A stretch of DNA of 45,521 nucleotides, taken from a virus. Below are positions 1 to 45,521 of the stretch, one piece after another. The notes under the pieces are model-generated. The model searched no databases, had not been told where the DNA came from, and worked only from the letters and a program-made list of their open reading frames with translations. The stretch spans positions 1-45,521 of the IMG/VR virus record IMGVR_UViG_3300046656_000327; one strand, given 5' to 3'. Numbering within the stretch: the first letter of the stretch is position 1; each line of letters opens with the position of its first letter. The translations under genes were made by a program, and so were the position numbers.

Positions 1-1
1 A

Positions 2-742
2 GCCGAGATCACCCTGCTGTTCGAGCAGCTCGGGCAAAACTACGGACACGCCGGACGACTCTACGCTCAGTACCTCGCAACGCATGCTCCTGAAATTGAG
101 CGGCGAGTTCAGGAAATGTTCAAGCGTCTCGCAACGGCAGGCAACATGGCCGCGCAGGAACGCTTCTGGTTCGCCATCATGGCGTCGCTCGTCGTCGGCG
201 CGGAGCTGGCCGAGAAGGTAGGGCTGATCAAGGTGGACATCCCGTCCCTGCTCGGCTACCTGATGAAGAACCTGTACAAGCTGCGCACCCGCAGCACCGA
301 CGCGCTCAGCTCCGTGGAGCCCGTCGAACTGTTAGCCGCCTTCATGGGTGCCTATCAGGATCGCGCACTGCTGGTCGAGAAGTTCCCAACAGGCAAGCAG
401 AACAGCCGTACCTACCTACCCAACGTGCTCAGCGTGCCGCGTGGCGACAAGATCGTCTATCACGCGAGTCAGACAGAGGAGCGAATTCGCTTCCCGGTTG
501 CCGAGATGTGCAGGTGGTTAGAGTCGCGCCAGCTTCCGTCTGGTACGATCATGCGGCGATTCAAGACAGAGCTGAACGCCGAAGAGATGCGGTTCCGCCT
601 CGGCATGGGTACGAAGTGGGAGCTGCCGCCGCAGCGCTGCATGGAAATCGTTTTGAGTGGATCGGCTGCCTCGGCAGCCATGATTGATACGCCGCCCGGT
701 CTGCCTGAAGATCGTCCGACAGACACCCCTGCCGACGAATAG
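2..742 (+). CDS. DUF927-like primase/helicase, C-terminal part (5' truncated)
   Basis: The reading frame is open to the left edge, so the true start is outside the window. The first visible segment, reading NYGHAGRLYAQYL, followed about 30 residues later by an ERFWFAIMASLVVGAELAEKVGL stretch, resembles the C-terminal end of DUF927-type phage primase/helicase proteins (COG5519 group), which act in DNA replication. The ATPase core would lie upstream and cannot be checked. The last 40 residues are Pro/Asp/Thr-rich and look like a flexible tail. It is the only rightward gene in the left 29 kb. Its stop lies 5 bp from the stop of the leftward HNH gene, so two transcription units converge here. The family call rests on motif memory; the partial coding status is firm. 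Confidence 0.5.
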   Translation, partial: AEITLLFEQLGQNYGHAGRLYAQYLATHAPEIERRVQEMFKRLATAGNMAAQERFWFAIMASLVVGAELAEKVGLIKVDIPSLLGYLMKNLYKLRTRSTDALSSVEPVELLAAFMGAYQDRALLVEKFPTGKQNSRTYLPNVLSVPRGDKIVYHASQTEERIRFPVAEMCRWLESRQLPSGTIMRRFKTELNAEEMRFRLGMGTKWELPPQRCMEIVLSGSAASAAMIDTPPGLPEDRPTDTPADE

Positions 743-746
743 ATAG

Positions 747-1010
747 TCAGATCGGGCGGTTTTTTGAATCCCGCTTGTAGCCGCGATTCTTATGCGCGGT
801 CTGCACGCGAAGATTGCTCTCCGCGTTCGTGCCTCCACGAGAAAGAGGGCGACGGTGGTCAATATCCTTTCCGTCGCCCTTGTGGACTAACCCTTTTTGT
901 TCGAACTCGCGACGAGCGTGATTGCGCATGGCGCGTTCACGCTTGGCTTCAGGCGTGCCGTGATACTTGTCGTAGTACGCCTTGGTCGATTCGCGAGTTG
1001 GCTTGCTCAT
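747..1010 (-). CDS. Small HNH-type endonuclease-like protein
   Basis: This 87-aa basic protein has an N-terminal KAYYDKYHGTPEAKRERAM stretch and a C-terminal IDHRRPLSRGGTNAESNL core, followed by N and K/R residues. This is the H-x-x-P-L-x-x-G-G-x-x-x-x-x-N-L signature of HNH nucleases. There are no Cys pairs, so it would be a compact HNH fold without the extra zinc ribbon. Such proteins nick or cut DNA in packaging, homing or repair; here it is the last gene of the leftward late operon. The start at 1010 is preceded only by a weak GGGAT sequence. Whether it is active cannot be told from sequence. It is separated from the 112-aa virion-type protein upstream by 41 bp. Confidence 0.7.
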   Translation of the reverse strand: MSKPTRESTKAYYDKYHGTPEAKRERAMRNHARREFEQKGLVHKGDGKDIDHRRPLSRGGTNAESNLRVQTAHKNRGYKRDSKNRPI

Positions 1011-1051
1011 GGGTTATCCCTTGCTGTCGTCGTAATCGAAATCGATCTCGA

Positions 1052-1390
1052 TTACTGCCCGGATTCGACGGAGCCTTCCGTGGGCGCATCCGGAAGGACG
1101 AAATCGAAATCCTGATTGTCGACCTCCAACGCCGGGCTCTCGCCGCCCGCGTCATCGATCGCCGTCACGTGCACGTCGTACTTGCCATCGAGGTCTTCCG
1201 CCGCGAACAACGCGAACGGAATGCGGGTGAAGCCATCTTCGCCCACGCGGGACGCATCGACGGCCACGTCCGCGTGCGGCTCATCGGCCACGAACGGCGT
1301 GTTGGCGGGACGAATGCGAATGCGGTTGGCGACCACGTCGGCTGCGGTGGACTGCCGGAACTTGAGCACTGCGTCTTTCGAAAAAGCCAT
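1052..1390 (-). CDS. Hypothetical 112-aa late-operon protein
   Basis: I chose the internal ATG at 1390 rather than the longer open frame because an AGGAGAGATCA ribosome-binding site precedes it directly. The 112-aa product, beginning MAFSKDAVLKFRQS, is acidic and rich in short Asp/Val/Ala stretches that look like beta strands (for example DGKYDVHVTAIDD). It has no signal peptide or membrane segment. An Ig-like or small virion decoration fold is possible, but I do not recognise the family. It sits at the promoter-distal end of the structural operon, 10 bp after a small exported protein. Confidence 0.65.
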   Translation of the reverse strand: MAFSKDAVLKFRQSTAADVVANRIRIRPANTPFVADEPHADVAVDASRVGEDGFTRIPFALFAAEDLDGKYDVHVTAIDDAGGESPALEVDNQDFDFVLPDAPTEGSVESGQ

Positions 1391-1400
1391 TGATCTCTCC

Positions 1401-1796
1401 TCAGTGTTTTGGTTGTTCAATACTGCCGTCGGTCGGACCCACGATGGACCCGTCAGTCGGACCGGGGAAGCGTAGCGTCTTGCACGCCGTATTGCTATTG
1501 GCAGATTCGGTTCCGTTGACCGAGGCTCGAACGAAGAAGCATTGCTCCCCCTTCGGGAAGCCAGCAAGGTTCGGCGTGTTAAGCGCCGTGGTCGTGTACA
1601 CCAGCGTTGCGCCCGGGGGAGTGAGTCGATACACACGATATGTGACAACTGTTCCGGGGGTGAACGGGGAATTGTCGGACCAGCCCGAGGAAGCCTGCCA
1701 CTGTACGCACGCACGATCGGGCGGTACGTTGGGCGGGCATGCACTCCATGCATGTGCTGGTAACAGTAGAAGTGCGAGCAGCCATTTAGTCTTCAT
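1401..1796 (-). CDS. Small exported protein with signal peptide (FN3-like)
   Basis: Starting at the ATG at 1796 gives 131 aa with a clear export signal: MKTKW, a run of leucines, then AHAWSAC. Cleavage near residue 18 by signal peptidase I (after AWS-A) is likely; the C at residue 20 could alternatively suggest a lipoprotein, but the -3 to -1 positions do not fit a lipobox well. The mature part has paired cysteines and a strand-rich core (VVTYRVYRL, CFFVRASVNG) resembling a single fibronectin type III domain. The C-terminus has two copies of GPTDGSI, at about residues 112-125. The start overlaps the end of the 2836-aa gene by 11 bp. Function is unknown; superinfection exclusion or a periplasmic role is only a guess. 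Confidence 0.65.
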   Translation of the reverse strand: MKTKWLLALLLLPAHAWSACPPNVPPDRACVQWQASSGWSDNSPFTPGTVVTYRVYRLTPPGATLVYTTTALNTPNLAGFPKGEQCFFVRASVNGTESANSNTACKTLRFPGPTDGSIVGPTDGSIEQPKH

Positions 1797-4700
1797 CGTC
1801 GTCATCCTCCATAAAGTCGTCACGGTCTCGGTAGAGTACCTCGCGACCACGGAGGTCCGCTCCAAATTTCTGCATGCGCTGCTCGGACTCGGCCGCGCCA
1901 GTGAGCGAGCGCAGCAGTGCCGATCGCGTGATGACCATCTCGGGATTCTTCTTGTTGAACTCCGCGACTTCGATCGCCACTTCACGGCGCGCTTCGGGCG
2001 TCTCGGCACGGCGGAACTTCTGTAGCAGACGATCCTTGTGTCCCCGGTCGTTCTCCTTGGCGTCGCGCACGGCGTTGCGGCGCACGTACGCGTCAGACAC
2101 GGATGACGGATTCAGTCCTACGTACTGCAGGAAGAGCTGCTGCGCCGACAGCTCCTTGGCATCGAGGAACGTCTTGCCCGTGGCATCGGTCATGCCCTCG
2201 TTCGAGAACCGGATCGCCTTAGAAATATCCTTCAGGAACTTCGGCTCGATCGCTTCGAACGCCTTCTGGTACTCACCATCCATCGCGTAGTTCGCGCCGC
2301 TGAATGCGCTCGCCGCGAGGCCCGTCGCCGGACCACCGAAGCTCTGCATGAGCGAGCCGAAGAAGCTGTTCGCGTTGTCGGTTTTCAGATCCACCATATA
2401 CAGCGTGCCGAGCGACATACGCTGCGACAAGTCCATGCCAGCGAGACGCGGTACGCCCGAGCTAACAACTTCTCCGAGCGTGTCGCCAAACAACTCGTTG
2501 GTCATCTCGCGGATCGATCGATCGAAGTCGAACGGCTCGTCGTCATCGCCGAACATGAACGCTGCGAGACCTACTGCCCACTTGATCGGCTGCAGCATGG
2601 CACCGATCACGCCGCCTGCGGCAAGGTGGGTGGCGAAGATTCCCGCCAGCGTCTTGCGTGCGATCTTGCGGCCCTCGGGCGAGTCGCCCATCGCGGCGCG
2701 CATGTTCGAGATCATCAGCGCGTACATGTGCTGCGGGTACTGCATGAACTGGAACACGAGCGGACCGAAGCTGCCGAGCGGACCCTGTGCTTGGAACAGT
2801 CGCGGCTTGTTGCCCGACGAGTAGTTGAACTGCGTGAGCGACGTGGCCTGCTTGGCGAAGTCGATCGAGCTTTCCGCCGTCGCACCTTTCGAGCGCGCGA
2901 TGTCGTACGACGCAATCGCCGTCATGATGCGGTTGTTCACTTCCGTCAGGTGCGCCATGATCCGGCTCGCATCGAGTACGTTCTGCGCAACGGATTGTTT
3001 GCCGCTAGCAACGTCGCGAAGTTCGGCGATGAAGCTCAGATCGATGATCGACTCGCGCTTCAGTTCCGTGAGCATCTTCAGGTACTCGGGCGCACGATCG
3101 CCGCCGCGCTTCCTGATCTGATCCTCCACCTGCTCCAGCACACTGAATGCTTTCTCAGCAGCCGTCTTGGAAGTCAGCGCCTTCAGGCCCGCCCACGAGT
3201 CCACCGCCTGCGTGACCAGCGGGGACAGGATGAGCTTCTGTGCGTTCGTGAGCGCAGACACTGCATCCCCGATCGACGAGCGCGCGGCGAGCCATGGCAA
3301 CGTCACCATGTACGGCTGCGTGGCGTTGATCATCCAGTACGACGGGCTCGTCAGCAGCATGAAGTGGGAAAGCTCGACGCCACCGCGCACGAGCTTCGAG
3401 ACTTCCTGAATGTTGTGCGTGAGCTTGTCGCGCGTGTTGATCTCGCGGACGACCTCGCCCATGCGCACACCGCTGATCTCGTTCTCGTCGCGATGCTTCG
3501 TGGCGACTTCCTGCATATCGCGCAGCGCGTCGGCCATCTGCCAGCCGTACCGAAGCTGTGACGTGTAGTACGCAGCCTGCTTGGCGTAGCTCGCGAAGGT
3601 CCGGTGCTGGGTCTCGAAGTCGACACCACGACGGTTCTTGCGGCTCAGCTCGTGCTTGCGGAAGGACTTGTCTGCCAGCATCTGTAGATAGAAGTTCTTG
3701 ATAGCCGCCTGCGCAGCCGGGTTCTGATCGAGCTTGCTGAGGATCGTCTTCAGGCCAGCGTTGGACTTGATAGTCGCTTCACTATTGAACAGGTCCGCCT
3801 TGAGCTGCACCGGAGAGGTTGCTGACTCGCCATACTTCGCGGCCATCTCATATCGGTTCGCTTCCGCCTCGGAGCGCGACTCTGCGGCGCGGAACTCCTT
3901 CTCCGACACCACTGCCATCCAGTCGCCGTTGTCGGCCTGACGGACTGCAATATCGAGCGTCGGGTCATTCGCGAGTAGATTGTCGCGGTACGCGCGGGCT
4001 GCGGCACGATCGGAGCCGAACGTCTTGCGCTCGCGCTCACGCTCGGAATACACGACGAAGTCGCCCCAGCGCATCAGTGGGAAGTACGGTCCCTTGCGTT
4101 GCTGCGGGATGTTGGAAATGCGGTGGATGTTCTTCAGGCCCGTCTTGTCGATGAGTCCGCCGAACTCCTCTTCCAGTCCTTCGATCGTGTTGAGTCGCAG
4201 TCCTTCCACGTCGCCTTCGGTGTAATCGAAGTCGTCGTCCGAGAGAGCGCGATCGGAGCCCTTGGTCAGGTAGCCACGCAACGCGTTGAGCGTCATGAGC
4301 GCGACTTCACGGCGCATCGTCGAGTCGTAGAACTCGGCTGCGTCTTCGAAGAGGTCCTGCATCGGCACCGGTAGTTTGTTCCAGCGCTTCGCCAGCTCCG
4401 CGTGCTTCGCCTTCGCCGCGTCGTTCTTGATGTGAGCGTTCTCGTCCTCGGACAGCGCAAGCTGCGGATGCAACTGGTGCATCGTCGCCTCGGTCATGAT
4501 CCGGGACATCTCCAGCGCGCCTTCCCGATCTTGCTCAGCCAGCTCCGTCCACTTGCGAGAAAGCTTATCCGCCCTTTCCATGTTGGCGGAGTTGTCGGCG
4601 TTGCGCTTGAAGAACGAACGCATGTAGTCAGCCATCGGGTTGTTAGACCCTGACTGGAAGTACCGCGAGTACGTATCACGCATCTGCTCCATCGACATTG

Positions 4701-7700
4701 CGGGGAGTAGTCCGCTTGTTGCTTTGTCTTTCGCTCGCTGCCAGAGACTCTTCCACGAGCTGCTGGTCTTGCCGTAACGGTCGAGCACGTTCGCCACTGC
4801 CCCGCGAACGCCCTCATCCTTGATGTCGAGATTCTTCACGTCGCGCCCGCCCTTCGTCGGGATGCGATCCTCGCCAGTGAAGAGAGCGTCGGTCAGCGAC
4901 ATCACCGCATCGAGCACGTTGTCGTGCGCGGGCGTGTCGGGCAGACCCATCACCTTCTTCACGAGCCCCATGATCCACTGCCACACGCTGAGCTTCGGTT
5001 CGATGAACGTGTTCCGCAGTTGCTGCTGGAATGCGCCATTCGAGAATGCTTCAGCGATGAACTCGTGCACGTCGTTATCACGGAACGCGTAGATGCCGTC
5101 CACGTTCACGCCGCGATTGCGCATCAGGCGGCGCGTCTGGTGCATGATCGCCGTGGCTGCGGTCTTCAGCGCCGGGTTGTTCTCGATCGCGCCGAGGGTC
5201 GCTGCGTGCGTGGCTTCGTGCGCCAATGCATGCATCAGGAGCATGTGCGGGTCTCGCCCCTGCTGGCGAAGCTGCTCAAGCTGCGGACGGTTCACGACGA
5301 TCGTGCGCACGTAGAAGTCTGTGCCCATCTTCTTGACGACGCGGTACTGCGCGAGGTTCTTGCCCGCGACCATGCCACTGCGGTCGAACGCCACCATCAC
5401 ATCGCGCATGCCCGGCACTTCGGCAAGGCGCTCGAATACGGCGCGGAACCTATTGTCATTAGGTAGCCCGTACGATGCCATCTGCAGCACGTCCCGCGCG
5501 TTGACTACGCTGCCCGGGTCTTCGAGCATGCTGGCGATCTGCTTCGCAGCTTCCTCCACTTGCTCGGTGTCCTGCGTCAGGTCGTCCACGACGAGGTTCA
5601 GGTTCTGCACGTCGCGACGTTCGAGCGCCTCTAACAACTTGCGCTGCTCGGGCGTCATGTCTTCACGGCGCAGCAACTCACGAATCTCGCGCTCGACTTC
5701 ACGGCGCGGCTGCACTTCACGGTGGATAGTCCGCTCGGCGCGATCGATCGAACTCGTCTCCTCGCGGCCCGCCTCGGAGTACGTAAGAAGAGGATAAGCT
5801 TCCTTCATCTCCTCGATCGCTTCGGACTTCGTCATGTCACGCTGTCGCAGGCGTGAGGCAATGGTGCGAGCCGTGCGCGTGTTGTCGCGGGCGAATCCCG
5901 GCGTCGTCAGCGACACCATGCCGATGCCCTGCGTCTTCGGGTTGAGACTTGCTAGGCCGAGATCGCGCAGCGTCTGCACGAACTCCTCCTCGGCACGGAT
6001 GATGTCCAGCGTCGAAGCGCTGTCCTTCATCTTGTTGTGTAGTGACAGAACCGCTTCGTGGTACGTCTTCATGCGGGCGAGCCGCTCGATCTCTGACGCG
6101 GTGAAGGGAACATCACGAGCCAGAGCTTCGCGCTCAAGGCGAATGCCACGGGCGAACGATTCGACTTCCTGCGCCCGCGTGGTCGACTCGCGCTCGTTGA
6201 ACCCTTCGAGCCCGCCCTTATCCGCCACGTCGCCGAAGCGGCTGCGCTTCAGCATCAGCTTGTCAGGCGTCTCCCACTGGAAGTCCTTGTCGAGCTTCAT
6301 CGTGGTGAGATCGACACCCAGCTCCTTGAAGAAGCGGTTCACCGGGTTGAAGTAGTTTTCGCGCGTGTCCTTGTTGCCGCGCCACAGACGCATGGCAAAC
6401 TGCACCGCGCGCATCTCCTGCAGCGTCGGCGTGTAGCTCATCGCACCACGCGTGGCGATCGAGTTCAGGAACTTCTGCATCAGCGGCGCGACGTGGTTCG
6501 TGTAGTAGCCGTTCTTGTGCGTCTGCCGGTACTCGATCTGCGCGATGCGACGCAGGCGCTCGGCCAGCCGCTCCGTCGACTTCGCAGTCATCTCGGCGCG
6601 CTTGTTAGGGAACACGAGGTCTTTCAGATGCACCGGGTCTGCCTTCGCCGCGCCGCGAGTCGACTCGCGCTCCTCGGCGAAGAACAGCTTGCTCATCTGC
6701 TCGGCGAACTCCTTGGGTTTGTATCCCTTGATCTTCGCGATCAGCTCGTTGAACTTCTCGACTTCCGCGATTGCGCCGTTCGACGCACGGTTGTTAGCCT
6801 TCTGCAGCGCGTTGCCGTATTCGGCGAGCACGCGCAGGTAGGCACGGCCGAGAAGCAGCTTGCGTGAATTCTCGGAGCGCGAGCCGTCGGGCTCACGTTC
6901 GGCTTCGAGGACGCTGAAGTCGCCTTTCGTGCTCTTCGTGATCAGCGAGTCGGCGGCGCTAATGGACTGCTCCAGTCCACGGAACGCCGTCTTGGCGCGA
7001 GCGGCCACCGTCTTCTTGTCGGCCTTCGATTGATCCTTCGGTGCGGACTCGACGCTCAGAACACGTGTGTCGAACACACTCTTGCGAACGGGGCGATCGG
7101 AGCCCTGCTTGTTCTCGGCGGTGCGCGTCAGATTCGCGCGCTTGAAGTCCTTGGCAGCGGGACCGTTGCGACGTGCACGCAGGAAGTTCTGCACGCGCTT
7201 CACGAGCTTGCGCTTCTCGCTCGGCGTCGGGTGCCGGGCCAGCACTTCCTCGTACGTCGACTGCGAGCGCTGACGGCCCGTGATGTATCGCGACGCTGCT
7301 GTGAACGCGAGGTTCAGTGTCGGCTCGTCGAGCACATCGATCTGCTCATCAGTCAGGTCCTCAACGTCCGGCTGCTCGGTGCTGATCGGCTTCGCCGTCG
7401 GTGCCTTGGCAGTGCGCGGCGTCATGCCAGCCTGTGGACCGCCGCGCTCCTCGGGATCGATGTGAGCGCGGCCGATCTTCGTAGTCTCCTCGGGCGACAT
7501 CTTCGTTGCGGTTCGCGCCACCTGCTCGGAACGAGTAGTTGGGTTCGCGATCTCGCGCATCGCCTTGAGCTGGTCGGCCAGCTCGTTCTGCCGTGCCCGC
7601 GCCTTGAGCTTCTCGCTCTCGGTTGCAGCCGTGTTGATGATCACCTGCTGGCCAGCGTGCTCCATGAACAGTTCACGGTACTGCTGCGCCTGCTTCGGGT

Positions 7701-10296
7701 TCGCGAACTCCAGCGACTCGGGCGCGTCGATGTCACCCCAACGGCTCTTGCGCTCCTTGAGGCGCTGACGACGGGCCAACATTGCTAGGTTGCGCGCGGC
7801 TTCGTTCTCCGACTGCGCACCCTTCACGGCGCTCTGTGCCGCCTCGTCGTCACCCAGCGTTTCCTCGATGACGGCTTCCGCAGCACGACCGACACGTTTC
7901 GTTTCGCGTCCCTGTTCGAGCTGGCGGTTCTCCTGACGCACGAGCTTGTCGCGGCGACGGATCGCCTGCGTCGAGCTAACAATGTGCGCGGTCTGCCCGG
8001 TCTCCGTCTCCCATTGATCGGCGGTCTGGTCCGCTTCCTCCTCGCTGCCAACGAGCGATTCCCGAACGACGTTTCCTTTTTCGTCGCGAAGCTGCACGGC
8101 GATGTTTCCGCCCTCGGGCTTGCCTGAGCCCGCGCCGGTCGCGTAGCCGAGAACCTCCTGCATGTTCCCAGCACCCTGCCCCAGCAGGTTGATCAGCTCC
8201 TCGGCGGTGGCTCGGTTCTTGGCAATGAGGACTCCGCCCTTGCCATCGAAGTTCGCGAGCGGTACACCGATTCCACGCACCTGCTCCAAAGCACCGTTGG
8301 CGCGCAGGTTCTGCAGGTTCGCCTCTGATAGATACACGCCCTTGCGGGTGCTGTCCGGATCGCTCAGCTCGTCGAGCTGGGCCATGAGATCGCCCACGGG
8401 CTCCGCGCTCGGCTGGTCCGGGGTCTGCTGCTGGCCCTGATCGAACAACCCCTGCTGCTCGGTGTCGGCGAACGTGGCCGGGTCCTGCAACTGCTGCATC
8501 AGCGGGGCGCGCTGGCGCAGGAAGTCGGCTCGCGTGCTGCCGCCCGCCATCTGGTTCCGCTGCGCTTCGGCGGCAGACTGCTGCTGTGCCGTGGGAGCGC
8601 CGCCAAAGCCCGCTGGCGGGGTCATGTCGTCGACCTGAGGCTGAGCCGCCATCGGCTGCAGTGGGACGCGTCCCACGCCACGTAGGCGCTCCTGAAGCAG
8701 AGGCTGCTGCTGCGGCGGACCCGAGGGCACGACGGCGGTGCCGGGCGTGGGATTCATCCCGCCGCCCTGAAGGTCCATCGGCTCGTTGCGAGCCCACACC
8801 TGCGACATGTCGGAGCCCGCTGCCCCGGCCATCGGGTCCGGCTGCTCTTGGAACATGTCGTCCATCACGCCGTCTTTCCGCGCGTTCATCGCGGCAGCGA
8901 CATCGGGATCGACGTGCCCGGCTACGAGCGCGTCCGACATATTTGACCGACGCTGCAGGGAAGCTTGCGGGTTCTGCACGTAGCGCTCGCGCGCCTGAAG
9001 CTGGTCGAGCGTCGACATGTTCTGCGACGGCGCGTTCGGGTCCGTGAACACATCGTCGAAGCTCGCCGTGGGCTGTGGCTGCTGCCCGCCCTCGCCGAAA
9101 ATTTCTGTAAACGATGCTGGCAACTCGGGCTCGCCGCCCATCGTGGGTTCGCCCGATGGCAATTGCCCCTCTTCTGGTGGCAATTGACGCATCGCGTTCG
9201 CACGGGGACCGACGGCAGCGTTCGTCACACCACCTGTCAAACCACCAACGGCGACGCCTTCGACGCCTGCTTCGAGCGCGCCTTCGTGGAGTTGGCGGCT
9301 CTGATCGTAGGTCTGCGCCGCGTAGTTCTGCGCCACCTGCTCGGCGGTCGACTGCGTACCTTCCTGCACAGCCTCGGAGCTGAAGCCACGACCGAACCGG
9401 CTAGCTACTCCACCGCCGACATCGACGAGCTTGGGTTCGAGGTAGCGGCCCGCACCGGCAGAGATCAACCCGACCACGAAGCCGCCGATCGCGGGGGCCG
9501 CGCCCTGCGCTTCGCCGATCAGCTTCTCTCGCGCCTGCTCGGGGCCGTACTGTTCCACGAGCTGCTGGTAACGCTGCGACTTCATCAGCTCCTCTTCGGG
9601 AGCCTGCTCGATTTCCTCGGCGACATTGTTAGCGATCGAGCCGACGCTGAGCGCGCCTTCCGATGCGCCGAGGTACGTGAGAGCACCCGAACGCATGCCC
9701 GCGCGCAGCATGAGTGTGCCGGGTAGTAACGTGGCAAGAGAGGAAGGAGCGGAGCCCGTGGCCTTGAGCATCAGGGAGCTGATGAACTCCTTGGCTCCAC
9801 CGCGCCAGATGGTGCGATCGGGATCGAGCGTCGTCCACTGCCGCGCCGATCGGTCGAGCGCCTCAGGCGTCATCGTCGACTCGATCTGTCGAGCGTAATC
9901 ATTCAGCGCGCGACGGGGCGCGGCGAGCGTATCAGCAGCCTTCGTGAAGGTCTGCTCGTACGGGGTCTGTCCCTCACCTGCGCCCTGTCGCGCGAGGTAT
10001 TCTGGAATGCCTGCGACGGTGCCTGCAAGCTGAACCGCGCCAGCGCCGAACTTCTTCGCGTAGTCGCTCCATGCGACTTCGTCGTCACCTTCGGGCGGTG
10101 CTTCCGGTGCGGACTGATTCAGCTCTTGATAGGCCGACATGAACGGGTTGTCGTCGGCGAGCCCGCCCGGCTCCGATAGATTGAGACCCATGCGCAACGC
10201 CGTGCGCGGCTGGGCCGGGCTCGGCGTCGTGTTGATAGGATCGTAGGCCGGAGCTGCACCGAACAACTCTGCGTATGCGTCTTCGAAACTCGGCAT
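1786..10296 (-). CDS. Giant 2836-aa virion/ejection polyprotein, PLxRFG-type with HExxH domain
   Basis: The largest gene in the window is a single unbroken frame. The N-terminus contains several short look-alike motifs (FEDAYAELFG, FMSAYQELN, FTEIFGEG, FDDVFTDP) in a disordered Gln/Pro-rich region to about residue 650. Long charged helical stretches follow. Around residue 1693 there is HALAHEATHAATLG, a zinc-peptidase-type HExxH motif, with an acidic HEFIAEAF segment about 65 residues on as a possible third ligand. Near residue 2500 a PLGSFGPLVFQF segment, then a hydrophobic helix and a DDDEPFDFDRSIRE motif, match the C-terminal part of PLxRFG-domain phage proteins. By position after the 414- and 648-aa genes it would be the largest ejected internal virion protein (the role of T7 gp16), which is inference. 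No lysozyme-like domain was seen. Confidence 0.75.
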   Translation of the reverse strand: MPSFEDAYAELFGAAPAYDPINTTPSPAQPRTALRMGLNLSEPGGLADDNPFMSAYQELNQSAPEAPPEGDDEVAWSDYAKKFGAGAVQLAGTVAGIPEYLARQGAGEGQTPYEQTFTKAADTLAAPRRALNDYARQIESTMTPEALDRSARQWTTLDPDRTIWRGGAKEFISSLMLKATGSAPSSLATLLPGTLMLRAGMRSGALTYLGASEGALSVGSIANNVAEEIEQAPEEELMKSQRYQQLVEQYGPEQAREKLIGEAQGAAPAIGGFVVGLISAGAGRYLEPKLVDVGGGVASRFGRGFSSEAVQEGTQSTAEQVAQNYAAQTYDQSRQLHEGALEAGVEGVAVGGLTGGVTNAAVGPRANAMRQLPPEEGQLPSGEPTMGGEPELPASFTEIFGEGGQQPQPTASFDDVFTDPNAPSQNMSTLDQLQARERYVQNPQASLQRRSNMSDALVAGHVDPDVAAAMNARKDGVMDDMFQEQPDPMAGAAGSDMSQVWARNEPMDLQGGGMNPTPGTAVVPSGPPQQQPLLQERLRGVGRVPLQPMAAQPQVDDMTPPAGFGGAPTAQQQSAAEAQRNQMAGGSTRADFLRQRAPLMQQLQDPATFADTEQQGLFDQGQQQTPDQPSAEPVGDLMAQLDELSDPDSTRKGVYLSEANLQNLRANGALEQVRGIGVPLANFDGKGGVLIAKNRATAEELINLLGQGAGNMQEVLGYATGAGSGKPEGGNIAVQLRDEKGNVVRESLVGSEEEADQTADQWETETGQTAHIVSSTQAIRRRDKLVRQENRQLEQGRETKRVGRAAEAVIEETLGDDEAAQSAVKGAQSENEAARNLAMLARRQRLKERKSRWGDIDAPESLEFANPKQAQQYRELFMEHAGQQVIINTAATESEKLKARARQNELADQLKAMREIANPTTRSEQVARTATKMSPEETTKIGRAHIDPEERGGPQAGMTPRTAKAPTAKPISTEQPDVEDLTDEQIDVLDEPTLNLAFTAASRYITGRQRSQSTYEEVLARHPTPSEKRKLVKRVQNFLRARRNGPAAKDFKRANLTRTAENKQGSDRPVRKSVFDTRVLSVESAPKDQSKADKKTVAARAKTAFRGLEQSISAADSLITKSTKGDFSVLEAEREPDGSRSENSRKLLLGRAYLRVLAEYGNALQKANNRASNGAIAEVEKFNELIAKIKGYKPKEFAEQMSKLFFAEERESTRGAAKADPVHLKDLVFPNKRAEMTAKSTERLAERLRRIAQIEYRQTHKNGYYTNHVAPLMQKFLNSIATRGAMSYTPTLQEMRAVQFAMRLWRGNKDTRENYFNPVNRFFKELGVDLTTMKLDKDFQWETPDKLMLKRSRFGDVADKGGLEGFNERESTTRAQEVESFARGIRLEREALARDVPFTASEIERLARMKTYHEAVLSLHNKMKDSASTLDIIRAEEEFVQTLRDLGLASLNPKTQGIGMVSLTTPGFARDNTRTARTIASRLRQRDMTKSEAIEEMKEAYPLLTYSEAGREETSSIDRAERTIHREVQPRREVEREIRELLRREDMTPEQRKLLEALERRDVQNLNLVVDDLTQDTEQVEEAAKQIASMLEDPGSVVNARDVLQMASYGLPNDNRFRAVFERLAEVPGMRDVMVAFDRSGMVAGKNLAQYRVVKKMGTDFYVRTIVVNRPQLEQLRQQGRDPHMLLMHALAHEATHAATLGAIENNPALKTAATAIMHQTRRLMRNRGVNVDGIYAFRDNDVHEFIAEAFSNGAFQQQLRNTFIEPKLSVWQWIMGLVKKVMGLPDTPAHDNVLDAVMSLTDALFTGEDRIPTKGGRDVKNLDIKDEGVRGAVANVLDRYGKTSSSWKSLWQRAKDKATSGLLPAMSMEQMRDTYSRYFQSGSNNPMADYMRSFFKRNADNSANMERADKLSRKWTELAEQDREGALEMSRIMTEATMHQLHPQLALSEDENAHIKNDAAKAKHAELAKRWNKLPVPMQDLFEDAAEFYDSTMRREVALMTLNALRGYLTKGSDRALSDDDFDYTEGDVEGLRLNTIEGLEEEFGGLIDKTGLKNIHRISNIPQQRKGPYFPLMRWGDFVVYSERERERKTFGSDRAAARAYRDNLLANDPTLDIAVRQADNGDWMAVVSEKEFRAAESRSEAEANRYEMAAKYGESATSPVQLKADLFNSEATIKSNAGLKTILSKLDQNPAAQAAIKNFYLQMLADKSFRKHELSRKNRRGVDFETQHRTFASYAKQAAYYTSQLRYGWQMADALRDMQEVATKHRDENEISGVRMGEVVREINTRDKLTHNIQEVSKLVRGGVELSHFMLLTSPSYWMINATQPYMVTLPWLAARSSIGDAVSALTNAQKLILSPLVTQAVDSWAGLKALTSKTAAEKAFSVLEQVEDQIRKRGGDRAPEYLKMLTELKRESIIDLSFIAELRDVASGKQSVAQNVLDASRIMAHLTEVNNRIMTAIASYDIARSKGATAESSIDFAKQATSLTQFNYSSGNKPRLFQAQGPLGSFGPLVFQFMQYPQHMYALMISNMRAAMGDSPEGRKIARKTLAGIFATHLAAGGVIGAMLQPIKWAVGLAAFMFGDDDEPFDFDRSIREMTNELFGDTLGEVVSSGVPRLAGMDLSQRMSLGTLYMVDLKTDNANSFFGSLMQSFGGPATGLAASAFSGANYAMDGEYQKAFEAIEPKFLKDISKAIRFSNEGMTDATGKTFLDAKELSAQQLFLQYVGLNPSSVSDAYVRRNAVRDAKENDRGHKDRLLQKFRRAETPEARREVAIEVAEFNKKNPEMVITRSALLRSLTGAAESEQRMQKFGADLRGREVLYRDRDDFMEDDDDED

Positions 10297-10299
10297 AGA

Positions 10300-12246
10300 T
10301 CACTGCCCGCTGAGGGCGCGCTGAATGAATGCTGCTCCGTCGGGGCGACCCTGCGCCTTCATGACGAAGTCGACGATCATGTTGTCAGGCACCTTCGGGT
10401 TCGCCTGCTTGATCTGCGACATCACCGAAGCGAGCTGGTCTGCCTGCGCTTCATCCGTGATGCCCATGAGTTCGAGACGCTGACGGTACACCTGCTCGGA
10501 GCCGCGCATGTCGGCGGGCTTCATGCCGCCCATACCCCCACTCATCTGTGCACGCATCTGCGCAGCCTCGGAGCGAGCGACGTTCGCTTCCGCATTCGTG
10601 CGCAGCGCCTGCCCCTGCGCTTCGGCGAGCGGCTTCGTGACCTCGTTGTACTTCTGGTGCTCGAACTGCTCACCGCGCCAATCCTTCGTCCACGCGAGGA
10701 AGTTCTGTGGGTTCTGGAAGTTCTGGATCGCGCCCGCAAGGTACTCCGGCGTGATGACGTGCGTGCCGCCCTTGAACTGCTCACCCGTCTTCTCGTCGAC
10801 ACCGACAGCGACGATATGTCCGTTATGCACGCCGAACTTCACGTCGTTGCCATCCGGGAAATACTGGTAGGCCGCACGCAAAGCTCGCGTCGCACCCTTG
10901 AGGTTGCCCGCCTGCATCAGCGCCGACGCCTGCCCCGCGTAGTTAGAGAAGCCACGAATCTGCATGCCCGTCACGAGCTTGTCGGCAGAGTCGAGTGCTT
11001 CAGCCTGCGGCAGTCCCTTCAGACGTGCGGTACGCAGGGCCTGCGCTCGATAGCGCTTCCAGTCGTCGACCTTGAGGTCGGGCAGCTCCGTCTCGTCGAT
11101 GTCCACGTCGGCCAAGTCGATCGCATCACCCAGCTCGGGGGAAGATGGCTGCGGGGCAGCTTGCGGTCGAGCACCGCCACCGCCTGATGCGCCCGCCCTC
11201 ACGGTCATATCAGGAAGCTGCTCCGCGCCGGGCGCACCATCACGCGCAGCCAGCGCGCGTCGTGCCCCTGCCGCACCACCCAGCGCCGCTACACGCTGCT
11301 TCGTATCGTCTGTCAGCTCAATCCCACCCTTCCCGATTTCATCCGCAAAGCGGCTGCGTGGGTCCAAGCCCACCATCTGTCCTGCAGCGTCGCCGACATC
11401 GGTGAGCGTACCCATCGCGCGAGTGCCGAGGTCTTTCCAAAACGACAGTCCTGCTTCGCTTGGGTCCATGCCGAAGCGAGTGTAGTAATCCTCGGAGCCG
11501 GTGCCGCCTGCGCGAATCGCACCTGCAATGCCAGCACCTGCTGCAGCACCACCCGCGAGCTTGCTGCCAAGCGCACGACGAAGCAGGCCCTTCTTCGCCG
11601 CTGCACCAGCCGCTGCACCTTCGGCAGCCGCAGCACCTTCACCTGCGCCGCCCGCACCGCGCGCCGCGCCACGGGAAGCTTTCGCGGTCTTGTCGGCACC
11701 TTCCGCAGCACGTGTCGTGGAGCCACCGCGTTCAGAGTTGTTAGCCCGGTTCTGCGCAGCGCGCTTCCTGATCTCCTCGGGGCTGTCAAAGTCGACGCGA
11801 CCACCATCAGCGTATCCGCCACCCGAGTACAGATCGGGATCGTCGCCGGGCATGAACGCAGGAGCCGCAACCGACGTACCACCATCGAGGTCTGCGGGAG
11901 CTGCTTCGACGGGAGCGGCAGGAGCTGCCTCCGTGCTGGGCAGCGCCGTCTTTCGCTTCCCCTTGCGGCTCTTCATCTTGTCCATCATGCGGAACAGCCA
12001 CGGGTCCTGACCGAACTCGGGCATGAACGCTTCGGCGGTTTGATCACCGTAGAAGCCGCGCTCTTCGTCAGACACGTCCGTGGAGTTCGCCTGCGCAGCG
12101 GCTTCATCACGGCCAGCCTGCGAGAGCGCGTACTTGCGCATCTTGTTTCGCTGACGTGCGTCCTGCAGGTCCTGTACGAAGCCGACTCCCTGCTGGAAGC
12201 CGCCCGCCAAACCACCAAGACCGCTTAGACCTGAGAGACCGCTCAT
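10300..12246 (-). CDS. Putative internal virion / DNA-ejection protein (648 aa)
   Basis: The ATG at 12246 is preceded by a good AGGAG site. The product opens with a Gly/Leu/Ser repeat (SGLSGLSGLGGLAGG), then a charged helix. A low-complexity Ala/Gly/Arg-rich middle (about residues 150-250) includes glycine-rich amphipathic stretches that could insert in a membrane. The C-terminal 250 residues are helical with many Gln and Ala. The size, composition and place between the 414-aa and 2836-aa genes suit the middle member of an ejection-protein trio, as in T7 gp14-gp15-gp16, although no sequence motif proves it. Only 3 bp separate its stop from the giant gene's start. A structural role is likely; exact function is inferred. 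Confidence 0.6.
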   Translation of the reverse strand: MSGLSGLSGLGGLAGGFQQGVGFVQDLQDARQRNKMRKYALSQAGRDEAAAQANSTDVSDEERGFYGDQTAEAFMPEFGQDPWLFRMMDKMKSRKGKRKTALPSTEAAPAAPVEAAPADLDGGTSVAAPAFMPGDDPDLYSGGGYADGGRVDFDSPEEIRKRAAQNRANNSERGGSTTRAAEGADKTAKASRGAARGAGGAGEGAAAAEGAAAGAAAKKGLLRRALGSKLAGGAAAGAGIAGAIRAGGTGSEDYYTRFGMDPSEAGLSFWKDLGTRAMGTLTDVGDAAGQMVGLDPRSRFADEIGKGGIELTDDTKQRVAALGGAAGARRALAARDGAPGAEQLPDMTVRAGASGGGGARPQAAPQPSSPELGDAIDLADVDIDETELPDLKVDDWKRYRAQALRTARLKGLPQAEALDSADKLVTGMQIRGFSNYAGQASALMQAGNLKGATRALRAAYQYFPDGNDVKFGVHNGHIVAVGVDEKTGEQFKGGTHVITPEYLAGAIQNFQNPQNFLAWTKDWRGEQFEHQKYNEVTKPLAEAQGQALRTNAEANVARSEAAQMRAQMSGGMGGMKPADMRGSEQVYRQRLELMGITDEAQADQLASVMSQIKQANPKVPDNMIVDFVMKAQGRPDGAAFIQRALSGQ

Positions 12247-12255
12247 GAACTTCTC

Positions 12256-13500
12256 CTACTGAATCATTGCTCGCATCGGTGCGCGCATCCCCACCTGCGG
12301 ACGCATCGCCGTCGGCTGCTGCTGCATCGCCGGGCGCATCGGCTGCATCGCCGAGGGCTGCATCTTGATCGCTGAGCGCGCGTAGTTAGGCATCGGCATG
12401 CCCTGCTGCGTCACGCCCATGAGCGCCTGCTGTGGCGGAGCGAAGCCCGTCATGCCGCCGTTGGCCATGCCGTCCTCCTGCTGCGCGGCGGGAGTGTGAT
12501 ACTTCTCTTTCAGTTTGTCGAAGTGGCGCGTACCGAGAATCGCGACGACATCTGCAGGGACGACGTACTCGCCGACAGACAACATGGCGGGGACCTGATC
12601 GTCGATCCCACTACCATCACTCGGACCTTGGTCGATCGGCCCTTCTTTCTTGCTAGGTAGCGCAGTGCGTCGAGGAACACTTCCACCCTCCTTCATGAAC
12701 ATCGCCGCCATACCAGCGACCTGTCCGATACCCGAGATCGCAGATTGGTTCGCCTGCTGCTGGGCGTTGTACGCAGTCATCTGGTTGTTGAAGCCCTGTG
12801 ACTGGATGTTAGCTCCTTGGTTGTATCCCTGCAGAGCCTGACCCATCGCGCCGTTGCCGCTCGTGAGCGCGTTCGCGCCCGCGCCGGTCGTGCTGTTCGC
12901 GTTGCCGACACCGGAGTTGCCCGCCGCGAGTGACTGGCCGTAGCTCGCCGCCACCTGCGAAGGCATCCCCTTGCCGATGTTGATAGCCTCGGCGCGCAAC
13001 GCGCGTCCCGTGTTCTCCGTCGTGCGCGTCGCATTGCTCGCGGCTGCGGCTTGCGCGGCTGCCTGCTGCGTACGCACGCCGATGTCGAGCGCGGCGTTGC
13101 GCGTCTGGCTCGGGTCAACGCCGTAGCTTTCCAGACGCTGCAGGGCATTGCGCCGCTGCGCATCGAAGGCACCCGTGACATCAGCAACAGCACGTCCACG
13201 CTCCTGCTGCATTCGCTCGGGCGAGTCGTAGTTCTGGAATTCCTTGATGAGGTTGTCTTCCAGCGGCTGGAACTGCGTCTCGTACCGCTGACGATCCTCA
13301 CGGGCGTTATCCGCCGTCTCCTGCATGATCGGAAGCTGCGTGTCGAGCACGGACTGCAGCGTCGCCTGATTGCGCGTGTCCTGTTCGCGCGCCCACGCAA
13401 GCTGCTCCTGCGCGGTCTGCTGCTGGATGCGAGCAACGTCGGTCGACGCGGCGGCTGCCGGGCCGAGGTCAGGCGGCTCGGGAGTGGATTTCTTGCCCAT
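12256..13500 (-). CDS. Putative internal virion protein (414 aa)
   Basis: Start at 13500 with AGGAAAAAGT just upstream. The N-terminal 180 residues are predicted long helices rich in Gln and Ala. A Gly/Asn/Gln-rich section follows to about residue 260. Then comes a short conserved block, DDQVPAMLSVGEYVVPADVV, typical of phage virion proteins of the ejection or tail-associated type. The last 70 residues consist of degenerate Met/Pro/Gln repeats (AMQPMRPAMQQQP). It follows the lysis genes and precedes the 648- and 2836-aa genes, so a T7 gp14-like role in the head core or ejection tube is plausible. Its first 32 bp overlap the end of the GNAT gene. Confidence 0.6.
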   Translation of the reverse strand: MGKKSTPEPPDLGPAAAASTDVARIQQQTAQEQLAWAREQDTRNQATLQSVLDTQLPIMQETADNAREDRQRYETQFQPLEDNLIKEFQNYDSPERMQQERGRAVADVTGAFDAQRRNALQRLESYGVDPSQTRNAALDIGVRTQQAAAQAAAASNATRTTENTGRALRAEAINIGKGMPSQVAASYGQSLAAGNSGVGNANSTTGAGANALTSGNGAMGQALQGYNQGANIQSQGFNNQMTAYNAQQQANQSAISGIGQVAGMAAMFMKEGGSVPRRTALPSKKEGPIDQGPSDGSGIDDQVPAMLSVGEYVVPADVVAILGTRHFDKLKEKYHTPAAQQEDGMANGGMTGFAPPQQALMGVTQQGMPMPNYARSAIKMQPSAMQPMRPAMQQQPTAMRPQVGMRAPMRAMIQ

Positions 13501-13915
13501 ACTTTTTCCTCGCTAACCAGCGGCATTGTGCCTTGGTCATCTGCAGAACGTGAAGTGCGCCATCCGGATGTGCACCGGGGATCGCAATCAGCTCGGTGAA
13601 TCCCATACGCAGGTCCTGCTCAAGCGCGGCGGTATTGCCGCTTGGCACGAGCCCGAACATGATGTTGAGTCCACGCTGGATGAACACGTAGCGCGCCGTC
13701 GTCTCCAGCAGCGCCCGGTTCATCCATCGTGCGCCATCACCTGCCATGTGCACGTGACAGCTCGCTCCATTGAAGTTGTTGAACCCGATCACACCGACTA
13801 ACTTCCCGTCGACCACGCGGCCCAACCCTTGGAAGTCGGGTGTCCACATGAGTTCGATGCGTTCGCGTAGAAACTCGAACAGCGTCTCGCGGGGCTTGTC
13901 GGTGAGGAAGCTCAC
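13469..13915 (-). CDS. GNAT-family acetyltransferase-like protein
   Basis: The GTG at 13915 forms a GTGA overlap with the stop of the preceding gene and gives 148 aa, which fits a GNAT fold; the longer frame upstream would have to read through that gene. Recognisable elements are the strand VDGKLVGVIGFNNF, a His-containing HVHMAGDGARW segment, a helix, GLVPSGNTAALEQDLRMGF (the N-x-x-A-x-x-x-x-x-x-x-G-F element typical of GNATs) and a final strand. Such phage GNATs recur near lysis and structural genes; substrates are unknown. It would use acetyl-CoA in the host cytoplasm. The family call is good, the substrate unknown. Confidence 0.7.
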   Translation of the reverse strand: MSFLTDKPRETLFEFLRERIELMWTPDFQGLGRVVDGKLVGVIGFNNFNGASCHVHMAGDGARWMNRALLETTARYVFIQRGLNIMFGLVPSGNTAALEQDLRMGFTELIAIPGAHPDGALHVLQMTKAQCRWLARKKYGQEIHSRAA

Positions 13916-14319
13916 TGAAAGTCTTCGCAGCTCGGAACAGGGTAAGCCGAGCCAGAAAGCTTCTGGTACTCGACTAACATCTTCTGGAGGTTGAAGGTGT
14001 ATAGCGTGCGTGCCTGACCAGTCGCTGTGCACTGCTCCTTCTTCACCTGCAGAATCTTCTGTTCGAGATCGGTCTGGCGTTCGACCTTCCGCTCCTCGCG
14101 AAGCTGTTCAACGTCAGCCGCGAGCGCGAATCCGGAATGAACCGAAGTGATCAGTCCACACGCGAGAGCGATATGTGTTGCGAGTGACAATGCTGTTACT
14201 CCTGATGTGAGAGCGATTGCCCAACGCCAAGCCTGCACTTGGCGATCGGACGCGTCAGCTTTCGGGGGGCGAATGCTTTTGATCCATGCTTTCGCACCCG
14301 TCTTGATTTCCTCTTCCAC
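13912..14319 (-). CDS. Membrane-anchored coiled-coil protein, spanin-like
   Basis: GTG start at 14319 with GGGGAG about eight bases upstream. The 135-aa product has a basic N-terminus, one hydrophobic segment at about residues 33-58 (WAIALTSGVTALSLATHIAL onward) and then a long charged helix rich in Glu, Lys and Gln. This N-in, single-membrane-span, coiled-coil design is that of inner-membrane spanins (Rz type). Its place just after the endopeptidase and holin-like genes agrees. No embedded outer-membrane lipoprotein partner is obvious inside it, which a two-component spanin would need. It could also be a holin accessory protein. Confidence 0.5.
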   Translation of the reverse strand: MEEEIKTGAKAWIKSIRPPKADASDRQVQAWRWAIALTSGVTALSLATHIALACGLITSVHSGFALAADVEQLREERKVERQTDLEQKILQVKKEQCTATGQARTLYTFNLQKMLVEYQKLSGSAYPVPSCEDFQ

Positions 14320-14334
14320 GACAACTCCCCATGG

Positions 14335-14862
14335 TCACTCCATCTTCGCGATGTGAGCGATGGTCTCGTCTTTCACCTTCCCCGAGGCCGAACTACCGAA
14401 GTAGTAGCCGAGGACCAAGCCGAGTGCCATGTCCAGAGTGCCGAGCGTGCGCATGATGATCTCGCGCATCTCGGCAGGAATGACGTGTTCGAGCAGATAC
14501 CACTGGATGCAGAACCAGCCAACGATCATCACCGTCGCAAGGATGCGCGGTGTCCATGAATCGCCAGTCTTGATTTCGCGGTCACGAGCATTCGATCGAT
14601 CAGAAGCCGCGATCTCTTCGAGCTTGATACCCGCGTCGACCATCGTCTTCCTGAACTCGAATTCGATTTCCTTGAGCTTCACAAGCGTCTGTGGGTCAGC
14701 GCCTAACACGGCAGCTTCCACTTCACTCTCGGTGGCGCTGGGGTTGCCTAGCATTTGCGTTGCGATGGTCTTCACCGCGATGCCAGCGAGCGGGCCACCG
14801 AGCGCAGTCGCAAGCGTAGGTGCGACGGTGCCGACGATCTTCTTCCAGTCGAACTTAGCCAC
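14335..14862 (-). CDS. Holin-like membrane protein
   Basis: The best start is the GTG at 14862, which overlaps the end of the endopeptidase gene by 8 bp and gives 175 aa; the longer open frame runs far into that gene. A hydrophobic, glycine/alanine-rich N-terminal region (residues 10-38) is followed by a charged helical linker (60-100) and two clear membrane segments at about 106-124 (ILATVMIVGWFCIQWYLL) and 142-156 (TLDMALGLVLGYYFG). The same pattern occurs in phage proteins annotated as three-TM holins. Position beside the endolysin supports a role in timing lysis by forming holes in the inner membrane. Confidence 0.65.
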   Translation of the reverse strand: MAKFDWKKIVGTVAPTLATALGGPLAGIAVKTIATQMLGNPSATESEVEAAVLGADPQTLVKLKEIEFEFRKTMVDAGIKLEEIAASDRSNARDREIKTGDSWTPRILATVMIVGWFCIQWYLLEHVIPAEMREIIMRTLGTLDMALGLVLGYYFGSSASGKVKDETIAHIAKME

Positions 14863-15280
14863 TGATGATCTCCACGTGCGGTGCGTCGAGGAAGTGTTCG
14901 TCGGGGTCTTGTCCGACGGTGCGGAAGTCGCCATCCCAATCGAGACCGAAGCGCAGCTTCACGCCGTGGCGCTTGGCGATGCAGTCCACGTAGCCCATCA
15001 GCCGACCGAAGGCGACGAGGTCCTTCCAGCTCAGCTTGTCATTGAGCTGCGTGGAGAGCGGGGCGATGTCCACCGCCTTCGAAGGGATCGAGTTGTGGTT
15101 CCCGTTGGGCCAGCGCTTTTGTGACTTGCCGGTACGGAACGCCTCGTCCTGATCTTCCTGTCCGCGATGCCCGACGAGCACCATGAACTCTACGTACTCG
15201 ATCGCTTCATTCAGGATGTCCTGAAGCTTCGGGTCGCATGTTGCCAGTCGCTGGCGTGAGATTTCGTTGAAAGTTGGCAT
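14855..15280 (-). CDS. Endolysin: M15-family L-Ala-D-Glu / D-Ala-type peptidase
   Basis: The ATG at 15280 gives a 141-aa protein of the usual length for single-domain M15C endolysins. The catalytic signature is readable: an H in NHNSIPSKAVDIAP (H62 and D71 as zinc ligands) and HVEI near the C-terminus (H135), with LDWDGDF between, the equivalent of the family's WGGDW element. Such enzymes cut peptide cross-bridges in peptidoglycan. There is no signal peptide, so export would depend on the adjacent holin-like protein. The gene overlaps the holin-like gene and follows a 60-aa small gene. Key residues all appear intact. Confidence 0.85.
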   Translation of the reverse strand: MPTFNEISRQRLATCDPKLQDILNEAIEYVEFMVLVGHRGQEDQDEAFRTGKSQKRWPNGNHNSIPSKAVDIAPLSTQLNDKLSWKDLVAFGRLMGYVDCIAKRHGVKLRFGLDWDGDFRTVGQDPDEHFLDAPHVEIISG

Positions 15281-15308
15281 AAGACCCCGCCTACGTGGCG
15301 CTTCTATA

Positions 15309-15491
15309 TCATTTGCCCGTCTTGCTTGCAATTTTCTTCCCTGCGACGGGCGGGGCAGCGGCGAGCAACGCCTTCTCTTCTTCCTGCAATTCCTGCATGA
15401 CGATGGCCACGGAGCTGATCTGATTCCCCTTGAGCGTGAGCTGGTCGGAGGTCAGGAGCTGCTGCAGGAACTTAATCGTTGCGAGTTTCAT
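15309..15491 (-). CDS. Hypothetical 60-aa protein
   Basis: A GAGAGAGATAT stretch directly precedes the ATG at 15491. The product begins MKLATIKFLQQLL and is one or two amphipathic helices with a Lys/Ala tail. It has no membrane span. It lies between the tail fibre gene and the endopeptidase in the same operon. Its role is unknown; a small lysis regulator or fibre chaperone would fit the location, but nothing in the sequence shows it. Confidence 0.6.
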   Translation of the reverse strand: MKLATIKFLQQLLTSDQLTLKGNQISSVAIVMQELQEEEKALLAAAPPVAGKKIASKTGK

Positions 15492-15507
15492 ATATCTCTC
15501 TCGTTTG

Positions 15508-17358
15508 TTATGCGCCGAAGATCGGAATGTATCCCTGCGTCGAGCCGTCTGCCAGAAACACCGGGAGCCACGAGATCGGGCCTGCTGTACCCGAACCCGG
15601 CTTGTTAGTGGCGGTGAAAGTTGCTGTCTGCGCACCCGTAGTCGTCGCACCGTTGATCGCCATAACTCGGGCGTTGTTCTTGTAGAAATGTAGATTGTGG
15701 TTACTGAAACACCCAATAGCTAGGCCAGCAGCAAGCGGCGTGATGATGGCATCGACCGAGTGCGTGCTGTCGGAGAAATTCATCGCTGGGTTGCCGAACG
15801 TCGATCCAACGGTTTGAAACTGTAGCCCGAGCGCGCCTGCGGAGAACACTTGGAATTTGTAGTTGCCTGTGCCCTGATTGAACGCCGCACCAACAGTACC
15901 GCTAAGGCTAATCTGCAAAATACCGGTGTCGTTCCTGATGAGCGAGTTTGTGCCATCGTGGAAGATGCGCAGATCACTACTCGCGCCGAGACGAAGCTCT
16001 TGACTATCGTTCGGAAACGCGACGTGAGAGCCCAAACTGAAAGGCTGGATTGTTAGCGCCCCGAGCAGACCATTAAACGAGTCGTCGTCCGCCACGACAC
16101 CTAGCACGCCCGTATTGGCTAGGCGAATCTCCCATGTGCGGTCGCCGGTTGGAGCTGAAGTGTTCTGGAGCTGCCACTTCATTTGTCCAGCGAATACGTG
16201 GCGCAGGATGGCATTTCCAGTCAGCCGCAGGTTCCCGGGAGTATCGATGACGAGATCGCCCGTGTCGTTGTTGATCCACGAGTCGGTACCGTCATGGTAG
16301 AGGCGCAGGTCTTGGCTGACCCCAAGTTGAAGTTCTTGGTTATCCCCTAACAATCTGATCGCGGTGTTGTCAGTAGCATTGCCAAGTGAAACTACCGTTA
16401 CGCCTAGACCGGATCGCGTTGCACCGAAGACGTTACGCGCTGCCGTGAATGTGTCATTGATCGCGCGCAGTCCGAAACTGGTATCACTCCCGATAGCCTC
16501 CCAAGCACGAGCATCTACCGCCGCACTAGCAGTCACCCATACAAGCTGCGGTAGCCCAACCCGAAGCCCCGGCAAAACTCCCGTGGTAGTGACATTTGCT
16601 GATGCTCCGGCGAATACATGTTTGCCGGTCCACGTTGGTGCGAACGTCTGATCAATCGCGATATCGTTGGCGTTGACGGTGATGCCCGTACCCGCGCCGA
16701 CATCGAACGTACGATCCGCTGCCAGCGATCCACCACCCGTAAGTCCAGCACCTGCTGTCAACGTACGGGCGGGCTGCACGGAAGAATCCGCCAACAGCAG
16801 TGACGCGATCGAGGCGGCGCTCAGCGCAACATCGTTGGCGTTGACGGTGATGCCCGTACCCGCGCCGACATCGAACGTACGATCCGCCGCGAGTGATCCG
16901 CCACCTGTAAGTCCAGCACCTGCTGTCAACGTACGAGTTTGCAGCACGAGCGCGGGGATACTGGTGAGTTGGGACCAGTCAATAACCAGCGCCGCTTGGT
17001 GCTGCGTGACCATGACCTGCGTGATATCGCTCGTGCTGAGCTGATCGTTCACCCAATTCGTGCCATCGTATCGGAGGAAGTCTCCAGCAGCCGATCCTGT
17101 TAGGTCCCCGATGTTGGCAATCTGCGAGAGATCAGCGCCAACGACGGACTGCGCATTGCCCTTCAGGTCGATGAGCCCGAGGTCTAACAAGTCCTGAACT
17201 CGAATAAAAGAATTGAACAGGTCGGGCGTGCGACGTTGCCCGATCTCCATCGATTCCTTGAGTGCGACCAACGCAGCAGTGTGCACTGCCGGGTCATCCG
17301 TGATGACCGGTACGTTGGGGTACTTCCGGCTACCCTTCAGTCGAAGAGTGTTAGCCAT
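15508..17358 (-). CDS. Tail fibre protein with repeated beta modules
   Basis: The 616-aa product starts in a TAATG overlap with the preceding gene. After an N-terminal part of about 100 residues come two nearly identical 35-residue units (RTLTAGAGLTGGGSLAADR..., then VGAGTGITVNAND), a glycine-rich motif common in phage fibre shafts. Further on, the element D-L-R-(I/L)-(Y/F)-H-D-G-T-(D/N)-S occurs twice (LRLYHDGTDSWINND and LRIFHDGTNSLIRND), as in many fibre proteins that fold as trimeric beta structures. No C-terminal chaperone or enzymatic domain was recognised. It is probably the distal receptor-binding fibre; which host glycan it binds is unknown. Confidence 0.75.
   Translation of the reverse strand: MANTLRLKGSRKYPNVPVITDDPAVHTAALVALKESMEIGQRRTPDLFNSFIRVQDLLDLGLIDLKGNAQSVVGADLSQIANIGDLTGSAAGDFLRYDGTNWVNDQLSTSDITQVMVTQHQAALVIDWSQLTSIPALVLQTRTLTAGAGLTGGGSLAADRTFDVGAGTGITVNANDVALSAASIASLLLADSSVQPARTLTAGAGLTGGGSLAADRTFDVGAGTGITVNANDIAIDQTFAPTWTGKHVFAGASANVTTTGVLPGLRVGLPQLVWVTASAAVDARAWEAIGSDTSFGLRAINDTFTAARNVFGATRSGLGVTVVSLGNATDNTAIRLLGDNQELQLGVSQDLRLYHDGTDSWINNDTGDLVIDTPGNLRLTGNAILRHVFAGQMKWQLQNTSAPTGDRTWEIRLANTGVLGVVADDDSFNGLLGALTIQPFSLGSHVAFPNDSQELRLGASSDLRIFHDGTNSLIRNDTGILQISLSGTVGAAFNQGTGNYKFQVFSAGALGLQFQTVGSTFGNPAMNFSDSTHSVDAIITPLAAGLAIGCFSNHNLHFYKNNARVMAINGATTTGAQTATFTATNKPGSGTAGPISWLPVFLADGSTQGYIPIFGA
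16663..16767 (-). repeat. 105-bp tandem-type repeat in fibre gene, copy 1
   Basis: This segment is repeated with few mismatches at 16831-16935, 168 bp away. It encodes the LTAGAGLTGGG...GITVNAND unit of the tail fibre, so the protein repeat is recent enough to be visible at DNA level. The differences I see are mostly at third codon positions. Confidence 0.85.
16831..16935 (-). repeat. 105-bp tandem-type repeat in fibre gene, copy 2
   Basis: Second copy of the segment at 16663-16767. Both copies begin ATCGTTGGCGTTGACGGTGA and end ACGTACG on the plus strand. Recombination between the copies would remove exactly 168 bp (56 codons) and keep the fibre frame. Confidence 0.85.
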
Positions 17359-19190
17359 TAGACGCTCGCCAGTTCCTTACCGGTCTCGGCGATCGAAGCC
17401 GAGAACACTTCGGTGTTGCTGACCATCTCGAACTGATACACATCACGCTTGAATCCGATCGGCAGTCGCACCATGCCTTCGTTCTGCACGATGGTATCGA
17501 ACACGATCTCACCATCGGCATACATCGTGAATCGAACCGCTGACTGCTGAAACGCCATGAAGTCGAGTGGATAGAGCCCGTCACCACCCAGCGGCTGGAA
17601 GTTCTCGGGTTCGGTCCAGCCCGGCACGAGCCCAGCTCCCTGCACGCCGCAGAGTGGATGTCCATTCAGCGTGTTGAGGTCGTCCACGAGGAACCGCGCT
17701 TCGTTGTACGGCTGATAGTAGTCCTCGATGTCAGCCGACACGTCCGCGTCCTCGTCGTTGAACTTGATCTTCAGCGCGCCGAAGTTCACCGGCTTCGGCA
17801 TATGGAAGACCTTCGACTTCCAACGCCAGTACAGCCGCTCGGAGTCTTCCGGGTCCCACTCCCACGCACGATCGTCATACAGCAGGAACACGCGACCGTC
17901 ATACCGATCCGTCTCGATTCCTTCGACGTGCTGGAAACGATCCAGCTCGACGAGCTTCGCAGCGGGCTCGGTCGGATTGAAGATGAACCCGAAGCTAGGC
18001 TGATTGAAGGCGATGTACTGCATGCCGTAGCTAGCCGCGTAGATGTCGCGCGGGTTGTATCGACGCAGCCATTCTTCCTTCGTGAGCAGGTCCTGCGTGA
18101 TGATCCGTGGCGACGGGCCATTCACAAGCACGAGCCCATTGATGGACGCGTAGTACACGCCTGCGTCGGATGACACCATGCTGCGCCGGGACAGGCATGG
18201 CATGACCGCGTCGGTCTTCTGCGTCGTGAACGCAGCAGGTGTCACGCCATTGCCGATATATGGGTTCGACTTCGTGCCGATGATCAGTGAGTTCGCCCAC
18301 ACGGAGAGCCCGACGATCTCGAACTCGGTGCCGATCTCGTATTCCGCTGGCCACGCGTGCGCGCGAAACGGCTCACTGAATACGAGGCGTCGCCCAACCC
18401 AGCCGACTAGATAGCCGTTCGGCATGACGACGAAGCCTTCGAGGTCCGCTGGCGGTGGGATGAAGCTCGTCGACTCCAGCACGTTGTTGAGCGCGATCAC
18501 GTCATCGGTCGCGGTGTCGCTGTAATTCGTATCGCCGATGTTCACCTTCGCCACGAAGAAGAACAGCGTGCTGGCATTGCCCGGGACGGTGCGGTAGATG
18601 TTCTTGTGGGTGATCAGACGCTGTGAAGCGTCCGGGACCACCGTCTGCATCCCCGAGATATTCCACGTGCCTGCCAGTCCCGACTGCACGGCGCTCGGCG
18701 GCGAAGGTGCGCCTTCCTCCCCGTACGCGCTCACAAACGTGTACAGGTACGTCCGCTGCGTGTCATCGCCCGCTCCGGGGGAAGTCACCACCGGAGTCGC
18801 TGTCGGAGTAGGTACGCCGAGTAGATAGGGCGGAAGACCGTCGATGATCCGGTTCAGCGTGTTGTACATCGGCGGACCGTCGCCCGCCCAATAGTAGCGA
18901 TCGTGCACGTCGTTCACGAGCGGCGAACGGACGATATCCACGTTGCGCGAATCGAACGCCAGCCAGACTTCCTGCTCCTCTTCGTACTCCATGTAGGGAA
19001 TACGATAGGTGCGCCGCACCGTGAAGTATTGGCCGGTCAGGTCCTTGACCTCACGCGGCACACGAAAGCCTCGCGCCTCACCCGAGAGCAGCTTCGTGTT
19101 GCGGGCGGTCGTCGCTGACATCGCTGGCAGGAGCCGGTCCGACACTCGCGGAATCAACCCCATGAAGCCTTCGAGCTTGAGCGCGGTCAT
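17358..19190 (-). CDS. Tail nozzle / tail-tubular-B-like structural protein
   Basis: I chose the ATG at 19190, which makes an ATGA overlap with the glycosyltransferase stop, over the longer frame; this gives 610 aa. The protein is strand-rich throughout. It includes LEGFMGLIPRVSDRLLP near the start, a YLYTFVSAYGEEGAPSPPS segment near residue 150, and repeated propeller-like stretches such as GYLVGWVGRRLVFSEPF. This pattern recurs in large podovirus tail proteins encoded near adaptor and fibre genes. By size and place it may form the tail nozzle (role of T7 gp12). I see no enzymatic motif. The structural role is fairly sure, the exact part inferred. Confidence 0.6.
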   Translation of the reverse strand: MTALKLEGFMGLIPRVSDRLLPAMSATTARNTKLLSGEARGFRVPREVKDLTGQYFTVRRTYRIPYMEYEEEQEVWLAFDSRNVDIVRSPLVNDVHDRYYWAGDGPPMYNTLNRIIDGLPPYLLGVPTPTATPVVTSPGAGDDTQRTYLYTFVSAYGEEGAPSPPSAVQSGLAGTWNISGMQTVVPDASQRLITHKNIYRTVPGNASTLFFFVAKVNIGDTNYSDTATDDVIALNNVLESTSFIPPPADLEGFVVMPNGYLVGWVGRRLVFSEPFRAHAWPAEYEIGTEFEIVGLSVWANSLIIGTKSNPYIGNGVTPAAFTTQKTDAVMPCLSRRSMVSSDAGVYYASINGLVLVNGPSPRIITQDLLTKEEWLRRYNPRDIYAASYGMQYIAFNQPSFGFIFNPTEPAAKLVELDRFQHVEGIETDRYDGRVFLLYDDRAWEWDPEDSERLYWRWKSKVFHMPKPVNFGALKIKFNDEDADVSADIEDYYQPYNEARFLVDDLNTLNGHPLCGVQGAGLVPGWTEPENFQPLGGDGLYPLDFMAFQQSAVRFTMYADGEIVFDTIVQNEGMVRLPIGFKRDVYQFEMVSNTEVFSASIAETGKELASV

Positions 19191-19891
19191 GTACGAACCT
19201 CGGGGTAGTGAGCCTTGATCCACGGGAAACGTACTTTCGCCGCGTCCATCCACGGTTTTTCGGGTCCGCCGAAACTAACAAGCCTCGTACCCTTCGGGAG
19301 CGGAGTGGGTCTGTAATCAGCCTTAGGGCAGAACATCCCATCTTTCTCGGTCCACGAAGCGATGTTGCGCGGTAGGATGCAATTCAGCCAGCCCTGATCC
19401 GACTGCTGCTTGCTCTTGGCGATCAGCTCGTAGGGTGACACAAACGGGTCGAAAGCGTCCCATACGAACTTGTGCGTCCCCGTACTGAGTAGATAGGCTC
19501 CACCAAGGATAATCCCATTGGTGTTACGCCAGACGACCAAGTCTTCCTCACGCTCCAGCAGTGGCGTGATGTCGCCGCAGAGAAGCGAATCGATGTCGAG
19601 CGAAAGGATGCGGTCTCCTAACACCTTCGCTTCGGCACTGAAGTTCCACAGACGCCGATAACAACGCGGATACCGCTTATCCGATGACGGGACCGGGCCA
19701 TCCCCCCGCACGGGCGCAGGAATCACCGTGATGCTCGGGTCGAGCCCGGCTGGCATGTCGGTCACGCAAACGATTCGGTATGGGACGTGGCAGTGCTTCG
19801 CTAGCATCGGGAGCTGAGCATTCACATGCTCGGCACGATAGCTGCGCTCACAGTGCTGGTCCGCATACAGCCAGTAGACGATGGAGATCAT
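19187..19891 (-). CDS. GT8-like glycosyltransferase inside the tail operon
   Basis: The 234-aa product begins MISIVYWLYADQHCERSY and contains AEHVNAQLPML, YRRLWNFSAEA, the DxD-type SLDIDSLLCGD (D99, D101) that would bind a metal and nucleotide sugar, and SDQGWLN. These elements occur in the same order and spacing as in the two glycosyltransferases at 31399-32109 and 32102-32797, so the three are paralogues. It is fused into the tail operon by ATGA overlaps on both sides, so it is co-translated with virion proteins. Its likely job is to transfer a sugar to a virion protein or host surface glycan; the acceptor is unknown. It has no membrane segment and would act in the cytoplasm. Confidence 0.75.
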   Translation of the reverse strand: MISIVYWLYADQHCERSYRAEHVNAQLPMLAKHCHVPYRIVCVTDMPAGLDPSITVIPAPVRGDGPVPSSDKRYPRCYRRLWNFSAEAKVLGDRILSLDIDSLLCGDITPLLEREEDLVVWRNTNGIILGGAYLLSTGTHKFVWDAFDPFVSPYELIAKSKQQSDQGWLNCILPRNIASWTEKDGMFCPKADYRPTPLPKGTRLVSFGGPEKPWMDAAKVRFPWIKAHYPEVRT

Positions 19892-21024
19892 TCAAAAACC
19901 TGAGCCACCGTGAGATCGCCGGTAGCCAGAATGTCTTCGACGCCGGTCGCACGAATCTCGATGCGCCAGACTCCGGTTCGCGGCGTATCGTCGAACACCC
20001 CGATATAACTCCAGCCGCGTTCCACGTCCATGATCAGCCACTCATCGATGTTGTCTCCAGACATCGGAGCGTCGCCAGAGAGCACGGTGAGTCGAATCTC
20101 GTAGTTGCCGGGCGCGAGTGTCTCCGTACTCCCCTGCCACCATTCGTTCTCAATGAACGTGCCGTAGTTACGGAACGACATCGGGTCTCCGCCCGGATCG
20201 AGCGAATCACTATCTACTTCGAAGAAGTACCCATTGCCACCGCCACCGACCCATAGCTGGCCGAGTGGAGCGAAGTCGCCGTTGCCGAACGAGATATTGA
20301 GCAGTGGCTCCTGTGAGCCCGAACCGTTCGCGCCACCCGAGTTGATCGTGTGATTCCCGAAGTTGAGGATCGCCGGGGTTGGCACGCCGCTCCCGATGGG
20401 GCCGATGGCGATGAGCAGGAACAGCCCGTCAGCAGGATTTCCTTCGTGGGTAGTTAGCTGGATGAACGTGGCAGTCTGTGACATTGCCTGAACAGAGGCG
20501 ATAAGTCCCGGCGTGCCAGTAGTCGCAACGACAATGGGAGTGTCAGAGAAATAGTTCTCGACGAACTCGATCATATAGAACCCGGGCGTGCCGCAGTCCC
20601 ATGAGATGTTGGCGATGCCAGCGTTCGGTGCACCGCCCAAGAAACCGGTTGCCTCAATCTGCCCGCGCGCAGTGATCTCGGTTGGGGTGTACCCACCGCC
20701 GCCGCCACTCTCTTCGAGATGCTCCATCGTCCCGGCAGTATTGCGATGAGCAACGATCACACCAGCCGCCCACGCGATAGCCGTCGTGTTCTCCTGCCCG
20801 CGCTCAACTGTCAGTACACCATCGGCGCGAGCCGTGCAGTTGCAGACTTCACGGACACCGGTAGTTGGGTCTTCGATCGTGACCTTGAAGATTTCGTCCA
20901 CAGCAGGTGAGGGGAAGTCTTCGAAGTGATCGGCAATCTGCAACGCCACGGTGTCCTCGGCAAGGTCACTCGCGAGCGTCGTGCGCGCGTCATTGGCGTA
21001 CAGATGTGTGCGGGAATCAGCCAT
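19888..21024 (-). CDS. Tail fibre/spike-like protein sharing N-terminal domain with next gene
   Basis: The 378-aa product has an N-terminal domain of about 95 residues (ANDARTTLASDLAEDTVALQ..., VDEIFKVTIEDPTTGVREV, LTVERGQENTTAIAW) that clearly matches the start of the collar-domain protein encoded at 21026-22123. A glycine stretch (SGGGGGYTP) links it to an unrelated, strand-rich C-terminal region with a second glycine-rich part (NSGGANGSGSQ, WVGGGGNGYFF). The shared N-terminus is best read as the virion attachment module, with the distal part binding receptor or glycan. The last 80 residues (TETLAPGNYEIRLTVLSG onward) look like a small beta-sandwich. It could be a second receptor-binding protein. 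Confidence 0.65.
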   Translation of the reverse strand: MADSRTHLYANDARTTLASDLAEDTVALQIADHFEDFPSPAVDEIFKVTIEDPTTGVREVCNCTARADGVLTVERGQENTTAIAWAAGVIVAHRNTAGTMEHLEESGGGGGYTPTEITARGQIEATGFLGGAPNAGIANISWDCGTPGFYMIEFVENYFSDTPIVVATTGTPGLIASVQAMSQTATFIQLTTHEGNPADGLFLLIAIGPIGSGVPTPAILNFGNHTINSGGANGSGSQEPLLNISFGNGDFAPLGQLWVGGGGNGYFFEVDSDSLDPGGDPMSFRNYGTFIENEWWQGSTETLAPGNYEIRLTVLSGDAPMSGDNIDEWLIMDVERGWSYIGVFDDTPRTGVWRIEIRATGVEDILATGDLTVAQVFE

Positions 21025-21025
21025 G

Positions 21026-22123
21026 TCACACCACCAGCGGAATCTTCATGACGTAGTAGAGCATCTTGTAAGGCGGGATCGTCGCCACCGCACCGAGCGT
21101 GTGGTTGTGATCCGTAACCGCCGAGATGGAGTGCGCGTGCGCCGCGCCGCCTACCTGACCAGTCTCCTCGATCAGATCATTACCACCGACGGTCTCCTGC
21201 CGATACGCATAGGTGTTGGAGTCAGCGTTGCCTGCCACACCGCGCGCAGGGCCGATGCCGCTGTTGCCGAAGTTCTCCATCTGGCCGGGGCCGTTTGAGC
21301 CCGCCTCCCACACGTACAGCCTGTGTGAGTGCAGCGGGATGTTAGTTTCATCCAGCGTGGTCTCGCCCGTCGAGCCACCGTGATCGTGCGCGCCAGCCGC
21401 TCCGATCGAGGGAGTTGCGCTCGCTGCGCCGCCGGTGCCGCCGATGTCACCGTTGACGGTGGCACCACGAACAAACAACCCGCGAAGGTCGGGAGTGCCG
21501 TTGCTGCCGTTGCAGATCGCCCATCCCGCAGGAAGGTCACCCGAGACGCCATACCACATCGTGATCATGCCATTCGGGATCGCGAGCGCCGCGACGTTAT
21601 CACCGGTCACGAGGATCGTCGCTCCACCAGCGGTGGCACGCGTGCCGTCGTTGGGGACCAGAACCTCGTTAGACGCGTCATCGACCGTGCCACGCATGGC
21701 GACGCCGACAAGCTGACCACCGGTCATCGTCGAGTCTTGGATGTCCGCGTTCTGTAGCTCGTTGCCATCCATGTCGAGATCGCCGGACATGGAGTCGCCA
21801 CCGCGACGGATGAATTCCTCCATGATGACCCGGGTCAGGCGTGCATCCACGCGCGTGAGCCCACCGGTCCACGACTGCGCGCTGGTGCCGTCCTGCCCGC
21901 GTCCGCCTGTCGGCACCGTGAGTAGATCGGTCGAGCGCTCCGTGATCTTCACGATCTCGCGGTCGCCATTCGAGTTCACGAGCGTGACGTAGAAATACTC
22001 ATCCACGCCGGGGTTTGGATAGAGCGTGCCGTATCCGTTCGCGACCTGAATGGTCAGATCGGTGTCGGAGATGCTGGCAGCCAGCAACGCCGTAGCGTTG
22101 TTAGCGAACAGTAGATTGGGCAT
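21026..22123 (-). CDS. Tail fibre protein with phage tail-collar domain
   Basis: The start overlaps the previous stop as TAATG. The first 90 residues are the shared attachment domain. A RGGDSMSGDLDMDGNEL element near 108-122 is a common fibre motif. At about 183-222 comes the signature of the phage tail collar domain: IPNGMITMWYG, LPAGWAICNGSNGTPDLRGLFVRG. The His-rich end (HDHGG, HAHSISAVTDHNH, then PPYKMLYYVMKI) is typical for collar proteins whose trimers bind metal ions along the shaft. It is a receptor-binding or fibre-tip component of the virion. Confidence 0.85.
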   Translation of the reverse strand: MPNLLFANNATALLAASISDTDLTIQVANGYGTLYPNPGVDEYFYVTLVNSNGDREIVKITERSTDLLTVPTGGRGQDGTSAQSWTGGLTRVDARLTRVIMEEFIRRGGDSMSGDLDMDGNELQNADIQDSTMTGGQLVGVAMRGTVDDASNEVLVPNDGTRATAGGATILVTGDNVAALAIPNGMITMWYGVSGDLPAGWAICNGSNGTPDLRGLFVRGATVNGDIGGTGGAASATPSIGAAGAHDHGGSTGETTLDETNIPLHSHRLYVWEAGSNGPGQMENFGNSGIGPARGVAGNADSNTYAYRQETVGGNDLIEETGQVGGAAHAHSISAVTDHNHTLGAVATIPPYKMLYYVMKIPLVV

Positions 22124-22419
22124 TACTCATCCTCCTCAACGTCGAATTCCACGGTGTCCTGCTTGATTTGACTTCCGTTGGTCGTGATCGTGAACTCGAT
22201 CAGATAGGTCTGTCCGTCCTCACCGCCTTGGGCGAAGTATGCGAAAATCTTTCCTGCGGGATCGATCACGATGTCGTCGACCACGAACGGTGTACCCGTC
22301 GCCGGACTGACCTCCGCAGTCACATCCGTGATCAGCTCCCCGCCTTCGAGGAAGTCCGTGTAGTCGAAGCCCTTCTTGCGGCGTTCACCCGGCTGTTGCC
22401 GGTAGCGACCGAGCATCAT
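22123..22419 (-). CDS. Fibre-tail adaptor-like protein
   Basis: This 98-aa acidic protein has a basic start (MMLGRYRQQPGERRKKG), then FDYTDFLEGGELITDVTAEVS and a series of short strands ending in a run of acidic residues. Small proteins with the D-x-x-x-F/W-L-x-x-G-E-x-I-x-x pattern are often annotated as phage fibre-tail adaptors. Its place between adaptor-like genes and the two fibre genes agrees. The start overlaps the upstream stop by ATGA. Confidence 0.55.
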   Translation of the reverse strand: MMLGRYRQQPGERRKKGFDYTDFLEGGELITDVTAEVSPATGTPFVVDDIVIDPAGKIFAYFAQGGEDGQTYLIEFTITTNGSQIKQDTVEFDVEEDE

Positions 22420-22667
22420 GGTTTCACCTGTCTGCTAACTGGTACGAGTAGCTCACTTCTCCCGGGTCTCGGGAAAGGCGCTTCTGTCACACCGGAAAAC
22501 TGCTCCTTGATTCGCAGCCTGCCACCGATGTATGAATCGAAAACTTCCGAGTCCGCGGTGGGAGTGATTGTTAGGACCCCCATACCACCGAACCCGTTGT
22601 ACGTCGAGACGTTGAATCCCACGACGTTGAACGCGTCATCAAACAATGTGAGGACTGGCCCGCTCAT
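22416..22667 (-). CDS. Hypothetical 83-aa virion-type protein
   Basis: It is translationally coupled on both sides (ATGA overlaps). The sequence is strand-rich (VLTLFDDAFNVVGFNVSTYN, GVLTITPTADSEVF) with no charged helix or membrane segment. I do not recognise a family. The strict overlap with structural neighbours suggests a minor tail component. Confidence 0.6.
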   Translation of the reverse strand: MSGPVLTLFDDAFNVVGFNVSTYNGFGGMGVLTITPTADSEVFDSYIGGRLRIKEQFSGVTEAPFPRPGRSELLVPVSRQVKP

Positions 22668-23074
22668 AGACGGAAGAACCCTCCACCTTCCACGTTCGGA
22701 TAGATGAAGTAGTCGAGTCCCAGCGGCTTGAATCGCTGCGTCACCAAGTCTTCCTCACCTAGATAGGCCACGAGCACCGAAGTGTTCTCAATGCCACTAT
22801 CCTTGAAGATCAGTGCCTGTGTGATGAACCGACTGTCAAACAGGAACGGGAACTTCGCGTGGGTGCCAGAACACACTCCATCGGTCGCGGTGCGCCCATT
22901 GATCTCTTCGCTGATCGCAATCCGAACACCTGCTGAGATATCACTCAGGAACTGCGCATCGAAGTCCGGCACGAAGCTCTCGGGCAGGAACATCGCCCGG
23001 TAGACACCGGTCGTCCAGTCGAGCTGCGCCGTCGCGAAGAGTTCGCGTGCGTAGTTGAATAGGCGGCTCTGCAC
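22664..23074 (-). CDS. Hypothetical 136-aa tail/head-completion protein
   Basis: GTG start at 23074, four bases after the upstream stop. The protein opens with a helix (MQSRLFNYARELFATA), then DWTTGVYRAMFLPESFVPD, a LSDISAGVRIAISEE element and strand-rich sequence ending YPNVEGGGFFRL. Proteins of this size with a DW-x-x-x-x-Y-x-A-x-F-x-P pattern are common among podovirus and siphovirus head-tail genes of unknown function. Context places it with the adaptor set. Confidence 0.6.
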   Translation of the reverse strand: MQSRLFNYARELFATAQLDWTTGVYRAMFLPESFVPDFDAQFLSDISAGVRIAISEEINGRTATDGVCSGTHAKFPFLFDSRFITQALIFKDSGIENTSVLVAYLGEEDLVTQRFKPLGLDYFIYPNVEGGGFFRL

Positions 23075-23077
23075 GGC

Positions 23078-23749
23078 TCACTTCCCGAACGATGGATAGG
23101 TCCACGACGGCGTACTCGAAAAGTTTCCTTTCGCCAATGCCGCGTAGCGGCCGATCGCCGAACGGAATCGGCCTAGGTGATACTGCGCCCGGACCGAGTC
23201 GGTGTACGGCTTCGCGGGTTGCGAGAAGAGACGACCGAGCGCTCCGTCGAGGATCGCGTCGTAGAAGTGCGTGGACGCGATGCGCGGGAGATGCGTGACT
23301 GTTTGCTTGGGTGTAAGGGCCACATAAAATGTCAGTGCGTCGTTGATGGTTTCGTTGGACTTCGGCCACAGCCGAACCTGATCCGGCGTCTCCAAGAAAA
23401 AAGCTTTCGGCTTCTCTGCAGTGGGCTCGACTCCGGCCGGACGGCGGATCATCTTGCGCAGCGGAGTCCCTAACAACTCAACGCTGAACACCTGAACGAT
23501 GTCCGCGTACGCATCGTAGGGCGACATGTAGTAGCGCCGCTTGTCCACCATGAGCTTGCGTGGGCCAATGACCACGCGCCACGCTGCCGACAGCTCGAAG
23601 AATTCGCGACAGGCAAGGATGACGGCTCGCTTGCGCACCTTCGGTAAGCAGCCGGGGGTCTCGGGGAGCATGTCACGAAGCCACGTCGTGATCTTCGTAT
23701 CCATCTCATGCCCGGAACCTTCGACAGAAATGTTGTTAGTCGTACTCAC
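23078..23749 (-). CDS. Tail-tubular-A-like adaptor protein
   Basis: The GTG at 23749 overlaps the upstream stop (GTGA) and gives 223 aa; an ATG 15 codons later is an alternative. The helical first half (KRAVILACREFFELSAAWRV) and the strand MSPYDAYADIVQVFSVEL resemble adaptor or head-to-tail proteins (T7 gp11-like tubular A) of podoviruses. The later part (FYDAILDGALGRLFSQPAKPYTD followed by a long helix, AQYHLGRFRSAIGRY) is the hallmark arrangement of these adaptors. It would form the ring joining the portal to the nozzle. Confidence 0.65.
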   Translation of the reverse strand: MSTTNNISVEGSGHEMDTKITTWLRDMLPETPGCLPKVRKRAVILACREFFELSAAWRVVIGPRKLMVDKRRYYMSPYDAYADIVQVFSVELLGTPLRKMIRRPAGVEPTAEKPKAFFLETPDQVRLWPKSNETINDALTFYVALTPKQTVTHLPRIASTHFYDAILDGALGRLFSQPAKPYTDSVRAQYHLGRFRSAIGRYAALAKGNFSSTPSWTYPSFGK

Positions 23750-24159
23750 AGCGACACCACCATGGATTTGAATTGACCCATGAGCATCGCCGCGCGCCCG
23801 TCTTCGGTGTATTCATCGTCCACCAGCTCAGCGCTGGATGAGACCCAATACACGAGCGGCGCGAAGAACATCTTGTCGATGTTGAAGTCGGCGGTGAGGG
23901 CGATCTGCCCATCTTCGTCAGCGTCGAACTCGTCCGTATCGTCGTCCGGGTCCGAGTCGGTCACGACGACCTCAGGGACGACAACGTCATCGACGCCATC
24001 AAACAACTCCCAAAAAGCATCGGGCCGCAGACGCCGAAGCTCCTGCAGCCCTCGATTCAAAATCGCAAGGAGAACTACGTCCGTGTATCGCTCAGGACTG
24101 TTGGAGTCCTTGAGGATCACACGAGACTCGTCGAGCACATTCTGCCACGTCTTCGCCAT
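23746..24159 (-). CDS. Head-tail connector/adaptor-like protein (137 aa)
   Basis: It is the first gene after the terminator that follows the capsid gene, with an AGGGGG site seven bases from the ATG. The N-terminus (WQNVLDESRVILKDSNSPERYTDVVLLAILNRGLQELRRLRPDAF) has the helical pattern of phage adaptor proteins. It is followed by a very acidic loop (DSDPDDDTDEFDADEDG) and a C-terminal helical pair. It overlaps the next adaptor gene by GTGA. A role in sealing the portal is inferred from fold pattern and order. Confidence 0.6.
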   Translation of the reverse strand: MAKTWQNVLDESRVILKDSNSPERYTDVVLLAILNRGLQELRRLRPDAFWELFDGVDDVVVPEVVVTDSDPDDDTDEFDADEDGQIALTADFNIDKMFFAPLVYWVSSSAELVDDEYTEDGRAAMLMGQFKSMVVSL

Positions 24160-24173
24160 GTCGCCCCCTATAA

Positions 24174-24206
24174 AAGCCCCGCAGAGTAGTTAGCTCTGCG
24201 GGGCTT
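24174..24206 (-). terminator. Rho-independent terminator after the capsid gene
   Basis: A perfect 13-bp stem (AAGCCCCGCAGAG paired with CTCTGCGGGGCTT) has a 7-nt loop and is followed on the minus strand by TTTTATA. There is no matching T-run on the plus side, so it works leftward, just after the capsid stop. It should cut transcription between the head genes and the tail genes while allowing some read-through, giving more capsid than tail protein. Confidence 0.92.
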
Positions 24207-24228
24207 GGTCGGACTGACCCTTGAGGGA

Positions 24229-25173
24229 TCAGCTCTTGGCGACGATCGCGCGACCCATCGCGACACCGTTCACCACCTTGTAGCCGTAAATCTGGAGGCC
24301 ACGCAGGAGGTTGGAGAAGGAGCGCTCGGAACGGAGCGTTTCCATCTTCGTGAACTGAGCCGCGAACGTCAGAGCCGCGTTGGTGCCGAACAGGATCGGC
24401 CACTCGTCCGCGTACTGACCCATCACCGGCAGGAGGTTCGACAGGTACAACGTGAACCGGTCGATCATGCCGAGACGGCCATTGCGCAGAATGGACGTGC
24501 CGTCACCCGAGAGTGACGCGTCCTTGAGGTCCGAACGCTTGATCATCGAGGACATCCACGCCGGAATGACGACCCAGCGGCCGGTCTCCGGAATGTTCTG
24601 CTCGTCCAGCGTCTGGCCGAGGTCCACGATGAAGTCGACGATGTCGTCCTTGGTCACCACGCGGCTCGCGCCGGTCGTGCCGAGGTTGATGTCGCCGCTG
24701 ACCTTGCCCGCCGTCAGACCACGGTTCAGCGAGCTGATGTCCGTGGAAGTGGCGAGTGAGGACAGAACGTCGGTATCGATCGCGATCTTGAACTGCTCCG
24801 ACGCATCTTCCGCCCACGTCGACATCAGGTCGATGTCCGACTGGACTTCCATCACGTCATCGAGGGCGAGGTTGAAGTACTTGCCCTTGTTGATCTGCAG
24901 CTCGACGAGGTCGCTCGACGGACGCTGAACGGTGAGGTCCTGATTGGACTCGTAGTCCGAGATCGTGATCGTCGGGCGGGTGCGGATTTTCACCGTATCG
25001 CCTTGGTTCTTGATCTCGCCTTCGTAGTCCGTGTTGGCAATCGCACCGAGCACGGTCGCCTGATAGAACTTCTCCAGCAGCTTCCCCGACCACAGGGTCG
25101 GAATGAAAATGCCAGCATAGGCCGGGTTCGGCGAACTGCCTGCCCACGGACTGCCAGCGATAGGATACGACAT
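24229..25173 (-). CDS. Major capsid protein
   Basis: The 314-aa product lies between a scaffold-type gene and a strong terminator, the classical place of the coat gene. The N-terminus (IFIPTLWSGKLLEKFYQATVL, then NTDYEGEIKNQGDTVKIRTRPTITI) is typical of one group of phage coat proteins. A FNLALDDVMEVQSD element, a RWVVIPAWMSSMIKRSDL element and the final strand ILFGTNAALTFAAQFTKMETLRSERSF also match. There is no prohead-protease-like N-terminal delta domain, so assembly probably uses the separate scaffold. A GGAG site precedes the ATG. Confidence 0.88.
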   Translation of the reverse strand: MSYPIAGSPWAGSSPNPAYAGIFIPTLWSGKLLEKFYQATVLGAIANTDYEGEIKNQGDTVKIRTRPTITISDYESNQDLTVQRPSSDLVELQINKGKYFNLALDDVMEVQSDIDLMSTWAEDASEQFKIAIDTDVLSSLATSTDISSLNRGLTAGKVSGDINLGTTGASRVVTKDDIVDFIVDLGQTLDEQNIPETGRWVVIPAWMSSMIKRSDLKDASLSGDGTSILRNGRLGMIDRFTLYLSNLLPVMGQYADEWPILFGTNAALTFAAQFTKMETLRSERSFSNLLRGLQIYGYKVVNGVAMGRAIVAKS

Positions 25174-25203
25174 GACTAACTACTCCGATTCAGAAGGTGA
25201 CGA

Positions 25204-26286
25204 TCACCCGCTGACTCGACCTTCATTCGCTGCCGCCACCATCAGCCGCTCTTCAGCGACCAACGCATCGGGGACCTTCCGTCCCTTGATGACGTACTGG
25301 TTCTTGCGGTGCACGAACTCATCGATCTCAGCGCGGGTGTAAATCCGCTTCTGAGCCTCATTCGGAGCGCCTGCCGGTCCGGTCTTCGGTGTACCCGGTG
25401 CCACTAACCTCTCCAGAACCGGTGTTGCCGAAGCGGGCGGCGCGAGTTGCGCGGCAGGCTGCGGAGCCGGAGCTGGCGGAGTGACGGCTGCGTTTTCGTT
25501 CTGAAAGCCCTTGAATAGCGCCGCGACACGCGGTCCATCGAGACGCTCTGCAGCCTGATCAAGCAATTCCTGTCGACGACGACCAGTGTACGGGTCCTCG
25601 ATGGTGAGCCACGCGATGAAGTCTTGGTTCGCGTCTTGCTCTTGCCATCCCGGAACGTGCTGATCGAGGTACGCATGGAACTTCTGCTGATCCGACAGCT
25701 CGACCTTCTTGTCGAGCCGCTGGACTGTCTGAACCACTTGCTCGATTCGCTGAGCCGTCTGCGGACTTCCCTGCGAGATCATCGGCGAGACCGTCTGACG
25801 ACAGACACGCTGAATGAAATCGAACAGGTCCGGTCCGAACGACTTGATCTCGGCATCGTTGACCAGCGCTCCCGGAGCGGCAGGTGCACCGCTTGGGGAG
25901 GCAGCAGGGGCAGATTCCCTGCGCTGAACAACAGCCGACATCATCCCCTGCGTGGCCGTGATCTGGCTCTGCAGAGTGCGAATCATATCTCCTTGACTGC
26001 GTGACTCCTGCTGCAAGCGCGGCACTTCCGCGTTGTACTTGCCCTGAAGCACACGATACTTCTTTTCCCATGACTCATCCGGTGGCGCTGCGCCAGCGGG
26101 AGTCACGATGGGTGCAGCAGGCGGCGCGGGCTGTTGGCCTGCGACGGGCGGAGCCGGTGGCGGCGGAGCAGCGTTCGGGTCCGGAGGCGGGGGCGCTTCG
26201 CCCTCGTTCCGCGCCTTCACGAGCGCATCCGCAATCTTGTTAGCCTCGGCGATCTGCCGTTGTACTGCTTTCGGGAGAGCACTCAT
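25204..26286 (-). CDS. Capsid scaffold protein
   Basis: The ATG at 26286 follows an AGGAG site; an upstream in-frame ATG has none, so the product is 360 aa. A basic, helical start (LPKAVQRQIAEANKIADAL) leads into a Pro/Ala-rich linker at about 30-70, then a coiled coil (KYRVLQGKYNAEVPRLQQESRSQGDMIRTLQSQ). Another Pro/Ala linker follows. The C-terminal 60 residues are basic (RIYTRAEIDEFVHRKNQYVIKGRK), as expected for the part that binds coat protein. Composition, length and position just upstream of the coat gene all fit a scaffold that is lost before DNA packaging. Confidence 0.8.
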   Translation of the reverse strand: MSALPKAVQRQIAEANKIADALVKARNEGEAPPPPDPNAAPPPPAPPVAGQQPAPPAAPIVTPAGAAPPDESWEKKYRVLQGKYNAEVPRLQQESRSQGDMIRTLQSQITATQGMMSAVVQRRESAPAASPSGAPAAPGALVNDAEIKSFGPDLFDFIQRVCRQTVSPMISQGSPQTAQRIEQVVQTVQRLDKKVELSDQQKFHAYLDQHVPGWQEQDANQDFIAWLTIEDPYTGRRRQELLDQAAERLDGPRVAALFKGFQNENAAVTPPAPAPQPAAQLAPPASATPVLERLVAPGTPKTGPAGAPNEAQKRIYTRAEIDEFVHRKNQYVIKGRKVPDALVAEERLMVAAANEGRVSG

Positions 26287-26296
26287 CTGTCTTCTC

Positions 26297-26530
26297 CTAA
26301 CCCTGTTTGAATTTTGAGAGCGTGTCGGGAGCGTCGATGAAGCACTTCTCGATCTCTTGTAGTTTGAGGACCGCACCCTGCGCGCGATGGCAGGTTGCTC
26401 CCTCTAACTTCAGTGATCGAGTCGTTTCCTCACGTTCGTCTTCCTTCAACGCGGCCATGAAAAACTTGAAATCCGAATTCGCCCGGAGATTCGCGAGAGC
26501 CAGAACCAACTTGTGGTCCGTGAGCTTCAC
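26297..26530 (-). CDS. Hypothetical 77-aa protein
   Basis: A small helical protein, beginning MKLTDHKLVLALANLRANSDFKFF, with one Cys pair far apart and no membrane segment. The 'LANLR-x-N-x-D-F' opening followed by an acidic-basic helix occurs in small late-operon proteins of podoviruses, but no function is known to me. It overlaps the gene before it by four bases and lies 10 bp from the scaffold start, so it is part of the head-gene block. Confidence 0.65.
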   Translation of the reverse strand: MKLTDHKLVLALANLRANSDFKFFMAALKEDEREETTRSLKLEGATCHRAQGAVLKLQEIEKCFIDAPDTLSKFKQG

Positions 26531-26721
26531 AGATTCCCGAAACCGAACCGGTCGTTGCGTGCCTTGGTGTCCGCGTGGTCGCGGGGGGCGTGCTCCTTCG
26601 GCTTCTTCGAGTAGTCACCGGTACGCATGCGCGTCTCGGCGCTCGACTTGCCGAACGAAACTTCCTTCACCCCATCGAGCGAAGACAGCTCAGCACTTTT
26701 GATGAGCTTCTTCGGTTTCAT
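26527..26721 (-). CDS. Hypothetical 64-aa basic protein
   Basis: A very polar and basic product (MKPKKLIKSAELSS...GKSSAETRMRTGDYSKKPKEHAPRDHADTKARNDRFGFGNL), probably disordered. It is coupled to both neighbours by four-base ATGA overlaps. Nothing allows a function. Its place between portal and scaffold would suit a minor head or core component or DNA-binding peptide. Confidence 0.6.
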   Translation of the reverse strand: MKPKKLIKSAELSSLDGVKEVSFGKSSAETRMRTGDYSKKPKEHAPRDHADTKARNDRFGFGNL

Positions 26722-26930
26722 CGCGGACCCTGCCGTCCACCCTTGCCACCGACGACGCCTTCCGTGCGGTTGATCTTGAGATCGCGGTTGCCCTTGGTCT
26801 CACCGATGAACTTGCTGGAAGGCTTGCCACTGTGGGACTCGCCGCTGCCGCCGCCCGAGCCATCGCTCAAGCAGATGCCGAGATCGCGGTTTCCCTTCGT
26901 GTCGCCGAGGAATTTGCCACTGATTGCCAT
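26718..26930 (-). CDS. 70-aa Gly-rich protein with duplicated motif
   Basis: The ATG at 26930 follows GGAGAGATGCG; the longer frame upstream is not supported. The short product contains the motif K-F-(L/I)-G-(D/E)-T-K-G-N-R-D-L twice, at about residues 6-17 and 42-53, separated by a Gly/Ser stretch. The two copies imply a duplicated binding element. Function is unknown. It belongs to the same small-gene run between portal and scaffold. Confidence 0.65.
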   Translation of the reverse strand: MAISGKFLGDTKGNRDLGICLSDGSGGGSGESHSGKPSSKFIGETKGNRDLKINRTEGVVGGKGGRQGPR

Positions 26931-26999
26931 CGCATCTCTCCTAGCACGTGTCAGAAACGCTTGACGAGCGTATACCAAACTGTCCTACGCCCGCAATTA

Positions 27000-27275
27000 T
27001 TAGCTTGCCTTGTCGACCGCCTTGTTGATCTGCTTGCCACGATCACGCAGCAATCGATACGCGTTCGGGCTCGAACCGAAGGTCTCACCCGAGCTGCTCG
27101 CGGGGGGAGTCGCAGCAGGTTTCGTGCGCAGCGGCTCGGTCTCGTTCAGACGCTGATCGAGGAACTTGCGCCGCGTTGCCGGATCGGCCGGACCCACCTT
27201 CGGACGACCATCATCGACGAGATGGTCCTTCACGACCTTCCCACCATCCGCATACTTATGAACTCGACGAACCAT
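27000..27275 (-). CDS. Hypothetical 91-aa basic protein next to portal
   Basis: The ATG at 27275 follows an AGGAGG site and lies 1 bp from the end of the portal gene. The product is polar and basic (MVRRVHKYADGGKVVKDHLVDDG, ATRRKFLDQRLNETE, YRLLRDRGKQINKAVDKAS), probably partly disordered with a C-terminal helix. The HKYADGGKV opening is reminiscent of other small phage head-gene products. Function is unknown. Confidence 0.65.
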   Translation of the reverse strand: MVRRVHKYADGGKVVKDHLVDDGRPKVGPADPATRRKFLDQRLNETEPLRTKPAATPPASSSGETFGSSPNAYRLLRDRGKQINKAVDKAS

Positions 27276-27276
27276 C

Positions 27277-29400
27277 TCATCCTCCTGCGCGCATACCGGG
27301 TCGACCGGTCGCATTGTTAGACGCTGCTCCTTCGACCTCTTCGCGCGCAGCCTCGGGGCCAGCGCGTTGATCCTTCGGACGCTCCTGTTGATTCGCGCCC
27401 GGTGCTCCCTGTCCCGCCGCCTGCTGCTGTTGGAGCTGCATGGCTTGCTGCTGTTGCATCTGTGCCTGCACTTCCGCCGCGTCGGGCACAACCTTCTCGT
27501 GTTCGAGCCCGAGGTTCTGTGAGACGCTGCGCAGGATGGTCGCGCGGCCGGGCACACCGATGATCGCCTGATCGATCGGGTTGGCAGTGATCTGCAGGAA
27601 TTCGAGCTGACGCATCCGATCCTGCTCGCGCTTCACTGCGTAGTTCACGCCCTTCACGTTGATGTTCTCGTCGCCACGGAAAACGCCGGGCTGGGTGAGC
27701 ATCACCATGTCGTACAGCTCGTTCAGCAGCGGCTTGTAGACATCGCGGTCGATCGACGCGGCGATGTTCTGCAGCGTCTTCGCGGCGTTGCCCATCAGCA
27801 TTGCAAGGCCCGATGCGGTGCGGCCAGCGCCACCCACCTTCTCGTTGCCCATCATGTAACGAGGAATCGCCGAGACTTCATCGCCCATCTGCGTGAAGCG
27901 CTCGAACACGCCTAACAACTCCTGCGCGTTCGAAGTTGGCTGGAAGAAGTCGAACGGCTTGGACGTGCCGGTGACCATCGGGTCCCACGATCCATGCCAC
28001 CGCTTCCACGGGTACATGTCGTCGGTCTCGCCCGGCGCGAGCACCTGATCGTTGATCACGACCTGCGGTCCGCTGGCGATCGAGAGATTGTTGACGAGTG
28101 CACGCGCGGTCGCATTGCCGATCGACTGGATGTCCTCCAGCAGGTCGGGCAGGCCGTAACCCATCATCGTGCCCGGCACTTTCTCGAAGTTCGAGATGTA
28201 GTAGATCGGGCGCTGGCGCGGCGTCGGGTTGAGCTGCACCTTGATGATGAAGCGGTCGATCATCCACGCAGTGACTTTGTATTCCTGCAGCGAGTCAGTG
28301 ACTTCGTTGGGGTCCATGCCCCAATCGAGCAACGTCGAGCCCTGCACGCTGCCGTGATACTCGGCGGTGTCGATGAGCCCGCTCGCCGTGCGCGGCCAGC
28401 GTTCGCGATCTTCGAGCCTCGCGCGCTCCATGTCCGTGACATCCCACCAGTCGCGCAGGCCGATCTCATTGAAGCGAGTCAGCACCTGATCGATTGCGCC
28501 GCTGTCGTAGCCGGGCAGGCCGCGCACCGACTGCAAGTCGTCGCGGGTGAGTCGAATGCGCTCGATGAACTCGGACTGGTAGGGATTGGCCGAGCCCGGC
28601 GACCAGTACAAGTCGAAGGGGGACACGCGATACCAGAACATCTTCGGAACCTGTTCCATCGTCGCCTTGCCGTCCGGCCCCCACTTGAGCTGCGGCGCGC
28701 GGCGGACGACGGGTCCCTTGATGCAGGCGAACGGGAAGATCGGCAGGTCGATGAGGAATTCAGCGAACGCGTCGTAGAAGTCGCCTTCGACTAACAAGTC
28801 GTCCATCTTCTCGGTGGCACGAGCTGCGTCATCCACGGCCTGCTTCTTCGAAGCGCGCTCGGCTGCCGTACGCAGCATCGCGACGCGATCCGAGATCATC
28901 TGCGGGTCGATGGGCTGGCCGGACTGCTGCAGCGTCGCGATCTCGATTGAGACAAGCTGCTGGATAGTTTTCTCAACGTCGTTGGGAACAGTCGGCGACG
29001 GAGTGGGCTCGATCGCCCATGGACGCTCCGAGCCGAGGTACACGTCACGCAGGAGGGCTGTCGCTCCTCGACACTTCGTGGCGGTGATGCGGGCATACAC
29101 TTCGCTGCCCTGAAACTTCCTGATCTCCATGATCTTCGCCGGGTCGTACTGTCCCTTGTACGTGCGAAGCGCATCGATCAATCGAGTGGCGATGCCTTCC
29201 GTGTTTCGGAAGTTGCGCATCTCGGTCATCCGCTTGTGGATGTGAGACGCCAGCATTGATAGCTCGGGCTGGGAAGATAGTTGATCTACTTCTCGCCGCG
29301 ACGCTTCCTCCTGTTGCATCATCTGCTGATTGCTGACGACGCGTAGGAGACCATGCCGTGAAGGAACGGCTCCAGAAACTGGTAGGGCGCTCGATTGCAT
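27277..29400 (-). CDS. Portal protein
   Basis: The ATG at 29400 gives 707 aa, usual for podovirus portals; the frame extends 17 codons further, but a GGCGGGGTCC site favours 29400. The sequence has the expected mix: an N-terminal helical part, a middle strand region (FPFACIKGPVVRRAPQLKWG, WYRVSPFDLYWSPGS), the wing and stem (MMGYGLPDLLEDIQSIGNATARALVNNLSIASGPQ, SAIPRYMMGNEKVGGAGRTASGLAMLMGNA), and a Gln-rich C-terminal barrel-type helix (QMQQQQAMQLQQQQA). The GRTASGL element is a good portal hallmark. It is the first gene of the leftward late operon and divergent from the terminase genes. Confidence 0.88.
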   Translation of the reverse strand: MQSSALPVSGAVPSRHGLLRVVSNQQMMQQEEASRREVDQLSSQPELSMLASHIHKRMTEMRNFRNTEGIATRLIDALRTYKGQYDPAKIMEIRKFQGSEVYARITATKCRGATALLRDVYLGSERPWAIEPTPSPTVPNDVEKTIQQLVSIEIATLQQSGQPIDPQMISDRVAMLRTAAERASKKQAVDDAARATEKMDDLLVEGDFYDAFAEFLIDLPIFPFACIKGPVVRRAPQLKWGPDGKATMEQVPKMFWYRVSPFDLYWSPGSANPYQSEFIERIRLTRDDLQSVRGLPGYDSGAIDQVLTRFNEIGLRDWWDVTDMERARLEDRERWPRTASGLIDTAEYHGSVQGSTLLDWGMDPNEVTDSLQEYKVTAWMIDRFIIKVQLNPTPRQRPIYYISNFEKVPGTMMGYGLPDLLEDIQSIGNATARALVNNLSIASGPQVVINDQVLAPGETDDMYPWKRWHGSWDPMVTGTSKPFDFFQPTSNAQELLGVFERFTQMGDEVSAIPRYMMGNEKVGGAGRTASGLAMLMGNAAKTLQNIAASIDRDVYKPLLNELYDMVMLTQPGVFRGDENINVKGVNYAVKREQDRMRQLEFLQITANPIDQAIIGVPGRATILRSVSQNLGLEHEKVVPDAAEVQAQMQQQQAMQLQQQQAAGQGAPGANQQERPKDQRAGPEAAREEVEGAASNNATGRPGMRAGG

Positions 29401-29483
29401 TTTGTGTAGGACCCCGCCTTGACTCGGGCGGACTTTACAAGTAAGACGCATGTGTTTGCAAATTCCTGAACAGGAATAGGGAA
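29401..29483. promoter_or_regulatory. Divergent portal/terminase intergenic region with palindrome
   Basis: The 83 bp between the two start codons must hold the start signals of both late directions. On the plus strand TTGACT, 17 bp, then TAAGAC is a fair sigma70-like pair. On the minus strand TTGCAA, 16 bp, then TGTAAA is a weaker one. At 29462-29477 there is a perfect 7-2-7 inverted repeat (ATTCCTG AA CAGGAAT) just upstream of the terminase ribosome-binding site, which could be an operator or an RNA hairpin. Promoters are inferred; the palindrome is seen. Confidence 0.5.
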
Positions 29484-30002
29484 ATGGCTGCCAAGCTCGC
29501 TTCGACGAAGACTCAGCAGCAGGTCACAGCTCCGGGCACTGATGTGTCGCTCGATCTGTCCTCGCTGAGCGCACATATTGCTGCTGAACTAGCTGCGGGA
29601 CTCTCCGACGCAGCCGCTATTCGTGAGCGCTACGACGTGTCCCCCGAGCAGTGGGACGTGCTGCGTCAGAACCCTGTCTTCCGTGAGATGGTGAAGGACG
29701 CCATCACCAAGCTGCGCGGCGATCTCAACGCTGGCAAGCGCATCACGCTCAAGAGCGAGATCGCACTCGAAGACACGATCGGTACGCTGTACCTCATGGC
29801 AAACGACTCAGCGATCCCCGCTGCAGCTCGCGTCGAAGCCGTGAAGACGCTCGCCTCACTGGCCGGTCGCAACATGAAGGGCGACGGCGGTGGCGGCGCT
29901 GGCGGCGGTGGGCCGGGCTTCGCGATCAACATCCAAATCAACACCGGCACCGAAGAGAAGGTCGTGTCGGTCGAGAACCGCCAGCTCATCGAAGCTGCAT
30001 GA
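29484..30002 (+). CDS. Putative terminase small subunit
   Basis: The 172-aa product sits directly before the large subunit with an ATGA overlap, the usual arrangement. An N-terminal disordered part is followed by a helix-turn-helix-like stretch (AAELAAGLSDAAAIRERYDVSPEQWDVL), which would recognise the packaging site. A helical oligomerisation region follows (MVKDAITKLRGDLNAG...ALEDTIGTLYLMAND), then a glycine loop (GGGGAGGGGPG) and a final strand. Role: to choose and hand phage DNA to the motor. The identity is inferred from position and layout. Its upstream region carries a palindrome. Confidence 0.75.
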   Translation: MAAKLASTKTQQQVTAPGTDVSLDLSSLSAHIAAELAAGLSDAAAIRERYDVSPEQWDVLRQNPVFREMVKDAITKLRGDLNAGKRITLKSEIALEDTIGTLYLMANDSAIPAAARVEAVKTLASLAGRNMKGDGGGGAGGGGPGFAINIQINTGTEEKVVSVENRQLIEAA

Positions 30003-31402
30003 ACGCGGTAGTCAATTTCAAGACTCCGCCGACGATCGGGCGCTTCATGCTCGACAAGTCGTTCATCCGTTTCATCATCGGTCCCGTCGGCTCAGGCAAG
30101 TCCGTCGGTTGCATCATGGAGCTGCTACGTCGAGCGCGCGAGCAAGCCCCCGATGGTCAGGGTGTTAGGCGCACACGCTTCGCGATCATTCGCAACACGC
30201 TCCAGCAAATCAAACAAACCTGCCTCGCCGACATCGAGATGTGGATCAAGCCCATCGCGCACTACAAGGTGACCGATCAGGCGATCCACGTGCGGTTGGT
30301 TTTGAGCGATGGCACGAAGGTCGAGTCCGAGTGGCTACTGATGCCACTGGACACGCCCGAAGACCAGAAGCGACTTCTTTCGCTGAACCTGACCGGCGCG
30401 TGGATTTCTGAATTCCGCGAAGTGCATCTCAAGATCGTGGACGGCGTCGTTGGTCGTCTCGGCCGCTTCCCTGCCAAGGCCATCGCGCCGCTCACATGGC
30501 ACGGGCTCATCGGGGAGTCCAACCCGCCCGACGAGGACTCCGAGTGGTACGGAAAGCTTGAGGTCGAGACGCCCCCGAACTGGAAGGTCTTCAAGCAGCC
30601 GGGTGGCATGGAGCCCACTGCTGAGAATCGCGAAAATCTGCCGGACGACTACTACGAAAATCTCGTGGCTAACAACTCCGAGGATTGGGTGGATGTCCAC
30701 GTCAACGCGAACTACGGTAAATCGCTCAGCGGTCAAGCCGTCTTCCGCGCGACCTTCCGTCCTGAATTTCACGTCACGTACCAGACACTCCGCGCCATCC
30801 CCGGCATCTCGCTGATGATCGGGCAGGATTTTGGTCGCACTCCAGCAGCCCTCATTGGTCAGGTCGATCCACGGGGTCGGCTGCTCATCCTGAGGGAAGC
30901 CACTTCGATCGACATGGGTATCGAGAAATTTTGTGTCCAAGAGCTACGCCCCATGTTGCTCAGCTACTTCACCGGATTCCTCGCCTACATGGTCTGCGAT
31001 CCGTCGGGCCGATACAAAGCACAGGTCGGCGAGGAGAGCCCGTTTGATGTTCTCAAACGCCTGAGCTTCAAAAGCTACCCCGCACCTAGCAATGATATTG
31101 AACCTCGCCTTCGCGCGGTCGAGCAAAGCCTTCTTCGTCAAATCGATGGAGGACCCATGGTTCTCATCGATGGTGGAAATTGCCCCCAGCTCGTTCAAGC
31201 GATGAAGTTCAACTATCGGTACAAACGAAAGAAAGATGGCGCGCTCGACGAGTCACCTGACAAGAGCCACCCGTGGTCCGATCTCGCGGACTGCCTGCAG
31301 TACATGTGCCTGTCGGTGAATGGTGGATACATCGGGAAGTTGTTAGCTCGTGAAAAACCGGTGGTGCGTGGCCCGCGCGTGTCGGTTGCGAGCTGGACCT
31401 AG
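29999..31402 (+). CDS. terL: Terminase large subunit
   Basis: The 467-aa protein contains a Walker A motif GPVGSGKS at 28-35 and a Walker-B-like AWISEFRE, with E138 as the likely catalytic glutamate. The nuclease half has IGQDFGRTP (D277), MVCDPSG (D334) and a final SHPWSDLADCLQY segment, giving the three acidic residues of an RNase H-like nuclease. It is the motor that pumps DNA into the prohead and cuts concatemers. It starts inside the end of the small subunit gene. Its stop and that of the glycosyltransferase on the other strand share the same CTAG bases, so the two genes converge with a four-base overlap. Confidence 0.93.
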   Translation: MNAVVNFKTPPTIGRFMLDKSFIRFIIGPVGSGKSVGCIMELLRRAREQAPDGQGVRRTRFAIIRNTLQQIKQTCLADIEMWIKPIAHYKVTDQAIHVRLVLSDGTKVESEWLLMPLDTPEDQKRLLSLNLTGAWISEFREVHLKIVDGVVGRLGRFPAKAIAPLTWHGLIGESNPPDEDSEWYGKLEVETPPNWKVFKQPGGMEPTAENRENLPDDYYENLVANNSEDWVDVHVNANYGKSLSGQAVFRATFRPEFHVTYQTLRAIPGISLMIGQDFGRTPAALIGQVDPRGRLLILREATSIDMGIEKFCVQELRPMLLSYFTGFLAYMVCDPSGRYKAQVGEESPFDVLKRLSFKSYPAPSNDIEPRLRAVEQSLLRQIDGGPMVLIDGGNCPQLVQAMKFNYRYKRKKDGALDESPDKSHPWSDLADCLQYMCLSVNGGYIGKLLAREKPVVRGPRVSVASWT

Positions 31403-32109
31403 CGATAGTGATCTGCAATCCATGGGCAGGCGCGCATCGCGACCGGCGTCCACGGATCGATTAACCCCTGAAAGAACACCATCCTCGCATTCTGCGGGAG
31501 CTGGTATTTGTTGCGCTTGAGGTCCAGCCGGTACGAGTAGACGCCATCTTTCCGCGTCCACGTCCGCTCACTCGGTCCCAAGCAGTAGCTCATCCACGCC
31601 TGATCACTTCCTAGCAACCCGGCCTTGAAAGTCTTCCTCGGTGACTCCGCAGGATCGAATTTCTCCCATACCTGCCTGCGCGCACCCGCGTCCATCATCC
31701 ACATCGAGCCGTTGTACGGTGTCGTCTTGATCTGATCACCCCAAATGACGAAGTCTTCCGTGCGATTCCACAGCGGGCTCAGGTCTCCAGTGATGACCAC
31801 ATCGAGATCGAGCGACACGAAGCGCGGACCCACAAGATCGCGCATGTCCATCGAGAATGCTTTCAGCCGCCGATAGCAGCTCGGGTTCATGGCACCGTGG
31901 GGATTCACGATCTTCGAGTGGTCATCCCACAGCGGAATGATCTTCACGCGCGGGTCGATGCCCTTCGGATCATCGGTGATACAGAAGAACTGGTGCTGGT
32001 GGTTGTAGTGCCGCGCAACCATGGATCGCAGCGTGTTCACGTGCTTGGCTGAGAAGTTAGACCGGTATCCTTCGACCGGCTGCCATTTCCAGCACACCAC
32101 GCTAAACAT
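31399..32109 (-). CDS. GT8-like glycosyltransferase (paralogue 2)
   Basis: The ATG at 32109 gives 236 aa. Motifs in order: FSVVCWKW, AKHVNTLRSM, CITDDPKGIDP, YRRLKAFS, LDLDVV (D101 and D103), GSDQAWM, KDGVYSY and MVFFQGLIDPW. The order and spacing equal those of the enzyme encoded next at 32102-32797 and, less closely, of that at 19187-19891. The DxD pair would hold a nucleotide sugar. It is the last gene of the leftward glycan cluster, converging on terminase. Acceptor is unknown; host-surface glycan or virion glycosylation is inferred. Confidence 0.78.
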   Translation of the reverse strand: MFSVVCWKWQPVEGYRSNFSAKHVNTLRSMVARHYNHQHQFFCITDDPKGIDPRVKIIPLWDDHSKIVNPHGAMNPSCYRRLKAFSMDMRDLVGPRFVSLDLDVVITGDLSPLWNRTEDFVIWGDQIKTTPYNGSMWMMDAGARRQVWEKFDPAESPRKTFKAGLLGSDQAWMSYCLGPSERTWTRKDGVYSYRLDLKRNKYQLPQNARMVFFQGLIDPWTPVAMRACPWIADHYR

Positions 32110-32797
32110 AGTATCGCTTGACCCACTGCAGGTGCATGCAATGCCACGGCTTTTTCTCGCCATTGAAGAACACCACGCAGGCATTCTCGGGGAGCGCGGG
32201 ATTGTCTAACAAGTGACATCGATAGCTGTAGATGCCGTCCTTCTGCTCGAAGAATTGATCCTGCGGCTTCAGGTTGTGCGCAATCCACGCTTGATCCGAG
32301 CCGACGAACCCCGTGGAGAATTTATATCCGTGCACGGGGTGCACCATCTCCGCATTGAAGAACGTCCACGTGTAAGGACGCGTGCCGCACTCATGGAGTA
32401 CCAGCGATCCGTTGCAGGGCATGCGCTCGTGATCCGGTCTCCAGATTTTGAATTCCGCTTCGTCGCGCAGCAGATGGTCGACGTTCTTCACGATGATGCA
32501 GTCGAGATCGAACCAGATGAACTTCCCCAGCGTCGGCTTCATCTCCGAGGAGAATGCCTTCAGCCTAACAAAGCAGTTCGGCTTGTGGATGCCGCCGTAG
32601 TGCGGTGCCGGGTTCTCCCATAGCTTCATCGTCTCGATATCGGGGTCGATCCCCTTCGGGTCATCCGTGATACAGAGCGCGATGAACGGCAGCGTCGTAT
32701 GCCGCCGCAGCATTCGATAGAACGTGTTCACGTGCTCAGCCGTGTAGGTGTCTCGGTATCCCGGCCGATGCCACTTCCACGTGACGACTCGGATCAC
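32102..32797 (-). CDS. GT8-like glycosyltransferase (paralogue 1)
   Basis: The 231-aa product starts MIRVVTWKWHRPGYRDTY and contains AEHVNTFYRML, CITDDPKGIDPD, RLKAFSSEM, WFDLDCII (D97 and D99), GSDQAWIAHN, KDGIYSYR and VVFFNGEKKPWH. The shared blocks with the downstream gene (ITDDPKGIDP and RLKAFS exact) mark a recent duplication. It overlaps the following gene by eight bases and the preceding GT2 gene by ATGA, so all are made from one message. No membrane span is present; it would work in the cytoplasm on a soluble or membrane-attached acceptor. Confidence 0.78.
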   Translation of the reverse strand: MIRVVTWKWHRPGYRDTYTAEHVNTFYRMLRRHTTLPFIALCITDDPKGIDPDIETMKLWENPAPHYGGIHKPNCFVRLKAFSSEMKPTLGKFIWFDLDCIIVKNVDHLLRDEAEFKIWRPDHERMPCNGSLVLHECGTRPYTWTFFNAEMVHPVHGYKFSTGFVGSDQAWIAHNLKPQDQFFEQKDGIYSYRCHLLDNPALPENACVVFFNGEKKPWHCMHLQWVKRYYV

Positions 32798-33561
32798 AGC
32801 GGGATACGCTCGAATGGCGTGCGGATCGGCCGGATCGAGCGCATGTCACCGGAGACGCGCTTCTTGTCGAATGCCTCGCGGTACTTCTTCTGCCACTCAT
32901 CGCGATCGAGGTCGCGCGTGTCCGCGTCGTGTAGATAGGGCTCGCCTTTTCGTTCACGCCGTCCGTAACCGACCAGCACCACATCCTGCATGTGCGTCTT
33001 CTGCGCGAGGACGGAAAGCTGGCGCACGAACTCCCCATCGCCGCCGTACCCGCCACCGCCCACGGGCGTGAGGTCGAGGTCGTACCCGTTGATCTGCCAG
33101 TACGCAGAGTGGCGCACGAGGAAGGTGTTAGGGTGAATCTTCCGATCCTTGAAGTCCGGCGCGAATGTGCGCTCCATGGTGTAGAACTTCTCGGGCTCCA
33201 GCTCCTTCGACAGCATCGTGTACGCCATCTCGGGCGTGAGAATGATGTCGATGTCGCTCATGAACATCCATCCATCTTCCTTCTGCCCATCCTTGTCTTC
33301 GCCGTACGCGACCTTCGCGCCGATGTTGCGGCACTGGTGCATGTTCCATGGAATCCGCTTGGTGACCTTCCAGAGCTGCTTCGACACCTTGCAGTCCTTC
33401 AGCACGTCGTACGCCGGGTAGGTGGAGCTGCAGTCATCCACAATGATGATCCGCACGGCCTTGCGCAGCTCGCCTGCGTAGCGGTTCCAGTTTTCGACCT
33501 GCTTCTGCAGCATGGTCTTGTTCTCGTAATACGGGTAGATAAAGCGGCAGGGCGTGATCAC
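32794..33561 (-). CDS. Glycosyltransferase family 2 (GT-A fold)
   Basis: The 255-aa product shows the GT2 pattern: VRIIIVDDCSS (42-46, nucleotide-sugar base binding), a conserved NIGAK at about 79-83, MSDIDIIL with D103-x-D105 as the metal-binding DxD, and a later GGYGGDGEFVRQL acidic element as the probable catalytic base region. Enzymes of this group add sugars one at a time from UDP- or GDP-sugars with inversion. It is coupled to both neighbours by four-base overlaps. The acceptor cannot be read from sequence. Confidence 0.82.
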   Translation of the reverse strand: MITPCRFIYPYYENKTMLQKQVENWNRYAGELRKAVRIIIVDDCSSTYPAYDVLKDCKVSKQLWKVTKRIPWNMHQCRNIGAKVAYGEDKDGQKEDGWMFMSDIDIILTPEMAYTMLSKELEPEKFYTMERTFAPDFKDRKIHPNTFLVRHSAYWQINGYDLDLTPVGGGGYGGDGEFVRQLSVLAQKTHMQDVVLVGYGRRERKGEPYLHDADTRDLDRDEWQKKYREAFDKKRVSGDMRSIRPIRTPFERIPL

Positions 33562-34172
33562 TTCGTTAACTCCAGAAAATATCCATAGCTGACGGCTCGA
33601 ATTCCAGCCGCCTTTGAGTAGTTAGAAACCATACAGAGTTCGATTCTCTGCTCCTCAAACTGTTCGGCCACGATGCCGTAGTTCGGAGCCCACGCCTTGT
33701 ATTTGCCGGTCGTCGTGTTGCCGGTGGCTTTCGCCTGCGGCCAGTCGTACGGCGGATGCCAGTAGGGTTCGCCGTTCGGCCCCTTCTGGCTGTCGAGCCC
33801 GAACACGAATACCTGATGTGGGCGCAGTTGATAGGCGAGGTTCAGCGCCACCATGCCGCTGTTCATGCCGTTGAGTCGACCTTCGTCAGGCGACAGCAGC
33901 GCCGACTCATGGTCGCATTTGTATTTGCGCAGGCGCGGGTGCTGCGGCAGATTCTTCGCTGCGCCCTCGCGCACCCACAAGTCCCCAGCACGTGTGGTAA
34001 AGAATTGCCTGAAGCGGTTCTCCGCCCACAACCGATCCATCGTGACGCCAGTGTGGCATTCCACGAGGACGGACGATTCATTCACTCCGATGACGTGCCC
34101 GCGCGAGCGCAGGTCCTTCACGTCGTACTGAGTTACTGACCATCCTCCACAGATGACGATGACTGTTCGCAT
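33558..34172 (-). CDS. DUF115-like Rossmann-fold glycan-cluster protein
   Basis: The ATG at 34172 begins MRTVIVICGGWSVTQYDVKDL, a P-loop-like strand-turn-helix start, and gives 204 aa. It continues with GHVIGVNESS, a VTMDRLW element, LNGMNSGMVALNLAYQL and VFVFGLDSQKG. The combination (I-G-V-N, a D in 'xMDR', N-S-G-x-x-A-x-x-L-A, then F-G-x-D) resembles the DUF115 or 6-hydroxymethylpterin-kinase-like proteins found in sugar gene clusters of phages and bacteria, some of which transfer or activate sugars. It overlaps the methyltransferase gene by 40 bp. The function is uncertain. Confidence 0.55.
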   Translation of the reverse strand: MRTVIVICGGWSVTQYDVKDLRSRGHVIGVNESSVLVECHTGVTMDRLWAENRFRQFFTTRAGDLWVREGAAKNLPQHPRLRKYKCDHESALLSPDEGRLNGMNSGMVALNLAYQLRPHQVFVFGLDSQKGPNGEPYWHPPYDWPQAKATGNTTTGKYKAWAPNYGIVAEQFEEQRIELCMVSNYSKAAGIRAVSYGYFLELTK

Positions 34173-34762
34173 CCGAATGCCAGCCTCACGTATTTCTTTT
34201 CGCTTTTGAGAACGACCGGCTTGCCGAGTGCGCCTGCCAGCTCTAACAACCATTGCGGACGCTCGCGTCGCACATCGAAGATGCAGATCGTATCCTTCGA
34301 TCGCCGCGCTCGCAGCACCACGTCCAAATAATCCGCTGGCGGGATATGAAAGCAGTAGCCCGCGTAGCTCGTGATCAGGTCGTACTTGCGATCCTTCTCG
34401 GGCTCGGGGAACACGCAGTCGACTTCACGGCTGCCGTTCGCCGCGTGGAAGCTCTTCGCAACCTTGGCGTTGCTGAACGGCTTGTGGTGCCATTGCACGT
34501 CGGCCGGGCAGTTGAGCCCATCTAACAACGTGACCTTCAGCCTGCCGTAGTGCTGCAGCAGGACGATATTGATCCCGCCGAGGCCGGACGCAATGTCCAG
34601 CACGCTCTCACAAACCGGTGGGAGGACCGGGTGGATCGAGCTGAAGATGTCCATCAGCGATTTCTCGTATGCCTGCTTCCACACCTTCGGGTCGTGGCGC
34701 TGGTCGCTGACCTCGCCACGTTGGATAACGAGATATCGAAAGTGTTCGGGTTCAATGACCAT
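34133..34762 (-). CDS. SAM-dependent methyltransferase (class I)
   Basis: Starting at the ATG at 34762 gives 209 aa. The glycine motif VLDIASGLGGINIVLL (about 54-69), followed by VTLLDG (acidic residue at the end of strand 2), is the SAM-binding part of a Rossmann methyltransferase. YDLITSYAGYCFHIP with a following FDVRRERP is the typical motif IV/V region. Such enzymes in glycan clusters often methylate a sugar or its carrier. It overlaps the FkbM gene by 11 bp and the DUF115-like gene by 40 bp. The substrate is unknown. Confidence 0.7.
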   Translation of the reverse strand: MVIEPEHFRYLVIQRGEVSDQRHDPKVWKQAYEKSLMDIFSSIHPVLPPVCESVLDIASGLGGINIVLLQHYGRLKVTLLDGLNCPADVQWHHKPFSNAKVAKSFHAANGSREVDCVFPEPEKDRKYDLITSYAGYCFHIPPADYLDVVLRARRSKDTICIFDVRRERPQWLLELAGALGKPVVLKSEKKYVRLAFGCEQSSSSVEDGQ

Positions 34763-35357
34763 GGGCGTAAATCCAATCTCCGTGCACTCGGGTCTGCAGC
34801 TTATACCCAAGCTTCTTCATGAAGCTCAAGTATTCCGGCGTGGTGTCCTCTTTCTGTTCGAGCGCGATGACCGGGTGGTACTCCTTGATCGTGCCGAACG
34901 CGCCTTCCAGTGCTGGTAATTCGTATCGCTCGATATCTAGGTAGATAGCGTCGCAGCGAGTCAGCTTGAGTGAGTCGATCGTGATCTGATCGACGTGCAT
35001 TCCGCCGCCCTCGCGTACGGTCGTGCAGCCACCGTTCTTCGGCGCGATCTCCACGGAGCCCATCTCGGGTCCCAGCACGCATCGACGCGCAAACGCGCCG
35101 GGGGCATTCTTCTTCAGGCACTCGAAGTGTGCAGCACGTGGCTCAAACGTATGCACGACCTCGAAGAATTTCAGGAGCCGCCGTGGCCACATGCCGATGA
35201 ATCCGCCCGCCTGCACGCAGACGCCCTTGGTGCGCGTGAGCCCAGCGACCACGTCGCAATCGGTGACGCGGTTCAGCATGTAGTGGAAGAGTTTGTCGGT
35301 TTGCTCGTTGTTAGGCCACCAGAGTCCAAATTCTTCTCGGAACGTGATTTCATCCAC
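34752..35357 (-). CDS. FkbM-family methyltransferase
   Basis: I take the GTG at 35357 as start because AGGAG lies eight bases before it; this gives 201 aa. It has a degenerate FkbM-type core: VCVQAGGFIGMWPRRLLKFF (SAM-binding loop), VHTFEPRAAHFECLKKN (the F-E-P motif), then a central YLDIERYELPALEGA (E-G region) and HPVIALEQ. FkbM enzymes methylate hydroxyls of polyketides or sugars. The first 85 bp overlap the end of the GT-D gene, an unusually long overlap. It is probably involved in modifying the same glycan as the neighbouring transferases. Confidence 0.75.
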   Translation of the reverse strand: MDEITFREEFGLWWPNNEQTDKLFHYMLNRVTDCDVVAGLTRTKGVCVQAGGFIGMWPRRLLKFFEVVHTFEPRAAHFECLKKNAPGAFARRCVLGPEMGSVEIAPKNGGCTTVREGGGMHVDQITIDSLKLTRCDAIYLDIERYELPALEGAFGTIKEYHPVIALEQKEDTTPEYLSFMKKLGYKLQTRVHGDWIYAHGH

Positions 35358-36022
35358 TTGGGTTTCTCCTCGCCATTGAACCAGAACATGCCGACGTGCC
35401 CGAGATCGATTGCGTGCTTCCCGGCAAGGGAGAGCCGCCACGCGAGACAGGTTGCTGTCGGACCGCAGCAGAGAATGACGCGCTTCACGTTGATCGAGAG
35501 GATGTCCTCCATGAGCTTGTCGATCTCGGCGTACGCATCGCGCCGTGCACACTTCACGTGATAGACAGTCCGAGCACCGTGCGCATATAGGAACTCACTT
35601 GTTAGGGAGCGATCCGAGCCCGACACGAGGATCACGGGCTCCTCGCGCCACAGTGATTCAATCTTTTCGTAGAATGCCGCCGTGTAAATCCACGGAGCGC
35701 TGTCGGGCCGGGTGATGAACGCCGAGTAGTACTCGACGCCTCGGGACAAAAAGCGCGGGTACTTCTGTTCGTACTTGCGCCAATTCTCGATCTTCGGTGA
35801 TCTGACATCGAGTCGGGGAATTCCTACGATGCATCGCGAATTATCCCTAACAAGAATGTCGCGTAGCTCGGCGGTGAGGTTCTTGTCGGGAATCTGCGAA
35901 ACGCAGCCGTTCCCTGCAGCAATCTTGAATTCGCCGTCCCCGTAGCGAGCAATTGATGCACCGCCCAACACACGAGCTAGTGTGTCTTCTTCCGAACGAA
36001 CCTTCGGATACTCCAGCTTCAT
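35273..36022 (-). CDS. GT-D fold glycosyltransferase (DUF1792-like)
   Basis: The 249-aa protein shows the GT-D signature near the N-terminus, SIARYGDGEF (23-32, with D29 and E31 as the D-x-E metal site), and near residue 190 LCCGPTATCLAWRLSLAGKHAIDLGH. GT-D enzymes transfer glucose to glycans on proteins or surface polymers. The last 25 or so residues (after EEKPKW) are read in a frame also used by the start of the FkbM gene and may be a non-conserved tail. It is the first gene of the glycan cluster; the upstream AGGGAAG is a good ribosome-binding site. Confidence 0.8.
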   Translation of the reverse strand: MKLEYPKVRSEEDTLARVLGGASIARYGDGEFKIAAGNGCVSQIPDKNLTAELRDILVRDNSRCIVGIPRLDVRSPKIENWRKYEQKYPRFLSRGVEYYSAFITRPDSAPWIYTAAFYEKIESLWREEPVILVSGSDRSLTSEFLYAHGARTVYHVKCARRDAYAEIDKLMEDILSINVKRVILCCGPTATCLAWRLSLAGKHAIDLGHVGMFWFNGEEKPKWMKSRSEKNLDSGGLTTSKPTNSSTTC

Positions 36023-36067
36023 GTGCTATTCTTCCCTCGCCCCAGCAGGGCATGTCAGTCGATCTTC

Positions 36068-36093
36068 AGCCCCGGCCACAACCGGGGCTTTTT
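36068..36093 (+). terminator. Rightward rho-independent terminator (antisense to flanking genes)
   Basis: An 8-bp perfect stem AGCCCCGG / CCGGGGCT has a 6-nt loop and is followed on the plus strand by TTTTT. On the minus strand the A-run lies before the hairpin, so it would not work leftward. All genes for 4.6 kb to the left and 4.4 kb to the right are leftward. Its likely role is to stop rightward transcription that runs from the terminase promoter through the glycan cluster. Confidence 0.8.
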
Positions 36094-36289
36094 ATTGCTC
36101 TTTCGGCGGCTTCAGCGGTTTCACGGCGGCGTTCGCCAGCTCGCGCGCCTGCTGCACTTCGCTCTCGGTCGTCGCACCCTGCGTGCCGTACCGGCCGCTA
36201 ACAATCCGACCAAACAAGAACGCACCGGTGAAGACCTTGCGCAGGACTTCCTCGATGATCTTCATGTTTTCCTTGTCTTCCTCTTTCAC
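36092..36289 (-). CDS. Hypothetical 65-aa protein
   Basis: GTG start overlapping the preceding stop (GTGA). The product (MKEEDKENMKIIEEVLRKVF...GAFLFGRIVSG...QQARELANAAVKPLKPPKEQ) has a charged helical beginning, a short hydrophobic middle and a Lys/Pro end. It is the last gene of a leftward run of short genes. The stop codon lies inside the T-run of the plus-strand terminator. No family is recognised. Confidence 0.55.
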   Translation of the reverse strand: MKEEDKENMKIIEEVLRKVFTGAFLFGRIVSGRYGTQGATTESEVQQARELANAAVKPLKPPKEQ

Positions 36290-36669
36290 GGTGCAACTCC
36301 ATTGATGTTCAGATTGATAGGTGGGTCGATGGGAGCTTGAGCCTGATTGCTCCTCGACATGTTATGCCGAATCTCCATATCGAAGACGGGCAGGTCGACG
36401 GTCGGCAGCCACTTCATCTCCGAGCCCGCGACGATCCACGTGATCAGATTCGAAATTTCCTCCACGTCCCTCGCGATGAAGGTGGCGCGCTGCGGGTGCT
36501 CGCCCGCGAAGCGGTGTGACTCGAACACCTTCATGTTGATCCCGGCGATGACGAAGCCGTTCTGTACACGACGGATTTCGATGTGCGTGATCTCCGGACC
36601 AGCCGGTGGGTTGTCAGGTGCCATCGCGGGGGGTGCCCCGGGTCCAATGCCTGCCATACCGAAGCTCAT
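36286..36669 (-). CDS. Hypothetical 127-aa protein
   Basis: The ATG overlaps the stop of the ribbon-helix-helix gene (ATGA). After a Gly/Pro/Met-rich start (MSFGMAGIGPGAPPAMAPDN) there is a compact folded-looking part: ITHIEIRRVQNGFVIAGINMKVFE, RATFIARDVEEISNLITWIV, then a polar end with a PIDPPINLNING tail. I do not know the family. Its coupling to the RHH gene suggests that the two are used together. Confidence 0.6.
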   Translation of the reverse strand: MSFGMAGIGPGAPPAMAPDNPPAGPEITHIEIRRVQNGFVIAGINMKVFESHRFAGEHPQRATFIARDVEEISNLITWIVAGSEMKWLPTVDLPVFDMEIRHNMSRSNQAQAPIDPPINLNINGVAP

Positions 36670-36842
36670 GACGGACGCTTCGTAGTGCGCTCAGCCGCAC
36701 TGGCAAGGTAGAAGTCCACGGCGCGGCGAATCTGCTCCGCAACGGTGAGCCCCGTCTTCACGGAGTAGCGCTCCAGCGCGGTCTTCTGCGCGCGGGTCAG
36801 CATGACGTGCATGCGCTCCCCGTTAATTGTTGGTCTCGGCAT
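36666..36842 (-). CDS. Ribbon-helix-helix (CopG/Arc-type) small DNA-binding protein
   Basis: This 58-aa gene runs between two overlaps: 20 bp with the coiled-coil gene and ATGA with the next gene. The sequence begins MPRPTINGERMHVMLTRAQK, then a helix TALERYSVKTGLTVAEQIRRAVDFYLASA. A short strand followed by two helices, with a conserved G-x-T/S-x-A-E-x-I-R-R-A turn, is the plan of ribbon-helix-helix repressors such as CopG and Arc. These bind palindromic operators as dimers of dimers. It could be the reader of the palindromes at 40.6-43.1 kb, but this is speculation. Confidence 0.75.
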   Translation of the reverse strand: MPRPTINGERMHVMLTRAQKTALERYSVKTGLTVAEQIRRAVDFYLASAAERTTKRPS

Positions 36843-37251
36843 TTTCCATCTCCGTCTTTATCAGCCCTTGCTGCTTGTTGATCATGTTGATGTCGTTGCG
36901 CATCTCGATCGACAGGCTATTAATGTTGTTAGCCTTGGCGACCAGCTTTTCCAGTCGATTGAACTGCACCTTCAATGCGACTTCGAGTGCCTCAGCCCGC
37001 TGGACCTTACGCCTCATCTGCGTGTAGTCGGCGTTGCTAGCTGCTGCTGTATCCGCAAGCTGCGCCGCATACTGGCACCATTGCGTGTGCTGGCGCAATT
37101 CCCCGAGCGTAAGGACAACATTGCAGTCCTGCTCGTCTGGCGCGTGTTCCGCCATCTTCAGCGTCGAGATGAAGCTGTCGGCGACTTTCCGTTCCAGCTT
37201 CATGTTCATCGTGATCAGGGATCGCGGGACTGCTGTTGGGTCAACTGCCAC
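36823..37251 (-). CDS. Hypothetical coiled-coil protein (142 aa)
   Basis: GTG start at 37251; an ATG 14 codons downstream (MNMKLERKV) is an alternative. The sequence is helical almost throughout: DSFISTLKMAEHAPDEQDCN, QYAAQLADTAAASNADYTQMRRKVQRAEALEVALKVQFNRLEKLVAKANNINSLS, then a final helix. The long regular part is a likely coiled coil. It has few cysteines and no membrane span. It is part of the densely overlapped leftward run of short genes. Confidence 0.6.
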   Translation of the reverse strand: MAVDPTAVPRSLITMNMKLERKVADSFISTLKMAEHAPDEQDCNVVLTLGELRQHTQWCQYAAQLADTAAASNADYTQMRRKVQRAEALEVALKVQFNRLEKLVAKANNINSLSIEMRNDINMINKQQGLIKTEMENAETNN

Positions 37252-37597
37252 TCTTCATCGCCTCAGCCGTCACCGCAATGTCGATAAGGTGCGTAAGCGC
37301 CGTACGCAGATCGGTGTGGCTGGTGCTGACCTGCAGAGTGGGGATTGACGCCTTGAATCCGGAACCATCCATACGCAGCGAGATCGATCGCTTCCGTCCA
37401 AACAACTTCCTCACGATCTTCGTATCGACCTGCGTGGAACTGCTGTCGGCCACCGGCATCTGCGCGACAGTCGCGAGATCGTCCGCGATCTTGTTGACAC
37501 TGTAGACGCCGTCCATCCGCTCGTGCAGTACGCGGGCGACTTGCATCATGTCGGAGTACGGAAGCTTCTTCAGCTCCTTCAGAAAATCAGCGAGCAT
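37241..37597 (-). CDS. Hypothetical 118-aa protein
   Basis: Start taken at the ATG at 37597 because AGGAACC lies about nine bases before it; the frame also contains an earlier ATG. The product, beginning MLADFLKELKKLPYSDMMQVARVLHERMD, has helical N-terminal and Thr/Ser-rich C-terminal parts (VSTSHTDLRTALTHLIDIAVTAEAMKSGS). It carries a basic patch (VRKLFGRKRSISLRMD) in the middle that could touch nucleic acid. No family recognised. It overlaps the genes on both sides by 11 bp. Confidence 0.6.
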   Translation of the reverse strand: MLADFLKELKKLPYSDMMQVARVLHERMDGVYSVNKIADDLATVAQMPVADSSSTQVDTKIVRKLFGRKRSISLRMDGSGFKASIPTLQVSTSHTDLRTALTHLIDIAVTAEAMKSGS

Positions 37598-38009
37598 AGT
37601 GTCGGTTCCTGTTTTTACGTCCACTCATCGGATGGAACGGGCTCGATGAGGAGCCGCGCTTCTCGGGTCGATAGGCTTGCGCCTTCTTCGACATGTTGCG
37701 GATACGCGCGACCTTGCCTCCTTCGAGGGCCTGCTGCATCTTCACCATCTTCACCTGCATCGCGGCCATCGCGTCTTGGCATTGCTGTGAGATTGCGTTC
37801 GCGCTCGCCGCGTCCCGCTTCGCATCAGCGACCATCAGCGCATCCATGGCGGCGTGCGCGATCATCCGCAGGCCAAGCTCGTCCGCGCGCACGATCAACT
37901 CATTGAGGTTGGCGCGAGTGAGGGGCGGATCATTCTTGAGTGAGCTAACAATCCCGTTGTAGGTCTTGGCTCGCTCACGAATCTTGCGTGCTCGTTGCTT
38001 AGGGTTCAT
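37587..38009 (-). CDS. Hypothetical 140-aa basic helical protein
   Basis: The start overlaps the previous stop by ATGA. A basic N-terminus (MNPKQRARKIRERAKTYNGIV) is followed by helices with regular Ala and Met spacing (MIAHAAMDALMVADAKRDAASANAISQQ, MAAMQVKMVKMQQALEGG). The C-terminus is basic and disordered-looking (KKAQAYRPEKRGSSSS...GRKNRNRHYAR). A nucleic-acid-binding role is possible; there is no recognisable domain. Confidence 0.6.
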   Translation of the reverse strand: MNPKQRARKIRERAKTYNGIVSSLKNDPPLTRANLNELIVRADELGLRMIAHAAMDALMVADAKRDAASANAISQQCQDAMAAMQVKMVKMQQALEGGKVARIRNMSKKAQAYRPEKRGSSSSPFHPMSGRKNRNRHYAR

Positions 38010-38251
38010 GGGTCAATCGTGGCCCCTTTTCCCGGGAAGGTCAACCGTTTCATTTTTCGGCGCAGCTTGGTGGAACCCTTCGACTCGAAGACCGCGAGAC
38101 GGCTCTTCAATTTCGCGACCTCATTCCTACGTGAATTCTCACGCATGCGGCGGGTCACCAGTTCCACGAGCGCGCTGTGAAGATGGCTGAGCTGCGGCAC
38201 GTGCGCGCACTCGTCGATCAGCTCACGGAGCTTACGATGGGTTATTGGCAT
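38006..38251 (-). CDS. Hypothetical 81-aa basic protein
   Basis: Short helical protein (MPITHRKLRELIDECAHVPQLSHLHSALVELVTRRMRENSRRNEVAKLKSRL) with a basic C-terminus (KGSTKLRRKMKRLTFPGKG). It overlaps its downstream neighbour by four bases and the upstream one by 20. No ribosome-binding site is convincing. It may be a small DNA-associated protein; this is only composition-based. Confidence 0.55.
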   Translation of the reverse strand: MPITHRKLRELIDECAHVPQLSHLHSALVELVTRRMRENSRRNEVAKLKSRLAVFESKGSTKLRRKMKRLTFPGKGATIDP

Positions 38252-38492
38252 ATCCGTTGTACGTCCGCTTCTCGCCTAGCAATCTTCGGGCGTCATCCAT
38301 GGAGATGAAGAATCCGAGCGATCTACACCGCACCTGCAGGCAACAGGCTGACCGATTGCGTACGTACCAGTTCCGCTGCATCCGCGCATTCTTCTCGGGG
38401 TTGTTCCGCCGCCAGCGCGCAACCTGCGCGGTCTTCGCTGGGCAACTACGGGCCTTCGTCTTCACGGGGATATCTCCGATGGTGCCATTCAC
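38232..38492 (-). CDS. Small basic protein, possibly HNH-related
   Basis: GTG start at 38492. The 86-aa product has a VARWRRNNPEKNARMQRNWYVRNRSACC stretch. The 'W-(R/K)-x-x-N-P-E-K-x-x-x' element is common in the helix before the catalytic part of HNH nucleases, but the H-N-H residues are missing. It could be a remnant or a different small DNA-binding protein. The C-terminus contains a short fold-like region (DDARRLLGEKRTYNGY). Overlaps of 20 and 47 bp with its neighbours are unusually long. Confidence 0.45.
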   Translation of the reverse strand: MNGTIGDIPVKTKARSCPAKTAQVARWRRNNPEKNARMQRNWYVRNRSACCLQVRCRSLGFFISMDDARRLLGEKRTYNGYANNPS

Positions 38493-38652
38493 TGAAGCAG
38501 CAACTGGTCACTTCCATTCGCTCCTCGCTGTACAGCCCCGCCTTATCGCAGTAGTCGTTGGCGAACTCGCTGGTGTCAGTCTCGACTAACAAAGCTGCTA
38601 CGACGATCGCGTCCAAGTGATCATCCGAGATGAGTTCGCTGCGAAACTTCAC
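38446..38652 (-). CDS. Hypothetical 68-aa acidic protein
   Basis: GTG start at 38652 overlapping the upstream stop (GTGA). The sequence (MKFRSELISDDHLDAIVVAALLVETDTSEFANDYCDKAGLYSEERM) is an acidic helical N-terminal part. It then ends in a CCFSEWHHRRYPREDE tail within the long overlap with the next gene. The latter part is less likely to be folded. Function unknown. Confidence 0.5.
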   Translation of the reverse strand: MKFRSELISDDHLDAIVVAALLVETDTSEFANDYCDKAGLYSEERMEVTSCCFSEWHHRRYPREDEGP

Positions 38653-38861
38653 TGCCGCTTGTCGACCTTATCGAACGTCGAGTGCGGAGCCGTGCCGTTC
38701 ATACGATGCGAGACCAGCCAGTTCGCGATCTCTGGTTCGTTGACGGCACGATCGAGTCGCTCACGTGATCCGTTGCTGCCGTAGCGCACGTGATCGTCGG
38801 CCGCAGCCGCGAGCTTCAGCAGCTTTTTCTCCATCTCCGGCGAAATGACGGTGTGGATCAT
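38649..38861 (-). CDS. Hypothetical 70-aa protein
   Basis: I prefer the ATG at 38861, preceded by GGAG at a good distance, to an in-frame ATG ten codons earlier with no such site. The product (MIHTVISPEMEKKLLKLAAAADDHVRYGSNGSRERLDRAVNEPEIANWL) is mostly helical and polar. No family is recognised. Coupled to the following gene by GTGA. Confidence 0.55.
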   Translation of the reverse strand: MIHTVISPEMEKKLLKLAAAADDHVRYGSNGSRERLDRAVNEPEIANWLVSHRMNGTAPHSTFDKVDKRQ

Positions 38862-38893
38862 CTTGTTCTCCGATGGGTCAGTCGCGCACATGT

Positions 38894-39214
38894 TTATCTC
38901 TTGAATCCTTTGTTGTCAAACGGACCACCTTTTTTCCCGGTCGGGTCCCACTCAACGTACGAGTCGGTGTCGAATGCCATGATGTTGTGCCGCGCGTAAA
39001 AGCCCGTTCGCAATGCGCGCATCCGCAGGAGATCGTGGTCGACGACGCGGAAGAGGAGGTCCGTGAGTTCGTTGTAGTACTTGCCTGCGCGCAGGTCTTG
39101 CCCCTGCCCGACTTGAAGCGAGTTGCGGCTCGTGACCGGGGGCTTCCCGAACTGGAGTTCCGCGAGGACATAAATCTCCTCGTCCGTGTAGTTAGGCTTG
39201 GCGGGTTCGGTCAT
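38894..39214 (-). CDS. Hypothetical 106-aa protein
   Basis: The ATG overlaps the preceding MazG-like gene stop (ATGA). The product has the acidic helix NYTDEEIYVLAELQFGKPP at the start. A helix-strand stretch follows (AGKYYNELTDLLFRVVDHDLLRMRALRTGFYARHNIM), and the C-terminus is a glycine/lysine-rich tail. It may fold as a small alpha-beta domain. No family recognised; the close coupling suggests use together with the MazG-like enzyme. Confidence 0.6.
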   Translation of the reverse strand: MTEPAKPNYTDEEIYVLAELQFGKPPVTSRNSLQVGQGQDLRAGKYYNELTDLLFRVVDHDLLRMRALRTGFYARHNIMAFDTDSYVEWDPTGKKGGPFDNKGFKR

Positions 39215-39630
39215 CGCTCATCCATCTTCCGAATGAGCGGCGGGATCAGGTCCTCGTCGAGCTGCTGTGGGAGCGGCGATCCTCGCGGCTTCCCTGCCTG
39301 CTTCGCCCTGATCTGCTCGATCTTCGTCCACACGCGCGCCAGCTCCAGATGCCCGAGCGCGTCCATGCTGATGCCGTGCGCGCCGCACAACGCAGCCAGC
39401 GTGACCATGACGCCGCCTGTCTCCTGCTTCACTTCGCCGGTCGGCCGTCCATACACGTAGTCGACGAGCATCAGGACTTCCTCGCGCGAGACTCCCGTGG
39501 CCTGAACGAGTTCGAGTGATTCCTCGATGAAGCGGTGACTGCGTTCGCGCTTGTCGGCGGAAATTTCCTGCCCGAAGCACTCCATCATCCACTCCACCAC
39601 ACCTGCTTGAAACGGGATCGGGTCAGACAT
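39211..39630 (-). CDS. MazG-like nucleotide pyrophosphohydrolase
   Basis: The 139-aa product contains the helical metal-binding motif RFIEESLELVQA (E-E-x-x-E type) and, about 35 residues later, RPTGEVKQETGGVMVTLAALC, which supplies the second acidic pair of the alpha-NTP-pyrophosphohydrolase fold. Before these comes WMMECFGQEISADKRERSHRF and after them ELARVWTKIEQIRAKQ, the usual layout of this phage and proteobacterial family. MazG-type enzymes cleave NTPs or alarmones to the monophosphate and can blunt host starvation signalling during infection. Which nucleotide this one uses is unknown. Confidence 0.8.
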   Translation of the reverse strand: MSDPIPFQAGVVEWMMECFGQEISADKRERSHRFIEESLELVQATGVSREEVLMLVDYVYGRPTGEVKQETGGVMVTLAALCGAHGISMDALGHLELARVWTKIEQIRAKQAGKPRGSPLPQQLDEDLIPPLIRKMDER

Positions 39631-40000
39631 TCGGCTTCTCCCTGATGTATTTCATTGCGAGTTCGAAGTTGTTAGCCGCCTGCCGCATCGCGGCCCGCGC
39701 GTGCTCATCCCATAGAACTACGGCCATCGACTCGCACCACTCCCGGTGCGCTTCGAGCCGCGTGAGGATTTCATCCGATGTGGGATGCGAGGGCAAGCCC
39801 GGTTCATGACTCGGTGCCGTCGGGACACGCGGCGTACCCGGTGCCCCCGCCCCCCGTCGCTGCAGGAGAAGAACCACAGCGTTGATCGCTGCGTGGAGCG
39901 TGAGCCCGCCGCGTGCGTGCTGGCGGAACAGGGGCTCGATGATCGCGCGTTCGACAGGCGTGCCGAGCGTCTCTGCGATAGGTGGGTCAGCTTGGGCCAT
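39623..40000 (-). CDS. Hypothetical 125-aa protein
   Basis: AGGAATGAAAG precedes the ATG at 40000. The product has a helical start (PVERAIIEPLFRQHARGGLTLHAAINAVVLLLQRRGAG), a Pro-rich linker (APGTPRVPTAPSHEPGLPSHP) and a helical C-terminal part (EILTRLEAHREWCESMAVVLWDEHARAAMRQAANNFELAMKYI). This looks like two helical modules joined by a flexible link. Nothing identifies a function. It overlaps the MazG-like gene by eight bases. Confidence 0.6.
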   Translation of the reverse strand: MAQADPPIAETLGTPVERAIIEPLFRQHARGGLTLHAAINAVVLLLQRRGAGAPGTPRVPTAPSHEPGLPSHPTSDEILTRLEAHREWCESMAVVLWDEHARAAMRQAANNFELAMKYIREKPNV

Positions 40001-40003
40001 CTT

Positions 40004-40273
40004 TCATTCCTCTTTCAGTTTTTCCCACGAGCGCTGCTGGATTCTGAACGCCGCGTAGTGGATGTGTTCGGCCGGGGTCGGTGTGAAGAAGGGTTGGTAG
40101 TACCGTGCGTCGGGATTCTCGGGCTCGACGTGGATCAAGCATCCGACGACGTGGACGGTGTGACCGTTGTCGCGGTGCCACTTAATCCAGTCGATCACCT
40201 GACGCATGATGTCCTCGGGCTTCTCCGAGTTCCAGTTCACGAAGGGGACGACGTTGCTAGGGGGTTCGGTCAC
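40004..40273 (-). CDS. Hypothetical 89-aa protein
   Basis: The GTG at 40273 (in a GTGA overlap, with GAGG nearby) is preferred to the longer frame. The product includes VTEPPSNVVPFVNWNSEKPEDIMRQVIDWIKWHRDNGHTVHVVGCLIHVEPENPDARYYQPFFTPTPAEHIHYAAFRIQQRS. The middle is a short alpha/beta element with strand 'HTVHVVGCLIHV'. A small alpha-beta phage protein of unknown function. Confidence 0.6.
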   Translation of the reverse strand: MTEPPSNVVPFVNWNSEKPEDIMRQVIDWIKWHRDNGHTVHVVGCLIHVEPENPDARYYQPFFTPTPAEHIHYAAFRIQQRSWEKLKEE

Positions 40274-40473
40274 TTGGTGCCTCGGGTGCGCGCTGGTGGT
40301 TTGATCCGGAACTGTAAGTCTCGACGTGCCCAATGGTCCCAAAGCAGAAAGTGACCTGATGGAAGCCCAAGGAAAAAGTCCTGCGCTGCCCTATCTATTG
40401 AGTGACCCGATAGAGCTGATGACGCGGTGATCAACTCCGCTATGTCACGTATTGCCTCGGGGTCTCGGTTCAC
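40270..40473 (-). CDS. Hypothetical 67-aa protein, first gene of leftward small-gene run
   Basis: GTG start at 40473 without a good ribosome-binding site, so the true start is uncertain. The product (MNRDPEAIRDIAELITASSALSGHSIDRAAQDFFLGLPSGHFLLWDHWARRDLQFRI) is a short helical protein with a Trp-rich middle and basic C-terminus. It is the most upstream gene in the leftward run. A TTGACA hexamer lies about 30 bp upstream on the minus strand, but no matching -10 box is clear. Confidence 0.5.
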   Translation of the reverse strand: MNRDPEAIRDIAELITASSALSGHSIDRAAQDFFLGLPSGHFLLWDHWARRDLQFRIKPPARTRGTK

Positions 40474-40698
40474 GTGGGCCAGTCAAGCACATGATTCAAT
40501 ATCTGTCAAACATATTGATGAAGGGGCTAAAGGGGGACGCCGCCCCCCCACCCCCCTTGGCCTGATACCCCCGGGGTCACGGCGTGACGTTGTGCCTTCG
40601 TGCTCTGAACATTCTTTCCCTAGCGCTGTTATATGAATGGGTGACGCGGATGGGCCGCGTTACTCAGTGAGTAACTAAACACATTTGGAGCACATGAT
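40474..40698. promoter_or_regulatory. Divergent intergenic control region
   Basis: No gene is visible in these 225 bp. They separate the leftward small-gene run from the rightward early genes. The plus strand carries a possible promoter, TGAACA (40606), then 18 bp and TATATG (40630), which would start transcription just before the palindrome at 40659-40675. A run of C residues at 40541-40558 makes the minus strand very G-rich, with scope for a G-quadruplex. The minus strand also holds a TTGACA hexamer at 40504-40509. Promoters are inferred. Confidence 0.5.
40659..40675. promoter_or_regulatory. Palindromic operator-like site, copy 1
   Basis: GTTACTCAGTGAGTAAC is a perfect 8-1-8 inverted repeat, 24 bp before the ATG at 40699. 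The same 15-bp core occurs at 41308-41322, 42231-42245 (centre base C) and 43055-43069, so it is a dispersed protein-binding site rather than a local hairpin. Being downstream of the inferred promoter, binding here would block transcription of the 177-aa gene. Confidence 0.8.
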
Positions 40699-41232
40699 AT
40701 GAAAGCCAAGATGAATACGGGTCGCGATGCTGTGGCGCTGGCGTTGGCGCATGCCTACGAAACGGCTGCGAACACTGGCAGCAAGATCGCTGAGGTTTGC
40801 ACGATCGCGCGCACAACGTACAAGGGCGCGGAGATTCCTGAAGCCGACGTGGAACACATTGTCAGCAAGGTGGCGGAATCGCGCGGCTGGGAAGGTGCGA
40901 CGCTGAAGGTGCGCTCATCGGAAGCGCGAAAGGTGTTAGGCGTCTACAGCACGTTGCCGGAAGGTATCGAGCAGGTGCGGGCAAAGCGTGGCGCGTGCGA
41001 TTGGCGCTCCGCGCTCAAGGTGGCGACGTGCCTGAAAAAGCACGATGGCAAGCTCAAGCCCGCGATGGCTGCGTTCCTCACGGGATCAGAGAACGACCCT
41101 GTTAGCCCGTCGGGCCGCGCTGCATCGGCGCTCAAGCGCTGGTACAAGGTCGCGAAGGGCGACAAGAAAGCGAAGATCATCGAAGCGGCGGAATTGCTGG
41201 GCCTGAAGCTCGGCGTCACCACGACTCACTGA
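40699..41232 (+). CDS. Hypothetical 177-aa protein, monocistronic early-type gene
   Basis: A GGAG site lies eight bases before the ATG. The product is basic and mostly helical: an N-terminal part (RDAVALALAHAYETAANTGSKIAEVCTIARTTYKGAEIPE), a middle with CDWRSALKVATCLKKHDGKLKPAMAAFLTG, and a Lys-rich C-terminal (KRWYKVAKGDKKAKIIEAAELLGLKLG). I recognise no domain. The gene stands alone between its own palindromic operator and its own terminator, the arrangement of an autoregulated early protein, so a DNA-binding regulator is a reasonable guess. It could also be a host-takeover protein. Confidence 0.65.
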   Translation: MKAKMNTGRDAVALALAHAYETAANTGSKIAEVCTIARTTYKGAEIPEADVEHIVSKVAESRGWEGATLKVRSSEARKVLGVYSTLPEGIEQVRAKRGACDWRSALKVATCLKKHDGKLKPAMAAFLTGSENDPVSPSGRAASALKRWYKVAKGDKKAKIIEAAELLGLKLGVTTTH

Positions 41233-41250
41233 GCGAGCGTGGAAAAGTTT

Positions 41251-41286
41251 GGAGCACGTGCTTGTGGCGTGCTCCTTTTCTTTTTG
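41251..41286 (+). terminator. Rho-independent terminator after the 177-aa gene
   Basis: A perfect 8-bp stem GGAGCACG / CGTGCTCC with a 9-nt loop is followed by TTTTCTTTTTG. It lies 19 bp after the stop codon, so the preceding gene forms its own transcription unit. Confidence 0.88.
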
Positions 41287-41306
41287 CCTCCGCGTGCTGT
41301 GAACTG

Positions 41307-41323
41307 GTTACTCAGTGAGTAAT
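41307..41323. promoter_or_regulatory. Palindromic operator-like site, copy 2
   Basis: GTTACTCAGTGAGTAAT has the same perfect 15-bp core as copy 1, located 21 bp past the terminator. It therefore lies at the head of the next rightward unit. A second inverted repeat, TGTCACA (41330-41336) with TGTGACA (41362-41368), enclosing GGGA/TCCC, follows directly. Confidence 0.78.
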
Positions 41324-41766
41324 CGGCCATGTCACACAGCGCAGGGAGCATTCCCGGCCTCTGTGACATCGTGATCTTGTGACTAGGTGCTACGAACATC
41401 GCACGGTTACGACCGTTATCATCAGCACGTACGCCACGCCGTGATCCGGGCTCGCTGGCAGGCATCATTGCGGGAATGATGGGCCGATTAGCAATGATCG
41501 GAGGTATCCAAAGCCGCGCGCAGCGCCTACTTACACTATCATATATATCATTACATCATTTAAAAAACTACAACTACTCTACGAATTCAAGCAATCGAGA
41601 CACTAGGCGTTTGGCCCCGAACCACTGTGTTTGTAGTGTAGCTGTTCTTTTTTTACCCCACTCTTGATATAGATGATGCGCTAACCACCTGATCACAAAG
41701 GCGCATCATTGCACGCGCCAAGAGCAATGATCAGAATAAAGATACGCATCATCGGAGGATTCACAC
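41324..41766. promoter_or_regulatory. Long leader/control region before the 121-aa gene
   Basis: About 440 bp hold no convincing gene; a 63-codon frame inside is of poor composition. The middle (about 41533-41660) is much more AT-rich than the rest of the window. Inverted repeats are CATCATT/AATGATG (41463-41469, 41475-41481), ATGATGCGC/GCGCATCAT (41673-41681, 41701-41709) and ATCATTGC/GCAATGAT (41705-41712, 41724-41731). The last two share bases and cannot both form. The words GCAATGATC and ATCGGAGG both occur near 41491-41504 and again near 41724-41758. This could be a control leader or a replication origin; nothing proves either. Confidence 0.45.
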
Positions 41767-42132
41767 ATGCGATACCGACAGAACCAAGGCAGTAAGGCAC
41801 GACGCGTCAAAGCGCGCCACATCGAGCTGCTCCATCAGGCACTCGGGCATTTCCAGCTCAAGCACGCCGGAACCAACCCCGGGCTGCGCAATCGAGCGCG
41901 GCTCGTCGCCGCCGCGTTACCCGCATCTGCGCCCTACGAACTGCGTCTGTTCGCAGAGGAATGGCAGATCGTGAGCCAAGCACTGCGGCCCGTCGGCAGC
42001 ACACCACGACCGGGCGGATTGGCCGCGAAGTACTACGCTTTGTACACGCTGCTGCGAAAGACCTTCGTCTTCGCCACCATGGGGGACGATGTGCGAGCAA
42101 AAGCGTTATCACAGCGCCGCGCACCCCAATAG
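41767..42132 (+). CDS. Hypothetical 121-aa basic protein
   Basis: A strong GGAGG site precedes the ATG. The basic product (MRYRQNQGSKARRVKARHIELLHQALGHFQLKHAG, NRARLVAAALPASAPYELRLFAEEWQIVSQALR, GLAAKYYALYTLLRKTFVFA) is mostly helical. It ends with a basic tail. No family recognised. It is preceded by a long structured leader and followed by the long inverted repeat element, so it seems to form its own unit. Confidence 0.6.
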   Translation: MRYRQNQGSKARRVKARHIELLHQALGHFQLKHAGTNPGLRNRARLVAAALPASAPYELRLFAEEWQIVSQALRPVGSTPRPGGLAAKYYALYTLLRKTFVFATMGDDVRAKALSQRRAPQ

Positions 42133-42142
42133 TTCCTAACAG

Positions 42143-42240
42143 CAGTGAGTAATGATCAGCGCCCCATGGGTCGCGTCCATCCCCGTGTGCTCCACACAGG
42201 CGCGACCGATCCATCATGGGGCGCTGTTCGTTACTCACTG
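42143..42240. repeat. 98-nt near-perfect inverted repeat (hairpin/cruciform element)
   Basis: The outer arms, 42143-42167 and 42216-42240, are 25 bases each with two mismatches. Inside them lie GGTCGCG (42169-42175) with CGCGACC (42201-42207), and at the core GTGTG (42185-42189) with CACAC (42193-42197) around a 3-nt loop. Almost the whole element can pair with itself. The outer ends are CAGTGAGTAA and TTACTCACTG, half-sites of the palindrome family. There is no T-run, so it is not a standard terminator. It lies between the 121-aa and 223-aa genes. Confidence 0.85.
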
Positions 42241-42246
42241 AGTAAT
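42230..42246. promoter_or_regulatory. Palindromic operator-like site, copy 3
   Basis: GTTACTCACTGAGTAAT carries the same 15-bp palindrome core with C instead of G at the centre. It overlaps the right end of the 98-nt inverted repeat and lies 34 bp before the ATG at 42280, so it is placed to control that gene. Confidence 0.78.
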
Positions 42247-42279
42247 GCACAATCAAGCCCATCAAACAGGAGATATCCA

Positions 42280-42951
42280 ATGACTGAATCCATGCCAAGA
42301 ACGGGGTGCGGGGAAACCAAGGAGCAGGCGTTACACCGCTGCGCGTGGAACCTGCTCGCGTACATCGACGGCCCCATGAGCTTCAACCTGCTCGACATAC
42401 GCTTGCTAGGCAAGCTGCGCACTGCGTGCAACGAAGCCAAGATACTCGGGCAGAGCGCGAACCTAGCCACGGCGGCGCGAGCCGTGCTGAGCGACATCGA
42501 CACCAAGTACCCTCACTCGGAGTCGGCGCATCTGCATACATCCATGATGATCAGCCTCGAAGCTGCGCTCGAACCGTTCGAGTCCACGGCGACACAGGTT
42601 CCGCATCTGGACTCGTGGGTCGAGTGGGCGGAGAGCAACGACATCGAGCACGATGACCAGAGCGTGCGCCAAGGCACGTCGACACCGCCGCGCGAGGACA
42701 TCTACGCACGTGCTGCGAAGGCGATCCTCGGCACGCCCACCAAGTTCGACCTGTATACGCGCGTCACCCTAACCGATGATTCGGTTACGTGGTTGAAGCA
42801 GCGTATGTCCATGCTCAAGCTCGACCTGCTCATCGAGAAGAAACGCATGCTCAAGGATCGCGGCGCTGACACCACCAAGTACGCGTTGATCTTGGCAGGC
42901 ATCGAGCAGGACCTGCGCGAGATCAACGTAATCGTCGACGCGTTATCATAA
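42280..42951 (+). CDS. Hypothetical 223-aa protein
   Basis: An AGGAGATATCC site precedes the ATG at 42280; the open frame continues upstream through the palindromic element, but no site supports an earlier start. The product has a helical N-terminal half (TKEQALHRCAWNLLAYIDGPMSFNLLDIRLLGKLRTACNEAKILGQ). A polar linker rich in Asp, Glu and Ser follows near residues 120-140, then a C-terminal coiled-coil-like end (WLKQRMSMLKLDLLIEKKRMLKDRG). No known family. It heads a rightward run of small genes. Confidence 0.65.
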   Translation: MTESMPRTGCGETKEQALHRCAWNLLAYIDGPMSFNLLDIRLLGKLRTACNEAKILGQSANLATAARAVLSDIDTKYPHSESAHLHTSMMISLEAALEPFESTATQVPHLDSWVEWAESNDIEHDDQSVRQGTSTPPREDIYARAAKAILGTPTKFDLYTRVTLTDDSVTWLKQRMSMLKLDLLIEKKRMLKDRGADTTKYALILAGIEQDLREINVIVDALS

Positions 42952-42968
42952 GCACAAGGGGTAGATAG

Positions 42969-43106
42969 ATGGACGCATTCTTCGCAGTATGGATCACGCT
43001 CGTTGCCGGGCTGGTGGGCATCGGCATCGTGTTCGAGATGATCAACGACTACAGTTACTCAGTGAGTAACCAGCCCACCGAAGGGAGTATCGAAGATGAC
43101 ACCTGA
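42969..43106 (+). CDS. 45-aa single-span membrane peptide
   Basis: A short frame after AAGGGGTAGATAG codes MDAFFAVWITLVAGLVGIGIVFEMINDYS, a clear membrane segment of about 20 residues, then SYSVSN (the six residues encoded by palindrome copy 4) and an acidic tail. It overlaps the next gene by 11 bp. It may be real, as small phage membrane proteins are common in early regions, or a chance frame around the palindrome. The hydrophobic pattern supports it. Confidence 0.5.
   Translation: MDAFFAVWITLVAGLVGIGIVFEMINDYSYSVSNQPTEGSIEDDT
43054..43070. promoter_or_regulatory. Palindromic operator-like site, copy 4
   Basis: GTTACTCAGTGAGTAAC is identical to copy 1 over all 17 bases. It lies 26 bp before the ATG at 43096 and inside the 45-aa membrane peptide frame. 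Its distance from the start codon is similar to that of copies 1 and 3, which suggests that the same protein controls these units. Confidence 0.8.
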
Positions 43107-43290
43107 AGAAGCAGAGGCGATGCTGAAGCGCATCGACAAGCCAGCCACGGAGGAGGAGATCATCGCGTTCAAGGAATACCTGAAGACCGATGTCGGCGCT
43201 ATCCAGACCGCGCTCTTCCATCACTGGCTGCCCGTCAACAAGGCATTGATCATGGACATGCAGAAGCGTGGCCTGATGAGTAACAACTAA
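43096..43290 (+). CDS. Hypothetical 64-aa protein
   Basis: A GGGAG sequence lies before the ATG. The product (MTPEEAEAMLKRIDKPATEEEIIAFKEYLKTDVGAIQTALFHHWLPVNKALIMDMQ) is a small helical, acidic protein. It starts 26 bp after palindrome copy 4. No family recognised. Confidence 0.6.
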   Translation: MTPEEAEAMLKRIDKPATEEEIIAFKEYLKTDVGAIQTALFHHWLPVNKALIMDMQKRGLMSNN

Positions 43291-43304
43291 CAAGGAGCAC
43301 GACG

Positions 43305-43733
43305 ATGAGTGGATCAATCAGACTGCACCCCGAGCATGGGGTGAACCCAACCGTATCCGTATGTTTCTTCTGCTCGAAGGACAAGAACGAGCTAGCGTTG
43401 CTAGGCGCTGCATACAAAGGACAAGCCCCGCACCGCATGGTGCTGAACTACGAGCCCTGCGAGGAATGTCAGGGGCACATGGCGAAGGGCATCACGTTAC
43501 TCGAATGCACGGCGAACCCCAACACGCCGAACCAACCTTCGATACAGAAGGCGCGCGATGTCTACCCCACCGGTAGATGGGCCGTTATCACCGAAGACGC
43601 GGCACGACGCATGCTGTCCAACGAGGACGGCAGCACCAACGAGATGCTCGAAGCCACGCTGAAGTATCGCAAGGCGTTCGTCGAGCCGGGCATCATACCC
43701 ATGGAGGCACCGGGCAGTGACACACCACAATGA
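43305..43733 (+). CDS. Zinc-ribbon-like protein (142 aa)
   Basis: The ATG follows AAGGAGCACGACG. CFFC at residues 20-23 and CEEC near 51-54 form two C-x-x-C pairs that could hold a zinc ion; the surrounding SVCFFCSKDKNELALLGAAYKGQAPHRMVLNYEPCEECQGHMAKGITLLEC is a compact domain. The C-terminal part is strand and helix (RWAVITEDAARRMLSNED, EMLEATLKYRKAF). Similar zinc-ribbon proteins occur in phages and plasmids without known function. It overlaps the next gene by 17 bp. Confidence 0.65.
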   Translation: MSGSIRLHPEHGVNPTVSVCFFCSKDKNELALLGAAYKGQAPHRMVLNYEPCEECQGHMAKGITLLECTANPNTPNQPSIQKARDVYPTGRWAVITEDAARRMLSNEDGSTNEMLEATLKYRKAFVEPGIIPMEAPGSDTPQ

Positions 43734-44139
43734 CGAGCGCACGGGCGATGCCCGATGGGCGAAGATGGCCGCTGATTATCGAGCAGCACTGGAGAACAAG
43801 GACCATCTACTTGTCACCCGCAAGACCGTCGTACGCCGCGCGCTCGTCATCCGATGGAAGGACTTCATGGGTACGTCGGTCTCCTATCGGGATATCGCGT
43901 ATCGCGGGCAGGTCCACGACGTACTAACTAACAAGCTGTACGGCGTCGAGAATACGGTGCGCGTGTGGGTGGTTAGAGATGCTGATGGCACCGTTGAGCA
44001 CGCACGTTGGGAACGGTACATCATGGCGAAGGCGCATCGCGATGGCCGCATGTACCACTACGCCAAGTACATCATGACCGAGGGAGATGCCCAATGGATG
44101 AAGGAAATCAGCGGCGGGTTATCTACCCGCAAGAGTTAG
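43717..44139 (+). CDS. Hypothetical 140-aa protein
   Basis: GTG start with GGAGG ten bases upstream. The product contains a helical start (DARWAKMAADYRAALENKDHLL), then strand-rich sequence (RALVIRWKDFMG, YRDIAYRGQVHDVLTNKLYGVENTVRVWVVRDADGTVEHARWERYIMAK). It ends in a polar tail. It belongs to the rightward run of short genes and may be distantly related to the later GPY-type small proteins through its strand-turn-strand centre. Function unknown. Confidence 0.6.
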   Translation: MTHHNDERTGDARWAKMAADYRAALENKDHLLVTRKTVVRRALVIRWKDFMGTSVSYRDIAYRGQVHDVLTNKLYGVENTVRVWVVRDADGTVEHARWERYIMAKAHRDGRMYHYAKYIMTEGDAQWMKEISGGLSTRKS

Positions 44140-44153
44140 ACAAATGGCATTAA

Positions 44154-44444
44154 ATGAAACCATCACTAAAGAAGTTAGGCATGCGCTGGCAAACAGGTGC
44201 GGAAAAGCAGCACGGCATGCTGAATCATCCGACGGCACGGCAGACCACTGGTGGCGTGTGGTATTACCAGACCATCCGCAATCGAGACAGCCGGAACAAG
44301 ATATTCCTGCTGTGGAATGGGGAGTCGATCTCGCAACTCGAAGCGGCGATGAGAGAACTGCGTTTCATGTTCGACCATCTACCATCCATCAGTTGGTGGC
44401 TGGTCGCACCGCAGCTCAACAAGGGAGGGTATCGGTTGTCATAG
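44154..44444 (+). CDS. Hypothetical 96-aa protein
   Basis: Two frames overlap here. I choose this one because its codon third positions are GC-rich like the neighbours and its sequence (GVWYYQTIRNRDSRNKIFLLWNGESISQLEAAMRELRFMFDHL) is well balanced, whereas the other frame looks random over the same bases. No strong ribosome-binding site is visible. The gene ends just after an AAGGGAGGG sequence that probably serves the next gene. Confidence 0.55.
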   Translation: MKPSLKKLGMRWQTGAEKQHGMLNHPTARQTTGGVWYYQTIRNRDSRNKIFLLWNGESISQLEAAMRELRFMFDHLPSISWWLVAPQLNKGGYRLS

Positions 44445-44842
44445 ATGAATGGCAGCAGCTCGAAGCACGCGTCTGGAATTCGTTATCATCGCGCCGACAG
44501 ACTAACAAGGCGTACGTGCATGCCATGCGGTACGGCAAGTCGTCAGTGATGCACCGAATGTACGGCGGCAAGCTGCACGAGAATCTAGTCCAAACAATGA
44601 CCGGGAGGATTTCATCCATGGGATGGTCAGGTGGGCATCCGTTTGCCCGTGATGCTAGTAACGGACCATTCGAAGTCACGCTGTACAACGGCAAGCGATC
44701 TCGAATGGCAGGAGGGAAGCGAGCCTATAAGGTCGTCAACAAGAACAACGTGCGCATCTTCCGTGGCACGTTGGGAGCATGCAACCACAAGCGCGACGAG
44801 CTGAATTACGAGCACGCGCTGTGGATCATGTTGAAGGCATGA
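44396..44842 (+). CDS. GPF-motif small protein with uncertain start
   Basis: Coding character is clear from about 44440 (IDEWQQLEARVWNSLSSRRQTNKAYVHAMRYGKSSV... GPFEVTLYN...YKVVNKNNVR...HALWIMLKA), but no ATG, GTG or TTG lies at a normal distance from the AAGGGAGGG at 44421-44429. The nearest in-frame starts are a TTG/GTG pair at 44393-44398, placed as the given start. Other options are a rare start codon near 44435-44443 or a -1 frameshift from the preceding gene. It belongs with the small proteins of the right end by its GPF...NK pattern and the W-x-M-L-K end. Confidence 0.5.
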   Translation: MAGRTAAQQGRVSVVIDEWQQLEARVWNSLSSRRQTNKAYVHAMRYGKSSVMHRMYGGKLHENLVQTMTGRISSMGWSGGHPFARDASNGPFEVTLYNGKRSRMAGGKRAYKVVNKNNVRIFRGTLGACNHKRDELNYEHALWIMLKA

Positions 44843-45087
44843 ACGCCGCGATCGGGACGATATCCAAGACAGGAGCCATGAAGGTAGCCGACGACTGCTA
44901 CGTGGCTGATTGGATATGGAAGCGAGCACCGTTCAAAGCACGCCCTGCGAACGCGCTCTCTAACAACTGGCGTGTCGACAACTACAAAGGGGTGGCCGTC
45001 GATCTCAACATATCCGAGGAGGAAGCCAAGGCGAAGGCCGACCAATACAACACGTGGGCTGCGACAGCTCAGTTACTCAAGGAGTAA
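44839..45087 (+). CDS. Hypothetical 82-aa protein
   Basis: ATGA overlap with the preceding gene. The product (MNAAIGTISKTGAMKVADDCYVADWIWKRAPFKARPANALSNNWRVDNYKGVAVDLNISEEEAKAKADQYNTW) has a strand-rich start and ends in a helix EEAKAKADQYNTWAATAQLL. It is one of four consecutive overlapping small genes. Function unknown. Confidence 0.6.
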   Translation: MNAAIGTISKTGAMKVADDCYVADWIWKRAPFKARPANALSNNWRVDNYKGVAVDLNISEEEAKAKADQYNTWAATAQLLKE

Positions 45088-45089
45088 CC

Positions 45090-45308
45090 GTGAGGATCAG
45101 TCAGACCAAGAAGTACGGCCCTAACAAGAACAGGTTCGATGATGGGCCATACACAACCATCGTCGACACCACTAACAAGAAGGAGAAGTTCATCATCAAG
45201 AATAAGCGAGGGAATTGGGTGCACCGATGTGCAACGCCTGAGCTGGCTGTCTCGTATCGAGATCGATGGAATCTCAAGTTCGCTGAATGGGTCATGTTGA
45301 AGCCATGA
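45090..45308 (+). CDS. GPY-motif small protein (72 aa)
   Basis: GTG start following AAGGAGTAACC. The product has RFDDGPYTTIVDTTNKKEKFIIKNKRGNWVHRC and ends FAEWVMLKP. The blocks D-G-P-Y, (I/V)-(K/R)-N-K-R-G and W-x-M-L-K also occur in the genes on either side, so it is a member of a tandem family. Its stop overlaps the next ATG by ATGA. Function unknown. Confidence 0.62.
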   Translation: MRISQTKKYGPNKNRFDDGPYTTIVDTTNKKEKFIIKNKRGNWVHRCATPELAVSYRDRWNLKFAEWVMLKP

Positions 45309-45511
45309 ACTTCAATGGCAGGACGAAGGACCCGATCGAGTGGGTGAGCAACGCACCGAAGCTCGACTTCAGCGATGGACCTTACGTGGTGGTGCATGCA
45401 CACATGAGCATGTGGCCCGATCGCGAGGAACTCAATCGTCGAATGGTGTTATCACACGTTGTTAGGAACAAGCGAGGAGACAACCTTATCGAGAGTAGCG
45501 AGTATTGCTAA
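45305..45511 (+). CDS. GPY-motif small protein (68 aa)
   Basis: The ATG overlaps the previous stop. The product contains LDFSDGPYVVVHAHMSMWPDREELNRRMVLSHVVRNKRGDNL, sharing D-G-P-Y and R-N-K-R-G with the preceding gene. It lacks the W-x-M-L-K end and stops at the very end of the window. It is the last visible member of the right-end family. Confidence 0.6.
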   Translation: MNFNGRTKDPIEWVSNAPKLDFSDGPYVVVHAHMSMWPDREELNRRMVLSHVVRNKRGDNLIESSEYC

Positions 45512-45521
45512 CAACGTGTGA

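Follow-up and report, generated by a model that had tools for sequence, protein, structure and literature searches.

Words that are selected for their density in a genome, and not for their positions, are rare, and Chi, the DNA uptake words and KOPS have each led to a DNA-processing machine. In HIP1 and the uptake words a short word is in excess throughout the genome without being tied to particular positions, and both are features of host genomes. Chi is over-represented in phages that have no recombinase of their own (PMC3784561). For most Proteobacteria no Chi-like word is known (PMC8022716), and the Chi word of Caulobacter AddAB, GCGGTGGT, is GC-rich (PMC5443536). The stoperators of the cluster A mycobacteriophages are asymmetric, repressor-bound sites of 13 bp, tens of which are spread over the phage genome. 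They keep a single orientation relative to transcription (PMC6550527). The nick sites of T5, the phiKMV-like phages and tf are short dispersed words, and phiKMV and tf are themselves podophages. Such localised nick sites lie on a single strand (PMC3517423).

Here we describe a word, TTGTTAG, that is scattered over a whole podophage genome at about one copy per kb, roughly 15 times what would be expected by chance. Like HIP1 and the uptake words it is a genome-wide excess without fixed positions, but it belongs to a phage lineage, is non-palindromic, and has no such excess in the bacterial genomes searched. It shares with the stoperators their number and asymmetry; on the other hand, its core is only 6–7 bp, it occurs in both orientations (16 sense and 20 antisense copies in the coding DNA of the window), and it is not the operator motif, the probable operators being separate dyads. 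In contrast to the nick sites it is carried about equally by both strands (18 copies on the plus and 25 on the minus strand), and there are about three times as many copies as the 14 of tf. There is a real, if somewhat less than even, chance that TTGTTAG stands for a new class of density-selected, orientation-free podophage words, possibly an AT-rich, Chi-like signal of a host recombination enzyme or a signal specific to the phage and without known counterpart.

The phage and its relatives

The window, by which we mean the entire stretch of 45,521 bases that was analysed, is a virus record that holds a partial podophage genome of 60% GC. PHROG matches include the portal, terminase, major head protein, internal virion protein, tail fibres and a giant DarB-like protein. 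Among isolated phages, Rhizobium phage RHph_TM27A (portal 51%) is the closest. Set against the 64 kb genome G012 (IMGVR_UViG_3300048086_000013), the closest relative found, the window seems to lack about 19 kb of early genes. Relatives were sampled as loci from about 100 contigs related through their capsid, portal or internal virion proteins, and for about 37 of these relatives the whole contig was checked for TTGTTAG.

Excess and turnover of the word

An exact string search finds 43 copies of TTGTTAG/CTAACAA, the number that a preliminary description had reached by eye, and most of the example positions listed there match within a few bases (Table 1). Base composition predicts 2.6 copies, close to the three first estimated, and Markov models of orders 1–3 predict 0.7–3.4; orders 4 and 5 give 12 and 39, but these are not independent, having been trained on the word itself. 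When synonymous codons were shuffled over the whole window, with the proteins kept and the intergenic copies left in place, 7.6 copies were expected. Within coding DNA alone there are 36 copies against 1.9–2.3 expected (O/E 19), the coding fractions being approximate, as the genes were called with a simple ORF picker. Among all 7-mers of the window, TTGTTAG is the top outlier in the codon-shuffle tests. The four combinations of frame and orientation that give no in-frame stop hold 8, 8, 17 and 3 copies, against 0.1, 0.1, 1.8 and 0.1 expected. Since all four are enriched, codon use does not explain the excess, as had been argued from the two orientations and the several frames.

Table 1. Positions of the word, its second form and associated features in the window
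Feature	Position	Strand	Basis or remark
TTGTTAG/CTAACAA, dispersed, 43 copies	2462–45514	both	exact search; mean spacing about 1 kb
TTGCTAG, second form, 11 copies	3001–43404		3.5 expected
Example copy in giant DarB-like ORF (1786–10296)	4640–4646	+	ORF and PHROG match
Copy at the same aligned position in G012	26237–26243	+	codon-level alignment
Second positionally shared copy, portal gene	28791–28797	-	codon-level alignment with G012
Copy directly followed by TTGTTAC	43287–43293	-	opens a denser stretch
Inverted repeat TCACACGTTGTTAG...CTAACAACGTGTGA with two TTGTTAG copies	45452–45521		ends exactly at the contig end

The preliminary description had looked to related phages for a check, and the closest of them provides it. 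G012 has 71 copies in its 64 kb, of which 54 are in coding DNA against about 4 expected from codon shuffles (O/E 13). Among the relatives sampled, the excess is common only to these two genomes. Almost all the others show no more than the background, with zero copies in the close relatives G001, G006 and G021. A few short contigs have 2–4 copies in 5–6 kb and are too small to judge; among the short ones G010 and G011, with 4 and 3 copies in 6 kb, are AT-rich as well. No word of comparable strength was found in the other members of the clade, and the unrelated phages reached via a lysin-like gene and via the gene at 39211–39630 do not share the excess. A literature search for TTGTTAG with phage found no paper. 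Codon-level alignment with G012 places only 2 of 23 alignable sites of the window at the same position, so that density has been kept while position has not. We conclude that the excess of TTGTTAG is real and strong, that it is specific to the lineage and that its density is maintained, and the turnover between the two genomes shows how fast such words come and go.

Form and spacing

Enrichment centres on the hexamer TGTTAG, with 56 copies, 47 of them in coding DNA against 5.8 expected from codon shuffles. Two weaker forms are also enriched in the window: TTGCTAG (9 coding copies against 1.1 expected), which had been named as a second form with about nine copies and in fact has eleven, and TAGATAG (11 copies; 6 coding against 0.4). 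TTAG had been said to be nearly always preceded by G, and 79 of its 96 occurrences are indeed GTTAG. The third G and the final G of the word are nearly invariant, and the flanks of the TTGTTAG sites carry almost no information. A bipartite word with a spaced partner was considered and dropped, since 111 pooled sites show no partner motif at a fixed distance.

The core is more evenly spaced than expected by chance. The gaps between TGTTAG copies have a coefficient of variation of 0.71 (P about 0.006) in the window and of 0.77 (P about 0.003) in G012, with about 1.0 for comparison. Of the control hexamers of similar abundance, 0.7% of the 291 from the window and none of the 111 from G012 reach this evenness. 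For the full heptamer the evenness is weaker (P 0.3 in the window and 0.03–0.05 in G012). There are about 0.6–0.9 copies of TGTTAG per kb on each strand, and no gap exceeds 2.5 kb. The even spacing is that of both strands taken together. Orientation is nearly free: a polarity tied to the replicating strand was considered and set aside, being weak in G012 (P 0.03) and not clear in the window.

What reads the word?

Of the meanings first proposed for TTGTTAG, that of a site bound by a protein of DNA metabolism is the one left standing, given its enrichment in all allowed frames and on both strands, its uniform distribution and its turnover between sister genomes, but confidence in any one mechanism is modest. 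Tentatively, and with a chance clearly below even, we read the heptamer and its core as a recognition word selected for its density, with Chi as the closest precedent. A sequence-specific DNA-processing protein would read the word, and the lineage would have been selected for many copies wherever they fit; we infer that this factor must meet a site within about 1 kb or so of any point. The reader could be a host end-processing nuclease of the RecBCD/AddAB type, in which case degradation of phage DNA ends would stop at the word and recombination between phage copies would be promoted. If this is true, a phage with a roughly 15-fold excess of the word would give direct access to the enzyme.

As a positive control, Chi (GCTGGTGG) of P1, an example of a phage with neither a RecBCD inhibitor nor a recombinase, was run through the same pipeline. 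P1 has 50 copies (0.53 per kb; 31 on the plus and 19 on the minus strand), of which 44 (88%) are in coding DNA, with a coding O/E of 7.8. The two cases are alike in that a short word is strongly in excess in coding DNA, occurs on both strands and is dispersed over the whole genome. TTGTTAG, however, is in stronger excess, denser (0.9–1.1 per kb) and more evenly spaced, the P1 sites being clustered (coefficient of variation 1.5). It shares with Chi words their over-representation, coding DNA included, but not their composition, since known Chi words are GC-rich and TTGTTAG is AT-rich. Neither the known Chi words nor the nick words show an excess in the window or in G012. The ratio of TTGTTAG to its reversed control is at most about 1.5 in 398 Pseudomonadota genomes, compared to 6–9 in the two phages, a comparison that excludes a phage-scale excess in this sample but is blind to a Chi-sized, twofold one; in three outlier genomes that were sampled TTGTTAG was not enriched. 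No enrichment shared with a host, as in the case of Chi, was seen in these genomes. The weak polarity of the word, and the existence of relatives with near-identical replication genes and no comparable word, also count against a Chi-like reading.

The restriction of the word to the window and G012 would suit a reader encoded by the phages themselves: a DNA-binding protein of the sub-lineage, nucleoid-like or related to packaging or replication, with the relatives lacking either the protein or its specificity. This is possible but doubtful. The graded forms, with TTGTTAG above TTGCTAG and TAGATAG, resemble a binding matrix, and a few small genes are found only in these two genomes, such as that at 43717–44139 in the window, whose product has a pI of 9.7 and is 34% identical to that of 38093–38470 in G012. 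However, no DNA-binding family was detected among the scanned genes that only these two share, and most early G012 genes of known function are also present in relatives that do not have the word.

It is unlikely that the copies are lagging-strand priming sites for a phage or host primase, which would need the word every 1–2 kb or so on each strand. Their presence on both strands, the even joint spacing and the absence of gaps above 2.5 kb would suit such sites, and G012 has a primase-like gene (20069–23032). On the other hand, this gene is also present in relatives without the word, the spacing is not clearly even on the individual strands, and known primases use about three bases. The gene product (L114 69–3032) is a DUF927 protein whose N-terminus looks by eye like an AEP primase; the syntenic large gene of RHph_TM27A is annotated as a putative integrase, which seems doubtful.

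Equally improbable is that a host nucleoid protein or silencer binds the word, with the phage gaining from being coated. An AT-rich word at uniform density in a 60% GC genome, accompanied by graded forms, is what such a protein might favour, but these proteins usually read DNA shape or AT content and not one strict word, and here the third and final G are nearly invariant.

Probable operators and avoided words

The window has five 15 bp dyads, TTACTCA-S-TGAGTAA, at 40660, 41308, 42231, 43055 and 45073 (the last with one mismatch), which are probably repressor operators. The corresponding dyad of G012 is TCACACA-N-TGTGTGA, and the same 7-1-7 layout with differing sequences is seen in several clade members, which suggests different immunity types. 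G006 has 11 dyads TTGCTAG-S-CTAGCAA, and their half-site, one base away from TTGTTAG, is what makes repressor operators or stoperators worth considering as the function of the word. We regard this as most unlikely, and the resemblance as probably a coincidence. TTGTTAG forms no 7-1-7 dyad in the window or in G012, and a reading as operator half-sites was dropped, since both genomes have separate dyads; moreover, the copies are uniformly spread in coding DNA, occur in either orientation and are not conserved in position.

CCWGG is absent from the window, where 129 sites are expected, and from the close relatives examined, while some other relatives do have it. Among other palindromes, RGATCY (1 site against 46 expected), GCCGGC (0 against 26), GGCGCC (0 against 27) and CCGCGG (1 against 28) are scarce in the window, and RHph_TM27A is also without GANTC. 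The TTAG contexts other than GTTAG (ATTAG, CTTAG and TTTAG) are depleted in the window, and likewise in G001 (28 against about 69) and G006 (14 against 60). It had been proposed that the excess may be the trace of restriction avoidance acting on other TAG words, which is not supported, since G001 and G006 avoid these words in the same way and have no excess of TTGTTAG. An origin of the excess in the avoidance of other words, in codon use or in a mutation bias is altogether improbable: the clade does avoid CCWGG and other words strongly, but relatives avoid the same words without the excess, the coding count is about 15-fold above codon shuffles, and none of the words one base away is scarce enough to have supplied it by mutation. 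The word may still be a modification site, as was also proposed at first, but modification alone makes no excess, and the graded related forms are unlike a strict enzyme site; no cognate methyltransferase was found among the genes scanned, the window being partial and many genes having no assignment. Taken together, the features of the word speak against a role as operator, stoperator, strand-specific nick site or promoter, and against codon bias or restriction avoidance as its cause.

Local features

Eight copies of the word lie in the denser stretch between 43287 and 45514. The inverted repeat at the end of the contig has 17-nt arms that are 94% complementary, and may be a terminator or mark an assembly break. 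The small protein encoded at 39211–39630 matches PHROG 14118 and 8593, to which no function is assigned, and has close relatives in phages of Pseudomonas, Burkholderia, Acidovorax, Caulobacter and Xanthomonas.

Follow-up and report, generated by a model that had tools for sequence, protein, structure and literature searches.

A seven-gene glycan cluster convergent with the terminase gene of an environmental phage and its predicted role in virion glycosylation

The cluster and its terminase neighbour

The window analyzed here, the whole 45,521-nucleotide stretch of IMG/VR virus record IMGVR_UViG_3300046656_000327, contains a glycan cluster of seven intact open reading frames that run on the minus strand from 36022 to 31399 and mostly overlap. 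A codon-usage gene caller tiled the same seven genes with gaps of -8, -4, -4, +11, -11 and -85 bp, so that the overlapping leftward unit of the original prediction holds for the strand and for most junctions, but one junction has an 11-bp gap. The mechanical reading frames start too far upstream for several genes. The last GT8-like gene probably starts at 32109, the DUF115-like gene at 34172 and the second methyltransferase gene at 34762, while the less certain FkbM start probably lies near 35357-35381. Dozens of contigs show the same gene order and content, and the median dN/dS between close homologue pairs from other contigs was 0.12-0.24 in all seven cluster families tested, indicating that the predicted cluster is real and not a product of chance. 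A scan for sigma-70-like promoters gave no match on the cluster strand upstream of the cluster. The possibility of a defence island was considered and dropped, as PADLOC placed none of the seven proteins in any defence family.

The neighbouring gene encodes the terminase large subunit (TerL; 29999..31402, plus strand; PHROG 2, 2e-18), which shares 46% identity with its counterpart in Rhizobium phage RHph_TM3_14A. Because terL occupies the plus strand at 29999-31402 and the last GT8-like gene ends at 31399 on the minus strand, the two are convergent and overlap tail to tail by 4 bp, rather than being arranged head to tail as initially described. The cluster shares its strand with the small genes on its upstream side and is opposite to the terminase. 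Just past the 5' end of the cluster there is an intrinsic terminator on the terminase strand (36068..36089, plus strand), consisting of an 8-bp GC stem followed by TTTTATTG. All 12 of the convergent multi-gene clusters examined have one comparable terminator at the corresponding position. Since the terminase-strand terminator is kept beyond the cluster, a long antisense overlap is predicted.

Enzyme families and folds

The first gene (35273..36022, minus strand) encodes a GT-D fold glycosyltransferase (PF08759, 1.4e-28; 100.6 bits against a curated cut-off of 27). D29 and E31 of its DxE-type motif were invariant in 30 homologues, and its profile matched dGT1/GalT1 of the Fap1 adhesin pathway (PDB 4phr/4pfx, 7e-43). 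The next two genes encode methyltransferases. One is an FkbM-type O-methyltransferase (34752..35381, minus strand; PF05050, 4.8e-7, 30.5 bits against a curated cut-off of 22.7; PHROG 8156, 1e-18) with a profile match to PDB 2py6 (6e-9). The other is a SAM-dependent methyltransferase (34133..34762, minus strand) that matched PF13649 weakly (0.024) and, as a profile, phosphoethanolamine methyltransferase (0.003); its motif I residues D56-G60-G63 were invariant in 29 homologues. The GT2-like glycosyltransferase (32794..33561, minus strand) scored slightly below the cut-off of PF00535 (8e-5), its profile matched GmaR, heparosan and chondroitin synthases and other family-2 glycosyltransferases, and D42, D43, D103 and D105 were invariant in 40 homologues. 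No membrane segment was predicted in the enzymes of the window, the maximum 19-residue hydropathy being 0.8-1.5.

Between the second methyltransferase and the GT2-like gene lies the DUF115-like gene (33558..34172, minus strand; PHROG 4603 'alpha-2,3-sialyltransferase', 1e-12). The AlphaFold model of its product had a pLDDT of 95.9. When the model was compared with solved structures by VIA-align, Maf (5mu5) was the top match (Z 14.9, rmsd 2.9 over 175 residues), followed by CstII/CstI (Z 11.9); Foldseek alone gave weak Rossmann-type matches only. Although 27 of 58 homologues matched PF01973, the window protein falls below it. Judged by the model, the DUF115-like protein shares the catalytic fold of the Maf/DUF115/CstII superfamily. 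However, CstII-type enzymes are active on lipooligosaccharide, and since CstII has an equal fold, the Maf match is no proof of a protein acceptor.

The cluster ends with GT8-like b (32102..32797, minus strand; PHROG 1962, 5e-11), in which the DxD and SDQxW motifs are retained, and GT8-like a (31399..32109, minus strand; PHROG 1962, 6e-12). Both are called GT8-like rather than GT8 because they scored 11.8 and 15.3 bits against Pfam GT8 (PF01501), below the curated cut-off of 24.3. The model of GT8-like a (pLDDT 95.2) matched LgtC (Z 18.2) and glycogenin (Z 17.3), consistent with an LgtC/glycogenin-type GT-A fold with a DxD motif; D101/D103 were invariant. The structural matches thus include both LgtC, a lipooligosaccharide enzyme, and protein-modifying enzymes. 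Profile and PHROG matches agree with the family assignments made originally, weakly so for the second methyltransferase, and structure prediction, a check proposed at the outset, gave folds for the DUF115-like protein and GT8-like a. The count of two GT8-like genes was incomplete, as a third paralogue outside the cluster (19187..19891, minus strand; PHROG 1962, 3e-10) had been missed. This paralogue retains the catalytic motifs and is flanked by tail-fibre and internal virion protein genes, with a 4-bp overlap on each side. No acceptor protein was identified in the window; the products of the two adjoining tail-fibre genes (19888..22123, minus strand; PHROG tail-fibre families) are candidate glycan acceptors.

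Related clusters in other phages

Neither a megablast search of 50,697 phage records with the right half of the window nor an IMG/VR scan with a single terminase protein gave a match, so profile scans had to be used. Of 53 IMG/VR contigs selected solely by the terminase type of the window, 41 carry a glycan gene no more than 2.5 kb from the terminase. In the codirectional form found in the lineage of the window, a GT8 gene frequently adjoins terL or overlaps it. The equivalent gene set is co-oriented with the head genes in about 50 siphovirus-type contigs, where head-tail connector genes follow directly downstream. In these, the next same-strand gene lies within 30 bp of the last glycan gene in 45 of 52 cases, with an exact 4-bp overlap in 20. 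By PHROG, head closure proteins (26 of 86) and head-tail adaptors (18) are found among the downstream neighbours, and major head proteins (about 20 of 86) and portal proteins (19) among those upstream. Tetraselmis phage S20 has an equivalent layout, with an annotated head closure gene adjoining GT8. Sites between head genes also commonly hold 'moron' genes. A prophage-like copy of the cluster was found in the genome of Bradyrhizobium sp. JYMT SZCCT0428. The glycan module appears to be old and mobile.

The statement that there is no sugar-nucleotide gene is correct for the window but not for the relatives, whose clusters add UDP-glucose dehydrogenase, epimerase and PseF-like cytidylyltransferase genes, the last in the cluster of relative L027. 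In about a dozen siphovirus contigs, collagen-like Gly-X-Y proteins are encoded just upstream of the cluster, and some bacterial collagen-like proteins are glycosylated. A collagen-like acceptor is a tentative lead, as no such protein is present in the window.

Proposed function and significance

The evidence comprises gene content, intact motifs, the folds of two members and conserved synteny with virion genes. The original proposal that the enzymes could assemble a short oligosaccharide from host donors and methylate it is supported by the folds, motifs and conserved order. The operon is conserved next to the packaging genes in relatives and is nested within the head-assembly operon in other phages, so its most likely role is to decorate the particle of the phage itself with a methylated glycan. 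We predict, with a probability of roughly 0.6, that the cluster carries out cytoplasmic O-glycosylation of the phage's own virion proteins with a short methylated glycan. Among the targets suggested at the outset, virion proteins are favored by head-operon nesting, terminase linkage, the location of a GT8 paralogue in the tail-fibre region and the Maf-type fold; gtr-type O-antigen conversion is disfavored and DNA bases are the least likely. The Maf fold, the Fap1-pathway GT-D and GmaR among the GT2 matches are enzyme types that match protein glycosylation.

This soluble, phage-encoded cassette would act on tail-fibre and/or head proteins while particles are being assembled in the host cytoplasm. 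One transferase may initiate glycan synthesis at a Ser/Thr residue of a virion protein, and the GT-D, GT2-like and two GT8-like enzymes would then extend it, in a presumed order. The Maf/CstII-fold enzyme may add a nonulosonic-acid-like sugar as the first residue or as a cap, while FkbM and the second methyltransferase would O-methylate the glycan. In the window phage, the host would supply the sugar donors. The third GT8-like gene, which is translated together with those for the tail fibres, may encode a dedicated acceptor-specific enzyme. The benefits to the phage could include altered adsorption, shielding and stability.

The main rival is that the cluster modifies a host surface glycan, such as LPS core, O-antigen or exopolysaccharide, and blocks superinfection. 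Phage O-antigen conversion is well known, the best match of the GT8 model is LgtC (Z 18.2), the CstII match likewise points to enzymes that also act on lipooligosaccharide, and the Bradyrhizobium copy is prophage-like. Moreover, an LPS-type glycosyltransferase has been reported in a sinorhizobial prophage (PMC5537653). However, no integrase-like match was found among the window ORFs scanned, and translational coupling to head-tail genes fits late virion assembly better. The gtrABC seroconversion loci of temperate phages share phage-borne glycosyltransferases with the window, but their flippase and membrane glycosyltransferases are absent from its cluster. The GtrA flippase (PF04138) was absent from five records, possibly fragments, whereas the control matched in seven genomes. 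The lack of a flippase and of predicted membrane segments argues against gtr-type conversion, and modification of the host surface was considered unlikely overall.

Glycosylation and methylation of a host receptor protein, flagellin or pilin, that blocks re-adsorption is more doubtful still. The best fold match, Maf, is a flagellin O-glycosyltransferase, GmaR also acts on flagellin, and FkbM genes are found in flagellar glycan loci, but just the catalytic-like part of Maf, about 200 residues, is present and the head-operon linkage is left unexplained. That hypermodified bases of phage DNA are the substrate of the glycosyltransferases is very improbable. DNA-glycosylating phages exist and the window record may be incomplete; yet a thymidylate-synthase-family hydroxymethylase (PF00303) was absent from the window and four relatives, possibly fragments, while the control matched in nine, making this the least likely of the three targets. 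A search for Tet/JBP-like hydroxylases gave no match, as did its control. Four transferase families, two methyltransferases and a Maf fold are also unlike the known DNA glucosyltransferase sets.

Virion glycosylation by phage enzymes has precedents. According to PMC11256854, PMC11600133 and PMC12363180, which cite Freeman et al. 2023, phage-encoded enzymes glycosylate the virions of mycobacteriophages Che8, Corndog and Myrna; capsid and tail-tube proteins are named as acceptors, and the glycan is described as shielding the particle from antibodies. Tandem glycosyltransferases adjoin an O-methyltransferase in cluster O mycobacteriophages (PMC11600133, PMC12363180), and several phage-encoded glycosyltransferases with an adjacent sugar methyltransferase are common to these systems and the window. 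Che8 gp109 aligned remotely with the GT2 profile of the window (hhalign E 9e-7), whereas the capsid glycosyltransferase gp110, one of two described as essential, showed no relation to that profile, the sole family compared (E 0.23). The GT-D, Maf-type and GT8 families lie outside the descriptions of the mycobacteriophage systems in these papers, and the hosts of the window cluster appear to be proteobacterial.

The Fap1 pathway of Streptococcus parasanguinis (PMC5207161) also employs sequential cytoplasmic glycosyltransferases on a protein and shares GT-D (E 7e-43), but no Gtf1/2 initiator, accessory secretion or serine-rich repeat adhesin was seen in the window, and its cluster adds methyltransferases. 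Maf flagellin glycosylation (PDB 5mu5; PMC11339370) shares the catalytic fold (Z 14.9) and, in one relative's cluster, a PseF-like cytidylyltransferase, although the phage protein has 204 residues and none of the other Maf domains. A related arrangement is that of Tetraselmis viridis virus S20 (NC_020840), with GT-D, DUF115-like, methyltransferase, GT2, FkbM and GT8 homologues in related order; this phage differs in being a siphovirus with the cluster within the head operon.

A broader reading is tentative: the cassette may be widespread and horizontally shared among Caudoviricetes of proteobacteria, and may O-glycosylate virion proteins with a methylated, nonulosonic-acid-containing glycan by means of a minimal Maf-type enzyme. 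Where the cluster is linked to terminase, its expression may be tuned by a terminase-strand transcript that is antisense to the whole operon. The gene set of the window appears to be a distinct, apparently undescribed variant of the virion glycosylation known from mycobacteriophages. The analysis names enzymes, relatives and candidate acceptors open to testing, and the cluster may supply compact protein glycosyltransferases, including a Maf-type enzyme of about 200 residues. The papers cited here document glycosylated phage virions for only a few mycobacteriophages. A glycan gene lies beside the terminase in most members of one podovirus-like lineage, and the occurrence of a conserved, apparently unrelated set there and among the head genes of many environmental phages suggests a much wider distribution of virion glycosylation.

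Glycan genes and their enzymes

The linear 45.5-kb virus record belongs to a podovirus-like phage. Its terminase shares 46% identity with the one from Rhizobium phage RHph_TM3_14A and 34% with the one from BcepC6B. The seven glycan genes proposed in the original prediction are present on the minus strand (36022 to 31399), and a codon-usage gene caller independently recovered all of them, with ends that mostly overlap. The proposed enzyme families were upheld, some by profile only: GT-D, FkbM, a borderline GT2, GT8-like and DUF115-like proteins recognized through PHROG, and a second methyltransferase. However, the cluster is not head to tail with the terminase as had been claimed. It is convergent with the gene for the large terminase subunit, terL (29999-31402, plus strand), and overlaps it by 4 bp. 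Head, portal, tail-fibre and internal-virion genes lie on the minus strand. A third GT8-like paralogue, missed earlier, lies at 19187-19891 between the tail-fibre and internal-virion genes and overlaps each neighbour by 4 bp; a larger relative, G001, has a single match, its cluster copy. The window also encodes a 2836-residue protein (1786-10296), the C-terminal part of which resembles giant phage proteins, both DarB-like antirestriction proteins and others whose function is unknown.

Across 64 homologues the SDQxW block does not vary, and each of the three GT8-like proteins retains it along with the DxD pair. For the last of them, an AlphaFold model (pLDDT 95) aligned over about 215 residues with LgtC (Z 18.2) and with glycogenin (Z 17.3). 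The GT2-like protein retains DD and DxD. The GT-D protein retains the D/E pair and matches the dGT1/GalT1 profile; the GT-D domain of dGT1 transfers glucose during glycosylation of the adhesin Fap1 (PMC5207161). The top match of the DUF115-like model (pLDDT 96) was the flagellin glycosyltransferase Maf (Z 14.9, 175 of 204 residues), followed by the sialyltransferases CstII/CstI. Therefore, the motifs and structure models of the cluster enzymes give no sign of degenerate active sites, which the original prediction had named as counting against it. Furthermore, median dN/dS was 0.12-0.24 in close homologue pairs from other contigs, the window having no close relative for an estimate of its own, indicating purifying selection.

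As originally noted, no sugar-nucleotide gene was found among the window proteins scanned. In relatives, epimerase/dehydratase genes make up 4 of 72 accessory proteins, L006 carries a UDP-glucose-dehydrogenase-like gene, and the best NCBIfam match of the L027 cytidylyltransferase is PseF, with a score under the model cut-off. Taken with the Maf fold, this would point to a nonulosonic-acid-like sugar.

Genomic contexts of the gene set

Scans of IMG/VR with GT-D and GT8 profiles, supplemented by the window and a small number of phage records, yielded 123 deduplicated sources, 80 of which, the window included, have a run of at least four of the cluster's genes; these counts include related contigs because only identical proteins were deduplicated. 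The recurrent order is GT-D, methyltransferase(s), DUF115-like, GT2 and GT8, with genes gained or lost locally. One Bradyrhizobium genome carries the set accompanied by genes resembling those of phage contigs.

Two contexts prevail. In the terminase-linked context, the window and a further nine contigs share one terminase type and have the cluster converging on it; in eight more, the cluster lies upstream and codirectional. The survey was also anchored on the terminase, which avoids the bias of picking contigs by glycan genes: of the 53 contigs that extend past the terminase on both sides, 41 have a glycan gene within 2.5 kb of it. Some genomes of one phage lineage (L204, L206, L233 and similar contigs) have terL turned around with respect to the portal; there the cluster stays attached to terL at the opposite gene end. 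In L007 (RHph_TM3_14A), a 704-residue BNR-repeat protein (12735-14849) occupies the cluster position beside the terminase, so this may be a slot with variable cargo.

In the head-operon context, the cluster is codirectional with virion genes in about 50 siphovirus-type contigs, with upstream neighbours matching major head protein and portal families and downstream ones head closure and head-tail adaptor families. No more than 30 bp separates the cluster from the next virion gene in 45 of 52 cases (the two overlap by exactly 4 bp in 20), and the same layout is seen with annotated genes in Tetraselmis phage S20. In a group of siphovirus contigs (L042, L044, L057, L103, L138, L139, L152, L154, L156, L161, L162, L171), genes for collagen-like Gly-X-Y proteins lie immediately or almost immediately upstream of the cluster; these proteins are possible acceptors. 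In L041, L049, L050, L058, L063, L065, L078 and similar contigs, the gene between the major capsid gene and the cluster encodes a conserved protein of 110-150 residues, whose small N-terminal domain is followed by a low-complexity tail rich in Pro, Ser and Lys; it is possibly a head decoration protein or an acceptor.

A terminator beyond the cluster

Just two intrinsic terminators in the whole window qualify as strong under a strict test; both are on the plus strand. One, on the terminase strand at 36068-36089, is just past the cluster 5' end. Against a background density of 0.029 per kb per strand, exactly one such terminator was found within the 5-8 kb that follow terL in each of the 12 convergent multi-gene clusters with the 5' end on the contig (window, L202, L215, L220, L231, L236, L239, L244, L246, L250, L260, L263), some of which are close relatives. 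The terminators differ in sequence and lie at the cluster 5' end or within about 700 bp of it. In these 12, no such terminator lies within the cluster itself or in the gap between terL and GT8, even where that gap is 120-240 bp. No such terminator was seen in lone-GT-D contigs. Most codirectional contigs that include the cluster 5' end have an opposite-strand terminator at most about 1.1 kb upstream of the cluster.

The position and conservation of the terminator predict a terminase-side transcript that would run antisense through the glycan operon and stop before the small-gene region, with a predicted overlap of 2-6 kb between terminase mRNA and operon. Such a transcript may regulate the operon, or may merely insulate the next region.

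The probable acceptor

Virion proteins are the favoured acceptor of the glycan (probability about 0.6) because of the translational coupling to head genes, the recurrent terminase linkage, the paralogue in the tail-fibre region and the soluble, protein-glycosylation-type enzymes, taken jointly. The main rival, that the cluster alters the host surface, is rather unlikely. LgtC and CstII, fold matches of the cluster enzymes, act on lipooligosaccharide, but the hallmarks of gtr O-antigen conversion loci were not found in the records searched, which are possibly fragments. That a host receptor protein is the acceptor is more doubtful still. Glycosylation of DNA is very improbable, as no hydroxymethylase was found in these possibly fragmentary records; a Tet/JBP search of possibly fragmentary records also gave no match, its control being silent as well.

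Mycobacteriophages are an established case of virions glycosylated by phage-encoded enzymes (PMC11600133, PMC12363180 and PMC11256854, all citing Freeman et al. 2023). When the window's GT2 profile alone was compared with the glycosyltransferases of mycobacteriophage Che8, gp109 gave a remote alignment whereas gp110 gave none. A literature search, with subscription journals mostly outside its coverage, found no description of this gene set. While this kind of system is already known, the gene set, the hosts and the genomic placement make this variant new, provided that the acceptor is confirmed.

Follow-up and report, generated by a model that had tools for sequence, protein, structure and literature searches.

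Towards the end of the 45,521-nt virus record analysed here as a whole (hereafter the window), the features follow one another in the order gene A, a T-tailed terminator, the second copy of a dispersed palindrome, an AT-rich stretch, gene B, a 98-nt hairpin (42143-42240), the third palindrome copy and gene C (Table 1). The phage is uncultivated, and its group is linked through the terminase to Rhizobium phage RHph_TM3_14A and, at a greater distance, to BcepC6B. The hairpin is intercistronic between genes B and C, both on the + strand. It starts 10 nt after the stop of gene B and ends 39 nt before the ATG of gene C and about 27 nt before its AGGAG Shine-Dalgarno sequence, which remains outside the stem. 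Upstream of its ATG, the frame of gene C has no stop codon across the entire hairpin; the GTG at 42145 has no clear Shine-Dalgarno sequence and is probably not used as a start. A scan of positions 39900-43400 disclosed no promoter-like site, and the transcription units considered below are therefore assumed.

Table 1. Position of genes, palindromes and hairpin arms in the distal part of the window
Feature	Position	Strand	Remarks
Palindrome copy 1	40659..40675		23 nt upstream of gene A
Gene A, 177 aa	40699..41232	+	G023 has a weak counterpart (23% identity; E 6e-4, small database searched)
Intrinsic terminator of gene A	41251..41285	+	Stem 41251-41275 plus T-rich tail
Palindrome copy 2	41307..41323		31 nt past the stem of the gene A terminator
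AT-rich non-coding control region	41412..41760		Repeats CATCATTG/CAATGATC; block GACCGTTATCAT common with G023
Gene B, 121-aa ORFan	41767..42132	+	No counterpart in G023
Left arm of hairpin	42143..42168	+	First 10 nt are the operator half-site CAGTGAGTAA; inverted repeat I1
Upstream extension of gene C frame	42145..42279	+	Open through the whole hairpin (GTG AGT AAT...)
Right arm of hairpin	42215..42240	+	Bases 42230-42240 double as the left half of copy 3
Palindrome copy 3, GTTACTCACTGAGTAAT	42230..42246		Overlaps the right end of the hairpin
Gene C, 223 aa	42280..42951	+	Leader ACAGGAGATATCCAATG; G023 has ACAGGAGAATATCCATG
Palindrome copy 4	43054..43070		Lies within a small ORF, at its 3' end; the ORF at 43096 follows after 25 nt
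Palindrome copy 5	45072..45088		2 nt before the GTG start read at 45091

Protein relatives of gene B were found neither in viral contigs nor in phages, nor among 199 genomes belonging to the same family as the Luteimonas genome, the last being a weak search that had no positive control. The GC skew of this gene is negative, opposite to that of gene A. Relatives of the gene C protein were likewise not found in viral contigs. Gene C contains the peptide PHLDSWVEWAE, and an identical piece of DNA slightly longer than 30 bp is common to the window and the related record G002, apparently at the PHLDSWVEWAE of its ATPase (L048 15562-16635), for which internal duplication or recombination is a possible source. 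The AT-rich region is a candidate origin or promoter region. The outer end of an inverted repeat of 17 nt, TCACACGTTGTTAG...CTAACAACGTGTGA (45452-45521), is exactly where the record itself terminates, possibly because assembly stopped at a hairpin.

The outer arms of the 98-nt element, 26 nt each and 46 nt apart, are 92% complementary with two mismatches, and the top stem is closed by a 3-nt loop (GUGUG-CUC-CACAC), which confirms the nearly full self-complementarity and the small loop described in an earlier note on this DNA. When its folding energy was compared with that of shuffled sequences, as that note had proposed, the + strand RNA reached an MFE of -63.8 kcal/mol (z -10.0), a value matched by 0 of 200 shuffles. 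The - strand RNA folds with -63.1 kcal/mol (z -9.2), and the single-stranded DNA with a z of -10. Among 757 overlapping segments of 120 nt covering the 45.5-kb record, the hairpin is the most extreme (z -9.2), with the runner-up at -5.5 and the whole distribution at a mean of -0.2 (sd 1.2). The T-run that follows the GC-rich stem of an intrinsic terminator is absent on either strand, and a terminator scan of both strands did not list the hairpin, though it detected the good terminator of gene A at 41251-41275; the element is thus no ordinary intrinsic terminator, as supposed before.

The hairpin is present in one copy in the virus record. It has no copies in viral contigs and no match in plasmids, and DNA searches of phages with the element and with the region around it gave nothing beyond insignificant matches of 22-24 nt. 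Scanning the window against Rfam at the gathering score gave no family match, and a tRNA scan gave no match either.

The base of the hairpin is built from half-sites of the five-copy palindrome GTTACTCAnTGAGTAAC, so that the operator half-sites reported earlier at its ends were indeed recovered, the right one as the left half of copy 3. Since copy 3 is itself palindromic, the presence of GTTACTCACTG in the right arm already dictates CAGTGAGTAA in the left one, and the half-sites at both ends are one coincidence, not two. A 12-nt direct repeat, CAGTGAGTAATG/CACTGAGTAATG, brackets the hairpin, with one copy in the left arm and the other at 42236-42247. Its interpretation as a target-site duplication was dropped: the complete operator is on one side only, and an insert would need to bring the other half.

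The palindrome family (GTTACTCAnTGAGTAA) comprises five sites in the last 5 kb, corresponding to 10 strand matches where 0.4 are expected. Four of the five precede, by no more than 60 nt, a start that has a Shine-Dalgarno sequence (1.2 expected). Comparable positions are occupied by 6 of 14 palindromes in the related record G001 (3.0 expected) and by 6 of 8 in G005 (1.9 expected), and by none in G003, G007 and G008. We infer that the family represents the sites bound by a phage regulator; no candidate for it was identified among the window proteins scanned.

Similar dispersed sites are known in Cluster K mycobacteriophages, where start-associated sequences (SAS) and extended SAS (ESAS) occur in many copies per phage, several just upstream of start codons, and for about one half of the SAS genes a pair of imperfect inverted repeats with a spacer in between stands immediately upstream (PMC3203893). 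The SAS is an asymmetric 13-bp sequence, GGGATAGGAGCCC, whereas the site in the window is a symmetric palindrome, only one copy of which is accompanied by a long inverted repeat; the phages and sequences are unrelated. The stoperators of Cluster A (L5) are mentioned in the same paper as 13-bp sequences that act in transcription regulation (cited in PMC3203893). Like them, the repeats of the window are multiple, dispersed, similar to binding sites and located at gene boundaries, which suggests a single regulator. The present family is palindromic with a spacer of 3 or 4, unlike stoperators, which have an asymmetric sequence and an orientation.

Related records were reached by palindrome scans of viral contigs, in which a lone exact match would be expected by chance. 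Outside this phage, these scans recovered the palindrome family of the earlier note with up to 14 exact copies, and up to dozens of copies altogether in relatives at 37-42% TerL identity. The TerL and portal proteins mark records G001 and G003-G008 as true relatives, with TerL about 37-42% identical to that of the window; G002 is a fragment from an early region, and its relatives are the early genes of RHph_TM3_14A and G003. G001 (L047) has 14 copies, 12 of them with a 4-nt spacer; G002 (L048) has five, all with the 3-nt spacer used in the window; and G003-G008 have many, mostly near-matches. Other TerL relatives have different palindromes (TTACTCG in L101, GTTACC in L103, TTACAACCGTTGTAA in G023). 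Two variants, TTACTC..GGGTAA and TTACCC..GAGTAA, were counted 9 and 8 times in G005, without sorting by gene strand; these counts fit independent DNA half-sites and not RNA pairing, and the palindromes were accordingly rejected as small RNA hairpins. Tandem arrays of TTACTCACGTGAGTAA palindromes at 21-nt spacing were observed in G006 and G007 (L057 9493-9600, L061 8432-8540).

Two further observations concern genome organization. The C-terminal part of a primase-helicase is encoded in the window (116-742) and an N-terminal part in G002 (L048 1-1225); this record, which uses the same palindrome with the 3-nt spacer, may be the missing early region of the window phage or of a close phage. TerL is inverted relative to the portal, the small terminase and a neighbouring glycosyltransferase-like gene in the window (29999-31402) when compared with its closest relatives (L076 9980-11398, L077 5264-6706).

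The closest relative that reaches the hairpin region is G023 (TerL 61%). Its control region (L236) comprises a palindrome ahead of a gene with weak similarity to gene A, then a stem resembling a terminator, an AT-rich region that has GACCGTTATCAT in common with the window, a second palindrome and the next gene. The leader of this gene, ACAGGAGAATATCCATG, nearly equals the gene C leader ACAGGAGATATCCAATG, and the proteins downstream of the two leaders have no similarity. Neither gene B nor a long palindrome or hairpin is present there, the lowest z of the region (-4.15) being located near the end of the gene A counterpart. The operator therefore does not need the hairpin, which is probably a lineage-specific addition. 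Strictly, the block of gene B and hairpin could have been added in the window lineage or lost in G023; addition seems simpler, and is favoured also by the ORFan status of gene B and by its GC skew opposite to that of gene A.

Stems beside palindromes recur in more distant relatives. G001 contains a 382-bp imperfect palindrome that includes an operator (self-alignment score 139, compared with at most 20 in mononucleotide shuffles), and in L101 palindromes of 34-44 bp are centred on the operator site. Hairpins with half-sites in the stem, ending in AAGGAG before the following gene, were found in G003, G004, G006 and G007; the hairpin ATATCAATGGGTTA/TAACCCATTGATAT of G003 and G004 appears as ATATCAATAGGTTA/TAACCTATTGATAT in G008, a paired change. 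A T-tailed terminator stem directly adjoins a palindrome of G002 (L007 10469), an 18-bp inverted repeat is found in G001 at 27 nt from a palindrome, and in the window a T-tailed terminator stands just ahead of copy 2. Summed over seven related records, z is -4 or lower in 17 of 171 scanned segments near a palindrome and in 23 of 2051 elsewhere, an excess that derives in part from palindromes, including tandem ones, folding on themselves. None of the operator-containing palindromes of relatives is homologous in sequence to the window hairpin, which indicates a tendency and not conservation of this element; as it has no alignable homologue, compensatory changes could not be followed on the hairpin itself. 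The G001 palindrome was rejected as its counterpart in favour of a better match to the AT-rich region of the window. The earlier note had treated loss of the stem in related phages as an argument against the element. On this point the evidence is divided: G023 has lost or never had stem and gene B, while long palindromes containing operators do recur further away.

We tentatively interpret the hairpin, with a probability of roughly 0.4, as an intercistronic stem-loop that bounds the gene B transcript and incorporates the left half of an operator in its base. The reading takes into account the extreme and unique fold, its position directly behind the gene B stop, the recurrent stems beside palindromes, the lack of gene B relatives, and the state of G023, which has the operator and the gene C leader and lacks both gene B and the hairpin. 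The hairpin would have been added to the lineage probably together with gene B. In a putative B-C transcript the stem would fold on its own and at once, forming a gene boundary that might protect the 3' end of gene B mRNA, offer a double-stranded processing site or attenuate read-through. Copy 3, as an operator in duplex DNA at the right edge of the hairpin, would serve the control of gene C as a putative binding site of the regulator that would use all five palindromes, and this regulator, once bound, would form a roadblock immediately beyond the hairpin. With their bases in common, stem-loop and operator would then be a compact unit, not a two-state switch. Against this reading, the missing T-run means that there is no intrinsic termination at the hairpin, and the almost equal folding of both strands leaves room for a function at the DNA level.

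Intercistronic RNA stem-loops in phage operons are RNase III sites and 3'-end stabilisers. The window hairpin resembles them in its long, near-perfect stem between two cistrons and the absent T-run, the resemblance being one of predicted fold; it differs in that the base of its stem doubles as an operator half.

Among other explanations, it is rather unlikely that the hairpin arose, as a near-perfect inverted repeat with no selected function of its own, from template switching or recombination at the operator during the gain of gene B. Such a scar would be consistent with its absence from G023, with the bracketing 12-nt direct repeat, and with the location of the gene B/hairpin block where G023 passes from the control region directly to operator and next gene. 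It fits poorly with the preservation of the inner stems as well as the base, with a fold that is by far the strongest in the record, and with the recurrence of operator-associated palindromes in relatives.

A DNA-level role in the origin or control region, as a cruciform or single-strand hairpin used in replication, appears unlikely. The hairpin is placed at the start of a rightward block of small genes near the AT-rich repeat region, related phages encode a primase-helicase, of which the C-terminal part of one is in the window, the 382-bp palindrome of G001 is in a control region and contains an operator, and in distant TerL relatives pairs of inverted iterons precede TerL by about 2-3 kb. 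However, G023 has its AT-rich control region without this hairpin, the two are on opposite sides of gene B in the window, and the G001 palindrome seems to correspond to 41412-41760. For the replication or nicking origin suggested in the earlier note, the candidate is that AT-rich, repeat-rich region and not the hairpin. The G001 palindrome (L029 4712-5093, equal to L047 9926-10307) has TTTGGGCAACG iterons and AT-rich arms and looks origin-like. The inverted iteron pairs are of TATCTA type and span about 120-160 nt (L131 7801-7956, L143 4281-4423, L150 3938-4056, and also L116 and L119). A telomere (protelomerase) site was discarded as well, the annotated 'integrase' of RHph_TM3_14A matching primase/helicase families.

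Descent from a REPIN or similar mobile palindrome taken up from a host, decayed and later merged with the operator, is improbable. The hairpin is, like REPINs and GTAG-tagged REPs, GC-rich, extragenic and of similar size (PMC3116915, PMC3733652, PMC8266576), and its 11-nt arm core is identical to that of Xanthomonadaceae REPINs. This core, AGCGCCCCATG...CATGGGGCGCT, was found in 76 genome stretches, mostly of Luteimonas, Pseudoxanthomonas and MAGs related to these, in the form of GTAGGAGCGCCCCATGGGCGCGA REPIN pairs, but the stretches had been selected by that very match, and a profile built from them gave the hairpin only 8.7 bits (E 0.09-0.23). Instead of the GTAGG...CCTAC ends it has TGATC and GTTCG, and no GTAG motif precedes the palindrome. 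It also has operator half-sites at its base, and no REP-associated transposase was seen. A BLAST search of 11 of those genomes gave no strong match, the best (E 0.0017, 20 nt) being an isolated place that is not a REPIN. With the GTAG ends and the copy number missing, the hairpin was not classed as a REPIN despite the resemblance of its core, and the mobile element proposed earlier is not borne out by an element that has a single copy in the virus record, no copies in viral contigs, no plasmid match and insignificant phage matches. Dozens of GTAGGAGCGCCCCATGGGCGCGA REPINs were recorded in Luteimonas mephitis and related genomes (L156-L231).

We likewise give little credence to a small structured RNA or a structured leader of gene C: the very strong fold just upstream of this gene, and the half-site hairpins of G003, G004, G006 and G007 that end in the AAGGAG of the next gene, would suit it, but no Rfam match or promoter was found, and the Shine-Dalgarno sequence of gene C is outside the stem.

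A regulated switch between mutually exclusive copy 3 and hairpin, as the earlier note envisaged, is very improbable, for although bases 42230-42240 take part in both pairings, the operator fold of the RNA reaches -6.8 against -63.8 kcal/mol, leaving no balance, and G023 keeps the operator without the hairpin. Hardly more credible is a DNA version in which a regulator would hold the copy 3 duplex and block extrusion of the 98 nt, its release allowing extrusion and altered transcription or replication at the B/C junction.

Taken alone, the hairpin read as a gene-boundary stem-loop would be a modest example of bases common to an operator and an RNA stem, interesting without being a new kind of system. 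If the reading is right, a large group of uncultivated phages would have a little-described control layout, in which dispersed palindromic operators shift in sequence and spacer between lineages and some of them bear strong stem-loops. From this layout, a concrete search for the regulator and its promoters could set out.
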